Part shown: piece by piece, positions 1 through 64,000 of the stretch
Layout: each line of letters begins with the position of its first letter
Position numbering within the stretch: position 1 is the first letter of the stretch
NCBI GenBank assembly: GCA_017535315.1
Contig: JAFXUD010000012.1
Coordinates: 124,001 to 188,000 of the forward strand
DNA length: 64,000 nt
Direction: 5' to 3'
DNA from: Victivallales bacterium
GTDB lineage: Bacteria > Verrucomicrobiota > Lentisphaeria > Oligosphaerales > Oligosphaeraceae
Made by a program: the position numbers and the translations under genes
Notes under the pieces: model-generated
What the model was told of the DNA's origin: nothing
The model's input: only the letters and a program-made list of their open reading frames with translations
Databases searched by the model: none

Positions 1-215
1 ACTGCCCCGCGCATCGCTCCAGAAAGGCAGAGGCTCCCAGGCTTCTCATGACCAACCGTCGCGTCGAACTCCGCCTTGCCAGGCTTGCCCGTTGGAAACC
101 ATATTCTGTATTCGGGAATGCGCTCCCCTGAATCAAACGGTTCAAAGAAGCCGTCAGCCCATGCTGCAATTGTCATTAACAGGCAAAATAACAAACCGAT
201 TCTATACATCATCAT
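1..215 (-). CDS. Partial secreted protein, N-terminus only
   Basis: Only the first 71 codons are in the window; the rest lies to the left. Three consecutive ATG codons (215, 212, 209) can start it. They are followed by a hydrophobic stretch (about residues 5-16) ending in ITAAWADG, a plausible signal-peptidase I site. The mature part begins FFEPFDSGERIPEYRIWFP, and the later GHEKPGSLCLSG resembles the start of a carbohydrate-binding-type beta-sandwich; that is inference from a short fragment. The neighbouring genes are secreted glycan-active enzymes, so a similar envelope or extracellular role is likely. The ribosome-binding site is weak (AAAGAGTGG just before the ATGs). Confidence 0.55.
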   Translation of the reverse strand, partial: MMMYRIGLLFCLLMTIAAWADGFFEPFDSGERIPEYRIWFPTGKPGKAEFDATVGHEKPGSLCLSGAMRGA

Positions 216-248
216 CCACTCTTTGAAGGTCGTTTAGGTTCTTTCGTT

Positions 249-747
249 GTAACTATTCAGAAGGGTAAGCCGCGTAGCGGCGGCAAGAGCATAGCCGTGG
301 GTGAAGCGAGCGCCTACGGCGCGAGCGAAGCCCACGGGCTGGCAATACCCCGTTACTATTCAGAAGGGTAAGCCGCGTAGCGGCGGCAAGAGCATAGCCG
401 TGGGTGAAGCGAGCGCCTTCGGCGCGAGCGAAGCCCACGGGCTGGCAATACCCCGTAACTATTCAGAAGGGTAAGCCGCGTAGCGGCGGCAAGAGCATAG
501 CCGTGGGTGAAGCGAGCGCCTTCGGCGCGAGCGAAACCCACGGGCTGGCAATACCCCGTGACTATTCAGAAGGGTAAGCCGCGTAGCGGCGGCAAGAGCA
601 TAGCCATGGGTGAAGCGAGCGCCTTCGGCGCGAGCGAAACCCACGGGCTGGCGATGCCCCTGGTTCCTTTGCGCCATGCCGCGTAGCGCAGCGGAGCGGC
701 ACGGCGCAGAAAAGCTGGCGACCTGTGCTCCCCTTCTGAATAGTTAC
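249..747 (+). mobile_element. MITE-like element, copy 1, with tandemly amplified left part
   Basis: The ends are perfect 17-bp inverted repeats (GTAACTATTCAGAAGGG and its complement). The element is flanked by a perfect 8-bp direct repeat, CTTTCGTT, at 241-248 and 748-755, which is good evidence of transposition. The left 103 bp, including the terminal repeat, occurs four times in tandem (starting near 252, 355, 458 and 561). The interior contains palindromes around the CCGTGGGT...ACCCACGG and GCCGCGTAGCG...CGGCACGGCG segments. There is no transposase. GTAA ends with 8-bp duplications are the pattern I know from IS66-family elements, so an IS66 transposase could mobilise it in trans (inference). 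Confidence 0.8.
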
Positions 748-843
748 CTTTCGTTTTTATTCCTTTTGTCGTTTAGTTCGTTTATCAACTAAAAACATAA
801 TACCAAAGAAGCAAAATACAAGGTGGAATCAGAATCATCTCAC

Positions 844-871
844 TTGACAAAGCCCAAAAACAAATTAAAAT
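844..871 (+). promoter_or_regulatory. Sigma70-type promoter for the beta-helix gene
   Basis: A perfect TTGACA at 844-849 and TAAAAT at 866-871 are separated by 16 bp. They lie about 44 bp upstream of the ATG at 915. Confidence 0.5.
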
Positions 872-914
872 GATATAGAACTCTTTCCCCACAATTTAAA
901 ATACCTCAACTGCC

Positions 915-3464
915 ATGAAAAGAACATCACACAGTACCCTCATCTCCTTTCTGAGCCTCCTGGTCCTCTCCTTGCCGCTGATGGCCGTTGACCTCACGGC
1001 TTTTAAAACAGAGGATAACAACTGGAGTGACGCCTTCGAGGCGGCCAGGAAGGTGTCGCGTGAAATCACCCTTCGAAGTGGCAAATACGATTTGCAGCGC
1101 ACCATCGAAGTCGGCGACGGCATGACGCTCTTTTTCGAGGATGGTGCAGAGTTAACCACGTCGGTGATATCTCTCATCCACCATACAGGCGGCACCTTGC
1201 TCTTGGAGGGGCGCGGAATTCCAGGCGTGCTTAGCAGCAGCGCAACGGGCGAACGGGGGTGGATGAATCCGAACCGCGCTTCCATCATCGACCTCAACGA
1301 CCCCTCTGCGGACAATCCGCCCACGCTGATTCTGCGCAACATGGAGTTCAGGGGGTTCAACGGTATCGATGGCTATTGGATGAAAGACGGCGACAGAAAT
1401 GCCACAAAGAACGCCATCGCCGCACTTGAGATTGACAACTGCCGATTCTTCTGTACGGAAAAAGGCGTTGCAGCCAATGGTTCGACTATTCAACGCGCAC
1501 GCATCGAAAACTGCCTTTTCGAAGGGTGTGACAACCCCATCCACCTGAACGTTCCGATGCCTGGCGGAATTAGCGTGCTGAACAATGAACTGCGCGACTT
1601 CGGGCGCTGCGGAATGCAATTGGGCAAGGGCGGGCAGGTCTCCGATGGATGCACCACGCATCTCTCCAATGCCATCGTCAAGGGAAACCGCCTGCTGAAG
1701 GGCGGACGCGGCTCCAAAGTCACGGAAAGCTACATCCATGGCATCCTCATCTACGGGAACAATGTCGTCGTGGAGGGTAATATCGTGCGCGATGTCACCC
1801 GAGGCGAACCTGTGCCTGGCGAACCCATCGGCCATCAGATTGTCCAGGAGGACGGCACGGCGCTGCGCGGGCACTGGGTGGAGCGTGACGGCAAGCGAGT
1901 GCGGCTTGCAGGCTCTGCCATCTACCTGAAGGCGAACCGTTCGCTGGTGATGGGCAACATTTGCACTAATTCAGGTTATCGCTCCGTCATTGAAATCAAG
2001 ACGGGCGGCAAGGAGCCGTTTGTATCCGTCTGCAACAACATCGTCGATGGCAGGTCGCTGGACATAGACGAGAGTTTCGGCTTCGAGTGCAACAGCGGAC
2101 GTTCCGTCTGGATGAACAACGTGGTCTATGACATGCCGCATCAGGCGTTTGTCGTGCGCAGCGGATATGAGAACACTTTTTTGAACAACCTCATCGTCAA
2201 TGCAAAGGTCGGGTTTGGCCTGTCGGGGACCGTTCCAGGGCAGGGGGAGTGGATCAACGGCAACCGCTTCGTCAATGTGGAGGTGCCCGTCGCATTTGAC
2301 GGAAAGGAGGCGCGCCCTGCCAACATCCCCGAAGCCATCTTGCCAGGTCCTGTCTATCTGAACGAGACGGCGGAACTTCCCGAACCATCTGCAGAGTGGA
2401 ACGGACGAATGCTTGTCCACGGCAAAACCATCTATCTGGGCATTGTCGATGGCGGTGTCAGCAAGTGGATGGAGTTCAGCGGAAAGGTGATAGAGCCGAA
2501 GCAATATGTTGTCGTCGGTCCAGAACTGGCCTTCAACGCAGACCAGTCTGGAAACGGACAGTCATCGGACCCTGCCCTGAACGACCCTGCCTTCCCTGGC
2601 TGGGCCATCACGATGCGTACCGCCACGGAAAAGCCGCTCGACCCCCACGATGGATTCGTCACCTTTGACACGGAAAACTGCAAGACGGGCGGACGCTCCA
2701 TGAAGGTGCTTTTCCCTGAGCACGGCTCCGAGTGGAGGGCACGCCAGAGAATACAGATACAGCCAGGAAACCGCTACCGTGCCACGGCCTTGGTGCGCGG
2801 CGAGGAGCCGCGCAATTTCTACCTCTCCGTTACCTGCAACGGCAGGAGCGTGCAGGCGCGGGGCATTGAAACGCAGGATTGGCAGACACTCAGCGTGGAG
2901 TTCAATGCAACCTCCAGTTTCTGCGATTTCATCATACGCGGTGCGAAGACCTCGCCAGGCAAGGGTGCCTGGGTCGATTCCATCTCCCTGCGGAAAATAG
3001 TAGAGGAGGGAGCCGAAAATCAAGCAGACGATGACCCCCTTGCTGGACTGGTACCCGTTGGCGACGAGTTGATGGCGATGCCTCAAGCCGAGGATGGCAA
3101 GCTGAAAAAAGGATGGAGCGTTGCAGGCTGTGCGCATGAACTCTCCACAACGGATGGAACGTTCCGCCTTCAGGCGGCGGCAAACGGAAATCTCTCCCTT
3201 TCAACCACAGTTGCGTTGGAAGCAGGAACCTATCGCTATGAACTGGAATTCGCCGAAGAAACCGCTAAATTCCGCTTGAGCGCAAAACTGGCCGATGGCA
3301 AGCGCCTGGCAGGGAAGGCGGTCAGCGCCTTGAAATACCAATGCTGTTTTACTATTGATGCGCCTGGCAAAGTACAGTTGGGGCTCTGGGGAGGCACTTT
3401 GACGCCTGGCGAAAGCTGTACCCTGAAAAACGTCTCGCTGCGGGCACTGGCACCAGCACAGTAG
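915..3464 (+). CDS. Secreted right-handed beta-helix protein with C-terminal carbohydrate-binding-like domain
   Basis: 849 residues. A signal peptide (residues 1-24, KR followed by a Leu-rich core ending LPLMAVD) predicts export. Residues about 50-450 show the Asn-rich short-strand periodicity of parallel beta-helix (pectate-lyase-like) proteins, for example ILRNMEF, LEIDNCRF, ARIENCLFEGC, ILIYGNNVVVEGN and VWMNNVVYDM. Such folds act as polysaccharide lyases, epimerases or hydrolases. I cannot name the substrate or the catalytic residues. Residues about 560-690 (GRSMKVLFPEHG, FYLSVTCNGRSVQ, SFCDFIIRG, GAWVDSISLR) look like a CBM4/9-type beta-sandwich, and a second sandwich may follow at 735-845. 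The gene stands alone behind its own promoter and is followed by a G-rich palindromic repeat. Confidence 0.7.
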   Translation: MKRTSHSTLISFLSLLVLSLPLMAVDLTAFKTEDNNWSDAFEAARKVSREITLRSGKYDLQRTIEVGDGMTLFFEDGAELTTSVISLIHHTGGTLLLEGRGIPGVLSSSATGERGWMNPNRASIIDLNDPSADNPPTLILRNMEFRGFNGIDGYWMKDGDRNATKNAIAALEIDNCRFFCTEKGVAANGSTIQRARIENCLFEGCDNPIHLNVPMPGGISVLNNELRDFGRCGMQLGKGGQVSDGCTTHLSNAIVKGNRLLKGGRGSKVTESYIHGILIYGNNVVVEGNIVRDVTRGEPVPGEPIGHQIVQEDGTALRGHWVERDGKRVRLAGSAIYLKANRSLVMGNICTNSGYRSVIEIKTGGKEPFVSVCNNIVDGRSLDIDESFGFECNSGRSVWMNNVVYDMPHQAFVVRSGYENTFLNNLIVNAKVGFGLSGTVPGQGEWINGNRFVNVEVPVAFDGKEARPANIPEAILPGPVYLNETAELPEPSAEWNGRMLVHGKTIYLGIVDGGVSKWMEFSGKVIEPKQYVVVGPELAFNADQSGNGQSSDPALNDPAFPGWAITMRTATEKPLDPHDGFVTFDTENCKTGGRSMKVLFPEHGSEWRARQRIQIQPGNRYRATALVRGEEPRNFYLSVTCNGRSVQARGIETQDWQTLSVEFNATSSFCDFIIRGAKTSPGKGAWVDSISLRKIVEEGAENQADDDPLAGLVPVGDELMAMPQAEDGKLKKGWSVAGCAHELSTTDGTFRLQAAANGNLSLSTTVALEAGTYRYELEFAEETAKFRLSAKLADGKRLAGKAVSALKYQCCFTIDAPGKVQLGLWGGTLTPGESCTLKNVSLRALAPAQ

Positions 3465-3474
3465 TGCCTGGCAC

Positions 3475-3620
3475 GAAAAGGGACGGGAGAGACGGGAAAG
3501 ACGGGAGGGATAGAGAAATGCAACTCTTCGCTGTCCCTCCCGTCTCTCTCGTACCTTTGAGGTCTTATTTCAACTTTTCTCTGTCCCTCCCGTCTCTCCC
3601 GTCCCTCTCGTCCCTTTGAT
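3475..3620. repeat. G-rich palindromic gene-end repeat (GGGACGGGA family)
   Basis: A purine arm built of GGGACGGGAGAGAC-like units runs into pyrimidine arms of GTCCCTCCCGTCTCT-like units, so the region can fold into a long hairpin. It starts 13 bp after a stop codon and lies between convergent genes, where it could serve as a bidirectional terminator. Similar blocks lie at 8566-8985, 33995-34105, 35574-35855 and 54968-55040. Confidence 0.65.
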
Positions 3621-3623
3621 GGC

Positions 3624-6600
3624 TTATTTCAGCATAAGAGTATAAGTGGTATTGGGTGGCTGATGCCACGACTGCGGAAATGCAGGAAGGTTGTGCAATT
3701 TGACCTCAACTGGACGAGAAGTATGGACACCTAGCGTGGCACGTCCCAACCACACTGGCGCACGAGGTGTGACTTCCACCGCAGGCAGCCCCCTTTGTAT
3801 GGCGATTGCGCGAATCAGCGCAGTTGGAACCACTGGGATGGCTGACCAGAGCAGGAGGGCCCCGCTGTCCTGGCGCATGGCCAGCGCAATTCGCCCATCG
3901 GCTGTTCGTGCCAATGGCGTCAGCCCTTTTGTCTCTTGCGGATAAGCGGCAAGCCCGCAGGTATGGCTCATCCGCTGAATTGTTCCCGCGGGAATATGGA
4001 ATAGCTGTTCGGCTTCAGGGGAAAACGTCATTTCAAGCAACTGCTTGTCACGCTGTACGTCAAATGCACAGCGGAACAACTGTGAGGGTAAGGTCGTGTT
4101 GATGGAACCACCGTTCAATAGTCCTGTGACAGGTGAGAACCAGAGCATATTGCGTGAGTCGGCGGCCAGTTTTGTCAGGCAGTCAGCTTGGGCTTTTGTG
4201 AGAGACAGTACGTTGAGCAGCAGAAACAGCCGATGTCTATCGGCAATGGCGGGTAAATCTTCAAGGTCGTAGAAATCGCATGCTAACCCAGAGCATAGCA
4301 GTTCATGATAGCCGCATTCGACCAGTTGGGCGTTCAACTGGCTGTCACGTGCCAGCAGAGCAGATGTTTTCTCCGATGTCAGAACGGCGCAATATGTCTG
4401 GGACGGCAAAACAGGTGGATTGCGTAAACGCAGTTCCTCATCCTGTTTGGCGAGGTTGGCTGCCAAAGCAAGCAGTCTGGGGTCTCCTGGAATCCAGCCA
4501 CGGCTGAAATCAAACCATCGCATGACGGCTCCTCCAGCCAGTTGGTTGGCAAACTCGCGTTCAATGATGGCGCGGCTGCCAGCCAGGGTGGCGGGGCGTC
4601 CCAGGCCATTGTCTGCGTTTGAGGGGCGGACATCGCATTCGGAAAGCAGCAGTTTGCCATGCAAACGTGCAGAAGCATCGGGGTACATGAAGCCGCCGAC
4701 ATCCCCCAAACGGCGTGTGCCATAGCGCGAAGGGGCCATAAGAATATCAACACTAGATGAGGCCAGCAGGCGGGATAGGCACTGGTGCCCTCCGTCATGA
4801 CTGCGCGGCCCATTCAAAATGTAATTGGTGTAGCCGTAGTAGGTTCCTGTCAACGTGCGGCCATCGGTGGCTTCCTTGACGCACTGGCATAACTCCATAA
4901 TGACGCTGCTAACTAAGTTGGAGATGGCTTCTGAAAAGTCAATCTGTGGCTGAAATGCGTCAGGCGGACGAAACTCGCCGTCAGACTGCAAACGCTGTTC
5001 TGGGGTTGGCAGGGGGATTTCGTCAAATGTGCGGTATTGAGTTTGCCACTCCAGGTTTAGTTTGTGGATATCGCGCTGATAGCATTCCTGAAGAAATCCG
5101 TGGTAAAATTGGCGGAAGTGAGGGCTGTAATCGATCATTTCGCCTCTGGCGGAGCCCCAATGGATCCACTCCCAGGTGATGCCAGAGCAGGGCAGAATGC
5201 TGATGACTCGTTCTCCAGCAGGAATGGATTTCAGATGAGCTATCAGCTTCTGAAGCATTGCCTTGCTGTCCTCCAGCCAAAGCCGTGAGGCCATGGAGGA
5301 GGTGGCTTCGGGAGTATCACGGTAGTTTTTGACGCGGAACTCTCCATGGTCATTTTGTATGCCCTCGTCGGGATGGCATTCCCTCCACCTCGGCCCTGGG
5401 TCTGTGACTGAGACACACAGGGAGATGGCCTGCTGTGGGTGGTGAAGCAAGACGCTCTGGAGGATATTGTCCGTTTCGGAGAAGTCTGGTGGGCCGTCCT
5501 CATGAAAGCGAAAAATGACTCTGGCGGTGGTCACAGGCATAATCTCTGCCATTTGGCAGGCATAGCGAATGGCATCATCGTTGGCAGGCGGGTCGGAAAG
5601 CAGGTACTCCATCGTGCCAATGGTCTCCTTTCCATTGAGATGATAGGCTGGACGCAAGTCGTTAAGAAGAACCTGAACCTTTGGTAGTCCAGCGATAGCT
5701 CCTTGTTGATGATGAAACTTGTTGGGAGAGAGAATCTTGCATGGAGTGCCATCCAGCATCGCCTCAATTTGATAGTCTCCAGTCGGAAGAAAACGCAGAT
5801 GCAGGGGCGAGGTTTCCACTTCGCCTTTTGTCAACATCTGGTCGGCCAAAATGGTGCGCGTTCTATTTCCCAGAAGCGCCAGAACAAGCCGTCCTTTGTC
5901 AGGTGAACATTGAAGCCTAGGTGTCCATACGGTTTCTGCCGTTGTTTCATCTGGCAGGTTCAGCAGGCGACAGGTGGGGGCGGTTGGTGGAACAGGACGC
6001 AGATTTGGGCTTTCCTGATGTAGGTACAGGGTGAATGAGGCATTGATCTCGGTGGCATTTCGCACGGCTAGGCGTATTTCCGCTGCCAACGGCATAAAAG
6101 GCAGGATTCCATCGCTGGTGCCACTTGCCAGCGTCTCCTGATGTGTGCCAAGTTTGGTGCTATAAAGGTCATATTGCTCTACAGTCAGTTCCAGGTTGGC
6201 AGTGGTAGTGGCGTGCCATAGCACGGGGGCTGAAAGCGGTATTTCGCGGCTCATGGCAGTGGTTGCACCTGCGGCCAGCAGAGTGGATTCTCCCCAGGGG
6301 GAACGCAGGGAACCAGGTGGCTCGGGGGGGATGACGGCGAGCCTGGTAAGGCAAACGTCTCCGTCGCCCTGGTAAAGGTCAATGCGGAGAAAGTCAATCG
6401 TCCCATGCCAATGAGGGTTTTGGGAAGCCAGAAACAGCAGTGTATCTCCCTCCAGCACGGAGCGGACGCTGGCGGCTTCCCTGAAATCTTCTCCCTTGGC
6501 GGCGAAGTAGAGCTTTCCCTGGGTTTCGGTGTTGGCACCCGACAGACGCAATTCCCCCAGTTCGTCGGCGTTGATTTCCAGCGTTGGGGAATAGAGCCGT

Positions 6601-6767
6601 CCATGATCGCCGCTTCGCAGAACGATGCCACGCCTCTTCTCAAAGCCAGAGCGGTTGAACAGCAGTGTGCGCCAGCCATGCCAGTCAGAACCAGTCCAAT
6701 CCAAATCAAGTGGTGCTGCAACAAGCAGACAACTCCATAGGCACAGAGTTATGATGGCTCTTTTCAT
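3624..6767 (-). CDS. Large secreted glycoside-hydrolase-like protein (GH42-like barrel)
   Basis: 1047 residues, with a short signal peptide (MKRAIITLCLWSCLLVAAP). The first 330 residues look like beta-sandwich modules. Residues about 380-750 fit a TIM barrel of clan GH-A: TARVIFRFHEDG, SLCVSVTDPG, ISILPCSGITWEWIHWG (candidate acid/base Glu near 531), IHKLNLEWQ, LTGTYYGY and KLLLSECDVRP (candidate second Glu). The order of pieces, with a later Rossmann-like domain (TYCAVLTSEK... LLCSGLACDFYDLEDLP... HRLFLLLNVLSL), matches GH42 beta-galactosidase architecture: barrel, then a glutamine-amidotransferase-like trimerisation domain, then a beta domain. Substrate unknown. It is probably cotranscribed with the upstream gene, which ends only 12 bp before its start. 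Confidence 0.6.
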   Translation of the reverse strand: MKRAIITLCLWSCLLVAAPLDLDWTGSDWHGWRTLLFNRSGFEKRRGIVLRSGDHGRLYSPTLEINADELGELRLSGANTETQGKLYFAAKGEDFREAASVRSVLEGDTLLFLASQNPHWHGTIDFLRIDLYQGDGDVCLTRLAVIPPEPPGSLRSPWGESTLLAAGATTAMSREIPLSAPVLWHATTTANLELTVEQYDLYSTKLGTHQETLASGTSDGILPFMPLAAEIRLAVRNATEINASFTLYLHQESPNLRPVPPTAPTCRLLNLPDETTAETVWTPRLQCSPDKGRLVLALLGNRTRTILADQMLTKGEVETSPLHLRFLPTGDYQIEAMLDGTPCKILSPNKFHHQQGAIAGLPKVQVLLNDLRPAYHLNGKETIGTMEYLLSDPPANDDAIRYACQMAEIMPVTTARVIFRFHEDGPPDFSETDNILQSVLLHHPQQAISLCVSVTDPGPRWRECHPDEGIQNDHGEFRVKNYRDTPEATSSMASRLWLEDSKAMLQKLIAHLKSIPAGERVISILPCSGITWEWIHWGSARGEMIDYSPHFRQFYHGFLQECYQRDIHKLNLEWQTQYRTFDEIPLPTPEQRLQSDGEFRPPDAFQPQIDFSEAISNLVSSVIMELCQCVKEATDGRTLTGTYYGYTNYILNGPRSHDGGHQCLSRLLASSSVDILMAPSRYGTRRLGDVGGFMYPDASARLHGKLLLSECDVRPSNADNGLGRPATLAGSRAIIEREFANQLAGGAVMRWFDFSRGWIPGDPRLLALAANLAKQDEELRLRNPPVLPSQTYCAVLTSEKTSALLARDSQLNAQLVECGYHELLCSGLACDFYDLEDLPAIADRHRLFLLLNVLSLTKAQADCLTKLAADSRNMLWFSPVTGLLNGGSINTTLPSQLFRCAFDVQRDKQLLEMTFSPEAEQLFHIPAGTIQRMSHTCGLAAYPQETKGLTPLARTADGRIALAMRQDSGALLLWSAIPVVPTALIRAIAIQRGLPAVEVTPRAPVWLGRATLGVHTSRPVEVKLHNLPAFPQSWHQPPNTTYTLMLK

Positions 6768-6779
6768 TGTTTTTAGGTA

Positions 6780-7952
6780 CTATTTCTTAATTTGCCAGAT
6801 GAAAGTCTCCCATGGGAGTGCGGTAGGGACGTTTATAACGCCCTTCTGCCAGGTTGCGCCGCTCTCTTTGCGTGTGAAGCCCCAGGAAACAAGCTCTCCG
6901 TCAGACGGACGATTTGCGAAGGCCGTGAAATCAACCGTCAGGGGACGGTTCTCCTTGCTGTCATTCGCAAGAATAACGACTGTGCCTGCCTCTGTGTCGA
7001 ATGATGCGAACGATACCTTGTTGGCAATGTCGATGCTCTTGGAATCGCGCAAGGTTGGTTTCCATGGCTGCGGCACAAGCGTCAGGAAGGCACGGATGTC
7101 CTGAATGACGGGCTCCAAAGTTTCTGCCACGAAGGCACGCCCCTGCGGACGTTCCCGATGGCAGTGCGCTTCCGAGAAGAACCAGATACCGCGCACACCA
7201 TAGCAGAGGTCGGAGAAGAGCATGAAGCGCATTTCGGTGAGGTTGGGGTAGCGAAGGTTGGCCAGCCGTTCAGGGTCCTTGATGTTCTTGGTGAAGCAGG
7301 AGAAGTCCGTCGCCTGTGTCACGGCGAAGAAAGGCGTGCTCTTGTAGTTGTATGCGGTGGAGGCGTTGCGCATGGCGCGGCTGTGCCATTGGAGATTTTC
7401 GTTGGGGAAGGCCATGCCCCGCACAGGATAGTTGTCAAAGGCCCAGATATCGCTGTAGCCGCGGCTGTTCCAGTATTCGGCACGCTCGTTCATCACCAGC
7501 TCGGTCGGCTGACTGGCGATGCTCTTCACGAGGTTGTTGAGCTTGCGCACCTGCGGGAGCATGTTGGTGCCAGGTTCATCCCAAATCTGCCAGATGCCGA
7601 TGGCGGGATGGTCTTTGACGGCTTTCACCTGCGCTGCTATCTTCTCTTCCCAGTCAGGTTCGGTGTTCTTGCCAATGCGGATGTGCCCTGCAAGATCAAC
7701 CATCACCTTCATGTTGTGTTTTGCCGCCAAATCCAGCGAGGGAGCCATGTCCGTCTCCTTCCACAGACGGTAGCTGTGTACATAGTTGATGCCCATCTTC
7801 TCCATCCAGGCAAAGGTCTCCTCGTCCCAATGGAGTATTCCAAACATCCCGATGACAAATGGGTCTTTCTCCGCATCAAACCCTACCGCCTGCACCATGT
7901 TTATGCACATCAGGCACAAAGCAGTAACCATAATCTTTTTTCCAAAGCTCAT
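6780..7952 (-). CDS. Secreted (beta/alpha)8-barrel glycoside hydrolase, GH2/GH5-like
   Basis: 390 residues from the chosen ATG at 7952. That start has a good ribosome-binding site (AAAGAGGTCAACA before ATG) and begins directly with a signal peptide (MSFGKKIMVTALCLMCINMVQA). The reading frame is open upstream to 8021, but nothing there looks like protein. The barrel is seen in FVIGMFGILHWDE, MGINYVHSYRLW, MKVMVDLAGH, IGIWQIWDEPGTN (candidate acid/base Glu126), DIWAFDNYPVRG and VRGIWFFSEAH (candidate nucleophile Glu261). The C-terminal 100 residues are a beta domain (VVILANDSKENRPLTVDF). It is the first gene of a two-gene unit with the larger glycosidase downstream. Exact family and substrate are uncertain. 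Confidence 0.65.
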   Translation of the reverse strand: MSFGKKIMVTALCLMCINMVQAVGFDAEKDPFVIGMFGILHWDEETFAWMEKMGINYVHSYRLWKETDMAPSLDLAAKHNMKVMVDLAGHIRIGKNTEPDWEEKIAAQVKAVKDHPAIGIWQIWDEPGTNMLPQVRKLNNLVKSIASQPTELVMNERAEYWNSRGYSDIWAFDNYPVRGMAFPNENLQWHSRAMRNASTAYNYKSTPFFAVTQATDFSCFTKNIKDPERLANLRYPNLTEMRFMLFSDLCYGVRGIWFFSEAHCHRERPQGRAFVAETLEPVIQDIRAFLTLVPQPWKPTLRDSKSIDIANKVSFASFDTEAGTVVILANDSKENRPLTVDFTAFANRPSDGELVSWGFTRKESGATWQKGVINVPTALPWETFIWQIKK

Positions 7953-8267
7953 TGTTGACCTCTTTTTTGACACAATATGAGGGAATAGGAGAACCATCTG
8001 GGGGAGGAGCAAAACAATCAAAAAAAGAGCATGGTCGTAAAAAATCGGGGCCCCGCCCTTTAGGGTTGGGGAGCAATTTAGCCTGATTTCGAGGGCTTGT
8101 CAAGTCGGTTTTCTGCATAATTTTGATGATTCAAACATCATTTTATTTTTTTATAGGCGTGTGAAGAATGTTGTATATAAAAGTTGATGGTAACTATTGA
8201 GGTAATGTGTATTCGGTCATCTGTCCTGCACACTAAAGATAGTGCGTTGGTTAGATGGCGGAATGCT

Positions 8268-8314
8268 AAATAAGGGCATGTGACGTATTGAATATAGGTC
8301 ACATGCCCTTATTT
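8268..8314. terminator. Long perfect hairpin, probable terminator
   Basis: 17-bp perfect arms (AAATAAGGGCATGTGAC and its complement at 8298-8314) enclose a 13-nt loop. The arms end in A-rich and T-rich runs, so it could work in either direction. No coding sequence lies next to it, so it may end a non-coding transcript. Confidence 0.55.
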
Positions 8315-8318
8315 TCAC

Positions 8319-8445
8319 AACTAGCGCGAAATGCGCTAAGAGATGGGCGCAGTGGCTAAGGCAACGGCTCGAAGCCGCATTTTCATGCGGCGAAAGGCGT
8401 TACCGACGCCAATGTGTTCATGCCGACGCGCATTTCACGTTAGTT
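8319..8445. other. Nested palindromic element, unknown
   Basis: The outer arms at 8319-8336 and 8428-8445 are inverted copies with two mismatches. Inside lie several small perfect hairpins: GCGCGAAATGCGC, GGCTCGAAGCC, GCCGCATTTTCATGCGGC and GGCGTTACCGACGCC. The whole 127 bp could fold into a branched RNA or cruciform. No family was recognised. Confidence 0.5.
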
Positions 8446-8451
8446 TTTGAA

Positions 8452-8537
8452 TTACCTCTATTCAGAAGGGTAAGCCGTGTTAGCTGCGCTAGTAGCATAT
8501 CCGTGGGTGAAGCGAGCGACTTATGGCGCGAGCGACG
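8452..8537 (+). mobile_element. Truncated MITE-like element (left part)
   Basis: Begins with a degenerate end (CTATTCAGAAGGG) and the CCGTGGGTGAAGCGAGCG core, then breaks off into the 192-bp tandem repeat. No right end remains. Confidence 0.5.
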
Positions 8538-8549
8538 GGATGGACGGCC

Positions 8550-8990
8550 AAATTGCGTTAGGTCTTTAACATTGTCGCTCCCGTCTCTCCTGTCGCTCCC
8601 GTTCCTGTCTGCAACTTCTCCAACGAATCCGCCTTTAATGAGGGCAAGACCGTTCCAGCGCACGATTTCATCAGAATCAATTAGGTTATTCAAACGTAAT
8701 TATTCGGGACGGGAGGGACAGGAGGGACGGGAGGGACATCCCAATTGCGTTAGGTCTTTAGCATTGTCGCTTCCGTCTCTCCCGTCGCTCTCGTCCCTGT
8801 CTGCAACTTCTCCGACGAATCCGCCTTTAATGAGGGCAAGACCGTTCCAGCGCACGATTTCATCAGAATCAATTAGGTTATTCAGACGTAATTATTCGGG
8901 ACGGGAGAGACGGGAGAGACAGGAGGGACAGACCAATTGCGTTAGGTCTTTCGCTCTGTCGCTCCCGTTTCTCCCGTCGCACCTTTAGGC
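8550..8990. repeat. Tandem repeat, 192-bp period, carrying G-rich palindromes
   Basis: The marker AATTGCGTTAGGTCTTT starts at 8551, 8743 and 8935, giving an exact 192-bp period over two full copies and part of a third. Each unit holds CGTCTCTCCCGTCGCTCC-type and GGGACGGGAG-type arms around a conserved 110-bp insert. Open frames here are repeat translations, not genes. From 8990 to the promoter at 9067 nothing else was recognised. Confidence 0.75.
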
Positions 8991-9066
8991 GTTAATTCAG
9001 GAGACATCGTCGTTATATCCGTTGTGGCGTTAAAACGGTTTTACAACGAAAAAGCAAGGAGGAGAC

Positions 9067-9095
9067 TTGACAAGTACGAAAGAGCAAGCTAGATT
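9067..9095 (+). promoter_or_regulatory. Sigma70-type promoter of the lar operon
   Basis: TTGACA at 9067-9072 and TAGATT at 9090-9095 with an optimal 17-bp spacer, about 65 bp upstream of larE. Confidence 0.55.
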
Positions 9096-9160
9096 CTTCA
9101 AAGTGAGGAAAGGGATGGAAGAGATAAATGTATTGGTAGGGGAGAAGATGGGAAAATAGA

Positions 9161-9910
9161 ATGAATCTAGAAGAGTTTTTCATAGCATACCCTAAGGTAG
9201 CGGTGGCCTTTTCGGGCGGCGTCGATTCTGCCTATCTGCTGTACGCGGCCAAAAAGCATGCTGCAAAGGTGCGGGCATATTATGTTAAATCCGCCTTTCA
9301 GCCGCAATTTGAGCTGGAGGACGCGCAGCGTCTGGCCGTGGAACTTAGCGTGGAGATGAGTGTGCTGCGGGTGGATGCACTGGGCGACGAGAACGTCAGG
9401 GCGAATCCACCAAACAGGTGTTATTACTGCAAGCGACGTATCTTTTCCGCCATACGCGAACAGGCGTTGCGCGATGGTTTCGAGGTGCTGCTGGATGGCA
9501 CCAATGCCTCAGACGATGTTTCAGATAGGCCAGGTATGGTGGCCCTTCAGGAGCTGTCTGTGCTTTCGCCCCTGCGTCTTTGCGGTCTGACCAAGCCTGA
9601 AATACGCCGCCTCTCGCGTGAAGCAGGGCTTTTCACGTGGGACAAGCCCGCATACGCCTGCCTGGCCACGCGTATCCCATACGGGCAGCCGCTGGAGCCA
9701 TGTCTGCTGGAGCGGACTGAACGTGCGGAGGGATTCCTCTTCTCGCTCGGTTTCCGCGATTTCCGCGTGCGGACGCTTGGGGAAAACGCAAGAATCCAAC
9801 TGCCAGCTTCGCAACTTCCCTTGCTGATGGAGCATCGGGCGGAGATAGTCAGAGAACTCAAGAAGGCATATAGCGCCGTGTTGCTTGATTTGGAGACAAG
9901 AAATGAATGA
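9161..9910 (+). CDS. larE: LarE, ATP-dependent sulfur transferase of NPN cofactor synthesis
   Basis: 249 residues. LarE adenylates the carboxylates of pyridinium-3,5-biscarboxylate mononucleotide and converts them to thiocarboxylates, giving the ligand of the nickel-pincer cofactor. The PP-loop SGGVDS is at 18-23. The frame carries Cys87 and Cys90 (CYYCK) plus Cys167 (ACLATRIPYG). The single-Cys Lactobacillus LarE, as I recall it, has only the equivalent of Cys167, where its own sulfur is sacrificed. Three cysteines at these places mark the [4Fe-4S] cluster type, which can work catalytically. Length is normal. It is the first gene of larEBC and overlaps larB by 8 bp. Confidence 0.9.
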   Translation: MNLEEFFIAYPKVAVAFSGGVDSAYLLYAAKKHAAKVRAYYVKSAFQPQFELEDAQRLAVELSVEMSVLRVDALGDENVRANPPNRCYYCKRRIFSAIREQALRDGFEVLLDGTNASDDVSDRPGMVALQELSVLSPLRLCGLTKPEIRRLSREAGLFTWDKPAYACLATRIPYGQPLEPCLLERTERAEGFLFSLGFRDFRVRTLGENARIQLPASQLPLLMEHRAEIVRELKKAYSAVLLDLETRNE

Positions 9911-10655
9911 TTTGAGAGAGCTGCTTGAGGCCGTGAAGGCGGGCAATCTTGCCATAGACGATGCCATCCTGAAAATCAAACGGCAGCCGTTTGAGGACAT
10001 CGGCTTTGCTAAGGTGGATTTGCACCGCAAGGTGCGCCAGGGTGCGGCTGAGGTTATCTACGGTGCTGGGAAGACAGCCGAACAGATTGCTGCCATCGCG
10101 GAGACAATGCTCCAAAACGGTCAGAGCACCATCCTCATAACACGTTTGTCGGCGGAATCAGCTGCCGAGTTGACGAAACGCTTCCCGATGAAGTACGATG
10201 AAACCGCGCGAATCGGGATTATCGGCACAATGCCCGCGCCAAGCGGAAACGGCACTGTCGTTGTGGCGACGGGTGGCACCAGCGACATACCTGTTGCCGA
10301 GGAAGCAGCCATCACTGCCGAGGTTCTTGGAAACAAAGTGACCAGGCTCTATGACGTGGGCGTCGCTGGTCTCCACAGGTTGCTGGCGCATCTGGACGAC
10401 ATTATGGGAGCTTCCGTCATCATCGCCATTGCGGGAATGGAGGGCGCTTTGGCCAGCGTCATTGGAGGGTTGGCGGACTGCCCCGTCATTGCCGTTCCCA
10501 CCAGCGTGGGCTACGGGGCCTCGTTCCATGGTGTTTCGGCCCTTCTCTCTATGCTTAACTCCTGCGCCAGCGGCGTGGCTGTCGTGAACATTGACAACGG
10601 CTTCGGAGCAGGCTATATGGCTAATATGATTAACCACACAAAGGCAAAACAATGA
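9903..10655 (+). CDS. larB: LarB, pyridinium-3,5-biscarboxylate mononucleotide synthase
   Basis: 250 residues from the ATG at 9903, which lies inside the end of larE and is preceded by GGAG. The frame opens a little earlier but without a better site. LarB carboxylates and hydrolyses nicotinic acid adenine dinucleotide, the first step of NPN cofactor synthesis. The N-terminal 100 residues are helical (LRELLEAVKAGNLAIDDA). The rest is a PurE-like domain: IGIIGTMPAPSG (matching the family's usual AGTSD-type region), VVVATGGTSDIPVAEEAA, GVAGLHRL, VIIAIAGMEGALASVIGGL and PVIAVPTSVGYGASFHG. It overlaps larC by 4 bp (ATGA), so translation is coupled. Confidence 0.92.
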   Translation: MNDLRELLEAVKAGNLAIDDAILKIKRQPFEDIGFAKVDLHRKVRQGAAEVIYGAGKTAEQIAAIAETMLQNGQSTILITRLSAESAAELTKRFPMKYDETARIGIIGTMPAPSGNGTVVVATGGTSDIPVAEEAAITAEVLGNKVTRLYDVGVAGLHRLLAHLDDIMGASVIIAIAGMEGALASVIGGLADCPVIAVPTSVGYGASFHGVSALLSMLNSCASGVAVVNIDNGFGAGYMANMINHTKAKQ

Positions 10656-12112
10656 AAACACTTTACCTGGACTGCGGAATGGGTGCGGCGGGCGACATGC
10701 TGGCCGCCGCTCTTTATGAACTCCTTGACGACAAGGAGGGTTTTATACAGAAAATGAACGCATGCGGGATACCTGGCGTCCGCTTTGTTGCCGAACCAGC
10801 GGTGAAATGCGGCATCACAGGCACCCATTTCCACGTGCTGGTAGATGGTATGGAAGAGGCTCCCCATGAGCATAGCCATGAGCATAGCCATGAGCATAGC
10901 CATGAGCATAGCCATGAGCATAGCCATGAGCATAGCCATGAGCATAGCCACGAGCACGAACACTGCCACGAGCATAGCCACGAGCACGAACACTGCCACG
11001 AGCATAGCCACGAGCACGAACACTGCCACGAGCACGAACACTGCCACGAACATAGCCATGAGCACGAACACTGCCACGAGTATGAGCAGGTTCAGTGTCC
11101 GACGTCTTTAGCGTCGGGAGAAGAGCATCACCATGAACACGCACATACCCACACACACGTCCATCGGTCGATGGCGGAGATAGAAGAGATTATTGGTGGA
11201 CTGGCATTGTCGGAGAAGGTAAAGCAGGATGCCGTGGAGGTTTACAGGCTTATCGCGGAGGCGGAAAGCGCGGCGCACGGCAGGTCTGTCACGGAGATAC
11301 ATTTCCACGAGGTGGGGACAATGGACGCCATCGCCGATGTCACGGCGGTCTGCCAGTTGGTGGAGTTGCTTGGCGTCGAACGTATTCTTGCATCGCCCGT
11401 GCATGTCGGCTGCGGGAAGGTTCGTTGCGCCCATGGCGTGCTGCCAGTTCCCGCGCCTGCGACGGCGTTCATTCTCAAGGGCGTACCCATCTATGGCGGC
11501 AAAATCGAGGGCGAGCTTTGCACGCCCACGGGTGCGGCTCTGCTGAAGAAGTTTGTCTCATCCTACGGCGAGATGCCACCGTTGAAGGTGGAGAGAATCG
11601 GCTATGGCATGGGGACCAAGGATTTCGAGGTGGCCAACTGCGTACGTGCTCTGCTGGCGGAGACCGTCGGCGAAGGCGATATGGTCGTGGAGTTGAGCTG
11701 CAACCTCGATGACATGACGCCAGAGCGAATCGGCTTTGCGATGGAACGGTTGTTCGAGGCGGGGGCGCTGGATGTCTATACGGTTCCTGTGGGGATGAAG
11801 AAGTCGCGACCTGGCGTGATGCTGTGCGTAATGTGCCGCGAAGCGGTGCGGGATGAGATGGTCAGGCTGGTCTTTCAGCATACGACAACCTTGGGCGTAC
11901 GCGAAACGCGAAGCCGCCGATATACCTTACAGCGCAACATAGAGAGGCTTAGCCTGCCCTGCGGCGAGGTGCGCGTGAAGCGGTCGGAAGGGTTTGGCGT
12001 CACCCGTTGCAAGGTGGAGTACGAAGATTTAGCGCGCATTGCGCGCGAAAAAGGCCTCTCAATTGATGAGGCTAGCAAGCTTGTGGAGAAGGAGGCAAAA
12101 TCGCCGCGCTGA
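10652..12112 (+). CDS. larC: LarC, nickel insertion protein, single frame, with long His/Cys-rich insert
   Basis: 486 residues. LarC inserts Ni into the bis-thiocarboxylate ligand using CTP. The N-terminal half starts with YLDCGMGAAGDMLAAAL and continues after the insert with TEIHFHEVGTMDAIADV and GELCTPTGAALL. The C-terminal half (VVELSCNLDDMTPE, VPVGMKKSRPG, TLGVRETRSRR) is the LarC2 domain. In L. plantarum the two halves are joined by a ribosomal frameshift; here they are one frame. Residues about 70-170 are a low-complexity linker of HEHS and HEHEHC units with roughly 44 His and several Cys, encoded by 12- and 18-bp tandem repeats (10865-11075), then a short HHHEHAHTHTHVH tail. It probably stores nickel. 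No larA is in the window. Confidence 0.92.
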   Translation: MKTLYLDCGMGAAGDMLAAALYELLDDKEGFIQKMNACGIPGVRFVAEPAVKCGITGTHFHVLVDGMEEAPHEHSHEHSHEHSHEHSHEHSHEHSHEHSHEHEHCHEHSHEHEHCHEHSHEHEHCHEHEHCHEHSHEHEHCHEYEQVQCPTSLASGEEHHHEHAHTHTHVHRSMAEIEEIIGGLALSEKVKQDAVEVYRLIAEAESAAHGRSVTEIHFHEVGTMDAIADVTAVCQLVELLGVERILASPVHVGCGKVRCAHGVLPVPAPATAFILKGVPIYGGKIEGELCTPTGAALLKKFVSSYGEMPPLKVERIGYGMGTKDFEVANCVRALLAETVGEGDMVVELSCNLDDMTPERIGFAMERLFEAGALDVYTVPVGMKKSRPGVMLCVMCREAVRDEMVRLVFQHTTTLGVRETRSRRYTLQRNIERLSLPCGEVRVKRSEGFGVTRCKVEYEDLARIAREKGLSIDEASKLVEKEAKSPR

Positions 12113-12168
12113 AGGCACGGCACACATAACAGGCGAAGCATAGGGAGGCCTGTACTGTGTCCAACAAC

Positions 12169-12708
12169 TTAGCGCTGGGGGTTACTGGGGGCTTTCGCTT
12201 CGCAGGCCAGCCTTGTAGGCGGCAGTCCCCCGTCCTTTGCCGCGTATCGACGCAGAAACCACAGACCGAAAAGGATGGCTTCGGCTGCATCGTCGTCGTA
12301 GGCGCATTTGGGTGGTCTGCCGCATGCTTTGGCGATTTGGAGGGCGATGGTTTCCGCGTAAGCCTTTGCCTGCTTGCCGCTGCGGCGCTGGCGTGGCAGC
12401 AGCATGTCTTCGCGCCACTGTTCGGCGGAGAACTGCTGCACTGGGATGGAGGCGCGTTCCGCGCTTTTGCGGAAGATGTCTGCTATTTCCCCCTGTCCTT
12501 CCAGCACCAGCTGCGTGACGCCTGGCAATTCAACCCAGATGGAGGGCAGCGCCTTTTTCAGTACCGTCCGATTTGCGAAACGGGTGGAGCGTGCGCGGAC
12601 GAGCTCGCCTTCCGCATTGAACCAGGCCAGCCCTGCCTTCATGCCAACATCTATGGACAATAAGACTGCCTCTGGCCGAGCAGATGTGTCGTTTTTTTCA
12701 GGCTTCAT
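12169..12708 (-). CDS. RuvC/RNase H-fold protein of unknown role
   Basis: 179 residues from the ATG at 12708, which lies within the last codons of pncB, so translation is probably coupled. A longer frame from 12747 exists but would overlap pncB by 50 bp. Three acidic clusters sit where RuvC-type nucleases have theirs: LLSIDVGMKAGLAWF near the start, QLVLEGQGE in the middle and YDDDAAEAILFG near the end. This supports an RNase H-like fold and perhaps metal-dependent nuclease activity. Size is close to RuvC (about 170 residues), but the sequence is not a clear housekeeping RuvC. It ends facing larC, with 56 bp between them. Confidence 0.6.
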   Translation of the reverse strand: MKPEKNDTSARPEAVLLSIDVGMKAGLAWFNAEGELVRARSTRFANRTVLKKALPSIWVELPGVTQLVLEGQGEIADIFRKSAERASIPVQQFSAEQWREDMLLPRQRRSGKQAKAYAETIALQIAKACGRPPKCAYDDDAAEAILFGLWFLRRYAAKDGGLPPTRLACEAKAPSNPQR

Positions 12709-13906
12709 CGATGCTCTTGTAGGCATAGACGGTTTTGCAGTAATCAACGTAGTTTTCGGAGTGGCACATTCCCTTGCCTGGACTGTCGGAGAGCTTGCAG
12801 ACGGGATGGCCGTTGCTCTCCGTCATCTTCATCACCATGTTGAGCGGCTTGATGCCCACGGAGTTGGTGATGGAGGTGCCGACGCCGAAGGAGACCTTGA
12901 TGCGTCCACAGAAGCGCTTGGCGATTTCCACGCACTTGTCTGCGCTGAGAGAATCGGACCAGCATCCAGTCTTGGTCAGCGGATCCAATCCAAGGGCCTT
13001 GTAGTGTTCGATGAGCATTTCGCCCCAGGTGAAAGGGGAGCCGCTGTCGTGGCGGCAGCCGTCGAAGAGCTTGGCGAAATACTTGTCGAAGTCGCGCAGG
13101 AAGGCATTGAAGCCGAAGATGTCGCTCAAGGCGATGCCGAGCTCTCCCCTGTACTCCTTCGCCCAAATGTCCAGGGCGGTCTTCTGGACTTCGGAGAGGC
13201 GCACGTTCTCGCCCTGGATGCCCATGAACCACTCATGCGCGAAGGTTCCGATTGGCTTCACGTCAAAGTGTTTGGCCAGCAGCACGTTTGAGGTTCCGAC
13301 GAAGAATTCGGGAGCCTCGTTGATGAAGCGCTCCACGACGTGTTCCTGCCAGTTGCTGCTGAAGCGGCGGCGCAGCCCGAAGTCTGCAAAGGTGAAAGAA
13401 TATCCCTCGTTGAAGCAGTTTTTCAGCTTGCCAATCATCTCGTCAAGCCGTGCATTGCCCTTTGCGCGGACATCCGCCCGTGTAAGATTGCCATTGGCCA
13501 TCTGGTCGCGCATATAAAGTTCGGAGACGATGGCGAGGCAGGGTATCTCAAAATAAATCACATCGCGCCAGGGACCCTCCGCCCACATCACCAGGCGGCC
13601 ATTGTTATCGGTCTCCGTGTGAATCTGGTCGCGCTTGAGATAGAAGCGTTCCAGGTAGTCGATGTAGTCGGAGCTGAGCCAGCGGATGTTTCGCAGATAG
13701 TCCAGTTCTTCCTTACGGAAGTGGAGCGTGCATAGATAATCCAACGCCTCGTCCAGTTGTGGCTTCAAGTAGCCGAGACGGACCCCATCCCGCTCCTTGA
13801 ACTCTACCTTCACATTGGTCTTTGGAAACCAGTGGAGCACAGCCTGCCCCATTGAAAACTTGTACAAATCCTGCTCCAGCAGGCTGGTAATCGGATAGAG
13901 ATCCAT
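12698..13906 (-). CDS. pncB: Nicotinate phosphoribosyltransferase
   Basis: 402 residues from the ATG at 13906 (GGGAG eight bases upstream); a TTG at 13921 in the same frame is less likely. The enzyme makes nicotinate mononucleotide from nicotinate and PRPP in the Preiss-Handler NAD salvage pathway, in the cytoplasm. Family features are the N-terminal LLEQDLYKFSMGQAVL, the central FADFGLRRRFS (with the Arg-rich loop), FVGTSNVLLAK, PIGTFAHEWFMG (active-site His), FDGCRHDSGSPFTWGE and ISFGVGTSITNS-like IKVSFGVGTSITNS for phosphate binding. Length is normal for bacterial PncB. It follows pncA by 28 bp, which gives the complete nicotinamide-to-NaMN route. Confidence 0.93.
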   Translation of the reverse strand: MDLYPITSLLEQDLYKFSMGQAVLHWFPKTNVKVEFKERDGVRLGYLKPQLDEALDYLCTLHFRKEELDYLRNIRWLSSDYIDYLERFYLKRDQIHTETDNNGRLVMWAEGPWRDVIYFEIPCLAIVSELYMRDQMANGNLTRADVRAKGNARLDEMIGKLKNCFNEGYSFTFADFGLRRRFSSNWQEHVVERFINEAPEFFVGTSNVLLAKHFDVKPIGTFAHEWFMGIQGENVRLSEVQKTALDIWAKEYRGELGIALSDIFGFNAFLRDFDKYFAKLFDGCRHDSGSPFTWGEMLIEHYKALGLDPLTKTGCWSDSLSADKCVEIAKRFCGRIKVSFGVGTSITNSVGIKPLNMVMKMTESNGHPVCKLSDSPGKGMCHSENYVDYCKTVYAYKSIDEA

Positions 13907-13934
13907 CTTGATTTCTCCCAATGACGGTTTTCAA

Positions 13935-14459
13935 TCAAAGTACGTCAATCTGGCAGGAGGCCATCACATCCAGGGCCGCCTGATGCTTTTCGGGAGTGAC
14001 GCCCGCGCAGCAATTGGCGCAGACGGCCATCGGCGTATCTGGATATTCTGCGCGAAGCAGCAGGGCATTGCTGACGACGCAGATATCGGTGCAAAGGCCG
14101 CAGAGCTGTATTTCCGCAGGAGTGCCCATCCATTTGCGGAGAATACTGCCGAGGGAAACGCAGCCAAAGGTGCCCTTTTCGACAATTTTGGCGTTTTTGG
14201 CTTTCAGTGCCTTTTCAACCAGGGGATTGAGTTTCCAGCCATCGCTCCCTTTGATGCAGTGCCTGACGGGCAGCTTCTTTCCTTCGAGGGTGTCAAGATA
14301 GTCTTCACCGTGGGTATCAAGAGTTGCAACGACAAGGCCCTTCCATTCATTGATTTTCGCGACTACATTCTGCACAATCGCCTGTGCATCCTGGCTGCCG
14401 AGGGTCCCATCGATGAAGTCATTCTGCATATCCACGACAAGCAACATCTTTTCCGCCAT
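13935..14459 (-). CDS. pncA: Nicotinamidase (isochorismatase-fold cysteine hydrolase)
   Basis: 174 residues. Hydrolyses nicotinamide to nicotinate. The catalytic triad is visible: Asp10 (VVDMQNDF), Lys95 (VEKGTFG) and Cys127 (GLCTDICVVSNA). LDTHGEDY and RHCIKG supply the likely metal ligands. It is slightly shorter than E. coli PncA. A strong ribosome-binding site (TTGGAGG) precedes the ATG. It is the first gene of the pncA-pncB-RuvC-like unit. An AT-rich 7-bp palindrome (CAATATA-A-TATATTG) near 14501-14516 lies just upstream and could be an operator; that is only a guess. Confidence 0.85.
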   Translation of the reverse strand: MAEKMLLVVDMQNDFIDGTLGSQDAQAIVQNVVAKINEWKGLVVATLDTHGEDYLDTLEGKKLPVRHCIKGSDGWKLNPLVEKALKAKNAKIVEKGTFGCVSLGSILRKWMGTPAEIQLCGLCTDICVVSNALLLRAEYPDTPMAVCANCCAGVTPEKHQAALDVMASCQIDVL

Positions 14460-14730
14460 GATTTGCCTCCAAGGTTATTACCTCGTCCTTGTTCTAACGT
14501 TGCCAATATAATATATTGCCCCATAAGATAAAATCAAGCATCCAGAGGTCAAGCCGCCAAATGAACGCACGGCCATACTGGACGGGTAATGACTATTCTT
14601 TTTTTCTTATTTGGAGTTGAAAAATATAAGGCAAGGAGTAAAATAGTAGTTGTTCATATCTCTTTTGTCTTTTATCTTGAACCCTTTGCGTTGTTTAGGT
14701 CTTTTTAGGTACTTTGAAACTGGTAGAATC

Positions 14731-17700
14731 ATGAAAAAAGCCACATTTTTGCTGATCATCGCCGCCTTTTCTCTTTTTGCGGGAACACTCCAACTGGACA
14801 GCACCTTCAACCAACTGGACGAAAAGGGCGCCAGCCGCTCCTGGGTTCTCAACCAGTGGACGGGATACAATCCGCTTCCGACGCTGACGGTCCTCAAAGG
14901 GGTGGACAACGAGATGAATGTCATTCGCATGGACAACATAGCCTCCTCGCACGGCGGCGCCTTCGTTTCCGTTAAGCGGTTCCCTGCGCGTTGCGGCGAC
15001 CTCTTGCGCTTCTCATTCCGCGCACGTGGAAAGGGTAAGGCGGAGCTGATTCTCGGTTGCATGTTGGCAGACGGCACATGGAACATCATCCCACCGCAGT
15101 CATACAGTTTCAGTCTAGGGGAGGAGTGGAACGACCACCTCTGTTCGCTTCGCGTGCCAAACGGCCCAAACGGCGAGACTGGCTTGATTTACGTCGGGTT
15201 CCACGCCAGCCAGAACAGTGTACTGGAGGTCTCGAATATCACTGCCACGCATGAAGAGGGGCTTTACCGCGGAAGTGAACGTTTCCCCGAACGCTGGACA
15301 CTCTTCGGCGAAGTCGATGCCAACTACGCCCCGACGGCGGAAGAGCTGGTCTCCATTCCTGAGCAGCTGGCTGGAGTCGATGGTAAGTTAGTCTTCCTCA
15401 AGGATAACACGCTGGATTTTGCGCAAATCATGGGGCGCGGACAGAACAAGTGCGGCTGGGCCTTCGCCACGCTGAACTCCCAATGCGACTGCGAATACAC
15501 CCTTGGCGCAGGTGCGGACTGGTGGATGGCCTACTACCTCAACGGTGAAAAGCTCATCGACACCTTCCCCAACGGCAACAAGGATGGCAAGGTCGATTTC
15601 ACCAACTACATCGTCAACGCGCACCTCAAAAAGGGCAAAAACATCATTGCCATCAAGTTCGTCGCAGGCAGTGCCTCCTCAGAGCTGAAGGTGGGCGGAC
15701 CAGAGCATTTCAACAACATCGTCAAGAAAATAAAGCTCTCCAAAATCGATTGGATCGACTCCTTCGACAATGGAAAGAACGCCTGTACGGGGAATCCCGA
15801 AATCATCCAGGGGAATCCCACGCCAGGCCTGCTCTCCGTTACAGGGCAGGCGGTCTTCAAAACCGACGGTACGATAGCCATCGACCCGCCCAACGCCATC
15901 TACGACCTGCCGCAGGAAGAGGGGATGCACCGCATTGTGGGCATCCGCATCCAGAACTTCGGACGTGAACCGCAGAGCCGCAAGGACTCCACTCTGTCGT
16001 TTGTCTTCTCCGATGGCGACGACAATGCCGAGCTGTGCGTCAAACACAAGGCGACTAGCGGAATACTGGAGCTGGAGGTCACCAGAAAGGGAGCTGTCCT
16101 TGCCAAGCACTCAATCTCCTACAACGTTCTGCCAGCCGATTTCCTGTTCGCAGGAGGTGCCAAGGGCAAGTACTCCATTCTTGTCAACAGCCTGGCGGAC
16201 AGCAGTTCCACCCTCTTCACGGGGGACAACCCATTCTTCACCCTTCACCAGAAGGGGTTGAAACTGGGGCTTGTCTTCAAGGCACTGGACGGTACAGCCG
16301 AGGTTGTGACGGACAACTTCATGGTGGGGCGCGCCTCCGAAGCGAGCAACTTGAGCAAGGTTCCCTTCAAGGTCGAGCCGTTGAGGGAGTTCGACCCCGT
16401 CAAGGCGGGGTGGAAGCAGGTCTTCAGCGAGGAGTTCAACGGAACGGAGCTGGATTTGGAGAAGTGGTACCACGGCTACAGCAGTCTGCCTGAACGCCTC
16501 AAAATCAAGGATGGCGTCTGCGAAATCGTCTGCGACTGGAACGAGCAGAAGAGCAAGGTCACATCTGCCAGCATTTATACAATAAAGCGTTTTGGGTATG
16601 GCTACTTTGAGGCGCGCGTGAAGTTCCGCAAAGAACATGGCTGGTGGTCCGCCTTCTGGATTTGCAACAACAACTGCTCCAATCCCTTCTACGACAGCTT
16701 TGAAATCGATGTCTATGAGGACTATTACCTGCGCTCCGAGAAGCCTGGCGGCCAGCCGAGGGACATTCTCGACCACAACTTGCATGTCTTTGCGGGCGAC
16801 TGCCTCAAGAGCTGGAACTACCATTCCAAGCTGCCTGGCTCGTTGGACGAATTCTACACCATCGGCTGCAAATGGACACCGTTTGAAATCTCCTACTATA
16901 TGAACGGAAAGCTCATCGAGAGCTCCGCCAACCACAGCCCCTATAACTCCGTCACCTTTGACCCCTTCAACCACGCGGCGGGTACGACGCCTATGAAGGC
17001 CATCCTCAGCGGCTGCTGCGGCAAGTCGGGCGGCGATCCCAAAAACGGCAAATTCCCTGAGAGCTTCTTCTGCGACTTTGTGCGTGTCTATGAGTATCCT
17101 GAAGACGACATTCCCTCGGTGACCTGGGTGAAGGATGCCAGCGAGCAGCCTTTCGTGGTGCAGCAGGGAACGACGCTCACCTTCGAGGCGAAGCCAATGC
17201 CATCCAGCAAGACCAAGAGTCCCATCAAGAACGTCTATCTCTTTGACAGCGGCTATCTTCTGGAACACAAGAGCGAACCGCCATACACCTTCGACGTGAT
17301 GCTGACAAAGGAGTACTACGACACCACGGATTATGTGCGGCCTGGCCGCCAGGGCAAATACCCTGCGTTTGGATGCGCACTGCACGCATACAGCGTCTTC
17401 GTGCAGGATGAGGCGGGGAACGTGGCTCACACGGAGCCCGTGCTCAAGTACTTTGCGCCTACTGCGAAAAGCCGTCCATACAAGGGCAAGGCGCAGGTCA
17501 TCCCTGGCAGACTGATGCTCGGTGACTACGACGAAGGCGGTCCCAGCGTCGCCTATATGGACACCACGCCTGACAACACCTTTGGCAACAGGCCAGGTGC
17601 CCGCCGCACCGACGAGGGTGTGGATTTGTCGGGAAACGTCGTTGGCGGCTTCGCCCCCTGGGAGTGGATGAACTACACCGTCGATATCCAGAAGGCCGCC

Positions 17701-17937
17701 AAATACAAGGTCACGCTGCACTACGGCACACCATTGAATTACATGAAGGATGCCCTGATTCTGCTTGACGGTGTCATCGTCGGACGCTTCCCCATCCGTT
17801 CCCACGGTGGCAACACCTTCGAAGTCGATACTACCTCCACGGTGGAAATCGAGTTGCCCGCTGGCCGCCATGAGCTGAAATTCCTCGCTCTTTCAGGTGG
17901 ATTTAATACCGATTACATTGATTTTGAAGCATTGTAA
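14731..17937 (+). CDS. Secreted GH16 endo-glycanase with C-terminal CBM6-like domain
   Basis: 1068 residues from ATG 14731, which begins a clear signal peptide (MKKATFLLIIAAFSLFAG); the frame is open 81 bp upstream, without support. N-terminal residues 20-540 are several beta-sandwich modules. The catalytic GH16 domain spans about 560-800: WKQVFSEEFNGTELDLEKW, YFEARVKF, WWSAFWI and FEIDVYED, with the family motif ExDxxE at Glu658, Asp660 and Glu663, then NLHVFAGD and FEISYYMNGKLI. It retains configuration and cuts beta-1,3/1,4-glucans or galactans (laminarin, agar, carrageenan types); the sequence does not tell me which. Residues about 925-1068 (VSEGVD-like DEGVDLSG, WEWMNYTVDI, GRFPIRS, GFNTDYIDFE) are a CBM6-type module. 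The stop codon sits in the GTAA end of a degraded MITE. Confidence 0.85.
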   Translation: MKKATFLLIIAAFSLFAGTLQLDSTFNQLDEKGASRSWVLNQWTGYNPLPTLTVLKGVDNEMNVIRMDNIASSHGGAFVSVKRFPARCGDLLRFSFRARGKGKAELILGCMLADGTWNIIPPQSYSFSLGEEWNDHLCSLRVPNGPNGETGLIYVGFHASQNSVLEVSNITATHEEGLYRGSERFPERWTLFGEVDANYAPTAEELVSIPEQLAGVDGKLVFLKDNTLDFAQIMGRGQNKCGWAFATLNSQCDCEYTLGAGADWWMAYYLNGEKLIDTFPNGNKDGKVDFTNYIVNAHLKKGKNIIAIKFVAGSASSELKVGGPEHFNNIVKKIKLSKIDWIDSFDNGKNACTGNPEIIQGNPTPGLLSVTGQAVFKTDGTIAIDPPNAIYDLPQEEGMHRIVGIRIQNFGREPQSRKDSTLSFVFSDGDDNAELCVKHKATSGILELEVTRKGAVLAKHSISYNVLPADFLFAGGAKGKYSILVNSLADSSSTLFTGDNPFFTLHQKGLKLGLVFKALDGTAEVVTDNFMVGRASEASNLSKVPFKVEPLREFDPVKAGWKQVFSEEFNGTELDLEKWYHGYSSLPERLKIKDGVCEIVCDWNEQKSKVTSASIYTIKRFGYGYFEARVKFRKEHGWWSAFWICNNNCSNPFYDSFEIDVYEDYYLRSEKPGGQPRDILDHNLHVFAGDCLKSWNYHSKLPGSLDEFYTIGCKWTPFEISYYMNGKLIESSANHSPYNSVTFDPFNHAAGTTPMKAILSGCCGKSGGDPKNGKFPESFFCDFVRVYEYPEDDIPSVTWVKDASEQPFVVQQGTTLTFEAKPMPSSKTKSPIKNVYLFDSGYLLEHKSEPPYTFDVMLTKEYYDTTDYVRPGRQGKYPAFGCALHAYSVFVQDEAGNVAHTEPVLKYFAPTAKSRPYKGKAQVIPGRLMLGDYDEGGPSVAYMDTTPDNTFGNRPGARRTDEGVDLSGNVVGGFAPWEWMNYTVDIQKAAKYKVTLHYGTPLNYMKDALILLDGVIVGRFPIRSHGGNTFEVDTTSTVEIELPAGRHELKFLALSGGFNTDYIDFEAL

Positions 17938-18087
17938 GGGATTGGAGCGCCGTAGGCGCGCAAGAATATAGCCGTGGGTGAAGCGAGGCCGCAATAGCGG
18001 CGAGCGAAACCCACGGGACAAGCCCCCCTTCGTTTGGTCTGCGCCGTGCCGCGTCGCATAGCGAAGCGGCACGGCGTTATCCATTAC
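17934..18087 (+). mobile_element. Short degenerate MITE-like element
   Basis: Contains the core CCGTGGGTGAAGCGAG...GAAACCCACGGG and the GCCGTGCCGCG...GCGGCACGGCG palindrome of the family. Only short ends remain (GTAAGGGAT against GTAATGGAT read from the other side). No target duplication was found. Its first four bases provide the stop codon of the GH16 gene. Confidence 0.5.
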
Positions 18088-18127
18088 GTTTTTTTCATCA
18101 ATAAATAATGATAAGGAGAAAACTAAC

Positions 18128-19813
18128 ATGAAACAACTGCATCTTTTCATTCTTCTGTGTGCTCTGGTGTGTGTGGAAGCGTTTGCCGACCGTCCGATGG
18201 CTCTGGTCATCATGTTGGACGGGCAGCGCGCCGACAGCATTGAGAACCTCTATATGCCGACATTGCAGGCACTGCGTGCAGGCAAGTGGCAACCTGGCTA
18301 CAACTGCGCCTGGTCGGACAGTGCACTGACCATCCCTGATGCACGCCCCTCCAGCGCAGCCAACCACACTGCCATTGCGACAGGCGTCACGGCCACCAAG
18401 AACAACGTCTTCAGCAACAATCAGTTTCCACAGGGCAAATACGATGAATGGCCGACCTGGCTGACACGCCTCAAGGCCGCCAAGCCCGAATTGAAGACCC
18501 TCTATATGTATTCCTGGAAGCCAGATGAACTTCTGAATCCGACGGAGAGCGTGGAGTTCAAGCACGGTTCCGACTTTGCCAACGGCAAAGAGCTGGCTGA
18601 CAGACTTGCAACGACGGATGCACCAGACGCGACCTTGCTCTTCATCGACATCCCCGATTCTGGCGGTCACGGCACGGGCTTCTACCCCTACGGCACGATG
18701 TATAGGCGCTTCTCCTACCAGACCGACCTCATCATTGCGGGGCTTCTGGATGCCATCGCAAAGCGTCCGACTTTCAGCGCCGAAGACTGGCTGATTGTTG
18801 TCACTGCCGACCACGGCGGCTACGCGAAAACCCATGGTCTGTGGGGCGGCCATGCGACCACGATTCCCTTCCTTGTAACGAGCAAGCACGTCCAGAACGG
18901 TCGCCTCGCGGGTGTGCCTGGCAACCTGGATGCCGCTGCCACAGCTCTGGAACACTTTGGGCTGTATAGTAAAGAGCTGAACCTGGACGGTGTACCGCAG
19001 GGCAAAAACATCGTCACGGATCCTGTCCGCCCGCTGAAGGAGGGACTGGCCGCCTATTTCACCTTCGACGAGAAGAAGGAGCCTGTCAACCATGCGGGCA
19101 CGGAAATCGTCGCCAAGCTCTTCGGCGCAAAGACCACTTCCGCCGAGAAGCGCGATGGCTTCGCACAAGGCTACCTGCACGTTGAAAGCGAAGAAAAAGC
19201 TGAAGAGGTTGAGGAAAATGGGGTCAAAAAAGAAAAGAAAACACGTATTCCCGCAGGAGCTGTCCTGGAAGGGACTGAGAAGCTGAATCTGGAAGCTGGA
19301 CGCTGCTTCACCGTCACCGCCTGGGTGCGCATGCCTGCGCAGCCGCAAAATGGCGACCCGCTTATCCTCGGCAACAAGGACTGGCACAACGGAGGCCTGC
19401 CTGGCTTTGCACTCATCGCCGCCCGTCAGACCGAACGTGCGAAGGCACCAGGCGTCTGCCTCAACTATGCGCGCTCTGGAGAGGTAACACGTGTTGACAT
19501 GGGCACATACGACATTGAACCCGAAAAATGGACTTTCTACGCCCTCACCTTCACGACCAATGGCGTGGCCTACCTCTTCCAGGGGCGCGAAGACGGAGTC
19601 CTCTACTGGATAATCGACCATGCGGAAGATGCCCTCACCGCCACTGAAATGCCCTGGTGCATCGGGCAGGACGGCACGCGCGCTTACGACTGCTCCTTCC
19701 ACGGCGACATAGATGACCTCGCCATTTGGATACGCGCCATGACAACTGCTGAAATCCGCACCATCTTCGAGGCGGGCCGCAAGGGACTCGCGCTTGCAGA
19801 TTTGCTGAAATAA
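18128..19813 (+). CDS. Secreted alkaline-phosphatase-superfamily phosphodiesterase fused to a LamG-like domain
   Basis: 561 residues with a signal peptide (residues 1-20, ending VEAFA). The N-terminal 320 residues match type I phosphodiesterase/nucleotide pyrophosphatase proteins: LVIMLDGQRADS (metal Asp31), DARPSSAANHTAIATG (position of the nucleophile; Ser rather than the usual Thr), FIDIPDSGGHGTGFYPYG and VVTADHGGYAKTHG (metal Asp and His). The substrate could be a phosphodiester or phosphate on a polysaccharide or nucleotide. Residues about 345-555 (AYFTFDEKKEPVNHAG, RCFTVTAWVRMP, WTFYALTFTTNGVAYLFQG, DIDDLAIWIRAMTTAEI) are a LamG/concanavalin-like domain. Ribosome-binding site AAGGAG. 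Its stop codon lies within the target duplication of the next MITE copy. Confidence 0.75.
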   Translation: MKQLHLFILLCALVCVEAFADRPMALVIMLDGQRADSIENLYMPTLQALRAGKWQPGYNCAWSDSALTIPDARPSSAANHTAIATGVTATKNNVFSNNQFPQGKYDEWPTWLTRLKAAKPELKTLYMYSWKPDELLNPTESVEFKHGSDFANGKELADRLATTDAPDATLLFIDIPDSGGHGTGFYPYGTMYRRFSYQTDLIIAGLLDAIAKRPTFSAEDWLIVVTADHGGYAKTHGLWGGHATTIPFLVTSKHVQNGRLAGVPGNLDAAATALEHFGLYSKELNLDGVPQGKNIVTDPVRPLKEGLAAYFTFDEKKEPVNHAGTEIVAKLFGAKTTSAEKRDGFAQGYLHVESEEKAEEVEENGVKKEKKTRIPAGAVLEGTEKLNLEAGRCFTVTAWVRMPAQPQNGDPLILGNKDWHNGGLPGFALIAARQTERAKAPGVCLNYARSGEVTRVDMGTYDIEPEKWTFYALTFTTNGVAYLFQGREDGVLYWIIDHAEDALTATEMPWCIGQDGTRAYDCSFHGDIDDLAIWIRAMTTAEIRTIFEAGRKGLALADLLK

Positions 19814-19815
19814 AG

Positions 19816-20004
19816 GTAACCAAGGGTAAGCCGCGCGGCGACAAGAACATAGCCGTGGGTGGAGCGAGCGCCTCTGGCGCGAGCGAAACCCACGGGTGGA
19901 CGATACTCCCAGTTCCTTTGCGCCGTGCCGCGTAGCGCAGCGGAGCGGCACGGCGCAGAAAATCTGGCAACCTGTGCCTATTTGCACCCCTTCTGAATAG
20001 TGAC
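19816..20004 (+). mobile_element. MITE-like element, copy with perfect 8-bp target duplication
   Basis: Left end degenerate (GTAACCAAGGGTAAG), right end CCCCTTCTGAATAGTGAC. Flanked by AAATAAAG at 19808-19815 and again at 20005-20012, a perfect 8-bp duplication. The left duplicate contains the TAA stop of the phosphodiesterase gene. Confidence 0.8.
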
Positions 20005-20024
20005 AAATAAAGGAAGGGCTGTTG

Positions 20025-20222
20025 ATAACTATTCAGAAGGGTAAGCCGCGTTAGCGGCGACAAGAACGTAGCCGTGGGTGGAGCGAGCGCCTCTGGCGCG
20101 AGCGAAACCCACGGGTGGACGATACTCCCAGTTCCTTTGCGCCGTGCCGCGTAGCGTAGCGGAGCGGCAAGGCGCAGAAAACCAAGCGGCTAATGCCAAT
20201 ATGCCCCCTTCTGAATAGTTAC
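20025..20222 (+). mobile_element. MITE-like element, left partner of an inverted pair
   Basis: 198 bp, ATAACTATTCAGAAGGG to CCCCTTCTGAATAGTTAC. It is almost identical to the inverted copy at 20756-20954. The two flank the TRL lipoprotein gene. No direct target duplication was found. Confidence 0.8.
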
Positions 20223-20332
20223 AACTATGTCATCTATATGGAACACTCACTTCCTTTTTCCTGCTCAATAGTTAATCGCTGAGGTAATTGCTAATTACTA
20301 ATTCCAATCACTCTCCTGAAAAACAAGAGTGT

Positions 20333-20360
20333 TTGTAAAAAGAAAATACACTGGTATATT
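20333..20360 (+). promoter_or_regulatory. Promoter of the TRL-like lipoprotein gene
   Basis: TTGTAA at 20333-20338 and TATATT at 20355-20360 with a 16-bp spacer, 54 bp before the ATG. Confidence 0.45.
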
Positions 20361-20413
20361 AGTTTTCAGTGCGTTTCCTGCACATAACACCCCTCAAAAA
20401 AAGGAAAAGGAAC

Positions 20414-20731
20414 ATGAAGAAACTTTTGACTGGCATTGCAATTCTGGCGACAGCCGTGCTGACTGGCTGCGCAACCTCCACCCCCATCGGCAGCCTCTAC
20501 ACGCAGCTGAAGCTTCCCGTGGGCGTCACCGAAGCCAAAGCCGCAAGCACCAAGCTCAAAGTCGGCAAAGCAGAATGCAAATCCATCCTCGGTCTGGTTG
20601 CCACTGGCGACGCCTCCATCGACACCGCCGCCAAGAATGCAGGCATCACCGTCATCCACCATGTTGACTGGGAAGCCGAAAACATTCTCGGCATCATTGG
20701 CACCTATCGTTGCGTTGTTTACGGCGAATAA
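20414..20731 (+). CDS. TRL-like family lipoprotein
   Basis: 105 residues from ATG 20414, preceded by AAGGAAAAGG; the frame extends upstream but the lipoprotein signal begins here. MKKLLTGIAILATAVLTGCATS has a lipobox with Cys19, so the mature protein is lipid-anchored in the envelope. The mature part matches the TRL-like family (a small lipoprotein family first named from a tRNA-associated locus): PIGSLYTQLKLPV, KAECKSILGLVATGDASIDTAAKNAGI, HHVDWEAENILGIIGTYRCVVYG. Function unknown in all members I know of. It stands alone between two inverted MITE copies and could be turned around by recombination between them. Confidence 0.85.
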   Translation: MKKLLTGIAILATAVLTGCATSTPIGSLYTQLKLPVGVTEAKAASTKLKVGKAECKSILGLVATGDASIDTAAKNAGITVIHHVDWEAENILGIIGTYRCVVYGE

Positions 20732-20755
20732 TCCTTTGAGGTGATTTCAAGAGAA

Positions 20756-20954
20756 TTACCTATTCAGAAGGGGGGCATATTGGCATAAGCCGCTTGGTTT
20801 TCTGCGCCTTGCCGCTCTGCTACGCTACGCGGCACGGCGCAAAGGAACTGGGAGTATCGTCCACCCGTGGGTTTCGCTCGCGCCAGAGGCGCTCGCTCCA
20901 CCCACGGCTATGTTCTTGTCGCCGCTAACGCGGCTTACCCTTCTGAATAGTTAC
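20756..20954 (-). mobile_element. MITE-like element, right partner of an inverted pair
   Basis: Inverted copy of the 20025-20222 element with only a few differences along its length. Ends are CTATTCAGAAGGGG and CCCTTCTGAATAGTTAC. Confidence 0.8.
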
Positions 20955-20992
20955 GAATAGTTTTAATAGTCAATTGCTAATTGCTAATTTCA

Positions 20993-22999
20993 TCATTCAG
21001 CTCCAGGTGCTTTGAATTGCCGCTTTGTCTCCTTCAGTACCAAAGGATGCACGATTGACATCTCCTCAAGGAGGCCAGGCAGAATACTGGCGAAGCGGTT
21101 GGGGGTGACGCAGGAGAGCATGGTCTTTCTTTCATTGCGAAGTGCAAATGTGAGTGGTATCCAGCTGTTTGTCCAACCTGTTTCCACGCACCATGCGCTC
21201 CAGCCTGTGTCGGCGGAACTCCCGAAATATTCCCAGAGCTTTGTGTCGAATCCGCGGAACCAGAGGCCGTCCAGTTCGGGATGGGACTTGGAGGTGCTTT
21301 GAATGCGTGCCAGAAAATCCGCCATCTTGTCTGCCGCTGCCGCGTACTTGGGATTTCCAGTGGCCAGTGCAGCCTCGTGGAGGCCAGGGAAGGCGTAGTT
21401 TGTCGTGTAGAGCAGGTCGCAGCAGGGGTCACCGTTTTCCTGGATAAGGGGCGCCTCTGTGACGCCGTATTTTTCATTGGAGTCTGGTGCGGGGTACATG
21501 GCGTGTTCCCGTTTCCCAAGGAGTTCGCGCACTCCGCCGTGGTCGAACAGGGGTTCCAGTTGCTGGAAGCATTTTCTCAGCAGGGCACGGTTAGCCTTCG
21601 TGTTTTCCACTTCGACCAGCATGGCGAGTGGCAGGAGCATACGGGCGATTTCCTGTGCGAGACCATTGGTCCAGGTCACCTCGTCGGAAAACTTCTTCAT
21701 GTATGCTTTGATGCCAAGTTTGGCTTTTTGCAGGAAGGGGGCGTGGCCAGTGGCGCGCCATGCCATGATGAAGCCAGCCCACATCCACCCCTGGCTATGG
21801 GCGCGGAGGTTGACGGTGGGATTGTCGCGGAAGTAGTCCCAGTTCTTCCCATCGGCGAAATGGGCTGGGTAGCGTAGCGCTGTTTCCCTGAAGCCCAGCG
21901 GTCCAGTCGTTCGCAGGACTGAAAGCAGGCAGCGGAGAATCTGTTCATCATACAAATCAGTGCCAATCCATTCGGAGGCAAGAATGCATCCCATGGCGGA
22001 GCGAAGGTTGTCATCTCCGTAGAATGCATCCAGATTGTCATAGAAGCGAAGCATTCCGTAGCAGGGGTGGGTCTTGTCATCGCAGAGAAGATAGGAATCA
22101 CCCAGGGAATGGCCGAAAAGGTTTTTCAGGATGCCCAGCGTGAGTTGTTTGTCCTTTGGATTATGGTCATGCTTCCAGCCGTATGCGAATACAGGGAGCA
22201 CCTCGCCTGTGCAGTCTCCGCGCGCATGGGTTCCCATTCGCTGGTTGCCCTCCTCGTCTATGCCTGACGTGAAGCCTTCATAGACAGTATTTGTGCTGCC
22301 AATCATATAATTGCGAAACCATTCGCGGTTGCGCTGGAATGCCGTCATTCCGCTGTCAGCTGGCAGTTTTTCCTTTGCATTGAAAGATGGGTGAACTTGG
22401 GTGTCGCAGTGAAGGATGCGCTCGTCGGCCCCCAGCCATTTGAGAATCCAGTTCCAGAGTGCTAGCCAATCTGCCTCAGGTGCATAGCGTCCGCGCACAA
22501 AGTGGCTCAACCCTGAGGTTGCCACCAGAACATTGGGGTAGTCAGGGTGGGAAAAAAGGATTGGCAGGGTTTCCTTGGGAAGCCCGAATACCGCTTTGCG
22601 ATAGCCTGCGACGCGGGCCAGCACCATCAAAGGGGAAACATCTGCATTGACTGGCTTTGCCCAGCAGGAGTGTGGGACCAGGATGCGAAGCATGGGCAGG
22701 GATTTGCCAAAGGCACGAGAGGAAATGCAAAAACGGCTGTAGGGTGGCTGCACAGGCTCTCCAAACTCAAGCCTTCCGCAAGAATCAGCGTATTCCACAT
22801 AGAGCTTCAGTTGCTTTTTTTGCGTCTTAGCCAAGAGCTCGTCAGAGAGTCGGCATCCTGAAGGTGTTGGGTAGTCGCCGCCCAGGCAGAGGATGGAGCC
22901 ACCTTTCTTTTCCTTGGCAATAGCCTTTTCAAGCGAATCCATCGTCTCCGCATCCATCAAGCGCGGTATATCGCTTTTTCCAGAATTGACAATAATCAT
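20993..22999 (-). CDS. Putative alpha/alpha-toroid glycan-active protein, cytoplasmic
   Basis: 668 residues from the ATG at 22999. The frame stays open to 23098, but that extension only translates a MITE remnant. A TATAAT at 23032-23027 lies about 28 bp upstream of this start. There is no signal peptide. Residues 1-190 are alpha/beta (MIIVNSGKSDIPRLMDAE, GGSILCLGGDYPTPSG, LRILVPHSCWAKPVNADVSPLMVLARV), like a glutamine-amidotransferase-type accessory domain. Residues about 200-640 are helical with repeated aromatic motifs (YAYGWKHDHN, HSQGWMWAGFIMAW, TNYAFPGLHEAALATGNPKY, TGWSAWCVETGWTNSWIP) typical of six-hairpin glycosidases or uronyl hydrolases. The family and catalytic residues are not certain. 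Confidence 0.5.
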   Translation of the reverse strand: MIIVNSGKSDIPRLMDAETMDSLEKAIAKEKKGGSILCLGGDYPTPSGCRLSDELLAKTQKKQLKLYVEYADSCGRLEFGEPVQPPYSRFCISSRAFGKSLPMLRILVPHSCWAKPVNADVSPLMVLARVAGYRKAVFGLPKETLPILFSHPDYPNVLVATSGLSHFVRGRYAPEADWLALWNWILKWLGADERILHCDTQVHPSFNAKEKLPADSGMTAFQRNREWFRNYMIGSTNTVYEGFTSGIDEEGNQRMGTHARGDCTGEVLPVFAYGWKHDHNPKDKQLTLGILKNLFGHSLGDSYLLCDDKTHPCYGMLRFYDNLDAFYGDDNLRSAMGCILASEWIGTDLYDEQILRCLLSVLRTTGPLGFRETALRYPAHFADGKNWDYFRDNPTVNLRAHSQGWMWAGFIMAWRATGHAPFLQKAKLGIKAYMKKFSDEVTWTNGLAQEIARMLLPLAMLVEVENTKANRALLRKCFQQLEPLFDHGGVRELLGKREHAMYPAPDSNEKYGVTEAPLIQENGDPCCDLLYTTNYAFPGLHEAALATGNPKYAAAADKMADFLARIQSTSKSHPELDGLWFRGFDTKLWEYFGSSADTGWSAWCVETGWTNSWIPLTFALRNERKTMLSCVTPNRFASILPGLLEEMSIVHPLVLKETKRQFKAPGAE

Positions 23000-23026
23000 T
23001 GACTTTATGTGTGTTTTTGTTTGGGA

Positions 23027-23032
23027 ATTATA
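23027..23032 (-). promoter_or_regulatory. Candidate -10 box of the toroid-protein gene
   Basis: A perfect TATAAT on the minus strand, 28 bp before the chosen start; no clear -35 was found. The sequence further upstream is a MITE remnant. Confidence 0.3.
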
Positions 23033-23067
23033 TACTTTAGTTGCCGAACAGACTTCACCAACAGAGA

Positions 23068-23166
23068 AGAGCCGCGTTAGCGGCGAAGCGAAACCCACGG
23101 TCAGATGACCACCCCAGTCCCTGTGCGCCGTGCCGCGTAGCGTAGCGAAGCGGCAAGGCGCATCCT
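23068..23166 (-). mobile_element. MITE-like remnant without ends
   Basis: Carries the core GCCGCGTTAGCGGCGAAGCG, AAACCCACGG and the GCCGTGCCGCGTAGCG...GCGGCAAGGCGC palindrome; both terminal repeats are missing. From 23167 to the terminator at 23344 only AT-rich DNA was seen. Confidence 0.5.
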
Positions 23167-23343
23167 GGCCATCGACCAGTGAGGTATAATGTCATCAGGA
23201 AACTCAAGTATATACTTTCTTTTTGTTTTTTGCGTTTTGTTCTTAAGCCACTTGCATTGCTTAAGTCCTTTAGGTCGTTTAACAACCCTCCGCTGCCGCT
23301 TCGCGGCTGCCGTAAACTAGCTTCTTGGGAAATAGAGCGAAAC

Positions 23344-23380
23344 AAAAAAAACCGCGTAACGGTCGTTACGCGGTTTTTTT
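23344..23380. terminator. Strong bidirectional intrinsic terminator
   Basis: A perfect GC-rich stem, ACCGCGTAACG (23351-23361) with its complement at 23364-23374, flanked by seven A on one side and seven T on the other. It ends the small-protein gene on the minus strand. Confidence 0.85.
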
Positions 23381-23394
23381 GCAATCAGAAAATC

Positions 23395-23589
23395 TTACTT
23401 TTTCTTGCAGCAGCAACCATCGACTTTAGCCTTTTTCCAATCGGCTTCTTTCACAAAGGCGGTGAGAGAGCGACCATCCTTGGTCAAAGCTTTGAATGCA
23501 TAGCGGCCATTCTTTTCAATTTTGACCTTTGCAGTCACTTCAGCTTCCACCTTGGCTTTGGCTTTGACATCATAGAATGTCCATTTCAT
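23395..23589 (-). CDS. Small basic protein with Cys-Cys-Cys tail, unknown
   Basis: 64 residues. The start has an AAGGGA ribosome-binding site and an intrinsic terminator follows 15 bp after the stop, so this is a real monocistronic gene. The sequence is Lys- and Ala-rich (MKWTFYDVKAKAKVEAEVTAKVKI) and probably forms a beta-rich domain with the pattern strand, GRYAFKALTKDGRSLTAFV, helix, ending DGCCCKKK. The triple Cys followed by Lys could bind metal or nucleic acid, but there is no direct evidence. An AT-rich region with a possible promoter (TTGTCA about 100 bp upstream) precedes it. No signal peptide. No family recognised. Confidence 0.65.
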   Translation of the reverse strand: MKWTFYDVKAKAKVEAEVTAKVKIEKNGRYAFKALTKDGRSLTAFVKEADWKKAKVDGCCCKKK

Positions 23590-23761
23590 TGTCGTGTCCC
23601 TTCTTTTGTTTGTTGTTTTTTTTCCTAATCGCCTGTTACATCAAGCGACATTTCACATAGCCAACTATAAAATAACGATAGTTATGACATTGACAAGTGC
23701 ATTTTGCGAATTTTTTTAAAAAAATGTGTTTTTTTTGTATTTTTTTTATCAGAAAAGAAAA

Positions 23762-24598
23762 TTAATGCTTTATTGCAAGCATCTCTTTCCATAAACTGCT
23801 AGCAGTATAACCTGAATGGTGGTTATACTTCAAATAGTGTTCACAAAGTGTATGGATTTGCGCGGTATCGTATCGAAGATCGACAAAGAAATGGACCAGG
23901 TCTCTTGGGATGCCTTTTCTGCTGTGAAGGTGCGAGTGCATTTTGCAGTTGGCGACGTCAGTCCAGATAAGTGTGGGATTGTCCTCATCGCAGGTTTTAG
24001 GGATGAGGACGGCATGTGAATGAAAGTGGTTTTGGGAAAAGCCGCTTAGATGGAGTTTTGCGAAATATTCCATGACCTTGTATCCGAATCCCATTCGGAT
24101 CCTGGAGTTGTCAATAAAGGAACCTGTTGGTGTCAGGATACTTCCATCATAAACGTCTTGGATGAATTCCATGACGACGTATGCGGATTTGACAAAACCG
24201 AACTGTCGCATTTCACCACAGGCAAGTATTTCAGGCGTCTGGATGCCGATTCCACGCAGGAAAGCACCATTAGCGGCTTCGTGATAGGCTGCCGAGAAAT
24301 CAAGGCGTTTCAGCAAGTCGTCCCGAGAGAAGTCATAATATTTATAGACAATAAACTTTCCTCCAAGGTTTTTAGGCAGTCGAAATTGCCAGACCTCCTT
24401 GCCCAGGGTATGGCTGATATAAGAGCCTTTTCGAATCTGGGTGGGGTGCTTCTGTAGCCAGTCGGCGACGGGCTGAAATTCGGTCTTGGCCCAATCCCAA
24501 GATTTCCAACGCGAAGGAGCGATGGTCTTGATATATTCACGCATTGTCATCTTACCACGATGATTCAACGTGCGGGTGTCTAGTTCAGGGGTTTCCAT
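23762..24598 (-). CDS. WaaP/Kdo-kinase-like protein with altered catalytic loop
   Basis: 278 residues; an internal ATG (MTMREYIK) 48 bp downstream is an alternative start, and neither has a strong ribosome-binding site. The pattern follows the lipopolysaccharide kinase (Kdo/WaaP) family: glycine-rich start RKGSYISHTLGKEVWQFRLP, FIVYKYYDFSRDDLLKR with the Lys, VVMEFIQDV, LHLSGFSQNHFHSHAVLI at the catalytic loop, IWTDVANCKM at the metal-binding Asp and IPRDLVHFFVDLR. Known members have HRDLxxxH in the loop. Here the aligned stretch reads QNHFHSH, so the catalytic Asp is His. It may be an inactive or repurposed kinase. It stands alone, cytoplasmic. Confidence 0.65.
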   Translation of the reverse strand: METPELDTRTLNHRGKMTMREYIKTIAPSRWKSWDWAKTEFQPVADWLQKHPTQIRKGSYISHTLGKEVWQFRLPKNLGGKFIVYKYYDFSRDDLLKRLDFSAAYHEAANGAFLRGIGIQTPEILACGEMRQFGFVKSAYVVMEFIQDVYDGSILTPTGSFIDNSRIRMGFGYKVMEYFAKLHLSGFSQNHFHSHAVLIPKTCDEDNPTLIWTDVANCKMHSHLHSRKGIPRDLVHFFVDLRYDTAQIHTLCEHYLKYNHHSGYTASSLWKEMLAIKH

Positions 24599-24714
24599 TT
24601 ATGGGAGAGGTGATTTCTGCTATGATTGCCTATAAAATTTAACATAAAAAAGAAATAATACAATCACAAGCGTTATCTAGATATATGAAAAAAGCGCATT
24701 ATATTTAGGAATAG

Positions 24715-25038
24715 GCAATTATTCAGAAGGGTAAGCCGCGCTAGCGGCAAGGTGCAGAAAAAGCCGCGTTAGCGGCGACAAGAACATAGCCGTGGGTGGA
24801 GCGAAGCGAAACCCACGGGCAGGCGATCCCCCCAATTCCTTTGCGCCGTGCCGCAAGCGGCAAGGTGCAGAAAAAGCCGCGTTAGCGGCGACAAGAACAT
24901 AGCCGTGGGTGGAGCGAAGCGAAACCCACGGGCAGGCGATTCCCCCAATTCCTTTGCGCCGTGCCGCGTAGCGAAGCGGAGCGGCAAGGTGCAGAAAAAC
25001 TGACGACCTGTACCAATTGCCTCATTCTGAATAGTTAC
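24715..25038 (+). mobile_element. MITE-like element with internal tandem duplication
   Basis: Ends GCAATTATTCAGAAGGG and TTCTGAATAGTTAC. Flanks AGGAATAG (24707-24714) and AGGGATAG (25039-25046) agree in 7 of 8 bases, a decayed target duplication. A unit of about 120 bp (AAGCCGCGTTAGCGGCGACA onwards) occurs twice inside. Confidence 0.75.
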
Positions 25039-25118
25039 AGGGATAGATTATATTATTAGGGATAATAGAGATTTTTCACATCATCAACAGAAGACAAGCA
25101 TTTCAAAAAGGAGTTAGC

Positions 25119-27857
25119 ATGTCAATAGACCCGATGAAATATCCAGAGCCACCGACGCGTGAAGAATGGGGGTTTCTGAATGAATTGAAGGCGCGTGAAG
25201 TACGGCATGTGCAATGGGACAGGCGGGCATCTGCTGGGGAACTGGACCTTTCCTGGGGCCTCGATTACAAGGTGGAGTTTCCCGATGAAGTTGGAAGGCT
25301 TGAAACCGCTTTTGATGATTTGAAGCAGTTTGCAATGGATGTCGGGTTGCCCTTGGGACAGGGAGTGCCTGTGCGGCTTGTCAAGGTCGATAAGTTGGAT
25401 GGCCATGAAAGCTATGCAATGGAGGTAACAAAGGACGGAGTCACGCTGACGGCGGAAGACACCGAGGGGATGCGCCGTGCGATTTACTACTTTGAAGACC
25501 AGTTGGCGGGACAGGACGGACCGTTTCTGCTGCTGGGGCGGGTGCAGCGGAAACCCTGGCTGAAAAACAGAATCTCACGTTGCTTCTTCGGTCCCATCAA
25601 GCGCCCCCCCTTCAATCGGGACGAGTTGATGGACGACATGGACTACTACCCCGATGAATATCTGAACCGACTGGCGCATGAGGGCATCAATGGGCTGTGG
25701 CTGACGGTCGTCTTCCGCGAAATCGCCGAAACCTCTTTTACGAAGCGGGACAAGGACGCGCCACAAAGGCTTGCGAAGCTGCGCAGGACCATCAACCAGT
25801 GCCTGCGCTATGGCATCAAGACCTGGATTTTCTCCATCGAACCACGCTGGCTGGACGAGGATGACCCGATACTTAAGGAGCATCCTGAACTGGGGGGTGC
25901 CAAAGGCTATTCGAACCAGTTGGGTTTCTGCCCCTCCTCTCCAGCGGGACAGCAGTATCTCTACGAGACGATGAAGGATATCTTCACGCAGCTGCCTGGG
26001 CTGGGCGGGCTGCTGAACATCAGCCATGGCGAGAGAATGACCAGCTGCCTGAGTAGCATACCCTCCTTCTCGAATGGCGATGTCAAGTGTCCAAGGTGCT
26101 CGAAAATCCCGAAGTGGCAGATATTCTACAACACAGTGAAGCCGATGATTGAGGGGATTCGTGCGGCGAATCCCGAAGCGGAGATGATCAGTTGGCTCTA
26201 TCAGCCGCAACCCACGCAGGTGCGAGGCGACTGGGTCTATGACATTCCCGAGCACGTCCCCGATGGGGTGACATTGCAGTACAACTTCGAATCGGGCGCT
26301 CAGAAGAAGCAGCTGAATCGCGTGCGCAGCGGCGGTGACTACTGGCTTTCCTATACGGGGCCTACGGAGATATTCCAGCGTGTGGCGGACAATGCCATCA
26401 AGGCTGGGGCGAAAATCTCCGCGAAGATACAAGTTGGTTGCTCGCATGAGATGGCGACTGTGCCGTTTGTGTCTGTCCCTGGACTCCTTTACCACAAATA
26501 CAAGGCGATGCACAAATGCGGCTGCACATCGGTCATGCAGTGCTGGTATTTCGGCAATTATCCAGGCATTATGAACCGTGCGGCGGGGATGCTGGCCTTC
26601 GAGGATTTCAACGACGACGAGGAGGGGTTCCTGCTGCGTCTGGCGCGTCCGCAATGGGGGCGTCATGCGGAGGCGGTCTCCAAGGCCTGGAAATACTTCA
26701 CCGAGGGGTATTCAAATTATCCGCTCTCCAATGACATGCAGTACTATGGGCCGATGCACGCGGGCATCACGTGGCCGATGTTCTTTGATTTGGAGAACAA
26801 GCCGCTTGGACCAACTTGGAAACCTGACTTCCCGCCGACGGGCGACACCATTGGCGAGTGCCTGGAAAACCACACCCTTGAGGAGGCGCTTATGCTAACC
26901 ACCCGCATGGTGGAGAACTGGAACAAGGGAATGGAGATTCTGGAGGCACTGAGGGAGAGTTTTAGCAAGGACCGTGACCGCCTGCTGGACATTGGCGTTT
27001 CGAAGGCCTTGGGATTGCAGTTCAACAGTGCACGCAATATCTTTGAATACTACCTGCTGCGCCGCGATTATAGAAATCCCTGCACAAGCATTGCGCAAAA
27101 GCTGGCGGATGTGGAGAAGATGCGCAGCTTGCTAGAGGCGGAAATGTGCAATGCAAATGCCATGAAGGTGCTTTGCGAAGCGGATTCCAGGTTGGGCTTC
27201 CATTCAGAAGCGGAGGCACACCAGTACTGTCCTGCCCGCCTGGCCTGGCGCGTGCAGCAGATTTCAGAGCTGATTGCGGGGCCTGTGGATGAGGCCATTG
27301 CGGCATTGAAGCAGGGGAAGGTGCGCGAGGAGCAGTCGGAGTACATCCGCCATGTCGCACAGTATGATGCCTCTAAGGCGGAACCCGTTCGTAGCGGCCT
27401 GACGGAATGGAGCGTCCTCAATGACATGGATAAGAACGAAATCGTCATCACGCTCAAGACGCTGGCGGAAAAGGGCTCAATCGACATGTTCCAACTGTCG
27501 ATTATGGACAACTATGGGACCTCCTTCCCCTGGAGCATCGATGTGACGCGGAAGAGCGTGCAGGATGCGCAGGGTGAATGGCACTCGGTGGGGACGATGA
27601 CGGACAGTAACAATGCGGCTGCGGTGGATTACAAGGAGGAGGATGGTTGCTGGAGTGCATCGGTGCGCATACCAACTCTTTTCTGGGGGGATGTGCGGAA
27701 CTTCGATAGCTTCTATCTCTACCTGCGTCATCGCAGCAGCAAGGGCGAGGCGAAGTACTACTACACCTGGCCGCAGGAGTCGGAGCCGCCACGCCATCGC
27801 TTGAACCTTTTCGCCTTCCAGGCAGACCACTGCGGAAGGATATACTCGCAGCGATAG
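25119..27857 (+). CDS. Large cytoplasmic GH20-like barrel protein
   Basis: 912 residues; AAGGAG seven bases before ATG. No signal peptide. Residues about 45-140 (VPVRLVKVDKLDGHESYAMEV, GVTLTAEDTEGMRRAIYYFEDQL) match the small alpha/beta N-terminal domain of GH20 and related hexosaminidases. Residues 145-560 form a barrel: RCFFGPIKRPPF, LAHEGINGLWLTVVF, YGIKTWIFSIEPRW, GFCPSSPAGQQYLYETM, GLLNISHGERMTSCLSS with a Cys pair CPRC next to it, EMISWLYQPQPTQ, AKIQVGCSHEMATVPFVSVPG and VMQCWYFGNYPG. The C-terminal 350 residues are helical, then a beta domain. The next gene is a paralogue. The substrate is probably an imported oligosaccharide. Confidence 0.6.
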   Translation: MSIDPMKYPEPPTREEWGFLNELKAREVRHVQWDRRASAGELDLSWGLDYKVEFPDEVGRLETAFDDLKQFAMDVGLPLGQGVPVRLVKVDKLDGHESYAMEVTKDGVTLTAEDTEGMRRAIYYFEDQLAGQDGPFLLLGRVQRKPWLKNRISRCFFGPIKRPPFNRDELMDDMDYYPDEYLNRLAHEGINGLWLTVVFREIAETSFTKRDKDAPQRLAKLRRTINQCLRYGIKTWIFSIEPRWLDEDDPILKEHPELGGAKGYSNQLGFCPSSPAGQQYLYETMKDIFTQLPGLGGLLNISHGERMTSCLSSIPSFSNGDVKCPRCSKIPKWQIFYNTVKPMIEGIRAANPEAEMISWLYQPQPTQVRGDWVYDIPEHVPDGVTLQYNFESGAQKKQLNRVRSGGDYWLSYTGPTEIFQRVADNAIKAGAKISAKIQVGCSHEMATVPFVSVPGLLYHKYKAMHKCGCTSVMQCWYFGNYPGIMNRAAGMLAFEDFNDDEEGFLLRLARPQWGRHAEAVSKAWKYFTEGYSNYPLSNDMQYYGPMHAGITWPMFFDLENKPLGPTWKPDFPPTGDTIGECLENHTLEEALMLTTRMVENWNKGMEILEALRESFSKDRDRLLDIGVSKALGLQFNSARNIFEYYLLRRDYRNPCTSIAQKLADVEKMRSLLEAEMCNANAMKVLCEADSRLGFHSEAEAHQYCPARLAWRVQQISELIAGPVDEAIAALKQGKVREEQSEYIRHVAQYDASKAEPVRSGLTEWSVLNDMDKNEIVITLKTLAEKGSIDMFQLSIMDNYGTSFPWSIDVTRKSVQDAQGEWHSVGTMTDSNNAAAVDYKEEDGCWSASVRIPTLFWGDVRNFDSFYLYLRHRSSKGEAKYYYTWPQESEPPRHRLNLFAFQADHCGRIYSQR

Positions 27858-27894
27858 AAGCTGAAACGTCTGGCACAGGACAGGATAATCGACC

Positions 27895-30042
27895 ATGGAC
27901 ATAAGCATACTTGAGACAGGCAACGCGAAGGCGGCACTGCCGACCCCGCATTTCCCCGCACCTTTCCAGGCAGTGATTTGGCGCAACTGGGGCATGGTGC
28001 CCCGTGAACGTATTGCAAAGGCGCTGAAGACCGATATCGCTACGCTGGACAGGCAGGCGGCTCTGTTAGGCCTTTCGCCTGATGATTCGATGTGCGACAT
28101 TTGGCTAGAACGTGGCTATCAGACCATCATCCGCCAGAACTGGCATCTGGTCGATTATGAACAACTGTTGATTCTGCTGGAGTGGACGCCTGAAAAGCTG
28201 CTCTTCATCTTGCGCGAGGACGATTTCCTCTGGATCAAGCTGGGCAGTCAAAAGCCGATTGTGGAGCCGCCTAAGGTGACCCCGCTTTCTCCTGTTCAGG
28301 AGGCGGAAACCAAGGCGCTGGTGGAGTTTCTTTCGCAATGCGATTCCTCGCCTGTGCGCAAGGAAAAGCCGTTTGATTTCATCAATGCCATCCGTTCCTG
28401 TGGTCCTGCGGCCAACAGTGCTCCAGGGTTACGCATGGTCTATTCCTTTTCGGCTCCGTATGGCGATCCGTTGCTGAATCCCGATTTAAATCCATTCCCC
28501 GACAATCACCTGGACGCATACGCGGCGGCGGGCGTGAACGCGCTCTTCCTGCCAGGTATCCTCTATGCGCTGGTGCCATGGCTGGGAGAAGATAATCCTC
28601 TCTCCAACGGCTGGCAGACGCGCATCAATACCCTGCGTGATTTGTGCAGGCGGATGAAGAGCCGCGGCATCAAGCTCATCCTCTACATCAACGAGCCGCG
28701 TGCACTGCCAGAGAGCTTCTTTGCGGACAGACCTGGCTGGAAGGGTGTCAAGGCCAGAAACTCCAACATCTATTCGCTGTGCACGAGCAATCCCGAGGTG
28801 CTGGCGGCGCTGAAGGGTGCCATGGCGCGCCTCTTCACGATGGTGCCAGAACTGGGGGGCATTTTCTGCATCACGATGTCGGAGAATCTGACAAACTGCT
28901 GGTCAAAGTCTAATGTGGAGAATCCACCTGCCTGTCCGCGCTGCGCGCCAAGAGGTCCTGCAGCGGTTGTGGCGGATGTGCTGAAGGCGTTTGTGGAAGG
29001 AGCGCGCATGGGGAACCCCGATGCGGAAATCTATGCATGGAGCTGGGCGTGGGTGCCGCCGTGGGACGAGACGCTGATTGCAGGACTGCCCGAAGGTGTG
29101 AAGCTGCTCTGCGTCAGCGAAACGCGTCTGCCAACGGCTGTTGGTGGCTACGAGGGAACCATATCGGACTACTCCATCTCGAAGCCAGGCCCTGGCCCCA
29201 TTTCTCGCAAGAACTGGAAGATTGCACGTGAGCGTGGAATTGAACTGGCCGCTAAGGTGCAGGTGAACAACACGTGGGAGATGTCAGCGGTGCCGTATGT
29301 ACCTGTCCCTGGGCTGGTCGAGGAGCACCTCACCCATCTGAGGAACCTGGGCGTCTCAAACTTCATGTTGAGCTGGACGCTGGGCGGCTACCCAGGTGGC
29401 AATCTGCGGTTGCTGACAAAGACGTGCCGCCAACTTGCGCAGGAGGATTTCGGGGTCGCAGCGGATATGGTGCAGGCTGCATACTCGTGCTTTGACGAGG
29501 GTTTCAGGCACTTCCCCTTCAATGGTACCTCCACCATCTATTTGGCACCTCAGAACTACGGCCCTGTGGATTTACTGTACCTTGAGCCGACGGGCTATCG
29601 CGCGACGATGATTGGCTTCCCGTATGATGATTTGACAGCCTGGCGCGGCAACTACTATCCCGAAGAGGTGTTTGAGCGGGAATTCCAGTTCCTGTGCGAC
29701 CAGTGGGCGACGGGGCTTGCCTGCCTGGAGCAGGCAAGGGGGATGATAACGCCAACGGAACAGGCAGCGTTTGATGATTTATGGAGCGTTGCAAACGCGG
29801 CCTACTGTCATTTCCGCAGCACGTTGATGCAGATACGTTTTGTGAGGCTGCGCAACGCGGGCATGAAATCAGAACTGGCAGCTGTCGTGAGGGAAGAGCA
29901 GGAGCTGGCGCTAAGGCAGCTGAAGCTGATTCGCCTTGATTCCAGACTGGCCTTCGAAGCCTCCAACCACTACTATTACACGGAACAGACGCTGAAGGAG
30001 AAGCTGCTTAACTGCAGATGGATTCTTCAGCAGCTACAATAG
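27895..30042 (+). CDS. Paralogue of the preceding barrel protein, with helical N-terminus
   Basis: 715 residues, 37 bp after the previous gene. The first 100 residues are unlike its neighbour and look like a helix-turn-helix-like or small helical domain (MVPRERIAKALKTDIATLDRQAALLGL). From about residue 155 it follows the neighbour motif by motif: MVYSFSAPYGDPLLNPDLN, AYAAAGVNALFLPGIL, RGIKLILYINEPRALP, LGGIFCITMSENLTNCWSK, ACPRCAP, AEIYAWSWAWVPPWDE, AAKVQVNNTWEMSAVPYVPVPG and FMLSWTLGGYPGG. The shared Cys pair after the SEN/HGER motif may bind zinc. No signal peptide, so it is probably cytoplasmic. Likely an oligosaccharide-processing enzyme acting with its neighbour; catalytic residues uncertain. 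Confidence 0.6.
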   Translation: MDISILETGNAKAALPTPHFPAPFQAVIWRNWGMVPRERIAKALKTDIATLDRQAALLGLSPDDSMCDIWLERGYQTIIRQNWHLVDYEQLLILLEWTPEKLLFILREDDFLWIKLGSQKPIVEPPKVTPLSPVQEAETKALVEFLSQCDSSPVRKEKPFDFINAIRSCGPAANSAPGLRMVYSFSAPYGDPLLNPDLNPFPDNHLDAYAAAGVNALFLPGILYALVPWLGEDNPLSNGWQTRINTLRDLCRRMKSRGIKLILYINEPRALPESFFADRPGWKGVKARNSNIYSLCTSNPEVLAALKGAMARLFTMVPELGGIFCITMSENLTNCWSKSNVENPPACPRCAPRGPAAVVADVLKAFVEGARMGNPDAEIYAWSWAWVPPWDETLIAGLPEGVKLLCVSETRLPTAVGGYEGTISDYSISKPGPGPISRKNWKIARERGIELAAKVQVNNTWEMSAVPYVPVPGLVEEHLTHLRNLGVSNFMLSWTLGGYPGGNLRLLTKTCRQLAQEDFGVAADMVQAAYSCFDEGFRHFPFNGTSTIYLAPQNYGPVDLLYLEPTGYRATMIGFPYDDLTAWRGNYYPEEVFEREFQFLCDQWATGLACLEQARGMITPTEQAAFDDLWSVANAAYCHFRSTLMQIRFVRLRNAGMKSELAAVVREEQELALRQLKLIRLDSRLAFEASNHYYYTEQTLKEKLLNCRWILQQLQ

Positions 30043-30049
30043 GTTTACT

Positions 30050-33000
30050 ATGAAACGACATATTAGAATTAATCACCTAATTTCCATCCTGCTCTTTACG
30101 GTGTTGCTTTCCTTTGGCGCGGAGGACAAGAACAAGGCACGCGCAGAATGGATGGGCGGCTTCGTGAAAATGGAGTCGGCGGACAAGGTTGTTGCAGAAA
30201 ACGCCGTGGCGGCATTGTCGCTGTATAAGGAGGCTTTGGAGGTTTTTGAAAACGTTCGTCGCAAATACCCCCAGTGGAATCCTTCGCTGCTGAACTACCG
30301 TATCAACTATTGCCAGCAGCAGATACAGGAACTGGAACGCAAGATGGCAAGTCAGTCGAATACCCTTTCCACAGATGAGCTTCTTGAGCTGGTGAATCGC
30401 CAGAAAAAACAGCTTCAAGAACTGGAGAGTGCCAAGAAAGAGCTGACGGCGCGCGTGGATTTTCTGCAGGAATCCCTGCTAAGGGCCCGTGAGGAGGCCT
30501 CCAAAAGCTCCACCTTAGAAAGCACGGCGACAAGTCTTGCAGAGGCAAAGGCTAACCTGGAGAAGACGGTCGCAACGCTGGAGGTGCGCCTGAAGAATGC
30601 GGAGAATAATTTGGCGGAACTGAAGGAACGCAGCGCGAGTGTCGAGAAGCTTCGTAAGGAGGCGGATAAGAACCAGCGGCGGGTTGAAGAGCAGGCGCAG
30701 GAATTAAAGATACTGGAAGCCGATTTGAAGGCAAACAAGAAGGAAGTTGAACGTTTGAAACGTGAGCTGAAATCGATGACGAGCAACAAGGAGGATGTGG
30801 ATGTGGCGCTTAAGACCGCCTCCGAGTTGGCTGCTGCCCGCAAGGAGGAGATTGCCGCCCTGCAGAAGAACCTCAAGATAAGCGAGGAGAAGATTAACCT
30901 GAAGGAAAAGTCCATCACTGAACTGAATGGGGAGATAGAGAAGCTGAAAAAGCAGCTTGCGACTCGTCTCTCGGAGAACGAGGAACTGAAACGTTTGCGC
31001 AAGGTGGATGCGGCGACGCTGGATGAATATCGGAAAGGAAAAGATGTCAGCGATACGATTGCACGGGACAATGCCAAGCTGAAGGAGGAGATTTTGCTAC
31101 TGAATGGCAGAAACGCCAAGATATCAACTGAATTGAGGGAAAAGACGGATGAGGCAGAGAAGCTGCGGAAAGAGCTTGCCAAGGAGCGTACGGGGGCTCT
31201 TGCAAAAGAGGAGCGGATTGTGGAACTGATGTCGGAGATTTCACGTCTGAGACAGAAGAACCAGCAGGCCGAGGCGCAGGCACTGAAGCTTTCAGCGGAG
31301 CTTCAGGAGGCAAGGCTCGTACAGTCCCAGAAAAACGATGATATGAAGAACATTGTCGCGAAGGCCCGTGAATCGGAGGAGCTGTCAGGAAAGATGAATG
31401 AATTGGAGCAGAAGCTCAAAGGACAGATAGAACTCTCCAGGCAGCAGGAGGAGCAAATTGCACGTCAGGAAAAGGAGGCGGCAGAAAACAAGCGGGAACT
31501 GGAGGTTGCTAAGCAGGAAATTGCGAAGGACAAACAGGAGCTGCAAGAGAATAAGCGGGAGCTGGAAGAGTTGCGTGCAAAGCTGGCGAAGGCGGTGCAG
31601 GAGGCGGAGGCCTTGAAGCAGAAGGTGACGGATATGGAGGTCAGCGCCCTTCGAGAAAACTCTGCGCATACGGACAAGACCAAGCAATTGAATGAACAGA
31701 TAGCCTCTTTAGCCGCCGATTCAAAAAACACTGTGGAGACACTTTCACAGAAACTGGCAGAGGCGAACGCGAACATCAAATCGCTCAATGCCGATTTGGA
31801 GAAAGAGCGTGCAAGCGCGGGCGAACAGCAGGAAGCAGCTGCAAAAAAACTCCAGGAGAGTCAGGCCGAGGCGCAGAGACTCCGTCGGGATGTCGATTCC
31901 AATCAGGAGAAATATACAAAAATCGTGCAGGAGCTTTCCGCGAAGCTGCAGACACAGAATCAGGAGATTGACCGTTTGACCATTAAGATCGCTTCTTTCG
32001 AGCGCAAGATGAGCGATGATGAAAAACGTTTCAAGGAGCAGGCCACTGAATTGGGCAAGAAGGCGGATACGGAAGTTCAGAAATTGCAGGAGCAGCGCGA
32101 GGAGACCCGCCGCGCACAGGACGAGTTGTTGAAACTGAAGGGGGAACTGGCGGCAGCCCAGAAGAGGATTGAAGACATAGAGGGTGACAAGCAGGACTTG
32201 CAGGCAAAAATCAAGGATATGAATGATGAAATCAAACTGCTGAAGGCGAAAACGGAAGTGGCGGAAGGCATTTCCTTGAACCTTAAGGAAGCGGAGGACA
32301 AAATCAAGCAGCTTGAAAAGGAAAAAGCGAAGTTAGTGGATGAAAGTTCCAACAAGGATCGCCTTGCTGAAAATTCGACTAGAATCATGGCAGAAAAGGA
32401 GAGTTTCTTCAAAAAGCAGATTCAGGAAAAGGATGAGATGATTGCGAAACTTACGGCAAGCGTCTCCAATTCGGATATGTGGCTGGCGAAAATCAAGCAG
32501 TTGAATGAAAAGCTGGAGGCGGAGGCCAAGCGTAGGATGGCGGTTGAGACTGCTTTGGTTGATATGGAGGACAGGCTCCGTGCGCAGGAGGCAAAGGCGA
32601 AAGAGGCGGCAAGCAAAAATAGCGTACCTGCAATCCCTGCCGTTGTCACCCCTTCCACGGGGAACGCCAATGAGACGGAGCTGAACATTGCCCGCGAGCA
32701 ACAGCGGCGTACGGTTATCAACGGTTTCCTGCGCCAGGGAACGGAGTCAGAGCGCCAGGGGAAGATTGAGGCGGCGCGATACAACTACCAAAAGGCCCTT
32801 GAGCTGGATTCTGAGAATATCATCGCCTTGCAGCGAATGGGAATCATTGCCGCAACATTGGGGAACGACCCCGAGGCGGTGAAATACTTGAAGCAGGCCT
32901 TTAAGCTGGATACGGACAACCTGGATACGCTGCTGGCGCTGGGCTATGCCCAGGCGCGCCTTGGCGAATCCAACTGGGCCATCTCCTACCTGGGGCGTGC

Positions 33001-33265
33001 TGTGGCGTTGAATCCTGACAATGCATACGCTTCCCGAACCTATGGGGCCGCTTTGTTCAACATGGGGTGGACGGAGGCTGCGGCGACGCAGCTGGTTCAG
33101 GCGCATCGCCTGAAGCCCGACGATCCCGAAGCCCCCTTCAATCTTGCGGTGTTGTATGCCACTGCAAAGCAACCTGATTACAAGGAGGCCTCCAAATGGT
33201 ACAAGCTCGCCGTCAAAAACGGTGCGCAACGTGACCCTGGCCTCGACAGAGTTTTGGGAGAATAA
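30050..33265 (+). CDS. Exported 1071-residue coiled-coil protein with C-terminal TPR repeats
   Basis: A signal peptide (MKRHIRINHLISILLFTVLLSFGA) starts the protein. Residues about 30-85 are a helical repeat unit (AVAALSLYKEALEVFENVRRKYP, TPR-like). Residues 90-870 are almost continuous heptad coiled coil, rich in Glu, Lys, Leu and Ala. Residues about 895-1065 hold tandem TPRs (ARYNYQKALELDSENIIAL, AVKYLKQAFKLDTDNLDTLLALGYA, AISYLGRAVALNPDNAYASRTYG). Seven bases separate it from the gene before. It is likely a periplasmic or surface scaffold, about 100 nm long if fully extended (inference). In architecture it resembles large TPR/coiled-coil envelope proteins of planctomycetes and relatives. 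No enzymatic motif was seen. Confidence 0.7.
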   Translation: MKRHIRINHLISILLFTVLLSFGAEDKNKARAEWMGGFVKMESADKVVAENAVAALSLYKEALEVFENVRRKYPQWNPSLLNYRINYCQQQIQELERKMASQSNTLSTDELLELVNRQKKQLQELESAKKELTARVDFLQESLLRAREEASKSSTLESTATSLAEAKANLEKTVATLEVRLKNAENNLAELKERSASVEKLRKEADKNQRRVEEQAQELKILEADLKANKKEVERLKRELKSMTSNKEDVDVALKTASELAAARKEEIAALQKNLKISEEKINLKEKSITELNGEIEKLKKQLATRLSENEELKRLRKVDAATLDEYRKGKDVSDTIARDNAKLKEEILLLNGRNAKISTELREKTDEAEKLRKELAKERTGALAKEERIVELMSEISRLRQKNQQAEAQALKLSAELQEARLVQSQKNDDMKNIVAKARESEELSGKMNELEQKLKGQIELSRQQEEQIARQEKEAAENKRELEVAKQEIAKDKQELQENKRELEELRAKLAKAVQEAEALKQKVTDMEVSALRENSAHTDKTKQLNEQIASLAADSKNTVETLSQKLAEANANIKSLNADLEKERASAGEQQEAAAKKLQESQAEAQRLRRDVDSNQEKYTKIVQELSAKLQTQNQEIDRLTIKIASFERKMSDDEKRFKEQATELGKKADTEVQKLQEQREETRRAQDELLKLKGELAAAQKRIEDIEGDKQDLQAKIKDMNDEIKLLKAKTEVAEGISLNLKEAEDKIKQLEKEKAKLVDESSNKDRLAENSTRIMAEKESFFKKQIQEKDEMIAKLTASVSNSDMWLAKIKQLNEKLEAEAKRRMAVETALVDMEDRLRAQEAKAKEAASKNSVPAIPAVVTPSTGNANETELNIAREQQRRTVINGFLRQGTESERQGKIEAARYNYQKALELDSENIIALQRMGIIAATLGNDPEAVKYLKQAFKLDTDNLDTLLALGYAQARLGESNWAISYLGRAVALNPDNAYASRTYGAALFNMGWTEAAATQLVQAHRLKPDDPEAPFNLAVLYATAKQPDYKEASKWYKLAVKNGAQRDPGLDRVLGE

Positions 33266-33278
33266 GGAAATAGCAACA

Positions 33279-33986
33279 ATGGACAAACTTGAATCAGAGA
33301 AATCGGTATTGCACGCACACAGAGATCAACCTTCGATGAAGGACTATCCAGGTCGCATGGCGGTTCTGTTCTTCACCGCGGGCTGCAACTTCCGATGCGG
33401 CTTCTGCCACAATCCCGACCTTTTTGCCACTGCAAAGACCTATACCTGGGAGGAGCTGGACGCCATCCTGGCGAATTTCAGGAAGCACTGGGTCTCCGCC
33501 GTGACCATTACTGGTGGCGAGCCGACGATTCACGCAGGGCTTCCCGATACCATCGCCTTCATCAAGAGCCGCGGATTCACCATCAAATTGGATACCAATG
33601 GCTCGAATCCAACCATGTTGCGGCAGGTCATCGGGGAGGTCTCCTATGTGGCGATGGACATCAAATGCGGCATCCAGAACTATCCGCAGCTGACAGGCTA
33701 TGACAAATTGGAGAACATCCGCGAATCCATTTCCATCATCATGGAATCCGCCAAGGACTACGAGTTCCGTACGACGGTCATTGAGACGATCCACGATGAC
33801 GAGGAGATAATGGACTGCGGAAAAATCATCCTGGGGGCAAAACGTTATATCTTGCAGCCGTTCGTGCCGCATGAAAACCTGCCTTCCGTTGCCTTGCGTA
33901 CGCAGCCTCGCACCCGCCCCTCCTTCTTGGAGCACTGCGCAGAACAGGTGGCAGGCTTCGTGCAGAAGGTGGAAATCAGGGGGTAA
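33279..33986 (+). CDS. Radical-SAM activase of anaerobic ribonucleotide reductase type
   Basis: 235 residues from ATG 33279 (AAGGA upstream). The frame also opens upstream inside the previous gene, but that part is an overlap shadow. The radical-SAM cluster motif CNFRCGFC has Cys36, Cys40 and Cys43; VTITGGEPTIHAGL is the GGEP motif for S-adenosylmethionine; FTIKLDTNG and VAMDIKCGIQNYPQLTG follow. This is the pattern of NrdG-type (NrdG2-like) glycyl-radical activating enzymes, which place the radical on class III ribonucleotide reductase under anaerobic conditions. No nrdD is visible in the window, so the partner is elsewhere or this is another activase. It fits an obligate anaerobe. Confidence 0.8.
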   Translation: MDKLESEKSVLHAHRDQPSMKDYPGRMAVLFFTAGCNFRCGFCHNPDLFATAKTYTWEELDAILANFRKHWVSAVTITGGEPTIHAGLPDTIAFIKSRGFTIKLDTNGSNPTMLRQVIGEVSYVAMDIKCGIQNYPQLTGYDKLENIRESISIIMESAKDYEFRTTVIETIHDDEEIMDCGKIILGAKRYILQPFVPHENLPSVALRTQPRTRPSFLEHCAEQVAGFVQKVEIRG

Positions 33987-33994
33987 TGGCAATA

Positions 33995-34105
33995 AAGGGA
34001 CGGGAGAGACGGGAGGGACGGGAGAGACAGCGAAATGGCATCGTCGCTCCCGTCGCTCCCGTCCCTCCCGTCGCTCCTGTCCCTCCCGTCCCTTTGAAGA
34101 GTACC
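33995..34105. repeat. G-rich palindromic gene-end repeat
   Basis: A purine arm of GGGACGGGAGAGACGGGAGG type, a spacer CAGCGAAATGGCATCG and a pyrimidine arm of GCTCCCGTCGCTCCCGTCCC type. It begins 9 bp after the activase stop codon and ends before the next ribosome-binding site. Possible terminator. Confidence 0.65.
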
Positions 34106-34140
34106 CCCCCAAAAAATAACCATAGTGAGGAGAAAAACCG

Positions 34141-35457
34141 ATGTTCATTCAGATTCCAGAAGGTCTTGATACAAAAGTCTGCGTGTTAGGTTCCAATGTG
34201 CTGGCGGAAGTACCTGCCGTGGCAAAGCAGCTCTGGCCAGGGATGCAGCCCGTCATCGTGGCGGATGAAAACACCTGGGCGGCGGCAGGAAAGCAGGTGA
34301 TGGAGTACCTGGTTCAAGCGGGGTTGAATCCAGCGGAGCCATTCATCTATCCAGCTCATCCTGTGATGCACGCAGACTACAAATATGTTCCCGCACTGGT
34401 GGAGATTGTGAAGGGGAAGCTGCCCATCGCGGTAGGGTCTGGCACTGTCAATGACCTGGTGAAACGCTCTCATTTCGAGGCGGGCTGCAAGGGGTATATG
34501 TGCGTGGCGACCGCCTGCTCGGTGGATGGCTACACCTCCTTTGGGGCTGCCATCACCGTGAACGGCTTCAAGAAGACGCTGGAGTGCCCTGCGCCGCTGG
34601 CCATTCTGGCGGATAGTGCCGTGCTGGCTTCGGCGCCGATGGATATGACCGCCTCTGGCTATGCCGACCTCTGCGCGAAGGTTGTGGCGGGAGCCGACTG
34701 GCACATTGCCGACATCCTTGGTCCCACTCCGATGGATGCAAAGGCATGGGGCATGGTGCAGACCAATCTGCGCGAGTGGGTTGGCAGTCCAGAGGCGCTG
34801 GCCAAGGGCGATTTGAAGGCTCTGGCAGGGCTTTTCAATGGTCTGGCGGCGACTGGCTTTGCCATGCAGTACTACCGCGAGTCCAGACCTGCATCGGGTG
34901 CGGAGCATCTTTTCAGTCATGTGTGGGAAATGGACAACCTCTCCGTGAACGGCGAAAATCCCTCTCACGGTTTCAAAGTGGCCATTGGCACGCTGATTTC
35001 AACACGCCTGATGGAGTGGGCATTTGCTCACTCCAAAGCAGATATAGAGGCGATTTGTGCCAAGGCGAAGGAAATCAGTGTCGCGGAGCGTTCCGCGCAG
35101 ATTGACCATCACTTGCTGGGTACTCCCATCTACGATTCCGTCAAGAAGGTCTGCATCGGCAAACTGCTGACAGGCGATGCTCTGAAGGCGCGTCGCCAGG
35201 ATATGATAGACAATTGGGATGCGATGAAGGCGCGCGTCATGGACCAGATTCTACCATATGCAGAAATGGAGCGCCGTTTCAAGGTACTTGGCTGCCCGAC
35301 GAAACCTGAGGAAATCGGCTTGGACGAGGCCGAACTGCGTCGCGGCATCTTTGTCGCCGCCATGATACGCAACCGTTACACCATCCTCGACCTGCTCTTT
35401 GAACTTGGCCTGCTTGAACAAGCCATCGACGATGTCGTGAAGATGTGGGGGATGTAA
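34141..35457 (+). CDS. egsA: sn-Glycerol-1-phosphate dehydrogenase (AraM/EgsA family)
   Basis: 438 residues with AGGAG before ATG. The enzyme reduces dihydroxyacetone phosphate to glycerol-1-phosphate with NAD(P)H. The Rossmann part has PVIVADENTWAAAG and PIAVGSGTVNDLVK (the GGG/GSG nucleotide loop); the metal-binding part has TACSVDGYTSFGAA, ASGYADLCAKVVAGADW, SGAEHLFSHVWEM (metal His residues) and SHGFKVAIGT. Length is about the bacterial AraM size. In bacteria G1P can feed heptaprenylglyceryl lipids or archaeal-type ether lipids; nothing nearby shows which. It is a single gene between two G-rich repeats. Confidence 0.88.
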   Translation: MFIQIPEGLDTKVCVLGSNVLAEVPAVAKQLWPGMQPVIVADENTWAAAGKQVMEYLVQAGLNPAEPFIYPAHPVMHADYKYVPALVEIVKGKLPIAVGSGTVNDLVKRSHFEAGCKGYMCVATACSVDGYTSFGAAITVNGFKKTLECPAPLAILADSAVLASAPMDMTASGYADLCAKVVAGADWHIADILGPTPMDAKAWGMVQTNLREWVGSPEALAKGDLKALAGLFNGLAATGFAMQYYRESRPASGAEHLFSHVWEMDNLSVNGENPSHGFKVAIGTLISTRLMEWAFAHSKADIEAICAKAKEISVAERSAQIDHHLLGTPIYDSVKKVCIGKLLTGDALKARRQDMIDNWDAMKARVMDQILPYAEMERRFKVLGCPTKPEEIGLDEAELRRGIFVAAMIRNRYTILDLLFELGLLEQAIDDVVKMWGM

Positions 35458-35467
35458 AAGGGGTGTA

Positions 35468-35556
35468 ACGACGACGTCTGCGTCGTCGGAAAAACATGCA
35501 CAACCCCAGTGCCTTTGCAATGCCGCAGCATGTGTAAAGACATCTCTTCAATACTC
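35468..35556 (+). repeat. Gene-end element, family 3, copy 1
   Basis: Starts with a CGACGACG-TCTG-CGTCGTCG hairpin and continues with blocks (TTGCAATGC, GACATCT, ATACTC) that recur in the same order at 54885-54963. Both copies lie between a plus-strand stop codon and a G-rich palindrome. Confidence 0.5.
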
Positions 35557-35573
35557 CTAAATTATCGCATAAT

Positions 35574-35855
35574 GGGACGGGAGCGACGGGAGCGACGGGA
35601 GCGACAGAGCCGAGTACCTAATGCAATTGTAACTATTCAGAAGGGTTAGCCGCGTAGAGGCGAAAGAGCATAGCCGTGGGTGAAGCGAAGCCGCGTAGCG
35701 GCATGCGTAACCCACGGGCAGACGATTCTCCCAGTTCCTTTGCGCCGTGCCGCGTAGCGAAGCGGAGCGGCAAGGCGCAGAAAAGCTAGTGACCAGTGCC
35801 AATTTTATACCCCTCTGAATAGTTACAAGCAATTTTACTGTCCCTCTCGTCCCTT
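35574..35855. repeat. G-rich palindromic repeat split by a MITE insertion
   Basis: The purine arm GGGACGGGAGCGACGGGAG lies at 35574-35607 and the pyrimidine arm CTGTCCCTCTCGTCCC near 35840-35855. A MITE copy (35629-35826) sits exactly between them. Without it the two arms form the same hairpin as elsewhere. Confidence 0.6.
35629..35826 (+). mobile_element. MITE-like element nested in a G-rich repeat
   Basis: Starts GTAACTATTCAGAAGGG; the right end CCCTCTGAATAGTTAC is one base short. Flanks ATGCAATT (35621-35628) and AAGCAATT (35827-35834) agree in 7 of 8 bases, a target duplication. Confidence 0.8.
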
Positions 35856-36024
35856 TTTAAGTTTTTAGTTAGGAGCATTTTTCACTTCTAGCTACTTGAT
35901 AATTCAATAAATATAATTATAGTATAAAATGTGTTTTTTATTTTTTGGAGAGTAGATTTTCAAAAAAATGCCCGATTTTACTGTCACAGCTCAAATCTTT
36001 AAAAAATATAACTTATTATAATGC

Positions 36025-36152
36025 AAATGCTTAAATACATAGCTGCGTTACGCAGAGCAGAGCAGAGCAGAGCAGTAGCTTTTTTCGTTTTCAAAAAGTT
36101 TTACTTTTCGGGCCTCTCCCCTTACGTAGTAAGGGGAGAGGCCCGTTTGTTT
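36025..36152 (+). promoter_or_regulatory. Leader with very stable hairpin before the GTPase operon, possible attenuator
   Basis: The 360 bp before the operon is AT-rich. It contains a CTGCG-TTA-CGCAG hairpin followed by four to five GCAGA repeats (36040-36076), and a 17-bp perfect stem, CGGGCCTCTCCCCTTAC (36109-36125), with loop GTA and its complement to 36145, then TTTGTTTT. This has the shape of an intrinsic terminator lying 65 bp before the first ATG. It either ends an upstream small transcript or attenuates the operon. AT-rich -10-like boxes (TATAAT types) occur near 35911 and 36016. Confidence 0.55.
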
Positions 36153-36216
36153 TCCCAATTAGTCATTATTGCCAGTGTTTTTGGGAAAAATAAAAGGTTT
36201 GCGGGGGTAGATAATC

Positions 36217-38037
36217 ATGACTTTACATGAGTTGAAGTTTAAGGAGGACAATCAGGGGAAGCCGAAGATTGTCAATGTGAGCGTCTATCTATGCGTCGCA
36301 GGAGGCGTTGGTGGACCGTATGATTTAATGCAATTGTGCAGCATGTACAAGAATGGGCAGTTGCCGCCTGATACGCTTTGCAATTTTGGCACAGGGGACT
36401 GGCAGAGGCTCTTTGACATGCCGTTGATAAACATCATACGAGAGCACTGTACTTCGCAACCTGCTGAACCAGAATCGAAACCTGCCGAGTCAGAGTCCAA
36501 GTTTGTCGCCCCGAAAGAGGATACGGCAGAGGACGAGGAGACTTTTCTGGATGATTTTCTTGTGCCCAAGACAGACGATTATATGGACGATGACTCGCCC
36601 ATGATTACCTGCCCACACTGCTGGAACGAGTTCCACCTCTCCCAGGTTAACTACATCTCAAACCACCCCTCTTTGACGGGAGACAGTGTGCTGGGAGAGA
36701 CAGCGCAGACGCGCTTTTTGCCGAGCAAGTTCAATGCGCAGGGGTATGCCATCGATGCCAAGGGGATGGTTTGCCGTGATATGGCCTGCCCGCGCTGCCA
36801 CCTGAAGATTCCTGAGATACTATTGGAGGAGAAGATAGACGTGCTCTCCATCGTGGGCTCTCCCGCTAGCGGCAAGTCCTACTACATCACGGCCTTGACA
36901 AACGCGCTGCGGAAAAATCTGCCCGAGTTCTTCGACTACTCCTTCAGTGACGCGGATGTTAGCATGAACTACATGCTGAACCACTATGAGGACCTGCTGT
37001 TTCACAACAGCTCGGACGATGAGGTTGCACTGCCCAAGACAGAACTTGAGGGAAGCAATTTCTCCTCACAGGTTAATCTGAATGGTATCACCGTCAACCT
37101 CCCCCTGCCGTATATTTTTACCTTGCGGAAAATCCACGACAATACGGTCAGCGGAAACGGCAAGGGGTTCATGCACAATGTGGTGATGTATGACAATGCA
37201 GGTGAGCACTTTGAGGCTGGACGGGACAGCGTGGCCAACCTGGCTACCATGCATCTCATTAACTCCTCGCTCATCATGTTCTTGTTCGACCCCTTCAAGG
37301 ATAGCAAGGCGGTCAAGGATTGTGATGCCAACGACCCACAGGCGACCGTGGCCTTGCGGAACATTAACCAGGGGCAGATTCTGCGTGAGATGATCAACCG
37401 CATCAAGAAGTTCCGCGGAATGGCCTCCTTTGAGAAGTCGGACAAGATCCTCACGGTCCTCGTGCCGAAGTACGATGCCTGGAGTAACTCCTTCCCGTTC
37501 GATCTGAAGGATTTGGATTTCACCGCATTGGACGAAAAGACATACACCTATGCGTTGGACTTCTCTATTGTCAAGCTGATTTCCTACTGCACGCGGCAGT
37601 GGCTGTTGGCGCGCTCGCCTGAAATCGTCTCTGAAAGCGAGGCCTTCTTCGAGACGGTCTATTTCCTGCCAGTATCGGCGCTGGGGCATTGTCCAGGCTT
37701 CGATGCGACGAAGAACATGATCGGGATAAGGCCTAGCGACATCAACCCCATCTGGGTTGATGTCCCCATCTACATCTACCTCTGGAAGAGCGGCCTGGTA
37801 CCCGCCGTTAAGACCATACTGGACGTGGAGGCAACGGAGATGCAGGGTTCCTTCAAGAACGACAGTTTCTTTTTTCTTGACCAGAAAAGCAAGAGACCGC
37901 AGTCAGTGCCTGCACTCTACTGGGGTGAGACCGTCTATGACATGAACATGGGCAAGTACCTGAGTTTCCCAGAGAAGCCTGCTGACGCGGGAGGTGACTC
38001 GTCCGCTTCTGGGACAGCGGATTCCTTCTGGAATTGA
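36217..38037 (+). CDS. GYF/zinc-ribbon GTPase of the double-GTPase (DO-GTPase2) type
   Basis: 606 residues; first gene of the system. Residues about 17-75 (VYLCVAGGVGGPYDLMQLCSM, GQLPPDTLC, DWQRL) form a GYF_2-like domain. A split zinc ribbon uses CPHC (132-135) and CPRC (191-194). The P-loop GSPASGKS is at 214-221, with switch II motif DNAG (326-329, followed by EHFE) and PKYD (417-420) at the place of the base-recognition NKxD. This matches the P-loop GTPase family named double-GTPase 2 by domain-mining studies, which is found beside GAP1 proteins. No signal or membrane segment, so it is cytoplasmic. The next gene is a GAP1-like protein. Probably an NTP-driven switch for the membrane parts encoded downstream. 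Confidence 0.75.
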   Translation: MTLHELKFKEDNQGKPKIVNVSVYLCVAGGVGGPYDLMQLCSMYKNGQLPPDTLCNFGTGDWQRLFDMPLINIIREHCTSQPAEPESKPAESESKFVAPKEDTAEDEETFLDDFLVPKTDDYMDDDSPMITCPHCWNEFHLSQVNYISNHPSLTGDSVLGETAQTRFLPSKFNAQGYAIDAKGMVCRDMACPRCHLKIPEILLEEKIDVLSIVGSPASGKSYYITALTNALRKNLPEFFDYSFSDADVSMNYMLNHYEDLLFHNSSDDEVALPKTELEGSNFSSQVNLNGITVNLPLPYIFTLRKIHDNTVSGNGKGFMHNVVMYDNAGEHFEAGRDSVANLATMHLINSSLIMFLFDPFKDSKAVKDCDANDPQATVALRNINQGQILREMINRIKKFRGMASFEKSDKILTVLVPKYDAWSNSFPFDLKDLDFTALDEKTYTYALDFSIVKLISYCTRQWLLARSPEIVSESEAFFETVYFLPVSALGHCPGFDATKNMIGIRPSDINPIWVDVPIYIYLWKSGLVPAVKTILDVEATEMQGSFKNDSFFFLDQKSKRPQSVPALYWGETVYDMNMGKYLSFPEKPADAGGDSSASGTADSFWN

Positions 38038-38058
38038 TTTTTGGGAGGTACTGGCAAG

Positions 38059-39867
38059 ATGGCACTGGAACTAATATACACATCCGTTCCCCGTGGTCTG
38101 GAGCCTGGACGCACGGGCTTCTGCACTGTGGCCATGACGCGCGGAATGAGTCCGCAGATGGTCAAGATATTAGAGGGGCTGGTGGCCTACACGCCTGTCT
38201 TCGAGCACTATGATCCGAACAGCGCCTACAACCCCGCTTCCATTTTCCACTATCCCGTGTCAGACGGACGGAATCGCTTTGAGCTGCTGGCCCGTGTCTG
38301 TTCATGTGGACTGGATTATACCAAGCGCTCCAACAAGATCGGTCACTTCATCTTGCTGTCGGAGGCGGAGAAGGCGAACGCGGCAAATGGACCGACAAGT
38401 CTGCTGGCGGATCCACAGCTTTTCATTAACGAATGGCACGGAGAGCCGCAGTACTTTACGACTGAGCGTCCGCTGAACAATCAGGAGACGGCATCAGCGA
38501 AGGCGTATGCATGGGAGCAGGCGACAGGGGATGCAGGCTGGGCGGCCTGGCTGGCTGAGTCATATATGGCGAATCCTGACAAGCCCTGCTTCGTAGTCTT
38601 TGATCCGTTGCAACATACCAATCTTCAGGCTTTGGTGGCCGAATCGTTGATGCTGTTGCCGAAACGAAAGCGTTGGTCGGTCACCTGGAACACCTACATG
38701 ACGGCGATTTCCGCTGGCCTACCGACCTGCAATTGGCGTTTCTGCACGGCGAATCCTGCCGTAATGAGCGCGATTGGCTGCGTCTCGGGTGCGAACATTC
38801 TGGATTTGCGGCAAAGTCTTGGCTCCGCTGGTGAAAGCCCTCTGCGACAGTGTGCCAGGATGGGAAGCGACCTATATCCAGAGACGACGGAGAGAATGGT
38901 CTCCACGCCAGCAGTGCCGACCTCCTCGTCTTCCAGCGAAGGCCCGTCGCTTGTGGCGATGATGCAGAAACGGCTGGAGGAACAGAAGGCTGAGGAGCTG
39001 GCAGAACTCTCCAGCAATAAATCGAAACTGCGCCTGAAGAATCTGGATGAACCAGCACAACAGGGAGTTCCATATGGCGGATACCCAGTGAATGGAGGTT
39101 ACCAAGTGAATGGAGGCTACCCCGCGAATAGTGGAACGTCAAATAATTATATGCTGTGGTTAATAATTGTTGCACTTCAGTTTATTATAATTGCGGGGTT
39201 GGTGGTCTTTATTGTCAGGGAGAAGAGTGAAAAACAAACGATTATTGTGCAAATGGAGCGTCAAATCAATCAGTTACAAAAACAGATAGAGAAGAAGGGA
39301 TCGACTGAAAAGCCGATGGAGAATCAACCTGAACAGAGCCAAAGCAATGAACAATGCAGGAGTGTTTTCGCCTCTGATATTGAAAAGACGGACAATGGAC
39401 AATGTGCGGATAATACTATGTCTGACTTTGAAAAGACGGGCAGCGAAAAGCATGGTTCAAAGCCCGCCCCTGAATTTGGAAAGGCGGGCGAATCGAACGG
39501 TTTGCAGCCTCCATTACCGCCGGAGAACAGAAGATCGGATAAGACAAATGAAAAACCAAGTGAGGGGACGTTGCCATCCCTTCCAGGTGATATGAACGGA
39601 AGGAGGCCAGGTGAATCGGAAGATTTGCAGCCTCCATTACCGCCAGAGAACGGAAGATCGGATAAGACAAATGAAAAACCGAGTGAGGGGGCGTTGCCAT
39701 CCCTTCCAGGTGATATGAACGGAAGGAGGCCAGGCGAATCGGAAGATTTGCAGTCTCCATTACCGCCGGAGAACGGAAGACTGAATGGGGAAGGGAGGTC
39801 TGGAAGGAGAGGGCATGGAAAGCAAAAAAAGTTGGAAGATAGTTTGAAGTCTCATATTAGGCAATAA
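38059..39867 (+). CDS. GTPase-associated protein (GAP1-like) with membrane anchor and repeat tail
   Basis: 602 residues from ATG 38059 (GGGAGG upstream). The N-terminal 270 residues match the GAP1 N-terminal domain: LIYTSVPRGLEPGRTGFCTVAMTRGMSP, FEHYDPNSAYNPASIFHYPV, CGLDYTKRSNKIGHFILL, NNQETASAKAYAWEQATGDAGWAAWLAES, LPKRKRWSVTWNTYM. A Gly/Tyr-rich linker leads to a membrane helix near 363-385 (YMLWLIIVALQFIIIAGLVVF). A short coiled coil and a hydrophilic tail follow. The tail has a 41-residue unit (LPPENGRSDKTNEKPSEG...) repeated two to three times, encoded by 123-bp DNA repeats at 39490-39800. Known GAP1 proteins are linked to GTPases of this type. Here the anchor would bring the GTPase to the membrane complex. 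Confidence 0.75.
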   Translation: MALELIYTSVPRGLEPGRTGFCTVAMTRGMSPQMVKILEGLVAYTPVFEHYDPNSAYNPASIFHYPVSDGRNRFELLARVCSCGLDYTKRSNKIGHFILLSEAEKANAANGPTSLLADPQLFINEWHGEPQYFTTERPLNNQETASAKAYAWEQATGDAGWAAWLAESYMANPDKPCFVVFDPLQHTNLQALVAESLMLLPKRKRWSVTWNTYMTAISAGLPTCNWRFCTANPAVMSAIGCVSGANILDLRQSLGSAGESPLRQCARMGSDLYPETTERMVSTPAVPTSSSSSEGPSLVAMMQKRLEEQKAEELAELSSNKSKLRLKNLDEPAQQGVPYGGYPVNGGYQVNGGYPANSGTSNNYMLWLIIVALQFIIIAGLVVFIVREKSEKQTIIVQMERQINQLQKQIEKKGSTEKPMENQPEQSQSNEQCRSVFASDIEKTDNGQCADNTMSDFEKTGSEKHGSKPAPEFGKAGESNGLQPPLPPENRRSDKTNEKPSEGTLPSLPGDMNGRRPGESEDLQPPLPPENGRSDKTNEKPSEGALPSLPGDMNGRRPGESEDLQSPLPPENGRLNGEGRSGRRGHGKQKKLEDSLKSHIRQ

Positions 39868-39960
39868 CGGCTTTCATGGAGGAAAATGATGAGTTCTTCA
39901 TTTACAATCCCCAAAAAAACAGGAAAAAAAGAACAGGTTCAGTCAAAGGAGGGTCTGAGT

Positions 39961-40740
39961 ATGGTTGGTGAAACTATGAAACGAGATTATTTGAAGATAT
40001 TCTTTATTCTAGTTGTGCTGTTTTGGGCAATGGGTAGCCAGGCGAGTGTGGTGGAATTCAATGGGTGCGGAATGACGACAGGTTGTGCCTTTGAAACAAA
40101 AGAATATTTCCTCCAGACACCAGAGGAAACAAAGGTCGATAGCTTTGGCAAATCATACAAATGCCGCACAGATGATACAGGGATAAACCGAATCCTTCTT
40201 TGCGAAGGATATACCCCTCCTAAAAGCCTGGATGTTTTTAAACTCCATAGAAGGTTGGATTGTCTGATGGGTTTCTTGAATATTGCGCGAAAAAACAAGC
40301 TTTTAGATAATGACAAGATAAACATCATCAAGGATAGATTAGATAAAATTAGAACAGAGGGAGGTTACAGGTTTTTCAACGGGCGTTATTGGATTTACTA
40401 CTATCATTGGAATATTAATTTCCAAGCCGTCCAACAGACTGTGATAGTATGTGAGAGAGAAGCGGGAAAGAACTATGCGACATACTATGTCAAATGGAAC
40501 AGAGAAAGAATCAAGACATGCCAGGAGAGAACGACGATATTAAACACATGGTTTAAACAACAGAAGATGACACATTCTAAACTTGAGGACTACCATACAT
40601 GGGCACCAGAGTCAATAGGAGTGGTTTCCGCAAGAAATATTGATTACTTGGAAAAGGAAGTCATTTTTTACGAACAGGAAGGTGCCAATGATTTCCAGAC
40701 TTTCCTTGAAGAGTGGCGCCGTGGAGTCTATCCTCATTAA
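39961..40740 (+). CDS. Exported protein of unknown function
   Basis: 259 residues from ATG 39961, chosen because AGGAGG lies eight bases upstream and a signal peptide follows (MKRDYLKIFFILVVLFWAMGSQAS). An in-frame ATG at 39886 with a closer GGAGG is possible and would add 25 polar residues. The mature protein has four or more Cys (NGCGMTTGCAF, YKCRTDD, LLCEGY) that could form disulfides, then a helical region (LHRRLDCLMGFLNIARKNKLL, NYATYYVKWNRERIKTCQERTTIL). No family recognised. Base composition is more AT-rich than the GTPase genes. Position in the operon suggests a periplasmic part of the complex. Confidence 0.6.
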   Translation: MVGETMKRDYLKIFFILVVLFWAMGSQASVVEFNGCGMTTGCAFETKEYFLQTPEETKVDSFGKSYKCRTDDTGINRILLCEGYTPPKSLDVFKLHRRLDCLMGFLNIARKNKLLDNDKINIIKDRLDKIRTEGGYRFFNGRYWIYYYHWNINFQAVQQTVIVCEREAGKNYATYYVKWNRERIKTCQERTTILNTWFKQQKMTHSKLEDYHTWAPESIGVVSARNIDYLEKEVIFYEQEGANDFQTFLEEWRRGVYPH

Positions 40741-40797
40741 GTAATCAGTCTTCTCCACTTATAGTTTGACGAGGTATTTGAAAATCGGGAAACGAAT

Positions 40798-43700
40798 ATG
40801 GCCATTAATATTATAGCAGAAATCAGACAATTCATGCGTCAAGAAGATTTGACGGACAGGGATAGGATCGAGCGCCTGATGGATGGTTATATATCGGTTG
40901 TAAGGGAGTATAACGCCCTCTGCGAGCGGGTGCGTGGCCTGATCAAGAACAACATGGTGGAGGAGTTGGAGCGGTTTCTCAACGAGTTGGAGACGCCTTT
41001 GCAAGAACAGTATAAGGAGTTGCGGCAGCCAGCGGTGAAGGAGTTTCTGGAGATGGCGGAACTGTACGGCCTGGAAGTGCCCGCGCTGGAGAATGTTTTT
41101 GAGGAGATACAGGGGACGATGCTGAGCAGCATGGGGTTGCGTCCGCTGCTTATCCGATACCGCCAGATTGCCAGGAGCAATAACCTTCAGGCGAAGGTGG
41201 CGCTTATCCGCCAGATACTGGCGTTGAATCCAAAGGATGCGCTGGAGTGGGAGCGTAACCTGACCAGTTTTGAGGAGGAATGGAAGTTACAGTTGCAGGA
41301 GAGCGCCAAGCAGGCGATTCTATCCAAAGACTATCAGGAGTTGAAGCAAATTCAGGAGACCATATTGGAGGAGCCTTGGAAAACCCCCTTCAACGAACAT
41401 GTTGTGGTGAAGATGGCGCAGGTTTTGGAGGAAGAGGAGAAGCGGGCGAAGAAGCGGTTGTGCGAGCAACTCATTGCCTCCTCAGAGTCGATGTTGTCGC
41501 AGCCAGGGAAGCTGAAGGATGTGACAGCGTCCCTGGCGAAGGTGAATGCCCTTCAGATGGAGGGCAGTCAACTGGATTCCGACTGGCAACGACGCCTTGT
41601 GACCTTGGAAGAAAACACCAAAAAGCTTGTAGCGCAGGCGGCAGAGGAGGAGAAGTTTGCCAAGCTCTTCTTTGAACTGGAGCAGAAGATGAACGCCAAC
41701 GCACCTGTGGAAGAAGTCGATAAGATATTCTACGAGATGCAGCGGCTGCGGCGCGAGATTCCCGACATCACCATGAGGCGGGTTGATACTTACCGCCAGA
41801 ACGCGGTCATGGCCGCGAAACGGAAAAAGGGCATGATGCTTGTCATCGGCCTGATGACGGCTGTACTGCTTCTAGGTGCGGGAGTTGTGGTATTCAGGGC
41901 AGTCTCCAGAAGTCTGAGCATCAATGAGTATAGTGCCAGGCTGCGTACCGCCATTGACGACCAGGCGGCTCTCTCGGATGTCGGTTATGAGATTCTCAAG
42001 GAGATCGAGACGAAGGTGCCCGACATCCGAAACTCAAAGGAAATAGCGTCGCTGGCCGAGGAGGTTACCGCGAAGCGCAAGACGGAGGAAGGGAAGCGCG
42101 CCAGGTTCAAGGAACTCCAGTTGACACTTTCCACGCAGATGGAAAATTATTCGGAGAACGCAGTTTCCATTGTGGAGTTGATGAAGGAGATTCAGGGACA
42201 GGCTCTTCCCGAACACCAGAAGGAACTGGAGACCTTGACGCAATTGCACGACGAAAGGCGCGCCAAGTATGTGCGCGTCCAGGATTCCGCCTACCGCAAG
42301 CTGTGCGGGGATGCGGGTGATGCCTACATCGCGATGAAGACGGCGATGTCTGAGCACCGCTTTGACGATGCTCGCGAATACCTGCCCACCATCGCGGAAA
42401 AACTCAAGGCAGCCAATGAAATACCCGATGTCTCCTTCGATGCAAAGAGCGGGCTGAAAAACCTGGTTGAACAATATGTCCAGGCGGCAAAGACACTGGA
42501 GCAAAGTGTGATAGACAGTGAAATGGAGACCAGGCTCAAGTCGCTGGAAAAAAAGATGAAGGATTTCAGTGCCCATATTGACAATCAGCAGCTTGCGATG
42601 GCGGACGCGCTTTGCAAGGAAATAAATACGGAAGCGGTGGAGATTACACGCGACATAAAGAATGCCAGCACGTCATTGAGAAACCAATTTGCAACCTTAT
42701 TGGAAGACATCAAGGGATTCAATGGACGTCTGGATGCGGTTCGCAACCTGATTGCCGAGGAGGAGAAGGCGCTGACAAATGCCTTGGCCCAAAAAAAGTT
42801 GCAGGATGTGCAGTGGGCAATTCAGGAATTCCAGTCGAAGTATCCAAGCTTTTACAATAAAAAGGAAATAGCCAAGTTGATGGATGACTTTTCCAAGAGC
42901 CAGGAAGAGGCTGTCAAGGAGTATGATGCAGTACTCCATGCGAGAGGCCAGCGCTTCAACCAACTGGTCGAGCAGGTGGGGAAAGGGATGCTTGAGGAGT
43001 TGTTGAAACGCCGTGATGCGTATATTGCCAATCCCGTCTATATGCTTGGATTCACCAATACGCAAAACAATGTGCATGTGGATTTATACTTGAAAAGGAC
43101 GGATTTGGACAAGGCGGAGGAAGGAGTGCGATTCGACAAAAAGATGGCGAGCAGTTTATACTTCATCAACGACGCCAATGTAATGGGCTTGGAGAGAGAG
43201 GCGCAGGTAAGGATGGATTTGGACCATCATGTTTTGATGATTGGTAATAAGGTCTCATTCCCCATGACACTGGATTACCCTGGGTTGAATGACATCCGAA
43301 ACAAATCTTTTTTTAACTCTCCAGGCTACTATGGAACCTGGCTGCTTTCCATCAAGAATGACAGTTTTGATTTCAGTAAGCTGGAAGGATGGGAGAAGTT
43401 GGACAAAAGCCTTGAGATTTTGTTCAAGGAGAAATCCGATGGCATCCGAACCATTCACGAATGGCTTGGAATCATGGATTCTGTACTTGCCATCTCACAA
43501 GCGTTCCAGCAGGGCGGAGAATTCGAGGCGACGGAACTCCTGAATCTGAAGCAGGAACTTTTTAACCTGCTGGCTATATTGCCGAAAGAAAGCAGTTGGC
43601 AGTCAGCTTCATGGCTCTATCAGAATGAATGCAGTGAGTTCTACAAGAAGCTGAAAGAATTTGTCTATGGCGACTTTATAAAATGCGGTTTTCTACCGAC

Positions 43701-43977
43701 AATGAAACGTCTCGGGGAAAGAAAGGTGGAGGATCAGAAGGTGCTTGTACCCTGCGGGGTCATGGCGTGGCGCACATTGGATGGCATTTCCAACTGGTAT
43801 TTTTACTATACTGACCTTCCAATAAACAGCGAGGGGCCGTTGTTTTTCGCAGACCACGGCCAAAAGAAAAGCATCCAAATTGGAACCTATCGCGAACAGG
43901 GCTATAAACTAAACTGGAATTACAGTGGGGGCGAGGATTTGCCCAAGGGCTATTATGTTGTGTTCATCAAGAAATAA
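40798..43977 (+). CDS. 1059-residue membrane-anchored coiled-coil protein
   Basis: The first 340 residues have no export signal and are helical (ERLMDGYISVVREYNALCERV, repeats of QxxLxxL type). A single membrane helix lies near 344-365 (MMLVIGLMTAVLLLGAGVVVF), preceded by basic residues (AAKRKKG). The remaining 690 residues begin with a long coiled coil (to about 740), then a globular C-terminal domain (LHVDLYLKRTDL, SSLYFINDANVMG, SPGYYGTWLLSIKNDSFDF, WRTLDGISNWYFYYTDLP, GYYVVFIKK). Topology is therefore cytoplasm in, periplasm out. It would span the envelope and link a cytoplasmic regulator to the cell wall or outer membrane. It is 12 bp before the proton-channel gene. No known family. Confidence 0.65.
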   Translation: MAINIIAEIRQFMRQEDLTDRDRIERLMDGYISVVREYNALCERVRGLIKNNMVEELERFLNELETPLQEQYKELRQPAVKEFLEMAELYGLEVPALENVFEEIQGTMLSSMGLRPLLIRYRQIARSNNLQAKVALIRQILALNPKDALEWERNLTSFEEEWKLQLQESAKQAILSKDYQELKQIQETILEEPWKTPFNEHVVVKMAQVLEEEEKRAKKRLCEQLIASSESMLSQPGKLKDVTASLAKVNALQMEGSQLDSDWQRRLVTLEENTKKLVAQAAEEEKFAKLFFELEQKMNANAPVEEVDKIFYEMQRLRREIPDITMRRVDTYRQNAVMAAKRKKGMMLVIGLMTAVLLLGAGVVVFRAVSRSLSINEYSARLRTAIDDQAALSDVGYEILKEIETKVPDIRNSKEIASLAEEVTAKRKTEEGKRARFKELQLTLSTQMENYSENAVSIVELMKEIQGQALPEHQKELETLTQLHDERRAKYVRVQDSAYRKLCGDAGDAYIAMKTAMSEHRFDDAREYLPTIAEKLKAANEIPDVSFDAKSGLKNLVEQYVQAAKTLEQSVIDSEMETRLKSLEKKMKDFSAHIDNQQLAMADALCKEINTEAVEITRDIKNASTSLRNQFATLLEDIKGFNGRLDAVRNLIAEEEKALTNALAQKKLQDVQWAIQEFQSKYPSFYNKKEIAKLMDDFSKSQEEAVKEYDAVLHARGQRFNQLVEQVGKGMLEELLKRRDAYIANPVYMLGFTNTQNNVHVDLYLKRTDLDKAEEGVRFDKKMASSLYFINDANVMGLEREAQVRMDLDHHVLMIGNKVSFPMTLDYPGLNDIRNKSFFNSPGYYGTWLLSIKNDSFDFSKLEGWEKLDKSLEILFKEKSDGIRTIHEWLGIMDSVLAISQAFQQGGEFEATELLNLKQELFNLLAILPKESSWQSASWLYQNECSEFYKKLKEFVYGDFIKCGFLPTMKRLGERKVEDQKVLVPCGVMAWRTLDGISNWYFYYTDLPINSEGPLFFADHGQKKSIQIGTYREQGYKLNWNYSGGEDLPKGYYVVFIKK

Positions 43978-43989
43978 GGAGAAGGATAG

Positions 43990-44955
43990 ATGGTACGTTA
44001 TGAACTGAATTTCCAGGAGCTGGACCCCGAGGCGAAAATGGGGCTGACACCCCAGAAGTACACGGCTGTCAGCGCGATATGGACTTTCTTCCTGGGGCTG
44101 CTGTTTACTGGAGTCTTCTACGGGGCGATGTATCCGCTCCACGCGCGGCACAAGTGGCAGATGGTCGATATGTTCTTTCACGGCGGCGTGGAGAACCGCT
44201 CTACCATCCCCTACTTTACGATGTTCCTGACCTGCTGGTGCCTGGCGTTTCTCTTTGTCAAGTGGCGCAAGCTGGCCGCGCAGCGGAAGGCGCTGTCGTT
44301 GGTATTCACCCCTCCCGACAGCCGTTTCGTCATCACGCGGCTGATTGCGGGGCCGCTGGTCAACCAGTTGCACCAGCGTGTCTATCAGAGCGAGAAATTC
44401 ATGCTCTTCTGGCGGATTGAATGCGCCCTGAATGAGCTGGACAACTTGGGGCACGTCTCCGAGGTGTCGGCGGTGATGAACGACCTGGCGGAGAACGACG
44501 CCAACCTGGTGGAGAGCAGCTATACCCTGACGAAGGGGCTCATCTGGGCCATCCCCGTGCTGGGCTTCATCGGGACGGTGCTGGGGCTAAGCCAGGCGGT
44601 TGGCGGCTTCGGCTCCGTTGTCAGCAGTGGGGCTGATTTGGAAACGCTGAAGGACGCGTTGAGCGGCGTGACCTCTGGCCTTGGCACGGCCTTCGAGACG
44701 ACGCTCATCGCGCTTGTCGCGGCGTTGATTGTCCAGTTGCTCATGACGCTTCTGATGCGCAAGGAGGAGGAGTTCCTTGACGAATGCTCAACCTACTGCT
44801 ATGCCAATGTGACCAGCAAATTGAAGATTTTCGGCGAGAATGAGACCGACAACCTCTCAAGCGTTTCGGCGGGGCTTCTTGACGGAAATATTAGTGTAAC
44901 TGGCGGCCTTGGTGCAGCCATGGACACGCCTGACGGCACGGCTGAAAAGAAGTAA
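43990..44955 (+). CDS. MotA/TolQ/ExbB-type proton-channel subunit
   Basis: 321 residues, ribosome-binding site AAGGAGAAGG. Four membrane helices lie at about 26-48, 73-91, 183-205 and 236-256. The third holds IPVLGFIGTVLGLSQAVGG with Thr196, the family position that lines the ion path in TolQ and MotA. The fourth follows GLGTAFETTLIALVAAL, also typical. The long loop between helices 2 and 3 is cytoplasmic and helical (LNELDNLGHVSEVSAVMNDLAENDANL). Pentamers of this family surround two ExbD/MotB-type helices and rotate on proton flow. The next two genes supply such helices, so this is the motor core of the system. Confidence 0.88.
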   Translation: MVRYELNFQELDPEAKMGLTPQKYTAVSAIWTFFLGLLFTGVFYGAMYPLHARHKWQMVDMFFHGGVENRSTIPYFTMFLTCWCLAFLFVKWRKLAAQRKALSLVFTPPDSRFVITRLIAGPLVNQLHQRVYQSEKFMLFWRIECALNELDNLGHVSEVSAVMNDLAENDANLVESSYTLTKGLIWAIPVLGFIGTVLGLSQAVGGFGSVVSSGADLETLKDALSGVTSGLGTAFETTLIALVAALIVQLLMTLLMRKEEEFLDECSTYCYANVTSKLKIFGENETDNLSSVSAGLLDGNISVTGGLGAAMDTPDGTAEKK

Positions 44956-44979
44956 AGGCTTTCAGAGAGGCAGAATGAT

Positions 44980-45852
44980 ATGAAAGACCGCGGCGCGCCC
45001 ATAAGCCTGTTTTCCTTCCAGGACATCGTCACAAGCCTGACGGGCATCATGGTGATTGTGATACTTGTCATCGTGCTACAACTGGCGGAGGCGAGGTTCG
45101 ACTACGAGAATCCGAAGTCCGACAACTCCGAGTATCTGGAGATGAAGGCGAAGATGAAGGAGTTGGCGGAACAATTAAAGCAGTTGAAGGAGGCTGGCGA
45201 GGAGATACCCGAGGAGGTCAAGGCCTACCTCAACATCTCCGTCGAGGCCGTTGATGCCCAGCTTCAGGATGCGGAGAAGGCAACGGCTGCAATGACCGCC
45301 GAGAAGGAGCGGAACGAAAAGGAAATGGTGACGATGAAACTCACCCTTGGACAGTTGAAGGAGCTGCTCAAGGGCCTCAATGCGGAGAAGAAGGAGAAGG
45401 AGGCGAAGCGGGATGTCGTCGATGAAAAGGTGGCGGCTGCGGAGAAGGATGATTCCTCCAATACGCTGGAACGCCAATTGCAGACGCTTCAATTGGAGAA
45501 TGAGCGGCTGAAAAACAACATCCGCATCACAGCGGACAAGGTGGAGTTCTCCTTTGTGGGTATAATGTCCCGACAGCCCATTCTCATCGAGTGTACGGGG
45601 AATGGCTTCCGTGCGCAGGTCTATAAGAGCGGTCAACCCGTCAAGGAATTCAGGGGCGGCGGGTTGAGTTCGAGTATCTCTGGCCTAGTTGCATGGCTGC
45701 GTCAGCAGGACCTGAAGAAGAGCTATCCTGTCCTCCTGCTGCGGAGGAGCTTTTTCTCGCATCTGGATGATCTTCTGATTACCCTGTATCGTCTTGACAA
45801 GGATATCGTCCTTGGCATGGAGCCGCTGGATGACAAGGTGAAGGTGTTCTGA
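44980..45852 (+). CDS. ExbD/MotB-like subunit 1
   Basis: 290 residues; one N-terminal membrane helix (SFQDIVTSLTGIMVIVILVIVLQL) with Asp15 at its cytoplasmic edge, the position of the proton-binding Asp of ExbD, TolR and MotB. A periplasmic coiled coil follows (about 48-185, Glu/Lys/Leu-rich). Then comes a compact alpha/beta domain (KVEFSFVGIMSRQPILIECTGNGFRAQVY, ISGLVAWLRQQDLKKSYPVLLLRRSFF, LITLYRLDKDIVLGMEPLDD) that resembles ExbD periplasmic domains in size. There is no OmpA-like peptidoglycan-binding domain. Ribosome-binding site GAGAGG. Its stop overlaps the next start (TGATG), so the two ExbD-like proteins are probably made in equal amounts. Confidence 0.8.
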   Translation: MKDRGAPISLFSFQDIVTSLTGIMVIVILVIVLQLAEARFDYENPKSDNSEYLEMKAKMKELAEQLKQLKEAGEEIPEEVKAYLNISVEAVDAQLQDAEKATAAMTAEKERNEKEMVTMKLTLGQLKELLKGLNAEKKEKEAKRDVVDEKVAAAEKDDSSNTLERQLQTLQLENERLKNNIRITADKVEFSFVGIMSRQPILIECTGNGFRAQVYKSGQPVKEFRGGGLSSSISGLVAWLRQQDLKKSYPVLLLRRSFFSHLDDLLITLYRLDKDIVLGMEPLDDKVKVF

Positions 45853-46790
45853 TGAGCAGGAAAAACAAATTGCCCGACAGCCTGGAGCTACTTCTGGACA
45901 CGATGTGCAACACTTTCGGAGCCATTATGTTCATCGCGATTTCGCTGGTCATCATCTCGCAGGTGACGACGAAGATGATTCGCGATATGCAGCCGCAGGA
46001 GATTACGGAGGAGTATCTGAAGCAAATGCGGGAGAGGATTCGCGCTCTGGAAGATGAACTGGCCGTGGAGGAGCAGAAGATGGCGGAGAGGGCGTTGGCC
46101 GCTCTCGCCATGCCCCAGAAGAAGAGGGAGAAGGTGGAGAAGGTATTGGACGCGAAGGCCCAAAACCAGAAACTCATCCTTGACCTCTCCCATCAGGTTG
46201 ACGAGAAGACGAGGATGCAGAATGAACTGGAGAACGCTAGGAACGAGGTGGAGAATACAAGGAACGAGGCAGCACAGTTGGAGATGGAGACAACCCAGAA
46301 GGAACGCGCTCTTGCGCAGATGATTCTGGCTAACCAGCAGCGGAAGGAGGAAATGCAAAGGCGAATCGAACAGGCGAGGAAGGAGCAGGCAAACTTGAAC
46401 AGGACGCAGGAGAATACATCTCCTCAGATGCTGACTTTCTCTATGGAAATCAGCACAACAGGCGAAAGGCAGTACACCATCTGCTTGAAAAACAAACGGC
46501 TTTACAAAGTGGATGCAGACGAAGTTGAGGTAGTGAAGGACAGCGAAGAGGAAGGCCATTTTTCCTTTAAGGGCAATGGACACCTCATTTCGGGAAATGT
46601 CGATGGCGAGATCCGCAGGCTTTTGGGCGGTGTCAGCCAGGGAAGGTTTGTCACTGTTTTCAGTGACCAGGCAAGCTATGACGTGCTGGTGGCCTTGCGC
46701 AAATACTTCCGTTCACGAAGAATCAAGATGAACTTCAATTATACGAACGACTGGAAATGCTGGTTTGGCGAAGTAAAAGCCTCGTATTAA
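45852..46790 (+). CDS. ExbD/MotB-like subunit 2
   Basis: 312 residues. One N-terminal membrane helix (LLLDTMCNTFGAIMFIAISLVIISQV) with Asp16 at the same place as in subunit 1, but otherwise a different sequence. A long coiled coil follows (45-195). The C-terminal domain (SPQMLTFSMEISTTGERQYTICLKNKRLY, GHLISGNVDGEIRRLLGGVSQGRFVTVFSDQASYDVLVALRKYF) looks like a small alpha/beta domain, comparable in layout to subunit 1. Translation is coupled to subunit 1 by a one-base stop/start overlap. Two different Asp-bearing stators suggest a heterodimeric inner rotor or stator (inference). Confidence 0.8.
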   Translation: MSRKNKLPDSLELLLDTMCNTFGAIMFIAISLVIISQVTTKMIRDMQPQEITEEYLKQMRERIRALEDELAVEEQKMAERALAALAMPQKKREKVEKVLDAKAQNQKLILDLSHQVDEKTRMQNELENARNEVENTRNEAAQLEMETTQKERALAQMILANQQRKEEMQRRIEQARKEQANLNRTQENTSPQMLTFSMEISTTGERQYTICLKNKRLYKVDADEVEVVKDSEEEGHFSFKGNGHLISGNVDGEIRRLLGGVSQGRFVTVFSDQASYDVLVALRKYFRSRRIKMNFNYTNDWKCWFGEVKASY

Positions 46791-46801
46791 GGATGATGGC
46801 A

Positions 46802-49006
46802 ATGATGAAACGGATTTGGGTGATTGTGATTGTTTGTCTGTGTGGCATGGCATTTGTTTCCTGCAAGCCGAACCCCCCGAAGGAGGCGAAGGCAAAGGAA
46901 CTAGTGGAGACGCATTTCAAGGAGAAGGGGTATGCGGTGAAATGCGTGACACTGGGCGCATATAGTCAACTTGGAGAGGGTAGATGGTCTGCGGAAGTGG
47001 AGGTCAAACGGGACGATGACGAACAGATGTTCACCTACGAGGTGGAGTTCAAGGCACTAAAGAAGGGGTATGAACTATCCTGCGGCTTCGAGTATATGCT
47101 TGAACTGGACGACCTCGTAAAGAGGAAAGTGAACGAAAATATCAACAAAAACCAGTTCAAAATCCTCTCAATAGGGAAAGTGCCGCAGAAAACGGATGGG
47201 GCTGTCAACAAGGACGTGAAACCATTTTCTTTGGGCGTGGAGGTTAAATACATGCTCTTTGACCCCTCCCGTATACCTGAAGGGGATGTCTCGGCGCAAC
47301 CGAAGAAAGAGGCTCGTGGCGAAATCGGTTTCTCCCCTGAGATTACGCAGTTGCAGACAAGGTTGTTCAACAAGGACATGTTGCTTTTAGGGGTTCTTGA
47401 GGAATGCATCAAGGAGCAGATTGTCAATGAGTTTATGGAGGAGTATTTTATAACGGTCACAGTGGATGCGTTTCAGTCTCTGTACGAGAATGGCAAGAAC
47501 GGTTATTCGGGCAAGGCGAAAATCTCGAATAAAAAGCGAAAGCTATCTGGTCTGCTCAGCTTTGACCTGGTTCTCGTGGAGAATGGCTTCTGCAAGGTGA
47601 CCTGCCACAAAAATGGTTTTGAGAAATGGATGGTGGACGAGGGGAAGGATGCCAAATGGCGTAAACGCCGTCTTGAGATTCTGGCACAGGCCTGGAAGCT
47701 GGCCTGGGATCCAGAGAAACTCCATGACGAGGAGTACCATCCACTGGGAAACGCATTGGTCGAGATGGCGAACAATGCCATTAGGAATGAATACAGATCA
47801 AGTTTTTGGGGGGACTATACAAAGCTGAAGCCTGAAGAGAAGCTCAACTATATGTCCAGCATCATCACCACCCAAACGATATCCTTTGAGGGGCAGAGTT
47901 TCACCAAAAGCATGCTTGGGAGTGAATATGGGGCAATCAGTGTGAACACCCTTCCGCCTCTGCCCACTTTGTTCGATTCCAGTTCACTTGACTCGGATAA
48001 GTTTCCAAAGGTGGATTTGGAAACATGGGAAAAGGAGATAGAGATGGACATCAAGCGGGAACTGGAGGAAAAGTACGATCTCCGATTCATGTCGGATTCC
48101 GATTATCTTGAGAAGGCGTATCCCATTTATCAGAAACTTGACAAGGCGACTGTCACGGTAAAGGAGGAGCGGGGCGTGAAGAATGTGAAAATCATAGGAA
48201 TGGTCAAGGCCATTGGCGAAAACAAGGTTATGATCGGTCCACGAACCATCCTTATTGAAGACCTTACTGAAGAAAGCCGACTTAGTTTTGACATGAATTT
48301 TCGCGAAAAAAAGTTCAAGGAAATCCATTTCAATGATGCAATGAGGCTGAAGTTGATTACTCAACTCCGTCAGCCCATGCATGATCGTCGCCTCTGCATC
48401 AAATTGCAGGAGGCTGGGTATCTGCCCAATGTCTTCAAGGCGAAAACAGGTCTATACAACCCCGATGCGGAAACTTGGGTCTCGCAATATGATTTCCTGG
48501 CTCACTGGCTACGGGCGCACCTCATTGCCAAGGATCTCCTGGAAAAGGAAGGCTATGTCTATAGCCTGAACATGAAGAACCGCTACGAATGGATGCCGAA
48601 GAAGTGCGCGGAAAACTTTGCCACCTACCTCAGGGTTAAGAACGCGCGGCTGATCCATTTGGGAGAGGTTATGAGGGAACGCAGGAAAGAGCTTGAGAAG
48701 ATGAGAATGGATGGCTACTCCGATGAAGCCATTGAACGTGCCATCTGGAGGGAATTCGGACGAACGAACCAGGGGGATTACGGCAGATGCCTCTTCTGCA
48801 AGGGGACTGGCATGGAAGTGAAGTACACGGGTGGTGGGTTTTACAAGAAGATAGAATGCCGTGCCTGCTACGGAACAGGAAAAACCTCCAATGTCGATGA
48901 CGTAACTCTGGACGCAAGTGGAAATGTCGTCGAAAACACTGTCGAAGAATTCGAGGACGAGGAGTTCTGGAACACTGGCACAGTGGTTCCAGTACCATTA
49001 GAGTAA
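46802..49006 (+). CDS. Large lipoprotein with C-terminal DnaJ-like zinc motif
   Basis: 734 residues. Several ATGs occur (46793, 46802, 46805); 46802 is best placed after AAGGATGATGG. The signal MMKRIWVIVIVCLCGMAFVSCKP has a lipobox with Cys21, so the protein is lipid-anchored. Residues about 25-110 resemble the beta-rich C-terminal domain of the 276-residue protein further downstream (WSAEVEVKRDDDEQMFTYEVEFKALKK). The middle is mixed helical. Near 663-695 two CxxCxGxG-type motifs (CLFCKGTG and CRACYGTG) form the zinc site known from DnaJ, surprising in an envelope lipoprotein. It starts 11 bp after ExbD-like subunit 2 and so belongs to the complex. Family unknown. Confidence 0.6.
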   Translation: MMKRIWVIVIVCLCGMAFVSCKPNPPKEAKAKELVETHFKEKGYAVKCVTLGAYSQLGEGRWSAEVEVKRDDDEQMFTYEVEFKALKKGYELSCGFEYMLELDDLVKRKVNENINKNQFKILSIGKVPQKTDGAVNKDVKPFSLGVEVKYMLFDPSRIPEGDVSAQPKKEARGEIGFSPEITQLQTRLFNKDMLLLGVLEECIKEQIVNEFMEEYFITVTVDAFQSLYENGKNGYSGKAKISNKKRKLSGLLSFDLVLVENGFCKVTCHKNGFEKWMVDEGKDAKWRKRRLEILAQAWKLAWDPEKLHDEEYHPLGNALVEMANNAIRNEYRSSFWGDYTKLKPEEKLNYMSSIITTQTISFEGQSFTKSMLGSEYGAISVNTLPPLPTLFDSSSLDSDKFPKVDLETWEKEIEMDIKRELEEKYDLRFMSDSDYLEKAYPIYQKLDKATVTVKEERGVKNVKIIGMVKAIGENKVMIGPRTILIEDLTEESRLSFDMNFREKKFKEIHFNDAMRLKLITQLRQPMHDRRLCIKLQEAGYLPNVFKAKTGLYNPDAETWVSQYDFLAHWLRAHLIAKDLLEKEGYVYSLNMKNRYEWMPKKCAENFATYLRVKNARLIHLGEVMRERRKELEKMRMDGYSDEAIERAIWREFGRTNQGDYGRCLFCKGTGMEVKYTGGGFYKKIECRACYGTGKTSNVDDVTLDASGNVVENTVEEFEDEEFWNTGTVVPVPLE

Positions 49007-49060
49007 CTGCTTCGGATTGCAACTCATCACTGCCCTATCTCAATAGGTTTTTCCCATATT

Positions 49061-50181
49061 ATGAAACTGTTCATAAAGACACAAGGCAGGATTCTTGGCC
49101 CAATGAAGTGGGAAAGGATTCTCAAGACGGCGGACAGGGGATGCCTTGCGCCAGATGCGACTGTTTCCGATAATCAAGTGAACTGGCTTAACGTTGACGA
49201 GGCACGTAAACTTCTTGAAAAAAAGGAATCGACTGCGGCGGTTGTTTTTTCATCACGGTTTCAGAGCTCACACTCCCTTTCAACAACTCCATTGCAGAGC
49301 GATTCGGATATTTCTCACAAATGCCTAGAATGGACTGAGTTGAAAAGCTCCATGGAGACTGAATCGGATTTTCAGGGGAAGTCTCTAAAACAAATCAACG
49401 ATGCACAAAATGAAATTCAAGAGGCCATCGTTGGCGCAAAGAGCCAGAGTTTTTCTCGACTGCTTTTGCTAGAAAGTGGGATGGCGATACTGCTGGTCGT
49501 ATGGACTATTGTGCTTTGGTTAAATAGAGACTCTTCATCTTCCAAAGACCATGATGACAAGGGAATAACGGGTGAGGTTCTGACATCACGTCAAATCAAT
49601 GAATTGGCTACACCGAGTGTCCTTGCTGTTTGGGTGGAAACGAATTCTGGTTGGAGTACTGGATCGGGCATTCCCGTAACGCAACGGGATGTTCTGACAA
49701 ACAGACATGTCGTGGAGGAGATTGGAGAAGGTGGAGAAGTGCTGGTTTATAATGAAAAATGGGATAATCCAAGGGGGAAAACTGCAAAGAAAATCATCGA
49801 CTGTTGATTTGGCGTGGAAGTTATGAATGATTCTTTTCCAGTCAAGCCGTTGAAGACTTCCAACAACAAATCGTAACGCGGCGATAACGTTGACGCATAC
49901 GGCTATCCTGGATATGCGTACGATTTCGGAAAGGAGAATACAAAGGTGAGAGGAACAAGCGGACAAATTTCAGCGGTGGATTTGCCTGAGAAAGGAGCCT
50001 TGCATTATGAGCATACTGCTGCATTAAACCATGGCAATAGCGGTGGTCCACTTTCAATGACCATGGTGAAGAGGTAGATGTGAATACCTGGATCATTGAA
50101 AACACGAACAGTTCTTTTTTTGCAATAGAAATCAGTGAACTCAAAAAGGTCTTCCCACGTCTTTGGAATAAGGCACAATAA
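49061..50181 (+). pseudogene. GYF-domain trypsin-like protease, broken by frameshifts
   Basis: The intact part is 248 codons (to 49807): GYF_2 domain (MKLFIKTQGRILGPMKWERIL, about 1-55), linker, membrane helix (LLLESGMAILLVVWTIVLWL, about 143-163), then the start of a serine protease with catalytic His in VLTNRHVVEE. After the stop, the same protein continues in other frames. From 49887 to 50076 one reads DAYGYPGYAYDFG... and NHGNSGGPL, which contains the catalytic Ser. From 50055 to 50181 another frame gives FNDHGEEVDVNTWIIEN and the end LKKVFPRLW. At least two frame disruptions and a TAA near 49874 therefore separate the His and Ser parts. Other operon members are intact, so this is recent decay, or sequencing errors. 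Confidence 0.75.
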
Positions 50182-50232
50182 TAAGGAAAATGGCGGATTA
50201 ACTGTATTCAAATCAAGAAAAGGTCTATAACA

Positions 50233-51087
50233 ATGAAACTCTTTGTAAATTATCAAGGCAAGATTTTGGGACCGTTGGACTGGGAAAAGATTCTTTTCGC
50301 AGCGAAAAAAGGACGTTTCGCAGAGGATGTGACCGTTTCCGACGATCGAGTGAACTGGATCTCCATTGACGATGCACGCAAACTGTTTGAGAAGAGCAAG
50401 ACAGTTGAGCGGAAGGAGCCAGCTCTGATTGCTCCGTCTTCACAACACCAGGGGATGCAAGCATTCTCGCTTGGAACACCCAAGGGTGGCTACCCGGGCG
50501 GCACGCAGGGCGGCACTCATGGAGACTATCCTGGCGGCGCGCAGGGGGGCTACCCAGGTGGCGCGCAGGGGGGCTACCCAGATGGTGCGCAGGGGGGCTA
50601 CCCAGGTGGCGCGCAGTCAGGTTATCAGGGAATGCAGCAAATGAACGGTGTGTGGAATGGTGTTCCCAATAATGCAGCTGGTTCATATAGACAGTCCGTT
50701 TTGCCTGCTGTTTCTGCGGGTATTATTATTGCAATCATCATTGCAGTGATTGTCATTGGCGGCATTGGCGGTTTTTATTTTTTCATGAATCGAAGTGTCT
50801 ATAGTGATGTTAGCAAACACATTGATCTGTGGTTGAAGGCTGTTCAAAATGGCGATGGGGTTTCTGCATACGCTACGGACTTTGATATCCCATACTCGCC
50901 AGTCAGTTGGAAAATAATTACTGACAAATCAGAGTTTAAAGCCGGCAAAGAGACATACGAAGTCAAGTTATTGATGGAATCGTCTAACAAGGATGGTATC
51001 CCAATCAGAGCCACTTGGACGTTAGTTATCCGCAGGGACAAGAATCGGAAGACAGGGTTTGTCATAACCTATGTCAATGTTAATTGA
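50233..51087 (+). CDS. GYF-domain membrane protein with GGYPGGAQ repeats
   Basis: 284 residues. N-terminal GYF_2 domain (MKLFVNYQGKILGPLDWEKILFAAKKG, DDRVNWISIDDARKLFE), very similar to that of the preceding pseudogene. Residues about 85-135 are a Gly/Tyr/Pro/Gln-rich linker made of an 8-residue unit (GGAQGGYP) encoded by 24-bp DNA repeats near 50485-50620. A membrane helix lies near 160-185 (SAGIIIAIIIAVIVIGGIGGFYFF). The exported C-terminal 95 residues (SDVSKHIDLWLKAVQNGDGVSAY, YEVKLLMESSNKDG, TWTLVIRRDKNRK) form a small alpha/beta domain. GYF domains bind proline-rich peptides; the Pro-rich 479-residue protein of the same operon is a possible partner. Confidence 0.65.
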   Translation: MKLFVNYQGKILGPLDWEKILFAAKKGRFAEDVTVSDDRVNWISIDDARKLFEKSKTVERKEPALIAPSSQHQGMQAFSLGTPKGGYPGGTQGGTHGDYPGGAQGGYPGGAQGGYPDGAQGGYPGGAQSGYQGMQQMNGVWNGVPNNAAGSYRQSVLPAVSAGIIIAIIIAVIVIGGIGGFYFFMNRSVYSDVSKHIDLWLKAVQNGDGVSAYATDFDIPYSPVSWKIITDKSEFKAGKETYEVKLLMESSNKDGIPIRATWTLVIRRDKNRKTGFVITYVNVN

Positions 51088-51105
51088 AAAACACGGGGCA
51101 ATTCG

Positions 51106-52497
51106 ATGCATGTGAGATGTCCAAATTGCGGATGCACATTCGAGGTGGAAGAATCGCAATGGCGCAAACTGGTTGCATGTCCGGTGTGCCAAAAGGACGT
51201 TATAGCTAGAACCGTGTCGTTCTCAAAGGCTACAAAAGGGATAACGCCTCCTCCGCCGACAAACGAGATAGTTTCTTCTCATCCGACAGAGATGAAGTTT
51301 CCTCCTCCAACAGAGAAGGTAACACCGCTGACAAGTATGGTTCCTCCCTCTTCAGTTGAGAAGGTACCACCGCCAAAAGTAACTTTTTCAACGCAGGGAA
51401 AGTCTCCCTCAATAAAAGCGATCAAGTGGACGCGATCGATATGTCTATTCTTATTGGTCATTTCGTTTTTGGTGGTTTTCATTTGGATTAGAAGCAGCAT
51501 TGCCGCCGCGAACATCGTGATAGAGACGTTGGTTCATAATCCAGACAAGTGTTTGTCTTTTGAGGAGATTGCAATCGTGCGTAAAGCCGCCGAGAAGGGG
51601 TACGCCAAAGCGCAATTTTTTCTTGGAGAATGCTATCAAAAGGGCAATGGCGTGGCTAATAATCCGTTTGATGCAGTCAACTGGTACCGTTTGGCCGCAC
51701 GCAGGGTAATCATATGGGGAGGATATGCTGAAGCGCAATATAAACTTGGGGTGTGCTATCGTGATGGCAAGGGTGTGAAACAGGACTACGCAGAAGCAGT
51801 GAAATGGTTCCAAAAGGCAGCCAAGCAAGGGGTTGCTAAAGCACAAAACGATCTTGGGAGTTGCTATCGTGATGGTAGGGGTATAGCAAAGGATAATTTT
51901 GAGGCGGCCAAATGGTTCCATTTGGCCGCCGAGCAAGGGGCTGATCTTGCACAATACAATCTCGGAATTTGCTATTGTAATGGCACTGGTGTAGATAGAG
52001 ACCACAAGGAGGCATTCAATTGGTTCAGCAGGGCTGCTAAGCAAGGGAATGTTGCTGCTCAACGTGACGTTGGATGCTTGTATTTTTTTGGTGAACATGG
52101 AATGACAAAAGACAATGCCAAAGCGTTTTACTGGTTTTATAAATCTGCAACGCAGGATGATGCAGAGGCACAATTTTACCTGGGTATCTGCTATATTTAT
52201 GGTTTGGGTACCAAACAGGATGACGGTGAGGGGCTCAAATGGCTGCGTTTTTCTGCTGCACAGGATTACATTGAAGCAGAATATTATCTTGGTCTATGTT
52301 GTCTTGAAGGGCAAATCGTACCAAGAGATTTGGAGGAGGCAACGAGATGGCTGGGCAAAGCTGCCATGCAGGGACATGAGAAGGCACGGCAACTCCTTAA
52401 GGTATTAACGACGGAACGAGGCACCGCGCATAAGGAGAATTGCTTTTCTTCTGATGCATCCAGAAGCGTTGAGATAATCAGAAGAAAACGGAGATAG
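51106..52497 (+). CDS. Zinc-ribbon membrane protein with seven Sel1-like repeats
   Basis: 463 residues. MJ0042-type zinc ribbon with Cys5, Cys8, Cys25 and Cys28 (RCPNCGCTFEV, CPVC). A Pro/Thr/Ser-rich linker (30-105) leads to a membrane helix at about 111-130 (SICLFLLVISFLVVFIWI). From about 160 to 440 seven Sel1-like repeats follow, each with the pattern AxAQxxLGxCYxxGxGVxxDxxEAxxWxxxAAxQG. Sel1 repeats form a helical solenoid for protein binding; here they would be on the outer side of the inner membrane if the zinc ribbon is cytoplasmic. The three downstream relatives share the same N-terminal module. It begins 18 bp after the previous gene. Confidence 0.75.
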   Translation: MHVRCPNCGCTFEVEESQWRKLVACPVCQKDVIARTVSFSKATKGITPPPPTNEIVSSHPTEMKFPPPTEKVTPLTSMVPPSSVEKVPPPKVTFSTQGKSPSIKAIKWTRSICLFLLVISFLVVFIWIRSSIAAANIVIETLVHNPDKCLSFEEIAIVRKAAEKGYAKAQFFLGECYQKGNGVANNPFDAVNWYRLAARRVIIWGGYAEAQYKLGVCYRDGKGVKQDYAEAVKWFQKAAKQGVAKAQNDLGSCYRDGRGIAKDNFEAAKWFHLAAEQGADLAQYNLGICYCNGTGVDRDHKEAFNWFSRAAKQGNVAAQRDVGCLYFFGEHGMTKDNAKAFYWFYKSATQDDAEAQFYLGICYIYGLGTKQDDGEGLKWLRFSAAQDYIEAEYYLGLCCLEGQIVPRDLEEATRWLGKAAMQGHEKARQLLKVLTTERGTAHKENCFSSDASRSVEIIRRKRR

Positions 52498-52499
52498 AC

Positions 52500-53330
52500 A
52501 TGCATGTGAGATGTCCAAATTGCGGATGCACGTTTGAGGTGGATGATTTGCAATGGCGCAAACTGGTTGAATGTCCAGTGTGCGGAAAGGCTATAGAAGC
52601 AAAGACTGTGCAGGTCAATATGGTTTCCCATACTCCTTCAAACGGGATGATTCCGCCGTCGTCTTCGGACGGTGCCGTTCCGCCGACGACTTTGATTGAG
52701 ACGGTGCAGCCTCCGCGCGGGAAAGTAATGTCATCACAGCAGAAGTGTGGTGAACTCAGTATCACGACCAGACTTTGGTTGCTGCTTTGTTCACAGATCA
52801 GGGGCTGCTTTTCATTTAGCGGCTTTGTATTGTTCTTCGCTTTTTTCTGTGCAGTCATGGGGTATTTGAGCTTTTCAAACTCTATGAGTCCAGATGAAAT
52901 CGCAAAGAAGGCTCGTGAAACGGACTTGCCTGAATTCTTTCAGAACAAGGAGTTTGTTTATTACGGCGGTGTCGTGAAGGATTTGAAACTCAGCATAAGC
53001 GAGAAAAAGCTATATACTGGGGAAGTGACATTTACCCTTGATGGTAAAACACTTGTACGCCCTATTTCAGTGAGAATCAAGGAAGATGGAGAATATGAGT
53101 ATGGCGTGGATTTTGATTATGCACAACACGATGATTATCTTGAGGAAGATGCGAAGTGGATTATGAATAACATCTTAAGAGCAAATAACCTAAGCGCGAA
53201 AATACTCAAAACGTATGTTGTATCGCCAGGAGTATTCCAGGCGACATTGCGATTTGACGAGGGTGTGAAAGTGGTGAGAGTTCGTGTCCAACGCAAGAGC
53301 AGGAAATATTTCTACGAGGTCATAGAATAA
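52500..53330 (+). CDS. Zinc-ribbon membrane protein with C-terminal beta-rich domain
   Basis: 276 residues; two bases after the previous stop, with GGAG. The first 35 residues are the same zinc ribbon (Cys5, 8, 25, 28; CTFEVDDLQWRKLVECPVC) as in the neighbours. A linker (SSSDGAVPPTTL) precedes a membrane helix at about 100-122 (FSGFVLFFAFFCAVMGYLSF). The C-terminal 140 residues (EFVYYGGVVKDLKLSISEKKLYTGEVTFTL, GEYEYGVDFDYAQHDD, LRFDEGVKVVRVRVQRKSRKYFYEV) resemble part of the 479-residue neighbour and the lipoprotein upstream, so this domain recurs in the operon. Function unknown. Confidence 0.65.
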   Translation: MHVRCPNCGCTFEVDDLQWRKLVECPVCGKAIEAKTVQVNMVSHTPSNGMIPPSSSDGAVPPTTLIETVQPPRGKVMSSQQKCGELSITTRLWLLLCSQIRGCFSFSGFVLFFAFFCAVMGYLSFSNSMSPDEIAKKARETDLPEFFQNKEFVYYGGVVKDLKLSISEKKLYTGEVTFTLDGKTLVRPISVRIKEDGEYEYGVDFDYAQHDDYLEEDAKWIMNNILRANNLSAKILKTYVVSPGVFQATLRFDEGVKVVRVRVQRKSRKYFYEVIE

Positions 53331-53428
53331 ACGAAAGTGAGGGGACTTCATATCTTTTTGCGGAATTGGGGTAATGGATATGTCAACGATGTCCCTAATG
53401 AAGCATAAAGACAAGATAGGAGCAGATA

Positions 53429-54868
53429 ATGCAAGTAAGATGCACAAGTTGTGGATGCACGTTTGAGGTAGAGGACAGGCAGTTGGGCAAACTGGTTGAA
53501 TGCCCACTGTGTGGCAGAGCAGTTGATGCGCAGCCAGCATCAGCAACCATGGCTCCGCCACCTCCGCTGCCGAGCGATATGGCTCCGCCACCGCCTCCGA
53601 CTGGCATGGTTCCGCCTCCAAACGGTATGATGCCACCGCCTCCGACTGGCATGGTTCCGCCTCCAAACGGTATGATGCCACCGCCTCCGACTGGCATGGT
53701 TCCGCCTCCGATCGGGATGGTTCCGCCGCCTCCGATCGGGATGGTTCCGCCGCCTCCGATCGGGATGGTTCCGCCGCCAGTGGAGATGAATGGGCCTGGT
53801 TTATCGACAATGCAGAGATTTCTCATATATCTGGGCATGACCATTCTTCCAATTTTAGGTACTCTGGCATGGCTGTTTGCCAATCGTGCTTCAGAGACAG
53901 AAAAAGGTTTTGAATGGTTTGCTCTTATCTTTGTGTTGTCGCTCATTCTGCCGTTGGTGCTGATGATAGTCAATCACGTTCGTTTTTTCATGGTTTGGAA
54001 AAACAACAGACGGAAGGCAATCCATCTCTTAGTACACACCTGGGCAGGGATTGCCGCGACAATTCTTTTCCTTTGTGGGATTGGAGTTTTCAATAATGTT
54101 GTGCCAGAGGTGTTTTTTGAGTTGAAAACCGATAAGGTTGAATCCCTAACCAGACTAAGGCTTCAGGAGCTTTTTAACATGCCGTCCAATGGAGGCGAGG
54201 AGGAAAACGGAAAATACATTTACGCAGGGGCGGTGGTAAAGAGTCTGAAGTTGGAGCATACGGGCAGATGCCAATTCGAAGGGCGCATATTCTTTGAACT
54301 GGACGGGCAGGAGTATTCGCGCCCTATCATCATAAGTTATGCGCGAAACAATCTTTCCGATAATCCTGAATGGATTTTTGACTTGACGCATGGCGGCTAT
54401 GAGAACACCCCTGATGAACTGCGCGAGGATGTAATCATAGCCTTCAGGGACTGGCTTCAAAGCCGAAACGAAGGGCTGGACAACTGGAAGATCGAAGATA
54501 TCGGAATCCTTTCAAGCACACATCCGAGATACAATTTCCAACTCAAATGCGTGCGCATCGGCAACACGGGAAAGAAGCACTTCGGCGAGATGAAGATGGT
54601 ACTGACCTTCAAGACGCTTAGCTCTGGCCGCTACCATCCCGTGATGAGTTTCTACGACATCGACCACGAGATACATCATAGTTTTTTTATCTACCACTCG
54701 CTGGGTCGTAAAATGAAGGATGGCACGGTCATCAAAGAATGTCGTCTGAAAAAATGCACGGGGAAAATCGATACCTTTATGGTCAGATACTCGGATAATG
54801 TCGTCAATTCCATATATGTCTCGTTCGGGGACGACTTTTCATGGAAAACCCATGACAAGGAGCGCTAG
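53429..54868 (+). CDS. Zinc-ribbon membrane protein with Pro-rich repeats
   Basis: 479 residues; AGGAG before ATG. Zinc ribbon Cys5, 8, 25 and 28 (RCTSCGCTFEV, CPLC). Residues about 45-125 are Pro/Met/Gly repeats: a 15-residue unit (PPPTGMVPPPNGMMP) then an 8-residue unit (PPIGMVPP), encoded by 45-bp and 24-bp tandem repeats at 53560-53780. Three hydrophobic helices lie at about 132-150, 162-183 and 198-220. The soluble C-terminal part (from 230) has YIYAGAVVKSLKLEHTG and IFFELDGQEYSRPIIIS, like the 276-residue neighbour, then about 150 residues of unique alpha/beta sequence ending at a DFSWKTHDKER tail. It is the last gene of the operon. The Pro-rich part is a candidate ligand for the GYF domains (inference). 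Confidence 0.65.
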   Translation: MQVRCTSCGCTFEVEDRQLGKLVECPLCGRAVDAQPASATMAPPPPLPSDMAPPPPPTGMVPPPNGMMPPPPTGMVPPPNGMMPPPPTGMVPPPIGMVPPPPIGMVPPPPIGMVPPPVEMNGPGLSTMQRFLIYLGMTILPILGTLAWLFANRASETEKGFEWFALIFVLSLILPLVLMIVNHVRFFMVWKNNRRKAIHLLVHTWAGIAATILFLCGIGVFNNVVPEVFFELKTDKVESLTRLRLQELFNMPSNGGEEENGKYIYAGAVVKSLKLEHTGRCQFEGRIFFELDGQEYSRPIIISYARNNLSDNPEWIFDLTHGGYENTPDELREDVIIAFRDWLQSRNEGLDNWKIEDIGILSSTHPRYNFQLKCVRIGNTGKKHFGEMKMVLTFKTLSSGRYHPVMSFYDIDHEIHHSFFIYHSLGRKMKDGTVIKECRLKKCTGKIDTFMVRYSDNVVNSIYVSFGDDFSWKTHDKER

Positions 54869-54884
54869 GGTGCAGGTGGCGACG

Positions 54885-54963
54885 ACGGCCACGTCGACGG
54901 AGAAATGAGCGCAATTCCTGTGCAATTGCAATGCTCCAACTACGACATCTTGTCGATACTCTA
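54885..54963 (+). repeat. Gene-end element, family 3, copy 2
   Basis: Starts with CGACGACG-GCCA-CGTCGACGG and has the blocks TTGCAATGC, GACATCT and ATACTC in the same order as 35468-35556. It lies just after the operon's last stop codon. Confidence 0.5.
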
Positions 54964-54967
54964 ACTG

Positions 54968-55040
54968 AAAAGGGACGGGAGGGACGGGAGAGACAGTGAA
55001 ATTGCGTTAGGTGATCAGCTCTGTCCTTTCCGTCCTTTTT
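54968..55040. repeat. G-rich palindromic gene-end repeat
   Basis: GGGACGGGAGGGACGGGAGAGACAG, then AATTGCGTTAGGTGATCAG, then CTGTCCTTTCCGTCCTTTTTT. It has a T-rich end and sits between convergent genes, so it is a likely bidirectional terminator. Confidence 0.65.
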
Positions 55041-55051
55041 TAGCAGTTTAG

Positions 55052-56806
55052 TCAGATTTCCTCTGCGAAGAGGAGTTCCTCGCCGTGGAAGACCAGGGCG
55101 AGGCGGATGAGGGTGACGGTGCCCTGGGGCTTGAGGCGCCACGTCTCCGCCAGGTTGTGGTCCTCCGCGTAGCGCTCAAGCTGCGATTTTGCCTCGGCGA
55201 GCAGGGGGGCCTTTGCTACTTTGAGCACCTTCTCCGACTTCTTGATGTACTTCACCTCGATGAGGGCACCGTACTGGATGTCGGGGAAGGTGATGACGCG
55301 CGGGGCCATCGCGAGGTCGGCGAAGCCAAATCCAACACGATGCTCTGTTTGGACTGCGAATGCTCTCCCTGTGGAGAGCAGCGCGGCGAGGACGGACTGC
55401 ACCGCCTTCTCGCCGTCCAGGAGGTCGCGCACCGTCAGGATCTCCTTCAGCACCTGCGCCGCATGCTCAATGGCTGGGCGCCAGTCGCCGTTGTATGCCA
55501 TGTCGCCCAGCTTGTCCGCCAGCTCGTTGATTCTCGTATCGACTTTGCAGGCATCCTGGTAGCCGTTCAGCAGGAAGTCGGACACGAACTGGCGCATGAG
55601 CTGGTTGGGGATGGTCATCTGTAATTTGCCGTTGAGTTCCTTCCCGATGGTTACCATGCCGTAGTAGAAGAGGAGCGAAAGGAAGCTCTCGGGCTTGGTG
55701 AGGGTCTCCGCCTGGAACGAGCGGATGAGGTCCGTGGTGACGGTGCCCTCCGTGACCAGCCGTTCAAGCGCATGGAACTTCCCGTTGAGCCGTCCGTTGG
55801 TGGTGACGATGTGCCGCAGCTTGTGGTAGTCCGTCCGCAGGTTCTCGTCAACCATGCTGCGCGGGAAACGTTTGCTGTCAAGGCATTGGTTCAGGAAGCC
55901 AAGTAGCAGGACAGGGTTGCAGACCTGCTCGTCATCATCCTGGGAGAACCTGTAGTGGTCGTACCAGTCGGTGACCAGTTGGAAGGCCTGCTCTCGGTCA
56001 AGGGGGAACTGGCCTGCCTCGGCGTAGTAGTCGAGTATTTCGCGGATATGCTGGTGGTTGAAGCCGCAGAGGGTGGCAAGCCTGGGGCTCTGCGAGATGT
56101 TCTCGGCGATGTTGAAACCGCTCGTGACGTCGTCCAGCGTCATGGGGGAGACGCCTGTCAGCAGGATGTTGGTGATGACCGTGTTCTTCGCCTTGAGCAG
56201 CGAGAAGAAGCTCTTGAAGAAGCCAGTCCCGTGGCAAAGCTCCCTGTAGGCATCCTCGCCCGTCTGCGCCAGCAGGCGGTTGCTGAAGTTGTCGTACTCG
56301 TCTATGAGGATGAGGATTCTCTGCTTTGAAGCGAAGACCTGGCTGGTGGTCAGGACGTCCAATGCATCCATGAAGGTCTTCTGCCTGCTCATTTCCTTCT
56401 GAACGTCTTTGGGTATTATTTTGCGGTAGGCATCACGGAAGCCGTCAAGGGCTATCTTGCACTTTGTCTCGAAGCTCTGCTGCATCTCCTTCACGGTTTC
56501 TCCTGCTATTATTGAGAAGTCGAGATGGAGGACGAGTAACTGGCTGCGGTCGGGCGTTGGATTCTCGTGTATCCACGTCCCGCCGAAAAGCTCGTCGAAG
56601 CGGTCGGCGTAGTTCACATCGTAGTAGTAGTGGAGGATGCTCAGCAGCAGGCTCTTGCCGAAGCGGCGCGGGCGTACGAACAGCTGGTATGGCAGTGCCT
56701 CCAGAAGCGGGATGCCCCAGGTGTTGTCAACATAGTAGCCGTTGCGGCGGCGCATGTTCACGAAGTCGCTTATCCCGTATGGTATGGTCTTGACGCTGCT
56801 GTTCAT
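55052..56806 (-). CDS. AAA-ATPase-like / PD-(D/E)XK nuclease protein, copy 1
   Basis: 584 residues; GAGGTG before ATG. The N-terminal part is the AAA-ATPase-like family: IPYGISDFVNMRRRNGYYVDNT, Walker A-like RPRRFGKSLLLS (Gly50, Lys51, Ser52), LHLDFS, Walker B RILILIDEYDNF, TGVSPMTLDDVTSGFNIA. The C-terminal part (about 490-560) is a PD-(D/E)XK nuclease-like domain, VGFGFADLAMAP and ALIEVKYIKKSEK. These proteins are common in gut anaerobes, often in several copies. Their role is unproven; selfish-element or defence-like behaviour is suspected. The gene upstream is a near copy, 29 bp away. The two differ mainly at 110-150 and 305-325. Confidence 0.8.
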   Translation of the reverse strand: MNSSVKTIPYGISDFVNMRRRNGYYVDNTWGIPLLEALPYQLFVRPRRFGKSLLLSILHYYYDVNYADRFDELFGGTWIHENPTPDRSQLLVLHLDFSIIAGETVKEMQQSFETKCKIALDGFRDAYRKIIPKDVQKEMSRQKTFMDALDVLTTSQVFASKQRILILIDEYDNFSNRLLAQTGEDAYRELCHGTGFFKSFFSLLKAKNTVITNILLTGVSPMTLDDVTSGFNIAENISQSPRLATLCGFNHQHIREILDYYAEAGQFPLDREQAFQLVTDWYDHYRFSQDDDEQVCNPVLLLGFLNQCLDSKRFPRSMVDENLRTDYHKLRHIVTTNGRLNGKFHALERLVTEGTVTTDLIRSFQAETLTKPESFLSLLFYYGMVTIGKELNGKLQMTIPNQLMRQFVSDFLLNGYQDACKVDTRINELADKLGDMAYNGDWRPAIEHAAQVLKEILTVRDLLDGEKAVQSVLAALLSTGRAFAVQTEHRVGFGFADLAMAPRVITFPDIQYGALIEVKYIKKSEKVLKVAKAPLLAEAKSQLERYAEDHNLAETWRLKPQGTVTLIRLALVFHGEELLFAEEI

Positions 56807-56835
56807 TATGTCACCTCGGTATGGTCGCCTTCACT

Positions 56836-58587
56836 TCAGATTTCCTCTGCGAAGAGGAGTTCCTCGCCGTGGAAGACCAGGGCGAGGCGGATGAGGGTGA
56901 CGGTACCCTGCGGCTTGAGGCGCCACGTCTCCGCCAGGTTGTGGTCCTCCGCATAGCGCTCAAGCTGCGATTTTGCCTCGTCGAGCAGGGGGACCTTTGC
57001 CTCTTCGCCTACCTTCTCCGACTTCTTGATGTACTTCACCTCGATGAGGGTGCCGTACTGGATGTCGGGGAAGGTGATGACGCGCGGGGCCATCGCGAGG
57101 TCGGCGAAGCCAAATCCAACACGATGCTCCGTTTGGACTGCGAATGCCTTCCCTGTCGAGAGCAGCGCGGCGAGGGCGGACTGCACCGCCTTTTCGCCGT
57201 CCAGGAGGTCGCGCACCGTCAGGATCTCCTTCAGCACCTGCGCCGCATGCTCAATGGCTGGGCGCCAGTCGCCATATCTGGCCATCTTTCCCAGCTTGTC
57301 CGCCAGCTCGCTTATTCTCGTATCCACTTTGCAGGCGTCCTGGTAGCCGTTCAGCAGGAAGTCGGACACGAACTGGCGCATGAGCTGGTTGGGGATGGTC
57401 AGTTGGTTGCCGTCGAAACTCGATTCCCCAATGGTCACCATGCCGTAGTAGAAGAGGAGCGAGAGGAAGCTCTCGGGCTTGGTGAGTGTCTCCGCCTGGA
57501 ACGAGCGGATGAGGTCCGTGGTGACACTGCCCTCCGTGACCAGCCGCTCAAGCGCATGGAACTTCCCGTTGAGCCGTCCGTTGGTGGTGACGATGTGCCG
57601 CAGCTTGTGGTAGTCCGTCCGCAGGTTCTCGTCAACCATGCTGCGAGGGAACTCCTCCCCAGTCAAGCATTCAACCATAAAACCCAGAAACAACACGGGG
57701 TTGCAGACCTGCTCGTCGTTTTTCAGCGAGAACCTGTAGTGGTCATACCAGTCGGTGACCAGTTGGAAGGCCTGCTCGCGGTCAAGGGGGAACTGGCCTG
57801 CCTCGGCGTAGTAGTCGAGCATTTCGCGGATATGCTGGTGGGTGAAGCCGCAGAGGGTGGCCAATTGGGGGCTCTGCGATGTGTTCTTGGCGATGTTGAA
57901 GCCGCTTGTGACATCGTCCAGCGTCATGGGGGAGACGCCTGTCAGCAGGATGTTGGTGATGACCTTGTTCTGCGCCTTGAGCAGCGAGAAGAAGCTCTTG
58001 AAGAAACCAGTCCCGTGGCAAAGCTCCCTGTAGGCTTCCTCGCCCGTCTGCGCCAGCAGGCGGTTGCTGAAATTGTCGTACTCGTCTATGAGGATGAGGA
58101 TTCTCTGCTTTGAAGCGAAGGCCTGGCTGGTGGTCAGAAGATCCAGTTCAGCACGGAAGGTGGTTTGCTTCGCCATGGCCTCCTGCACTTCTTCGGGGAT
58201 TATTGCCTTATAGTTCATGCGGAAGCCATCGATGGCTATCTTGCAGGTTTCCTCGAAGCTCTGCTGCATCTCCTCCACAGTTTCGCCAGCGACTTTGGAA
58301 AAGTCGAAATGGAGGACGAGGAACTGGCTGCGGTCGGGCGTTGGATTCTCGTGTATCCAAGTGCCGCCGAAAAGCTCGTCGAAGCGGTCGGCTTCGTTGA
58401 TGTCGTAGTAGTAGTGGAGGATGCTCAGCAGCAGGCTCTTGCCGAAGCGGCGCGGGCGTACGAACAGCTGGTAGGGCAGCGCCTCCAGAAGCGGGATGCC
58501 CCAGGTGTTGTCAACATAGTAGCCGTTGCGGCGGCGCATGTTCGCGAAGTCGCTTATCCCGTATGGTATGGTCTTGATACTGTTCAT
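56836..58587 (-). CDS. AAA-ATPase-like / PD-(D/E)XK nuclease protein, copy 2
   Basis: 583 residues; GGGAG before ATG. Same domain order and motifs as copy 1 (RPRRFGKS, RILILIDEYDNF, FGFADLAMAP, TLIEVKYIKKSEK) and very high identity along most of its length, including silent sites by eye. It is the upstream member of the pair and both are probably cotranscribed. Where the copies differ, changes come in clusters (for example KVAGETVEEM against IIAGETVKEM, and the segment near residue 310: KNDEQ versus QDDDEQ, LGFMVECLTGEE versus LGFLNQCLDSKR). This pattern fits a tandem duplication followed by patchy gene conversion. Confidence 0.8.
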   Translation of the reverse strand: MNSIKTIPYGISDFANMRRRNGYYVDNTWGIPLLEALPYQLFVRPRRFGKSLLLSILHYYYDINEADRFDELFGGTWIHENPTPDRSQFLVLHFDFSKVAGETVEEMQQSFEETCKIAIDGFRMNYKAIIPEEVQEAMAKQTTFRAELDLLTTSQAFASKQRILILIDEYDNFSNRLLAQTGEEAYRELCHGTGFFKSFFSLLKAQNKVITNILLTGVSPMTLDDVTSGFNIAKNTSQSPQLATLCGFTHQHIREMLDYYAEAGQFPLDREQAFQLVTDWYDHYRFSLKNDEQVCNPVLFLGFMVECLTGEEFPRSMVDENLRTDYHKLRHIVTTNGRLNGKFHALERLVTEGSVTTDLIRSFQAETLTKPESFLSLLFYYGMVTIGESSFDGNQLTIPNQLMRQFVSDFLLNGYQDACKVDTRISELADKLGKMARYGDWRPAIEHAAQVLKEILTVRDLLDGEKAVQSALAALLSTGKAFAVQTEHRVGFGFADLAMAPRVITFPDIQYGTLIEVKYIKKSEKVGEEAKVPLLDEAKSQLERYAEDHNLAETWRLKPQGTVTLIRLALVFHGEELLFAEEI

Positions 58588-58672
58588 AGAAATCTCCCTG
58601 CAAGGCTTGCTGCCGACACCTGCCTCTTCTCTTCAATATATTGTAAGTTGCGTTGTTTTCAAGCAGTACTAT

Positions 58673-58697
58673 AAGGTTATTTCACCGTAACCTTTGG
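58673..58697 (-). terminator. Possible terminator after the polyene-like cluster
   Basis: AAGGTTA and TAACCTT arms with an 8-nt loop, just after the oxidoreductase stop codon. No long T-run, so weak. Confidence 0.3.
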
Positions 58698-58709
58698 CTG
58701 TTGGCATCC

Positions 58710-60149
58710 TCAACCGCCGATGGCGAGGTTGAAGGCGCCGAGCATGCAGCCGAGGATGCCAGGGAACTGGGCATGGTGGCCGAGGGCATAGCAGTTCTCG
58801 ACAGGGAGACGCCCTGCAGTGCGGGACTGTGCCAGCAGTTGGCGCGTGCCGTATGCGCTGCCGATGGGGGGCGAGAAGCGGCTGCAAGTGAGCGGGGAGG
58901 CTGTGCCGATGATGTGGAGGTGGCCCTTGTATTGGGGGTAGGCCTTATAGACATCCTGCAAGATAATTTCTCTATACTGCTGCTTGAACTCGATGTAGCG
59001 CGGGGCATTGCGGTAATTCTCTTTGGTGACTTCGCAGAGTTTTTCCACATCCTCGACGAACATGGTCCTGAAGGCAGTGAAGGTTGTGTGAGCGTTCTGC
59101 GGGTCGTTGGAGGTGACCATGCCCGTGCTGGAGTGAGTTGTGAGATGTCCAGGGGTGAGAATGCTGTTGAGGTCACTGTTCTCCAGATAGAATGTGAGCC
59201 TGTTCGGTGCTTGCAACTCATCGTCAATGGTGCCGAAGATGGTGAAGAAGGAGCAGGTTGGCTTGAGGTTCTTGGTCCTGCGTTTGAACTGCGGGGTGAG
59301 GAGACGCTCTGGCAGCAGTGGAACGTAGGCGGCGGGATGGACGGCGAAATAGATGCCGTCGATTTCCAGCGTCTGCCCGTCGGAGAGCGTGGCGGCGGTG
59401 CAGAGTGGCTGCGTCTCGCTGAATTGCAGGCTGCTGATGGTGGTGTCGGTCAGGATATTGACGTTGTAGCGTGCGTATTCGCGCTTGAATCCCTTGATGA
59501 ATGCGTCGCCGCCGTGTCGGATGGCACTGAGGTTGGCGTCGAGTCCATACGCGCAACGGCAGTGGTATGGGAAGGGGGATTCGACAGGAGGCGTGCCGTG
59601 GCACAGTGACATGATGGGAAGCAGTGCCTGGAGTTCAGGTGCATCCAACCCGTTCTGCTCGAAGAATTCCTGGACGGTCATGGCGTCATAGTCGGTGAGC
59701 TGTGAGAGGAAGTCCGCCTGGGTGTAGTTTTTAATGTCGAAGATGGGTGTGTGGTCGATGACCTCCTGCTCTGCGGCATAAAACCTATGGATGTTGTCTG
59801 TGTATTTGGGGAATGATGCGGCGATGGAGTCGGCGAGTGCGTCAAGTCCCTTGCCTGGGAATTTGATGTTGCACCCTCGGTCAGCCAGCATGATGTTAGT
59901 CAGAATGGGGGCTGGCTTGACGTCATTCTGCATATTGAGGATTTCCAGCATTCCAGAAAGGACATCCCCGAAGCCACCTGTGAAGTGGAGGCCTGTGTCG
60001 AAGCGGAGTCCCTGGCGCGTAAAGCGGTTGATGTACCCGCCGATAAAGGGCAGTTTTTCAACGATGGTGACCTGTTTGCCGCGGTGCGCCAGCAACAGTG
60101 CCATGGTTAGTCCTGATATGCCAGAGCCGACTACAAGAGTGTTTTTCAT
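58710..60149 (-). CDS. CrtI-like NAD(P)/FAD-dependent oxidoreductase
   Basis: 479 residues; its ATG overlaps the stop of the ketoreductase gene (ATATGA). N-terminal dinucleotide-binding motif VVGSGISGLTMALLLAHRGKQVTIVEK and the signature GGYINRFTRQGLRFDTGLHFTGG of phytoene-desaturase-like and related flavoproteins. The C-terminal end GSAYGTRQLLAQSRTAGRLPVENCYALGHHAQFPGILGCMLGAFNLA is the second FAD-contact region of the same family. Such enzymes desaturate or isomerise polyene or carotenoid chains. As last gene of a fatty-acid-like cluster it probably modifies the acyl/polyene product. Substrate not known. Confidence 0.75.
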   Translation of the reverse strand: MKNTLVVGSGISGLTMALLLAHRGKQVTIVEKLPFIGGYINRFTRQGLRFDTGLHFTGGFGDVLSGMLEILNMQNDVKPAPILTNIMLADRGCNIKFPGKGLDALADSIAASFPKYTDNIHRFYAAEQEVIDHTPIFDIKNYTQADFLSQLTDYDAMTVQEFFEQNGLDAPELQALLPIMSLCHGTPPVESPFPYHCRCAYGLDANLSAIRHGGDAFIKGFKREYARYNVNILTDTTISSLQFSETQPLCTAATLSDGQTLEIDGIYFAVHPAAYVPLLPERLLTPQFKRRTKNLKPTCSFFTIFGTIDDELQAPNRLTFYLENSDLNSILTPGHLTTHSSTGMVTSNDPQNAHTTFTAFRTMFVEDVEKLCEVTKENYRNAPRYIEFKQQYREIILQDVYKAYPQYKGHLHIIGTASPLTCSRFSPPIGSAYGTRQLLAQSRTAGRLPVENCYALGHHAQFPGILGCMLGAFNLAIGG

Positions 60150-60868
60150 ATAATCAGTCCTCCATTGACAGCAATGACCTGGCCTGTGATATATGTCGAA
60201 TCTGGACCTGCGAGGAATGAGACGACGGAGGCAACCTCATCGCAGGTTCCATAGCGGTGAAGGGGGATGATTGGGAGAATCTGCTCCTTGGGAAGCTCTT
60301 TCGTCATATCCGTGTCGATGACGCCAGGTGCAACGGCGTTGACGAGGATGCCCTTCTTTCCTATTTCACGTGCCAGCGCCTTGACGGCTCCCAATAGGGC
60401 TGCCTTGGAGGCGGAGTAGTTGACCTGTCCAGCTTGTCCCGCCTGTCCAGAGGCGGAGCTGATAACGATGATACGCCCCTTGCGTCGCGCCAGAAGCCCA
60501 AATACAAATGGCTGGACGGTGTTGTAGAAGCCGTTGAGGTTTATTTCCATGACATCGTGCCATTCCTTGGAATCCATGAAGGCGAAGAGGTTGTCCTTTG
60601 CGATGCCCGCGTTATAGACGATGACATCGGGAAGGAGGTCGCCTTCCAGGTAGGGGAGAAGCCTCTTTTTGGCGTCATCGGCATCGGTGACATTCAGCAC
60701 CAGGTGCGTGAAAGTGCGATTCTGTGCGTGGACAAGCTGCTCGGTCGTCTCCGAATCAGGGTTTGGTTTTCGGCTGGTGGCAATGATGTCGAAACCATCG
60801 GAAGCGAGGCGCACGGCAATAGCGCGTCCAATGCCTTTGCATCCGCCTATGATAAGAGCTGTTGACAT
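60146..60868 (-). CDS. fabG: 3-oxoacyl-ACP reductase (FabG-like)
   Basis: 240 residues from ATG 60868; the frame opens further upstream within the next gene, without support. Short-chain dehydrogenase motifs: ALIIGGCKGIGRAIAVRL (cofactor loop), VIVYNAGIAKD, and the Ser-Tyr-Lys set in VISSASGQAGQAGQVNYSASKAAL, then LVNAVAPGVIDTDMT and GQVIAVNGGLII. It reduces 3-oxoacyl-ACP to 3-hydroxyacyl-ACP with NADPH. Within this cluster it would act on the growing chain made by the ketosynthase pair. It overlaps the oxidoreductase start by 4 bp. Cytoplasmic. Confidence 0.85.
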   Translation of the reverse strand: MSTALIIGGCKGIGRAIAVRLASDGFDIIATSRKPNPDSETTEQLVHAQNRTFTHLVLNVTDADDAKKRLLPYLEGDLLPDVIVYNAGIAKDNLFAFMDSKEWHDVMEINLNGFYNTVQPFVFGLLARRKGRIIVISSASGQAGQAGQVNYSASKAALLGAVKALAREIGKKGILVNAVAPGVIDTDMTKELPKEQILPIIPLHRYGTCDEVASVVSFLAGPDSTYITGQVIAVNGGLII

Positions 60869-60893
60869 GTTATTCCATGGGTTGATGGTGTCA

Positions 60894-61433
60894 TTATGTT
60901 GTCGCGAGGAAGACGGAGACGGCTTCCTGCAGGGGTTTTTGGGAGCGGTGCTGCCAGAGGGGGGCAACGTTTTGGGTAAGCAAGCCCTCCTCCTCCACGG
61001 CAATCAGAAGCAGGGTTTCACACAGTCCCGTGACGAGAAGCGTTTCCGCAAGGTTCATCGCCTCGTCAATGGGGTTTTCAAAATTGGTTATGGCAAAGGC
61101 AGGACCTGTGATTCTCAGGATAGTACCCAGATACGAGGTGACCGCATTGTGGACGGAATGAGAAAACTTTGTGGGGAGAATCTGGTCCTCAGGGTAGTCC
61201 AGGATGTCGTCCAGGTTGGCGAATACTGTCTTGTGGGGACCGAATGAGCTGGCGGTGATGAGTCCCGTTTCGGGTGGAAGAAACTGCGGGAACTGCTCAG
61301 AAAACGCCATTTTTACGGCGGCAGTAGCCAAAACCGTGAAGCGGTCTGCGCGACGCAGGCCGTATTTGAACTTGACCTCTTTCAGAGTTTCTTCTGGAAA
61401 CGAGGTAAATGTTTCTGCCTTGACTATGTTCAT
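60894..61433 (-). CDS. Chain-length-factor-like half ketosynthase
   Basis: 179 residues, 5 bp after the ketosynthase. It matches the N-terminal ketosynthase-like family (Ketoacyl-synt_2), which is usually annotated as beta-ketoacyl synthase chain length factor in aryl-polyene-type clusters: RRADRFTVLATAAVKMAF, GLITASSFGPHKTVFANLDDI, PTKFSHSVHNAVTSYLGTILRITGPAFAI. The following ITNFENPIDEAMNLAETLL stretch is where a ketosynthase has its Cys; no Cys is present, so it is catalytically silent and likely pairs with the ketosynthase to set chain length. It is shorter than a full ketosynthase (about 400 residues), as expected for this family. Confidence 0.7.
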   Translation of the reverse strand: MNIVKAETFTSFPEETLKEVKFKYGLRRADRFTVLATAAVKMAFSEQFPQFLPPETGLITASSFGPHKTVFANLDDILDYPEDQILPTKFSHSVHNAVTSYLGTILRITGPAFAITNFENPIDEAMNLAETLLVTGLCETLLLIAVEEEGLLTQNVAPLWQHRSQKPLQEAVSVFLATT

Positions 61434-61438
61434 GTCGT

Positions 61439-62599
61439 TTACCTCAGGCTTAGAAGCAGTGCGGAGTTGGATCCGCCGAATGCAAGCGAGGTGGAGAGGG
61501 CGTGGCGGGCGTTGTGGAGAGGCAGGTGATTACGGAGGGGGGACAAAGTCATGTCGGGGGAGGCTTTTTCAAAGCGGGTGCTTTTGGCCGCGCGCTGCTC
61601 TTCAAGCATGAGAAGGGTGAAGACGGCCTCGATGGCGCCAGCGGCGCCAAGCGTATGGCCTGTTAGCGCCTTGGTGGACATATAGGGGATGCCTTGCGGA
61701 AAAAGCCGTGCAAAGACAGTTGCTTCGGCCTGGTCGTTTGCCTCCGTGCCCGTGCCGTGCGCATTGATGAAGGCTATCTCTTCAAGGGTGATTCCCGCCG
61801 AGCGGACGGCGTCATGAATGGCGTGTTCCAGACCTGTGCCTGTCGGATCAGGTTGTGTGATATGGAAGGCGTCGGCGGTTTTACCGAAGCCAGAAACACA
61901 GAAGGGGGTGTTTCCCGATCGCCCCATGATGAGCACGCCCGCTGCCTCGCCGAGGTTGAGACCCGTACGGTCTGCGTTAAAGGGACGGCAGGGGGTATGT
62001 GAGCATACTCCCAGGGCGTTGAAGCCGTCCAGCGGGACTTTGTTAAGCTCGTCTGTGCCGCCCGCGATGACAAGGTCGCACTTACCCTGCTGAATCCAGA
62101 GGTGGGCTACGCCGATGGCGTCGGCTCCCGATGAGCAGGCGTTGGAGATGGTGAGAGCTGGCCCCTGGAGCCCGTAGTGGCGGCGAATCCACTCGGCTGG
62201 ATTGCCGTCTATGTAGCGTTCCAGAGGGGCTGGCGATGGATTTCTGCCCGCCCGCAGTTCTGAGTAGTAGGGAAGGTTGTTCAGTTGGCAGGCTACTGTG
62301 GTTCCGATGACGACCCCCACTCGGAGCTTCTGGATGGCAGTTGTAGTGAGCTTAGCATCGTCAAACGCCTCTTCCAGAGCGATACGAAGCAGTTGCATGG
62401 AGACGCCGCCTGGCTGGGATTCGTCAGGGCGAATGCCTGGAATCTCAAAGACAGGAAGGGGCAGGGTGGTCTCTATGCGTTGCGGCAGAGCAGGCAGGCA
62501 TGGCGTGTCCGTATAGAGATTGCGGCGTGTTTCCTCGACACTGTTTCCAATTGCCGAGATGACGCCTATGCCGAGTATGGGGGAGGAGGTCATTTTCAT
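61439..62599 (-). CDS. 3-oxoacyl-ACP synthase (FabF-like ketosynthase)
   Basis: 386 residues. Full Cys-His-His triad: SNACSSGAD (Cys155), INAHGTGTEAND (His281) and ALTGHTLGAAGAIEA (His315). Other family parts are VISAIGNSVEETRRNL, VGVVIGTTVA, IAGGTDELNKV, RPFNADRTGLNLGEAAG and the C-terminal TSLAFGGSNSALLLS. It condenses malonyl-ACP with an acyl-ACP, here most likely in secondary-metabolite or polyene synthesis together with the chain-length-factor-like protein. It is slightly shorter than E. coli FabF. The ribosome-binding site is poor. Confidence 0.85.
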   Translation of the reverse strand: MKMTSSPILGIGVISAIGNSVEETRRNLYTDTPCLPALPQRIETTLPLPVFEIPGIRPDESQPGGVSMQLLRIALEEAFDDAKLTTTAIQKLRVGVVIGTTVACQLNNLPYYSELRAGRNPSPAPLERYIDGNPAEWIRRHYGLQGPALTISNACSSGADAIGVAHLWIQQGKCDLVIAGGTDELNKVPLDGFNALGVCSHTPCRPFNADRTGLNLGEAAGVLIMGRSGNTPFCVSGFGKTADAFHITQPDPTGTGLEHAIHDAVRSAGITLEEIAFINAHGTGTEANDQAEATVFARLFPQGIPYMSTKALTGHTLGAAGAIEAVFTLLMLEEQRAAKSTRFEKASPDMTLSPLRNHLPLHNARHALSTSLAFGGSNSALLLSLR

Positions 62600-62600
62600 C

Positions 62601-62668
62601 TGTTCTGTGCCGCTGGTTTCAGCCTGCGGTGGTTGCGCCTGTTCTGTGCCGCTGGCTTAGCCTGCGGG
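62601..62668. repeat. Direct repeat at the ACP/ketosynthase junction
   Basis: The 28-bp sequence CTGTTCTGTGCCGCTGG(T)TTCAGCCTGCGG occurs near 62601 and again, slightly changed, near 62640. It covers the intergenic gap and the last codons of the ACP gene, so the ACP tail may have been altered by the duplication. Confidence 0.6.
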
Positions 62669-62938
62669 AGTAGTGGTGCAGTTTGCCTGTACGAAGTCGG
62701 AGAGGGTGGCGAAGGTGGCGAAGATTTCGCGTTTGTTTTCGACTGCGGCCTGCGGGATGCCGTACTCGCGTTTGAGGGCGATGACGATTTCAACGGCATC
62801 GAGGGAATCAAGGCCAAGGCCGTCCTTGAAGAGTGGCTGGTCGTCAAGGATGTCGTCAGGCGTTTTCCCCTCAAGGGAGAGCCATTCGATGAGTTTGGCT
62901 TTGAGCTGGCGTCTGAATTGGGTTGTTTTTTCGTCCAT
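62657..62938 (-). CDS. Acyl carrier protein
   Basis: 93 residues. Typical four-helix ACP with the phosphopantetheine Ser in GLGLDSLDAVEIVIALKREYGI. The C-terminal tail (NCTTTPAG) is unusual and overlaps a duplicated DNA segment. It carries acyl intermediates between the ketosynthase, ketoreductase and the acyltransferase of the cluster. Six bases separate it from the upstream acyltransferase gene. A housekeeping ACP would be expected beside fabF/fabD, so this one is probably dedicated to the cluster. Confidence 0.9.
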   Translation of the reverse strand: MDEKTTQFRRQLKAKLIEWLSLEGKTPDDILDDQPLFKDGLGLDSLDAVEIVIALKREYGIPQAAVENKREIFATFATLSDFVQANCTTTPAG

Positions 62939-62944
62939 GGTAGT

Positions 62945-63838
62945 TTAGTTGTTGGCTATTTCATAGTGGAAGATTTGGTATGGGTAGTCGGAGGCGATGT
63001 TCTGGAGGGCTTTCTCGTAAATTTGAATGTAGGGGGTGAAGAAATCGGGTTTTGGCTTGCGTGGGAGGTTGTAGTCGATGGTGAAGGGAGGCATGTAGAT
63101 GTAGTCGATGGCGTTTGAGCGCATGATGGTGAAGACGATGAAGATGGGGACGTGGCAACGTGCCGCAAGGTGCCAGGGGGCCTCGGGAATGCGCAGGGTG
63201 CGTCCGCATAGGGAGAGCGTGAGATTGGTCGGGACATCATCGGGGAGGCGGTCGCCCATCAGGCAGAGCACTTCGTGGTTTTCAAGGGCCTCTGCCGCGT
63301 CCAGCAGTCCGCCGAAGGGGTTTTGGTTTGAGATGATTCGGTAGGATTTTCCCTGCATGAGCTTTGAGAGTGCCACATTGATGTTGTCCTGAATAAGGAG
63401 GTTGACGCGTTTGTCAAATGCCTCCATGCGGGGGATGGTCGCCAGCCAGCAGCCGACGTGGCTCATCAACATGATGAAGCCGTGTTTTGCCTGTTGCAGC
63501 ATCGCCTCCCGATACTGTGGATTGACATCCTGCAGAGGAAGCTGGTGGCCTGTACGCAGCCAGTATGCCATGACAATGGCCTGCCCCTGGCTGACGATCA
63601 TGCGATAGAAATGCCAGCGCAAATTCAGGTACGAGGCTTCAGGAAAACGGCTTTGGAGGTAGGGCCTGGCTGCCTGGAAGGCCTTGCGGTCGAAAATAGC
63701 GTAGAAGAAGGCCACGAACCACACAAAAAAACAACAGAAACGGAGGCCAAACAAGCACATGCAGACTTTGAAGAAGCCGATGCCCAGGCTGTTTCCGCGG
63801 GTGTCGCTTAGGTTCTTATGTGTTGGATTTGAGCTCAT
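62945..63838 (-). CDS. LpxL/HtrB-like membrane acyltransferase with altered HX4E motif
   Basis: 297 residues. An N-terminal hydrophobic helix (GFFKVCMCLFGLRFCCFFVWFVAFF) anchors it to the inner membrane. The pattern fits the lipid A acyltransferase-like (LPLAT) family: RMIVSQGQAIVMAYWL, GFIMLMSHVGCWLATIP, LCLMGDRLPDDVP, PIFIVFTIMRSN. Known members have HX4E or HX4D; here the stretch is HVGCWL, so the acidic partner is missing or replaced. This family occurs in aryl-polyene clusters and places the chain on a lipid. Its ATG overlaps the stop of the upstream gene by one base (TAATG). Confidence 0.7.
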   Translation of the reverse strand: MSSNPTHKNLSDTRGNSLGIGFFKVCMCLFGLRFCCFFVWFVAFFYAIFDRKAFQAARPYLQSRFPEASYLNLRWHFYRMIVSQGQAIVMAYWLRTGHQLPLQDVNPQYREAMLQQAKHGFIMLMSHVGCWLATIPRMEAFDKRVNLLIQDNINVALSKLMQGKSYRIISNQNPFGGLLDAAEALENHEVLCLMGDRLPDDVPTNLTLSLCGRTLRIPEAPWHLAARCHVPIFIVFTIMRSNAIDYIYMPPFTIDYNLPRKPKPDFFTPYIQIYEKALQNIASDYPYQIFHYEIANN

Positions 63839-64000
63839 TATGCGTTCAGATTGCGCTGGATGCGCCTGGCAATGAAGTATGTGGCGGCGCCTGCGATGAC
63901 GGCGAAGAGGGGGGCGATGACGAGGGAACCCAGCAGCCAGTCCAACAACCGCAGGTGAAGCTCGTGGACGATGGTCTGCATGGAGGCTTCCCGCAGAAAA
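63838..64000 (-). CDS. Partial membrane protein, C-terminus only
   Basis: The last 54 codons of a gene that continues to the right. The end has an amphipathic segment (MQTIVHELHLRLLDWLLG) and one membrane helix (SLVIAPLFAVIAGAATYFIA) before a basic tail (RRIQRNLNA). This is the style of the DUF2062 family often found near glycosyltransferases and acyltransferases in such clusters, but the piece is too short to be sure. Its stop is coupled to the acyltransferase start (TAATG). Confidence 0.5.
   Translation of the reverse strand, partial: FLREASMQTIVHELHLRLLDWLLGSLVIAPLFAVIAGAATYFIARRIQRNLNA

Follow-up and report, generated by a model that had tools for sequence, protein, structure and literature searches.

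Positions 36217–54868 of the window (the whole 64,000-nucleotide stretch of DNA that was analyzed, from a Victivallales bacterium that the GTDB scan placed near MAGs of the goat rumen) harbor a gene block encoding a DO-GTPase2, a GAP1-N2 protein and a long coiled-coil protein (CC4), together with an ExbB-type channel subunit and two ExbD-like subunits. The block probably (at a rough probability of 0.6) specifies a trans-envelope machine that would be switched by the GTPase, driven by protons and coupled through CC4. GTPase-GAP1 pairs have been predicted to form conflict systems (Kaur et al., 2020; PMC7159879), and the present locus is classed here as a motor-bearing variant of these GAP1-N2 GTPase systems. 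No published description of GTPase/GAP1 paired with ExbB/ExbD was found in the openly available literature searched, which included the main text of Kaur et al., in agreement with the first-pass annotation, which had regarded the combination as undescribed. The term GAP1-N2 itself was used, in the same literature, by Kaur et al. (2020) alone.

The thirteen open reading frames reported by the first-pass annotation were all confirmed by position on the plus strand, and the GTPase, GAP1 and ExbB classes were confirmed by Pfam matches above the cut-offs. A search of the products against NCBIfam gave no useful names. The genes are as follows:

36217..38037, plus strand: DO-GTPase2 with N-terminal GYF domain and zinc-ribbon Cys pairs (PF19993, PF14237); core gene 1
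38041..39867, plus strand: GAP1-N2/GAP1-M protein with a transmembrane (TM) helix at 374–392 and a low-complexity outer tail (PF20013, PF20014); core gene 2
39886..40740, plus strand: exported or signal-anchored protein, hydrophobic segment 38–56; accessory
40798..43977, plus strand: CC4, 1059 amino acids with one TM, defined by homologues and an AlphaFold model, no named family; core gene 3
43990..44955, plus strand: MotA/TolQ/ExbB-type channel subunit (ExbB) with four hydrophobic helices (PF01618); core gene 4
44980..45852, plus strand: ExbD-like subunit 1, Asp15 at the TM, FSFQD motif; core gene 5
45852..46790, plus strand: ExbD-like subunit 2, Asp16 at the TM, LLLDTMCNTFG motif; core gene 6
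46757..49006, plus strand: lipoprotein-like exported protein, hydrophobic segment and Cys near the start; accessory
49061..49807, plus strand: GYF-TM fragment of a frameshifted GYF-TM-trypsin gene (GYF family match)
50233..51087, plus strand: GYF-TM protein, its homologues in other loci mostly directly before ExbB
51106..52497, plus strand: zinc-ribbon, TM, Sel1-repeat protein (PF08238, 6e-72); accessory
52500..53330, plus strand: zinc-ribbon TM protein, paralogous to its neighbours; accessory
53429..54868, plus strand: zinc-ribbon TM protein with a Pro-rich PPPPTGMVPPP stretch; accessory

The GTPase, the GAP1 protein, the coiled coil and ExbB of the original parts list were upheld, whereas two of the frames listed there as GYF or zinc-ribbon genes had been misread, one being the trypsin-gene fragment and the other the Sel1 protein.

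In the Pfam search, the GTPase matched DO-GTPase2 (PF19993) with 28.1 bits, just above the cut-off of 27, and GYF_2 with 27.7 bits against a cut-off of 25.8. Its catalytic residues are intact, the G1, DNAGE and KxD motifs as well as the zinc-binding Cys residues being invariant or nearly so across 46 homologues. A sequence search of the PDB returned only a weak match to Der. The GAP1 protein scored 81.9 bits for GAP1-N2 and 28.9 bits for GAP1-M (cut-offs 24), and its outer tail was found to diverge fast, as measured in the loci L139 and L140.

The ExbB product (321 amino acids) matched PF01618 with 36.4 bits against a cut-off of 22.9, and Thr196, Thr237 and Thr238 were invariant in 16 homologues; no PDB relative was found by sequence. 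The two genes directly after ExbB each encode a protein with a single N-terminal TM, and the membrane Asp at the putative proton site was kept in 61 of 63 (ExbD-like 1) and 62 of 63 (ExbD-like 2) homologue pairs, as judged by eye from the output. The proposal of an ExbD-like pair thus held for the membrane Asp and the gene position, but not for sequence, the ExbD model PF02472 giving no match to either protein at E up to 1. By sequence, the PDB search with the ExbD-like proteins returned coiled coils only. The AlphaFold model of ExbD-like 1 (mean pLDDT 86) showed a small α/β domain at the C-terminal end, for which the top match among 350,542 PDB chains was TolR (5by4), weak at E 0.017 and with a score little better than that of unrelated chains; the TolR-like fold of the model is suggestive only. 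The ExbD assignment is hence based on gene order, the TM Asp and the weak fold match to TolR. A conventional ExbB/ExbD-type cluster is also present elsewhere on the same contig (C49:114955).

CC4 consists of a cytosolic helical domain (1–340), a TM at about 345–366, a helical rod (373–745) and C-terminal β domains. The cytosolic helical domain was modeled with confidence by AlphaFold and the β domains with less. The TM lay at 344–393 in nearly all homologues from relatives and GTDB loci, and the charge distribution (mean +3.7 before the TM vs. +1.0 after it) follows the positive-inside rule. PDB sequence searches with CC4 returned only coiled coils and designed bundles and no relative, the fold search gave no significant match, and a conserved polar residue of the TonB/TolA kind was looked for in the TM and not seen. 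Topology and position suggest that CC4 could act as a transducer.

The gene order had been proposed as a check in other PVC genomes, and the core order GTPase-GAP1-CC4-(GYF)-ExbB-ExbD-ExbD was found to recur in Lentisphaerota, Verrucomicrobiota and Planctomycetota as well as in a few Desulfobacterota, with a recurring third gene of ∼1000 amino acids bearing a TM near residue 350 and a GYF-TM protein often placed before ExbB. ExbB homologues were present in 24 of 99 relatives, and the GTDB scan yielded 383, the best 80 of which were examined at their loci and came from Lentisphaerota, Verrucomicrobiota, Planctomycetota and Desulfamplus. Among these 80, the GTPase, GAP1 and CC4 trio was present in 46 of the 50 loci having at least 9 kb upstream; the exceptions comprise one locus that ends at a contig edge and three Desulfamplus loci, and in L175 and L183 of Desulfamplus ExbB occurs without the trio. 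The order is rearranged in L186 and L187, with the genes still together. In a phylum-wide draw of 388 genomes, 36 strong ExbB matches (≥260 bits) were obtained, 29 of them within 15 kb of GAP1-N2 and the other seven at contig ends, whereas none of 24 weaker ExbB homologues stood beside GAP1-N2 (Fisher p 8e-11). The ExbB of these loci thus forms a clade of its own that goes with the GTPase module. The gene block is far from a chance arrangement: the linkage of GTPase and motor suggested by the first-pass annotation was borne out, the genes being neither scattered in relatives nor habitually placed beside an unrelated system.

The evolutionary distances of all six core proteins were correlated over 38 loci (Mantel r 0.69–0.89), and equally so within Lentisphaerota alone; these values reflect joint inheritance, to which shared genome ancestry contributes, and not contact. 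The core genes are under purifying selection, with dN/dS of 0.05–0.39 for whole genes or domains of close loci, several comparisons being saturated in dS and yielding no ratio. The ratio was 0.05–0.1 for ExbB and 0.10 for the GTPase, and 0.2–0.4 for CC4 and GAP1 in their outer parts, indicating that the inner half is held constant while the outer half diverges.

The genes encoding the outermost candidate parts differ between lineages. A protein with a vWA domain, a TM and a Gly-rich linker adjoins the ExbD genes in 21 of 46 testable loci from three phyla, and its MIDAS residues were invariant in 20 aligned members (Pfam VWA_2). In the present locus this slot is occupied by the lipoprotein-like gene at 46757..49006, a homologue of which (68% identical) was found, among the relatives, only in one congeneric genome (L041/L129). 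The modules carried by GYF partners across loci include trypsin, TM2 and PrsW, among others. Here, the frame at 49061–49807 covers the front part of a GYF-TM-trypsin gene that one or more frameshifts have disrupted, the GNSGGP motif lying downstream in another frame; the frameshift may reflect decay or an assembly error. GYF/trypsin partners have already been noted for planctomycete GAP1-N2 systems (PMC7159879).

The trio was also found in a second setting. On contig C71 of the same genome, a DO-GTPase2 that bears an FHA domain is encoded together with a short GAP1 and a homologue of CC4. Next come a PilM-family protein and, at the positions of PilN/PilO, two small proteins with one TM each; a second ExbB motor, considered for this site, is absent, the PilM-like genes standing there instead. 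The arrangement of trio and PilM-like genes recurs in relatives, one of them a closed genome, and in several other genomes the trio occurs without any motor nearby. Its occurrence in separate settings indicates that GTPase-GAP1-CC4 is a module, and this switch may have a more general action. The PilM-side trio, the vWA partner, the GYF/trypsin precedent and the MglA analogue considered below are all absent from the first-pass annotation.

On the basis of these observations, a working model of the machine can be put forward. ExbB and the two ExbD-like subunits would form a proton-driven motor in the inner membrane, with CC4 as the transducer whose cytosolic helical domain could meet the GTPase and whose TM would sit at the motor, while its long periplasmic part would carry force outward. 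From the cytosolic face, the DO-GTPase would switch the coupling between motor and envelope, GAP1 being its partner or regulator, and the GYF-TM and zinc-ribbon proteins may help as docking parts. The tip would be set by lineage, being a vWA protein, a lipoprotein, trypsin or another membrane module; given this variation, the surface partners that it binds or acts on probably differ as well.

Of known systems, the MglA-Agl-Glt focal adhesion of Myxococcus comes closest in function to the proposed machine, which would resemble it in working, with other switch and transducer families. The MglA-MglB/AglRQS/Glt/CglB gliding machinery, powered by PMF, has a TolQ-like motor controlled by a small GTPase, two TolR-like subunits and a vWA surface protein (an adhesin), and the GYF and zinc-ribbon domains of GltJ bind MglA/MglB. 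Among the products, no homologue of MglA, MglB, Glt or GltJ was recognized by Pfam, nor any Glt-type outer-membrane protein, and the GTPase belongs to another family, DO-GTPase2. Victivallis vadensis, an isolate of which carries the locus (L144), is described as a non-motile coccus, which argues against a role in motility. MglA acts both on the TolQR-type Agl motor and on type IV pili (PMC13104615, PMC7668184), to which the placement of the trio at a motor and at PilM-like genes is comparable as an analogy of design, not homology. We tentatively suggest, at slightly less than even odds, an undescribed class of envelope machines in which the switch trio plugs into either a TolQR-type motor or a PilM/N/O-like platform, an independent counterpart of the MglA system in at least four phyla.

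With the described GAP1-N2 systems, the locus shares the GTPase and GAP1 families, the zinc ribbons of the GTPase, the TM of GAP1, GYF partners with fused trypsin or TM-rich regions, and vWA, PP2C and HSP70 neighbours; it differs in CC4 and the ExbB/ExbD/ExbD motor, the main text of Kaur et al. naming no ExbB, MotA, TolQ or ExbD (PMC7159879). FNIII repeats, given there as a typical and not as a universal neighbour, gave no match in any of the thirteen products up to an E of 1. Membership in or close kinship with Zorya, which the first-pass annotation had cited as a motor serving phage defence, did not hold up. Both have a MotA/MotB-like motor outside flagella, and ExbB gave weak profile matches to ZorA, confined to the general MotA region; however, it lacks the long ZorA tail, a GTPase is present instead, ZorC/D/E were not found among the eight main products, and no OmpA-like peptidoglycan-binding domain was found in the ExbD-like proteins. 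Membership in Zorya was therefore rejected.

An anti-phage or conflict system, in which GTPase-GAP1 would sense attack and release the motor or an ion flow so that the envelope is depolarized or damaged in a Zorya-like manner, is doubtful as an alternative. It is kept alive by the original proposal for GAP1-N2/DO-GTPase systems (Kaur et al., 2020; PMC7159879) and by the patchy occurrence of ExbB in close kin (present in 5 of the 28 further genomes from its genus and family). The variable tip genes would also fit, as would the PP2C and HSP70 genes close to some loci, a feature of other GAP1-N2 systems too. However, the core lacks a nuclease or toxin effector, and inheritance is mostly vertical, the ExbB tree following class in its grouping and requiring 8 changes where 7 would be the minimum. 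No clade member was found in the viral contigs or plasmids searched, the latter giving two remote matches to other ExbB families, and a mobile or phage origin was rejected on these grounds. The downstream flanks matched four PADLOC families at E 1e-15, a handful of 109 proteins; a defence-island setting was rejected on these few matches, a weak test having no matched control. For the proposed machine, a role in surface attachment, in moving surface material or in maintaining the envelope seems to us likelier than phage defence, in view of the taxonomy-following inheritance, the lack of viral or plasmid members and, weakly, the few defence genes in the flanks.

A regulated energizer of the TonB/Tol kind, serving import across the outer membrane or its stability, throttled by the GTPase and having CC4 in the role of TonB/TolA, is improbable. 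The ExbB/TolQ channel family, an ExbD/TolR-like subunit, whose tail is tentatively TolR-like, and the TM-plus-periplasmic-rod topology of CC4 are shared with TolQRA and ExbBD-TonB; in contrast, the locus has two unequal ExbD-like genes, no sequence match to TolA/TonB and an attached GTPase and GAP1, its core includes no TonB-dependent receptor, TolB or Pal, and the same contig already holds the conventional cluster. That GTPase-GAP1-CC4 and ExbB-ExbD-ExbD are two modules merely co-regulated in one operon is very unlikely, for although the trio occurs alone or with PilM-like genes and two Desulfamplus loci have ExbB without it, outside Desulfamplus no member of the ExbB clade was seen to lack the trio at loci whose contig permits the test, all six proteins co-diverge, and the rearranged loci keep the genes together.

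The GTPase-switched machine proposed here would give predicted conflict GTPases, whose action is not known, a place in a machine that can be tested and for which a power source, a transducer and a variable tip are proposed. It could explain some of the envelope biology still unaccounted for in Planctomycetota, Verrucomicrobiota and Lentisphaerota. Should the GTPase gate the motor, GTPase control of TolQR-type motors would have arisen at least twice. Direct study is possible as the locus is present in isolates, namely, Victivallis vadensis DSM 14823, Botrimarina colliarenosi, Brevifollis gellanilyticus and Desulfamplus magnetovallimortis.

Homologue searches of the relatives' loci put five frames that had been counted as parts of the complex outside the conserved core: that of the exported protein, that of the lipoprotein and those of the three zinc-ribbon proteins. 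The exported protein (39886..40740) occurs only in this locus; neither it nor any of the three zinc-ribbon proteins has a homologue at the relatives' loci, and 52500–53330 is homologous only to 51106–52497 and 53429–54868. In L138 and L201, too, the system is followed by Sel1 proteins.

The genome that carries the window (G000) harbors two further loci with related genes, one on another contig (C71) and one on the window's own contig (C49), given here with the positions in the extracted stretches L040 and L069.

C71:26041-35677 (L040:8041-17677), second DO-GTPase-GAP1-CC4 locus
C49:114622-117863 (L069:14622-17863), ExbB-ExbD-ExbD-type cluster of more conventional type, ~9 kb ahead of the window start

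The DO-GTPase of the C71 locus bears an FHA domain, and the trio is coupled to PilM-like and PilN/PilO-like genes. This type of locus (trio with PilM-like gene) was present in most of the family genomes examined, whereas the motor type of the window was patchy there.

ExbB genes were also found in the absence of the GTPase. Two Desulfamplus loci (L175 and L183) contained an ExbB of the window's clade and one ExbD without the GTPase module, in a neighborhood common to both but unlike that of the GTPase-module loci. In L061, L062, and L064, a distant ExbB was accompanied by membrane proteins and by ExbD-like genes, two in number and both small, again without the GTPase, and this gene set recurs within one family of the class.

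In the window, the block is flanked by the following genes:

34141-35457, Fe-ADH_2 family gene, glycerol-1-phosphate dehydrogenase-like, directly upstream of the block
55052-56806 and 56836-58587, minus strand, AAA-ATPase_like/PDDEXK_9 family pair (PF09820, PF08011)

The members of this pair are adjacent and highly alike, a tandem duplication adjoining the system. Within the block, remnants of a trypsin-like protease domain are spread across reading frames at 49808-50232, downstream of the GYF-TM fragment (GYF domain with membrane helix); the split may reflect decay or an assembly error.

Follow-up and report, generated by a model that had tools for sequence, protein, structure and literature searches.

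The window (the whole stretch of 64,000 nucleotides analysed, from a 4.9 Mb genome in 96 contigs) carried a gene for a MotA/TolQ/ExbB-like channel protein, A, followed by two genes for unlike ExbD-like axle proteins, D1 and D2; these, the conserved upstream genes and the adjoining ones are listed in Table 1.

Table 1. Features of the channel/axle operon and its neighbors (positions counted from the first letter of the window)
Feature	Coordinates	Strand	Remarks
GYF_2 + DO-GTPase2 double-GTPase protein	36217..38037	+	Pfam
GAP1-N2/GAP1-M GTPase-associated protein	38041..39867	+	hydrophobic segment 374-392
P284a, unknown protein within operon	39886..40740	+	one TM
P1059, long helical protein; conserved upstream partner	40798..43977	+	one TM (348-366)
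A, MotA/TolQ/ExbB-like channel subunit	43990..44955	+	321 aa; PF01618
D1, first ExbD-like axle	44980..45852	+	290 aa; TM with Asp15, helical stalk, alpha/beta end domain
TGATG overlap, D1 stop/D2 start	45850..45854	+	one base, 45852, common to TGA and ATG
D2, second ExbD-like axle	45852..46790	+	312 aa; TM with Asp16, helical stalk, alpha/beta end domain
P749, unknown lipoprotein-like protein adjoining D2	46757..49006	+

The channel protein reached 36.4 bits against PF01618 (cut-off 22.9) and is thus a member of the Pfam MotA/TolQ/ExbB family. It had about four hydrophobic segments (near residues 25-43, 72-90, 183-211 and 238-256), and the conserved threonines expected of a pore were found for its last two transmembrane helices (T196, T228, T237 and T238, invariant in 43 of 43 aligned sequences); we take these residues to be the equivalents of TolQ T145/T178. 

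Upstream, the GTPase protein matched PF19993 (28.1 bits, cut-off 27) and PF14237 (27.7 bits, cut-off 25.8), and its neighbor matched PF20013 (81.9 bits) and PF20014 (28.9 bits; cut-off 24 for both), so that an adjacent DO-GTPase/GAP1-N2 gene pair was present in the window. P1059, for which the Pfam scan gave no family above cut-off, is a possible force transducer or anchor. P284a was not seen in relatives, and P749 (749 aa) had a counterpart in one near relative only; a DnaJ-type CxxCxGxG zinc motif lay near the end of P749 (sub-threshold match). Further downstream, positions 49061-49807 encoded a trypsin-like start (weak Trypsin_2 match) that ended soon after the His motif, and this protease domain looks cut short. 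Three consecutive genes at 51106-54868 began with zinc-ribbon matches, the first also carrying Sel1 repeats, and are possibly variable parts of the same system.

Sequence and predicted structure of D1 and D2

Both axle proteins had one N-terminal transmembrane helix with an Asp of the proton-binding type, as in ExbD and TolR: segment 15-33 in D1 (Asp15 codon 45022-45024, signature F.FQD) and segment 17-35 in D2 (Asp16 codon 45897-45899, signature LLLDxMCNxFG). AlphaFold2 monomer models (mean pLDDT 85.1 for D1 and 89.0 for D2) predicted this helix, a long helical stalk and a C-terminal alpha/beta domain. BLASTP aligned 63 residues of the two proteins at 32% identity (E 0.012), and hhalign joined their profiles with 99.5% probability at 12% identity, a score probably inflated by coiled coils; at the level of profiles, D1 and D2 are relatives. 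The initial annotation had described two unlike ExbD-like proteins after one ExbB-like gene, each with such a helix, stalk and domain, and a one-base overlap between their genes, all of which was borne out at the exact coordinates given in Table 1.

The two proteins are named ExbD-like, and not ExbD, because PF02472 was not reached: the Pfam scan of window proteins, which admitted E values up to 1, matched it to neither D protein, neither ExbD nor MotB was among the 25 commonest Pfam families of 47 D1 and 48 D2 members, and ExbD was not found in the Pfam scans of D proteins from the other working groups described below (types II, III, IV, V and VI). Structural comparison with VIA-align placed the D1 end domain near TolR (5by4: Z 8.5, rmsd 3.0, 84 residues aligned, rank 2) and ExbD (8pek: Z 7.8), and the D2 end domain near both at Z 5.6, with unrelated RNase H-like and actin-like folds tying; the D1 domain was the more TolR-like of the two. 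Foldseek ranked ExbD first for D2 (E 0.38), and for neither protein did its list contain a match at E 0.001 or below. Sequence searches of the PDB led no further, with 0 matches at E up to 0.1 for query A3 and essentially coiled coils among the 60 matches listed for query A1. The modeled end domains therefore show a suggestive resemblance to TolR/ExbD, weak and not unique, other folds tying with it.

Recurrence of the gene trio and its neighborhood

The 242 loci carrying A were scanned with a transmembrane-segment profile whose Asp column had been masked, and removal of 43 duplicates left 199. Two D proteins were found by the profile in 172 of the 199 and 8 pairs were added by eye where the profile had missed one or both, giving two D proteins downstream of A in 180 of 199 non-redundant loci; as the profile was trained on windows chosen by flanking motifs, very odd D proteins may escape it. 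The 19 loci without an Asp pair, left out of the analysis, comprised four that stop at A (L113, L289, L345, L384), three with space for no more than the first D (L137, L140, L321), eight with one or both D genes elsewhere (L082, L141, L142, L144, L145, L152, L163, L175) and four others: L341 without a second D, L359 without a first D, and L364 and L371 without any D in about 5 kb. Its presence in 180 of 199 non-redundant loci makes the arrangement of one channel and two unlike D proteins more than a chance occurrence.

At the level of genomes, D1 matched 40 and D2 matched 42 of 198 genomes, nearly the same set. The scan of genome contigs retained 80 of 350 relatives. Of fourteen genomes picked for a broken or odd trio, 11 had both D genes and 3, all drafts, had D1 without D2; the L145 genome yielded D1 only. 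One subunit always occurring without the other, which the initial annotation had named as grounds for rejecting its proposal, is thus not what was seen. The nearest relatives with named contigs were Victivallales/Lentisphaeria metagenome-assembled genomes, many of rumen and gut origin.

The 180 pairs were sorted, from channel similarity and helix motif, into six working groups under our own labels. Type I contained 104 pairs, including that of the window; type II, 30 pairs with a long A (mostly 430-530 aa); type III, 20 pairs with short D proteins; type IV, 19 pairs, one scanned pair giving a weak VWA_3 match (24.9 bits, cut-off 27); type V, 4 pairs; and type VI, 3 pairs. With few exceptions, the D1 proteins of types I, II and V had Phe and their D2 proteins Leu at -2 from the Asp, and Asn stood at +4 in D2; since this pattern is common to three types, the D1/D2 split is old. 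The helices of types III, IV and VI had Phe at -2 in both genes, that is, two D proteins of one kind. The D1 and D2 signatures differed in all 104 type I pairs (Lentisphaeria, Planctomycetota, Verrucomicrobiota and Desulfamplus), and in every pair of types II (30 of 30) and V (4 of 4) the first gene was D1-like and more so than the second. A recent tandem duplication of no functional meaning, which the overlap of adjacent genes might suggest, is ruled out by the depth of this split. In 70 of the 104 type I loci, an available start codon for D2 overlapped the D1 stop codon by 4 bases or by 1.

Two further observations concern unusual members of these groups. Within type I, five loci (L089, L093-L096) stood apart as a more distant second subtype, in which both D proteins were present. 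In three type IV-like loci (L323, L324, L364), the gene right after the channel gene encoded a protein of some 490 aa that looked actin-like by eye; in L323 and L324 it precedes the axle pair.

The recurring gene order was GTPase, GAP1, P1059, variable protein(s), A, D1 and D2. Among type I loci, 53 had 8.5 kb or more of upstream sequence, and in 47 of these profile matches to GTPase, GAP1 and P1059 were all found upstream; exceptions to the set were L074/L108, L089, L093, L144, L145 and L152, and in L089 and L093 none of the three was seen in the stretch fetched (at least 8.5 kb upstream). Pfam confirmed GAP1-N2 in a Desulfamplus locus (L136) and in a planctomycete locus (L173); DO-GTPase2 was just under its cut-off in the latter (26.2, cut-off 27) and missing from the former, which had GYF_2 and FHA. 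This gene order suggests that GTPase, GAP1 and P1059 may serve as control and anchor of the motor.

Stalk lengths, membrane Asp and axle composition

Stalk length was measured from the Asp column to where the end domain begins, in 103 complete type I pairs, one of the 104 being incomplete at a contig end. Median lengths were 160 for D1 and 161 for D2, and the two lengths were strongly correlated (raw r 0.90; r 0.84 for phylogenetic contrasts on the A tree). The coupling was also seen when a second pair of anchors was used (r 0.76), when short stalks were excluded (r 0.77, n=95) and in the first-fetched Lentisphaeria set (r 0.82, n=46), and the D2 minus D1 difference had a standard deviation of 5.4, vs. 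11.4 and 12.2 for the single stalks. Controls gave no such correlation: end-domain lengths of D1 vs. D2 (contrasts r -0.05), A length vs. the stalks (r 0.01 and -0.05), and P1059 length vs. the stalks (r -0.12 and -0.09 in 57 loci, where D1 vs. D2 gave 0.73). The stalks also matched in four genomes that carry D1 and D2 on separate contigs (93/104, 92/104, 98/110 and 149/154); they were unmatched in the L138 genome (155/131). Among 33 sister pairs both stalks had changed in 16, in the same direction in 12 of these, and the sizes of the changes were often unequal, which counts against perfect register. The Desulfamplus genomes behind L142, L144 and L152 had A, D1 and D2 scattered over contigs, and both stalks were short (about 92-110 residues).

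The membrane Asp was present in both genes in 136 of the 180 pairs, absent from the first gene in 42 and from the second in 2; it was never absent from both. That both D proteins carry an Asp, as initially annotated, is therefore true of the window and does not hold as a family rule, one partner being without it in 44 of 180 pairs. The replacing residues were Ser (23), Cys (7), Asn (7) and Ala (5) in first genes and Gly in the two second genes. Loci with a partner lacking the Asp include L304, L306 and L315; of the culturable hosts, which include Victivallis vadensis DSM 14823, Botrimarina colliarenosi and Brevifollis gellanilyticus, the last has Ser naturally in place of the D1 Asp. First-gene losses were found in 5 of 104 type I pairs (in addition to the two second-gene losses), 14 of 30 type II, 19 of 20 type III and 4 of 4 type V pairs, and parsimony on a FastTree tree of A gave at least 6 changes of first-gene state and 2 of second-gene state (at least 8 in total). 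First genes kept Gly at +7 even without the Asp (101 of 104 in type I, 30 of 30 in type II and 20 of 20 in type III), together with the flanking pattern of the pore helix. Because only 2 of 180 second genes had lost it, the absence of double losses is by itself not significant, being near chance expectation, and mutual exclusion was dropped as a statistical test; what carries the argument is that a first protein without the Asp has long been retained next to a channel that still has its pore motif. In five loci (L166, L172, L296, L299, L301) an Asp took the place of the D2 Asn at +4, and D1 lacked its own Asp in the first three; this residue is possibly a shifted proton site.

The sequences show that the system combines one A, two non-equivalent D proteins of ancient pairing, matched stalks and an Asp in at least one helix. 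Coupled stalk lengths and one-sided Asp loss favor an A5:D1:D2 motor with a single heterodimeric axle, to which, as an inference, we give a probability of roughly three in four. Five A subunits would surround one D1 and one D2 helix in the pore, in the manner of ExbBD, TolQR and MotAB. Protons leaving the Thr ring in the pore of A would reach the Asp of D1 and that of D2 alternately, or the remaining Asp alone in lineages that have lost one, and their passage would turn A against the D1-D2 axle. The stalks would lie alongside each other in a heterodimeric coiled coil, their coupling being explained by two stalks of equal length leaving one pore, and would carry two unlike ExbD/TolR-like end domains into the periplasm, with the GTPase/GAP1 pair and the membrane protein P1059 gating or anchoring the motor from the cytoplasmic side. 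The asymmetric motor of the initial annotation is in this respect partly supported, having gained the coupled stalks and the one-sided loss of Asp, the heterodimer itself still being an interpretation. Counting against it are the weak TolR/ExbD matches of the end domains, the failure of both D proteins to reach Pfam ExbD and the three of 14 genomes, all drafts, with D1 and without D2.

Matched stalks would also be expected if two homodimers must reach the same layer, and one channel might thus serve two alternative motors, A5-(D1)2 and A5-(D2)2, with different periplasmic outputs. Separable functions of this kind are described for the tandem exbD genes of Xanthomonas campestris, where exbD1 and not exbD2 is needed for iron uptake (PMC3551730), and the like helices of types III, IV and VI, with Phe at -2 in both, would suit such motors. 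We nevertheless consider them unlikely, as the stalk lengths change together and an Asp-less partner is hard to explain by two homodimers: its own homodimeric motor would lack a site for protons (42 of 180 pairs for the first gene, 2 of 180 for the second), and yet the Asp-less first gene was kept in 19 of 20 type III pairs. A motor could accommodate such a partner only where its companion helix, in the same dimer, carried the Asp.

It is more doubtful still that D2 alone forms the pore axle, with D1 as a TonB/TolA-like transducer or regulator outside the pentamer. The transmembrane helices of TonB and TolA are described as binding to the outside of their pentamers (PMC12905483), and the Asp, often missing from D1, was kept by D2 in 178 of 180 pairs. 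However, D1 retained it in 138 of 180, and in two loci (L149 and L279) it was D1 that had the Asp and D2 that had lost it; the Gly at +7 and the flanking pattern persisted in D1 even without the Asp, and the D1 end domain was the one closer to TolR (Z 8.5). The recent duplication mentioned above, at odds with the differing D1 and D2 signatures of all 104 type I pairs and with the D1-likeness that orders types II and V as well, deserves practically no credence.

A wider reading, which we put forward tentatively and would not call probable, takes the heterodimeric motor as one example of a widespread motor class with an obligate hetero-pair axle. Several of its lineages would have the ion-binding carboxylate on one helix, with one proton per 72-degree step and not two alternating, and the branch of the window would be a GTPase-controlled, envelope-spanning machine with unlike end domains binding different partners.

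Comparison with known motors and GTPase systems

Stalk coupling, loss of Asp from one partner and the GTPase link were not found in a search of open-access journal papers by title and start of abstract. The neighborhood of the window resembles the GAP1-N2 type DO-GTPase systems with GYF proteins described in the same phyla by Kaur et al. 2020 (PMC7159879): DO-GTPase2, GAP1-N2 and GYF proteins, PVC bacteria and a membrane theme are shared. The FNIII protein of GAP1-N2 systems was not among the 20 window proteins scanned, and the main text of that paper has no occurrence of MotA, ExbB or ExbD. With the motor described here, the GTPase-based conflict systems of PVC bacteria would gain a module that generates force.

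Zorya joins a MotA/MotB-like motor of 5:2 stoichiometry, ZorAB, to a system of the conflict type (PMC11890865). Unlike D1 and D2, ZorB is one protein, and membership in Zorya was rejected: A scored 11.5 bits with the NCBIfam ZorA model (cut-off 100), ZorA models matching at the superfamily level only, and no ZorC, ZorD or ZorE was found among the 10 proteins scanned. The tonB-exbB-exbD1-exbD2 genes of X. campestris (PMC3551730) likewise combine one exbB with tandem exbD genes, and that account gives no sign of an obligate pair; because exbD2 is dispensable there for iron uptake, tandem exbD genes need not form obligate heterodimers. One TolQ-like gene with two unlike axle genes, as here, is also described in the section on vWA transducers of PMC12204202, which does not mention GTPases, stalk coupling or one-partner Asp loss; type IV pairs fit its TPH-vWA pairs, with the VWA_3 match (24.9 bits) under the cut-off of 27.

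With the 5:2 motors ExbBD, TolQR and MotAB the system shares a PF01618 channel, a single-helix partner with a membrane Asp and a TolR/ExbD-like end domain. It differs from them in having two unlike partners, not two copies of one, and, in some relatives, an Asp on one partner only. Current 5:2 models have two identical Asp residues that swap protonation with every 36-degree step (PMC12905483). A motor with unlike axle proteins, of which one can lose its Asp, would offer a natural test, without engineering, of the need for both carboxylates, and an asymmetric axle would allow one to ask what such asymmetry does.

The closest precedent is AglRQS, the gliding motor of Myxococcus xanthus, with one TolQ-like and two TolR-like proteins (PMC3169522, PMC9389320); one TolQ with two TolRs is thus already known, and the initial statement that known motors use two copies of one protein overlooked it. 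As in AglRQS, where each partner has a transmembrane Asp, one MotA/TolQ-like gene and two unlike TolR-like genes lie together in the 180 of 199 loci. In contrast with AglQ (162 aa) and AglS (194 aa), which match PF02472 (PMC3169522), D1 and D2 have a helical stalk of roughly 160-180 residues, do not match PF02472 and are encoded beside a DO-GTPase/GAP1 pair. Whether AglRQS contains a hetero- or a homodimer is called unknown in PMC9389320, and one group of authors has suggested that its two partners are coupled subunits of one motor (PMC9120999); the trio described here may provide a handle on this question.
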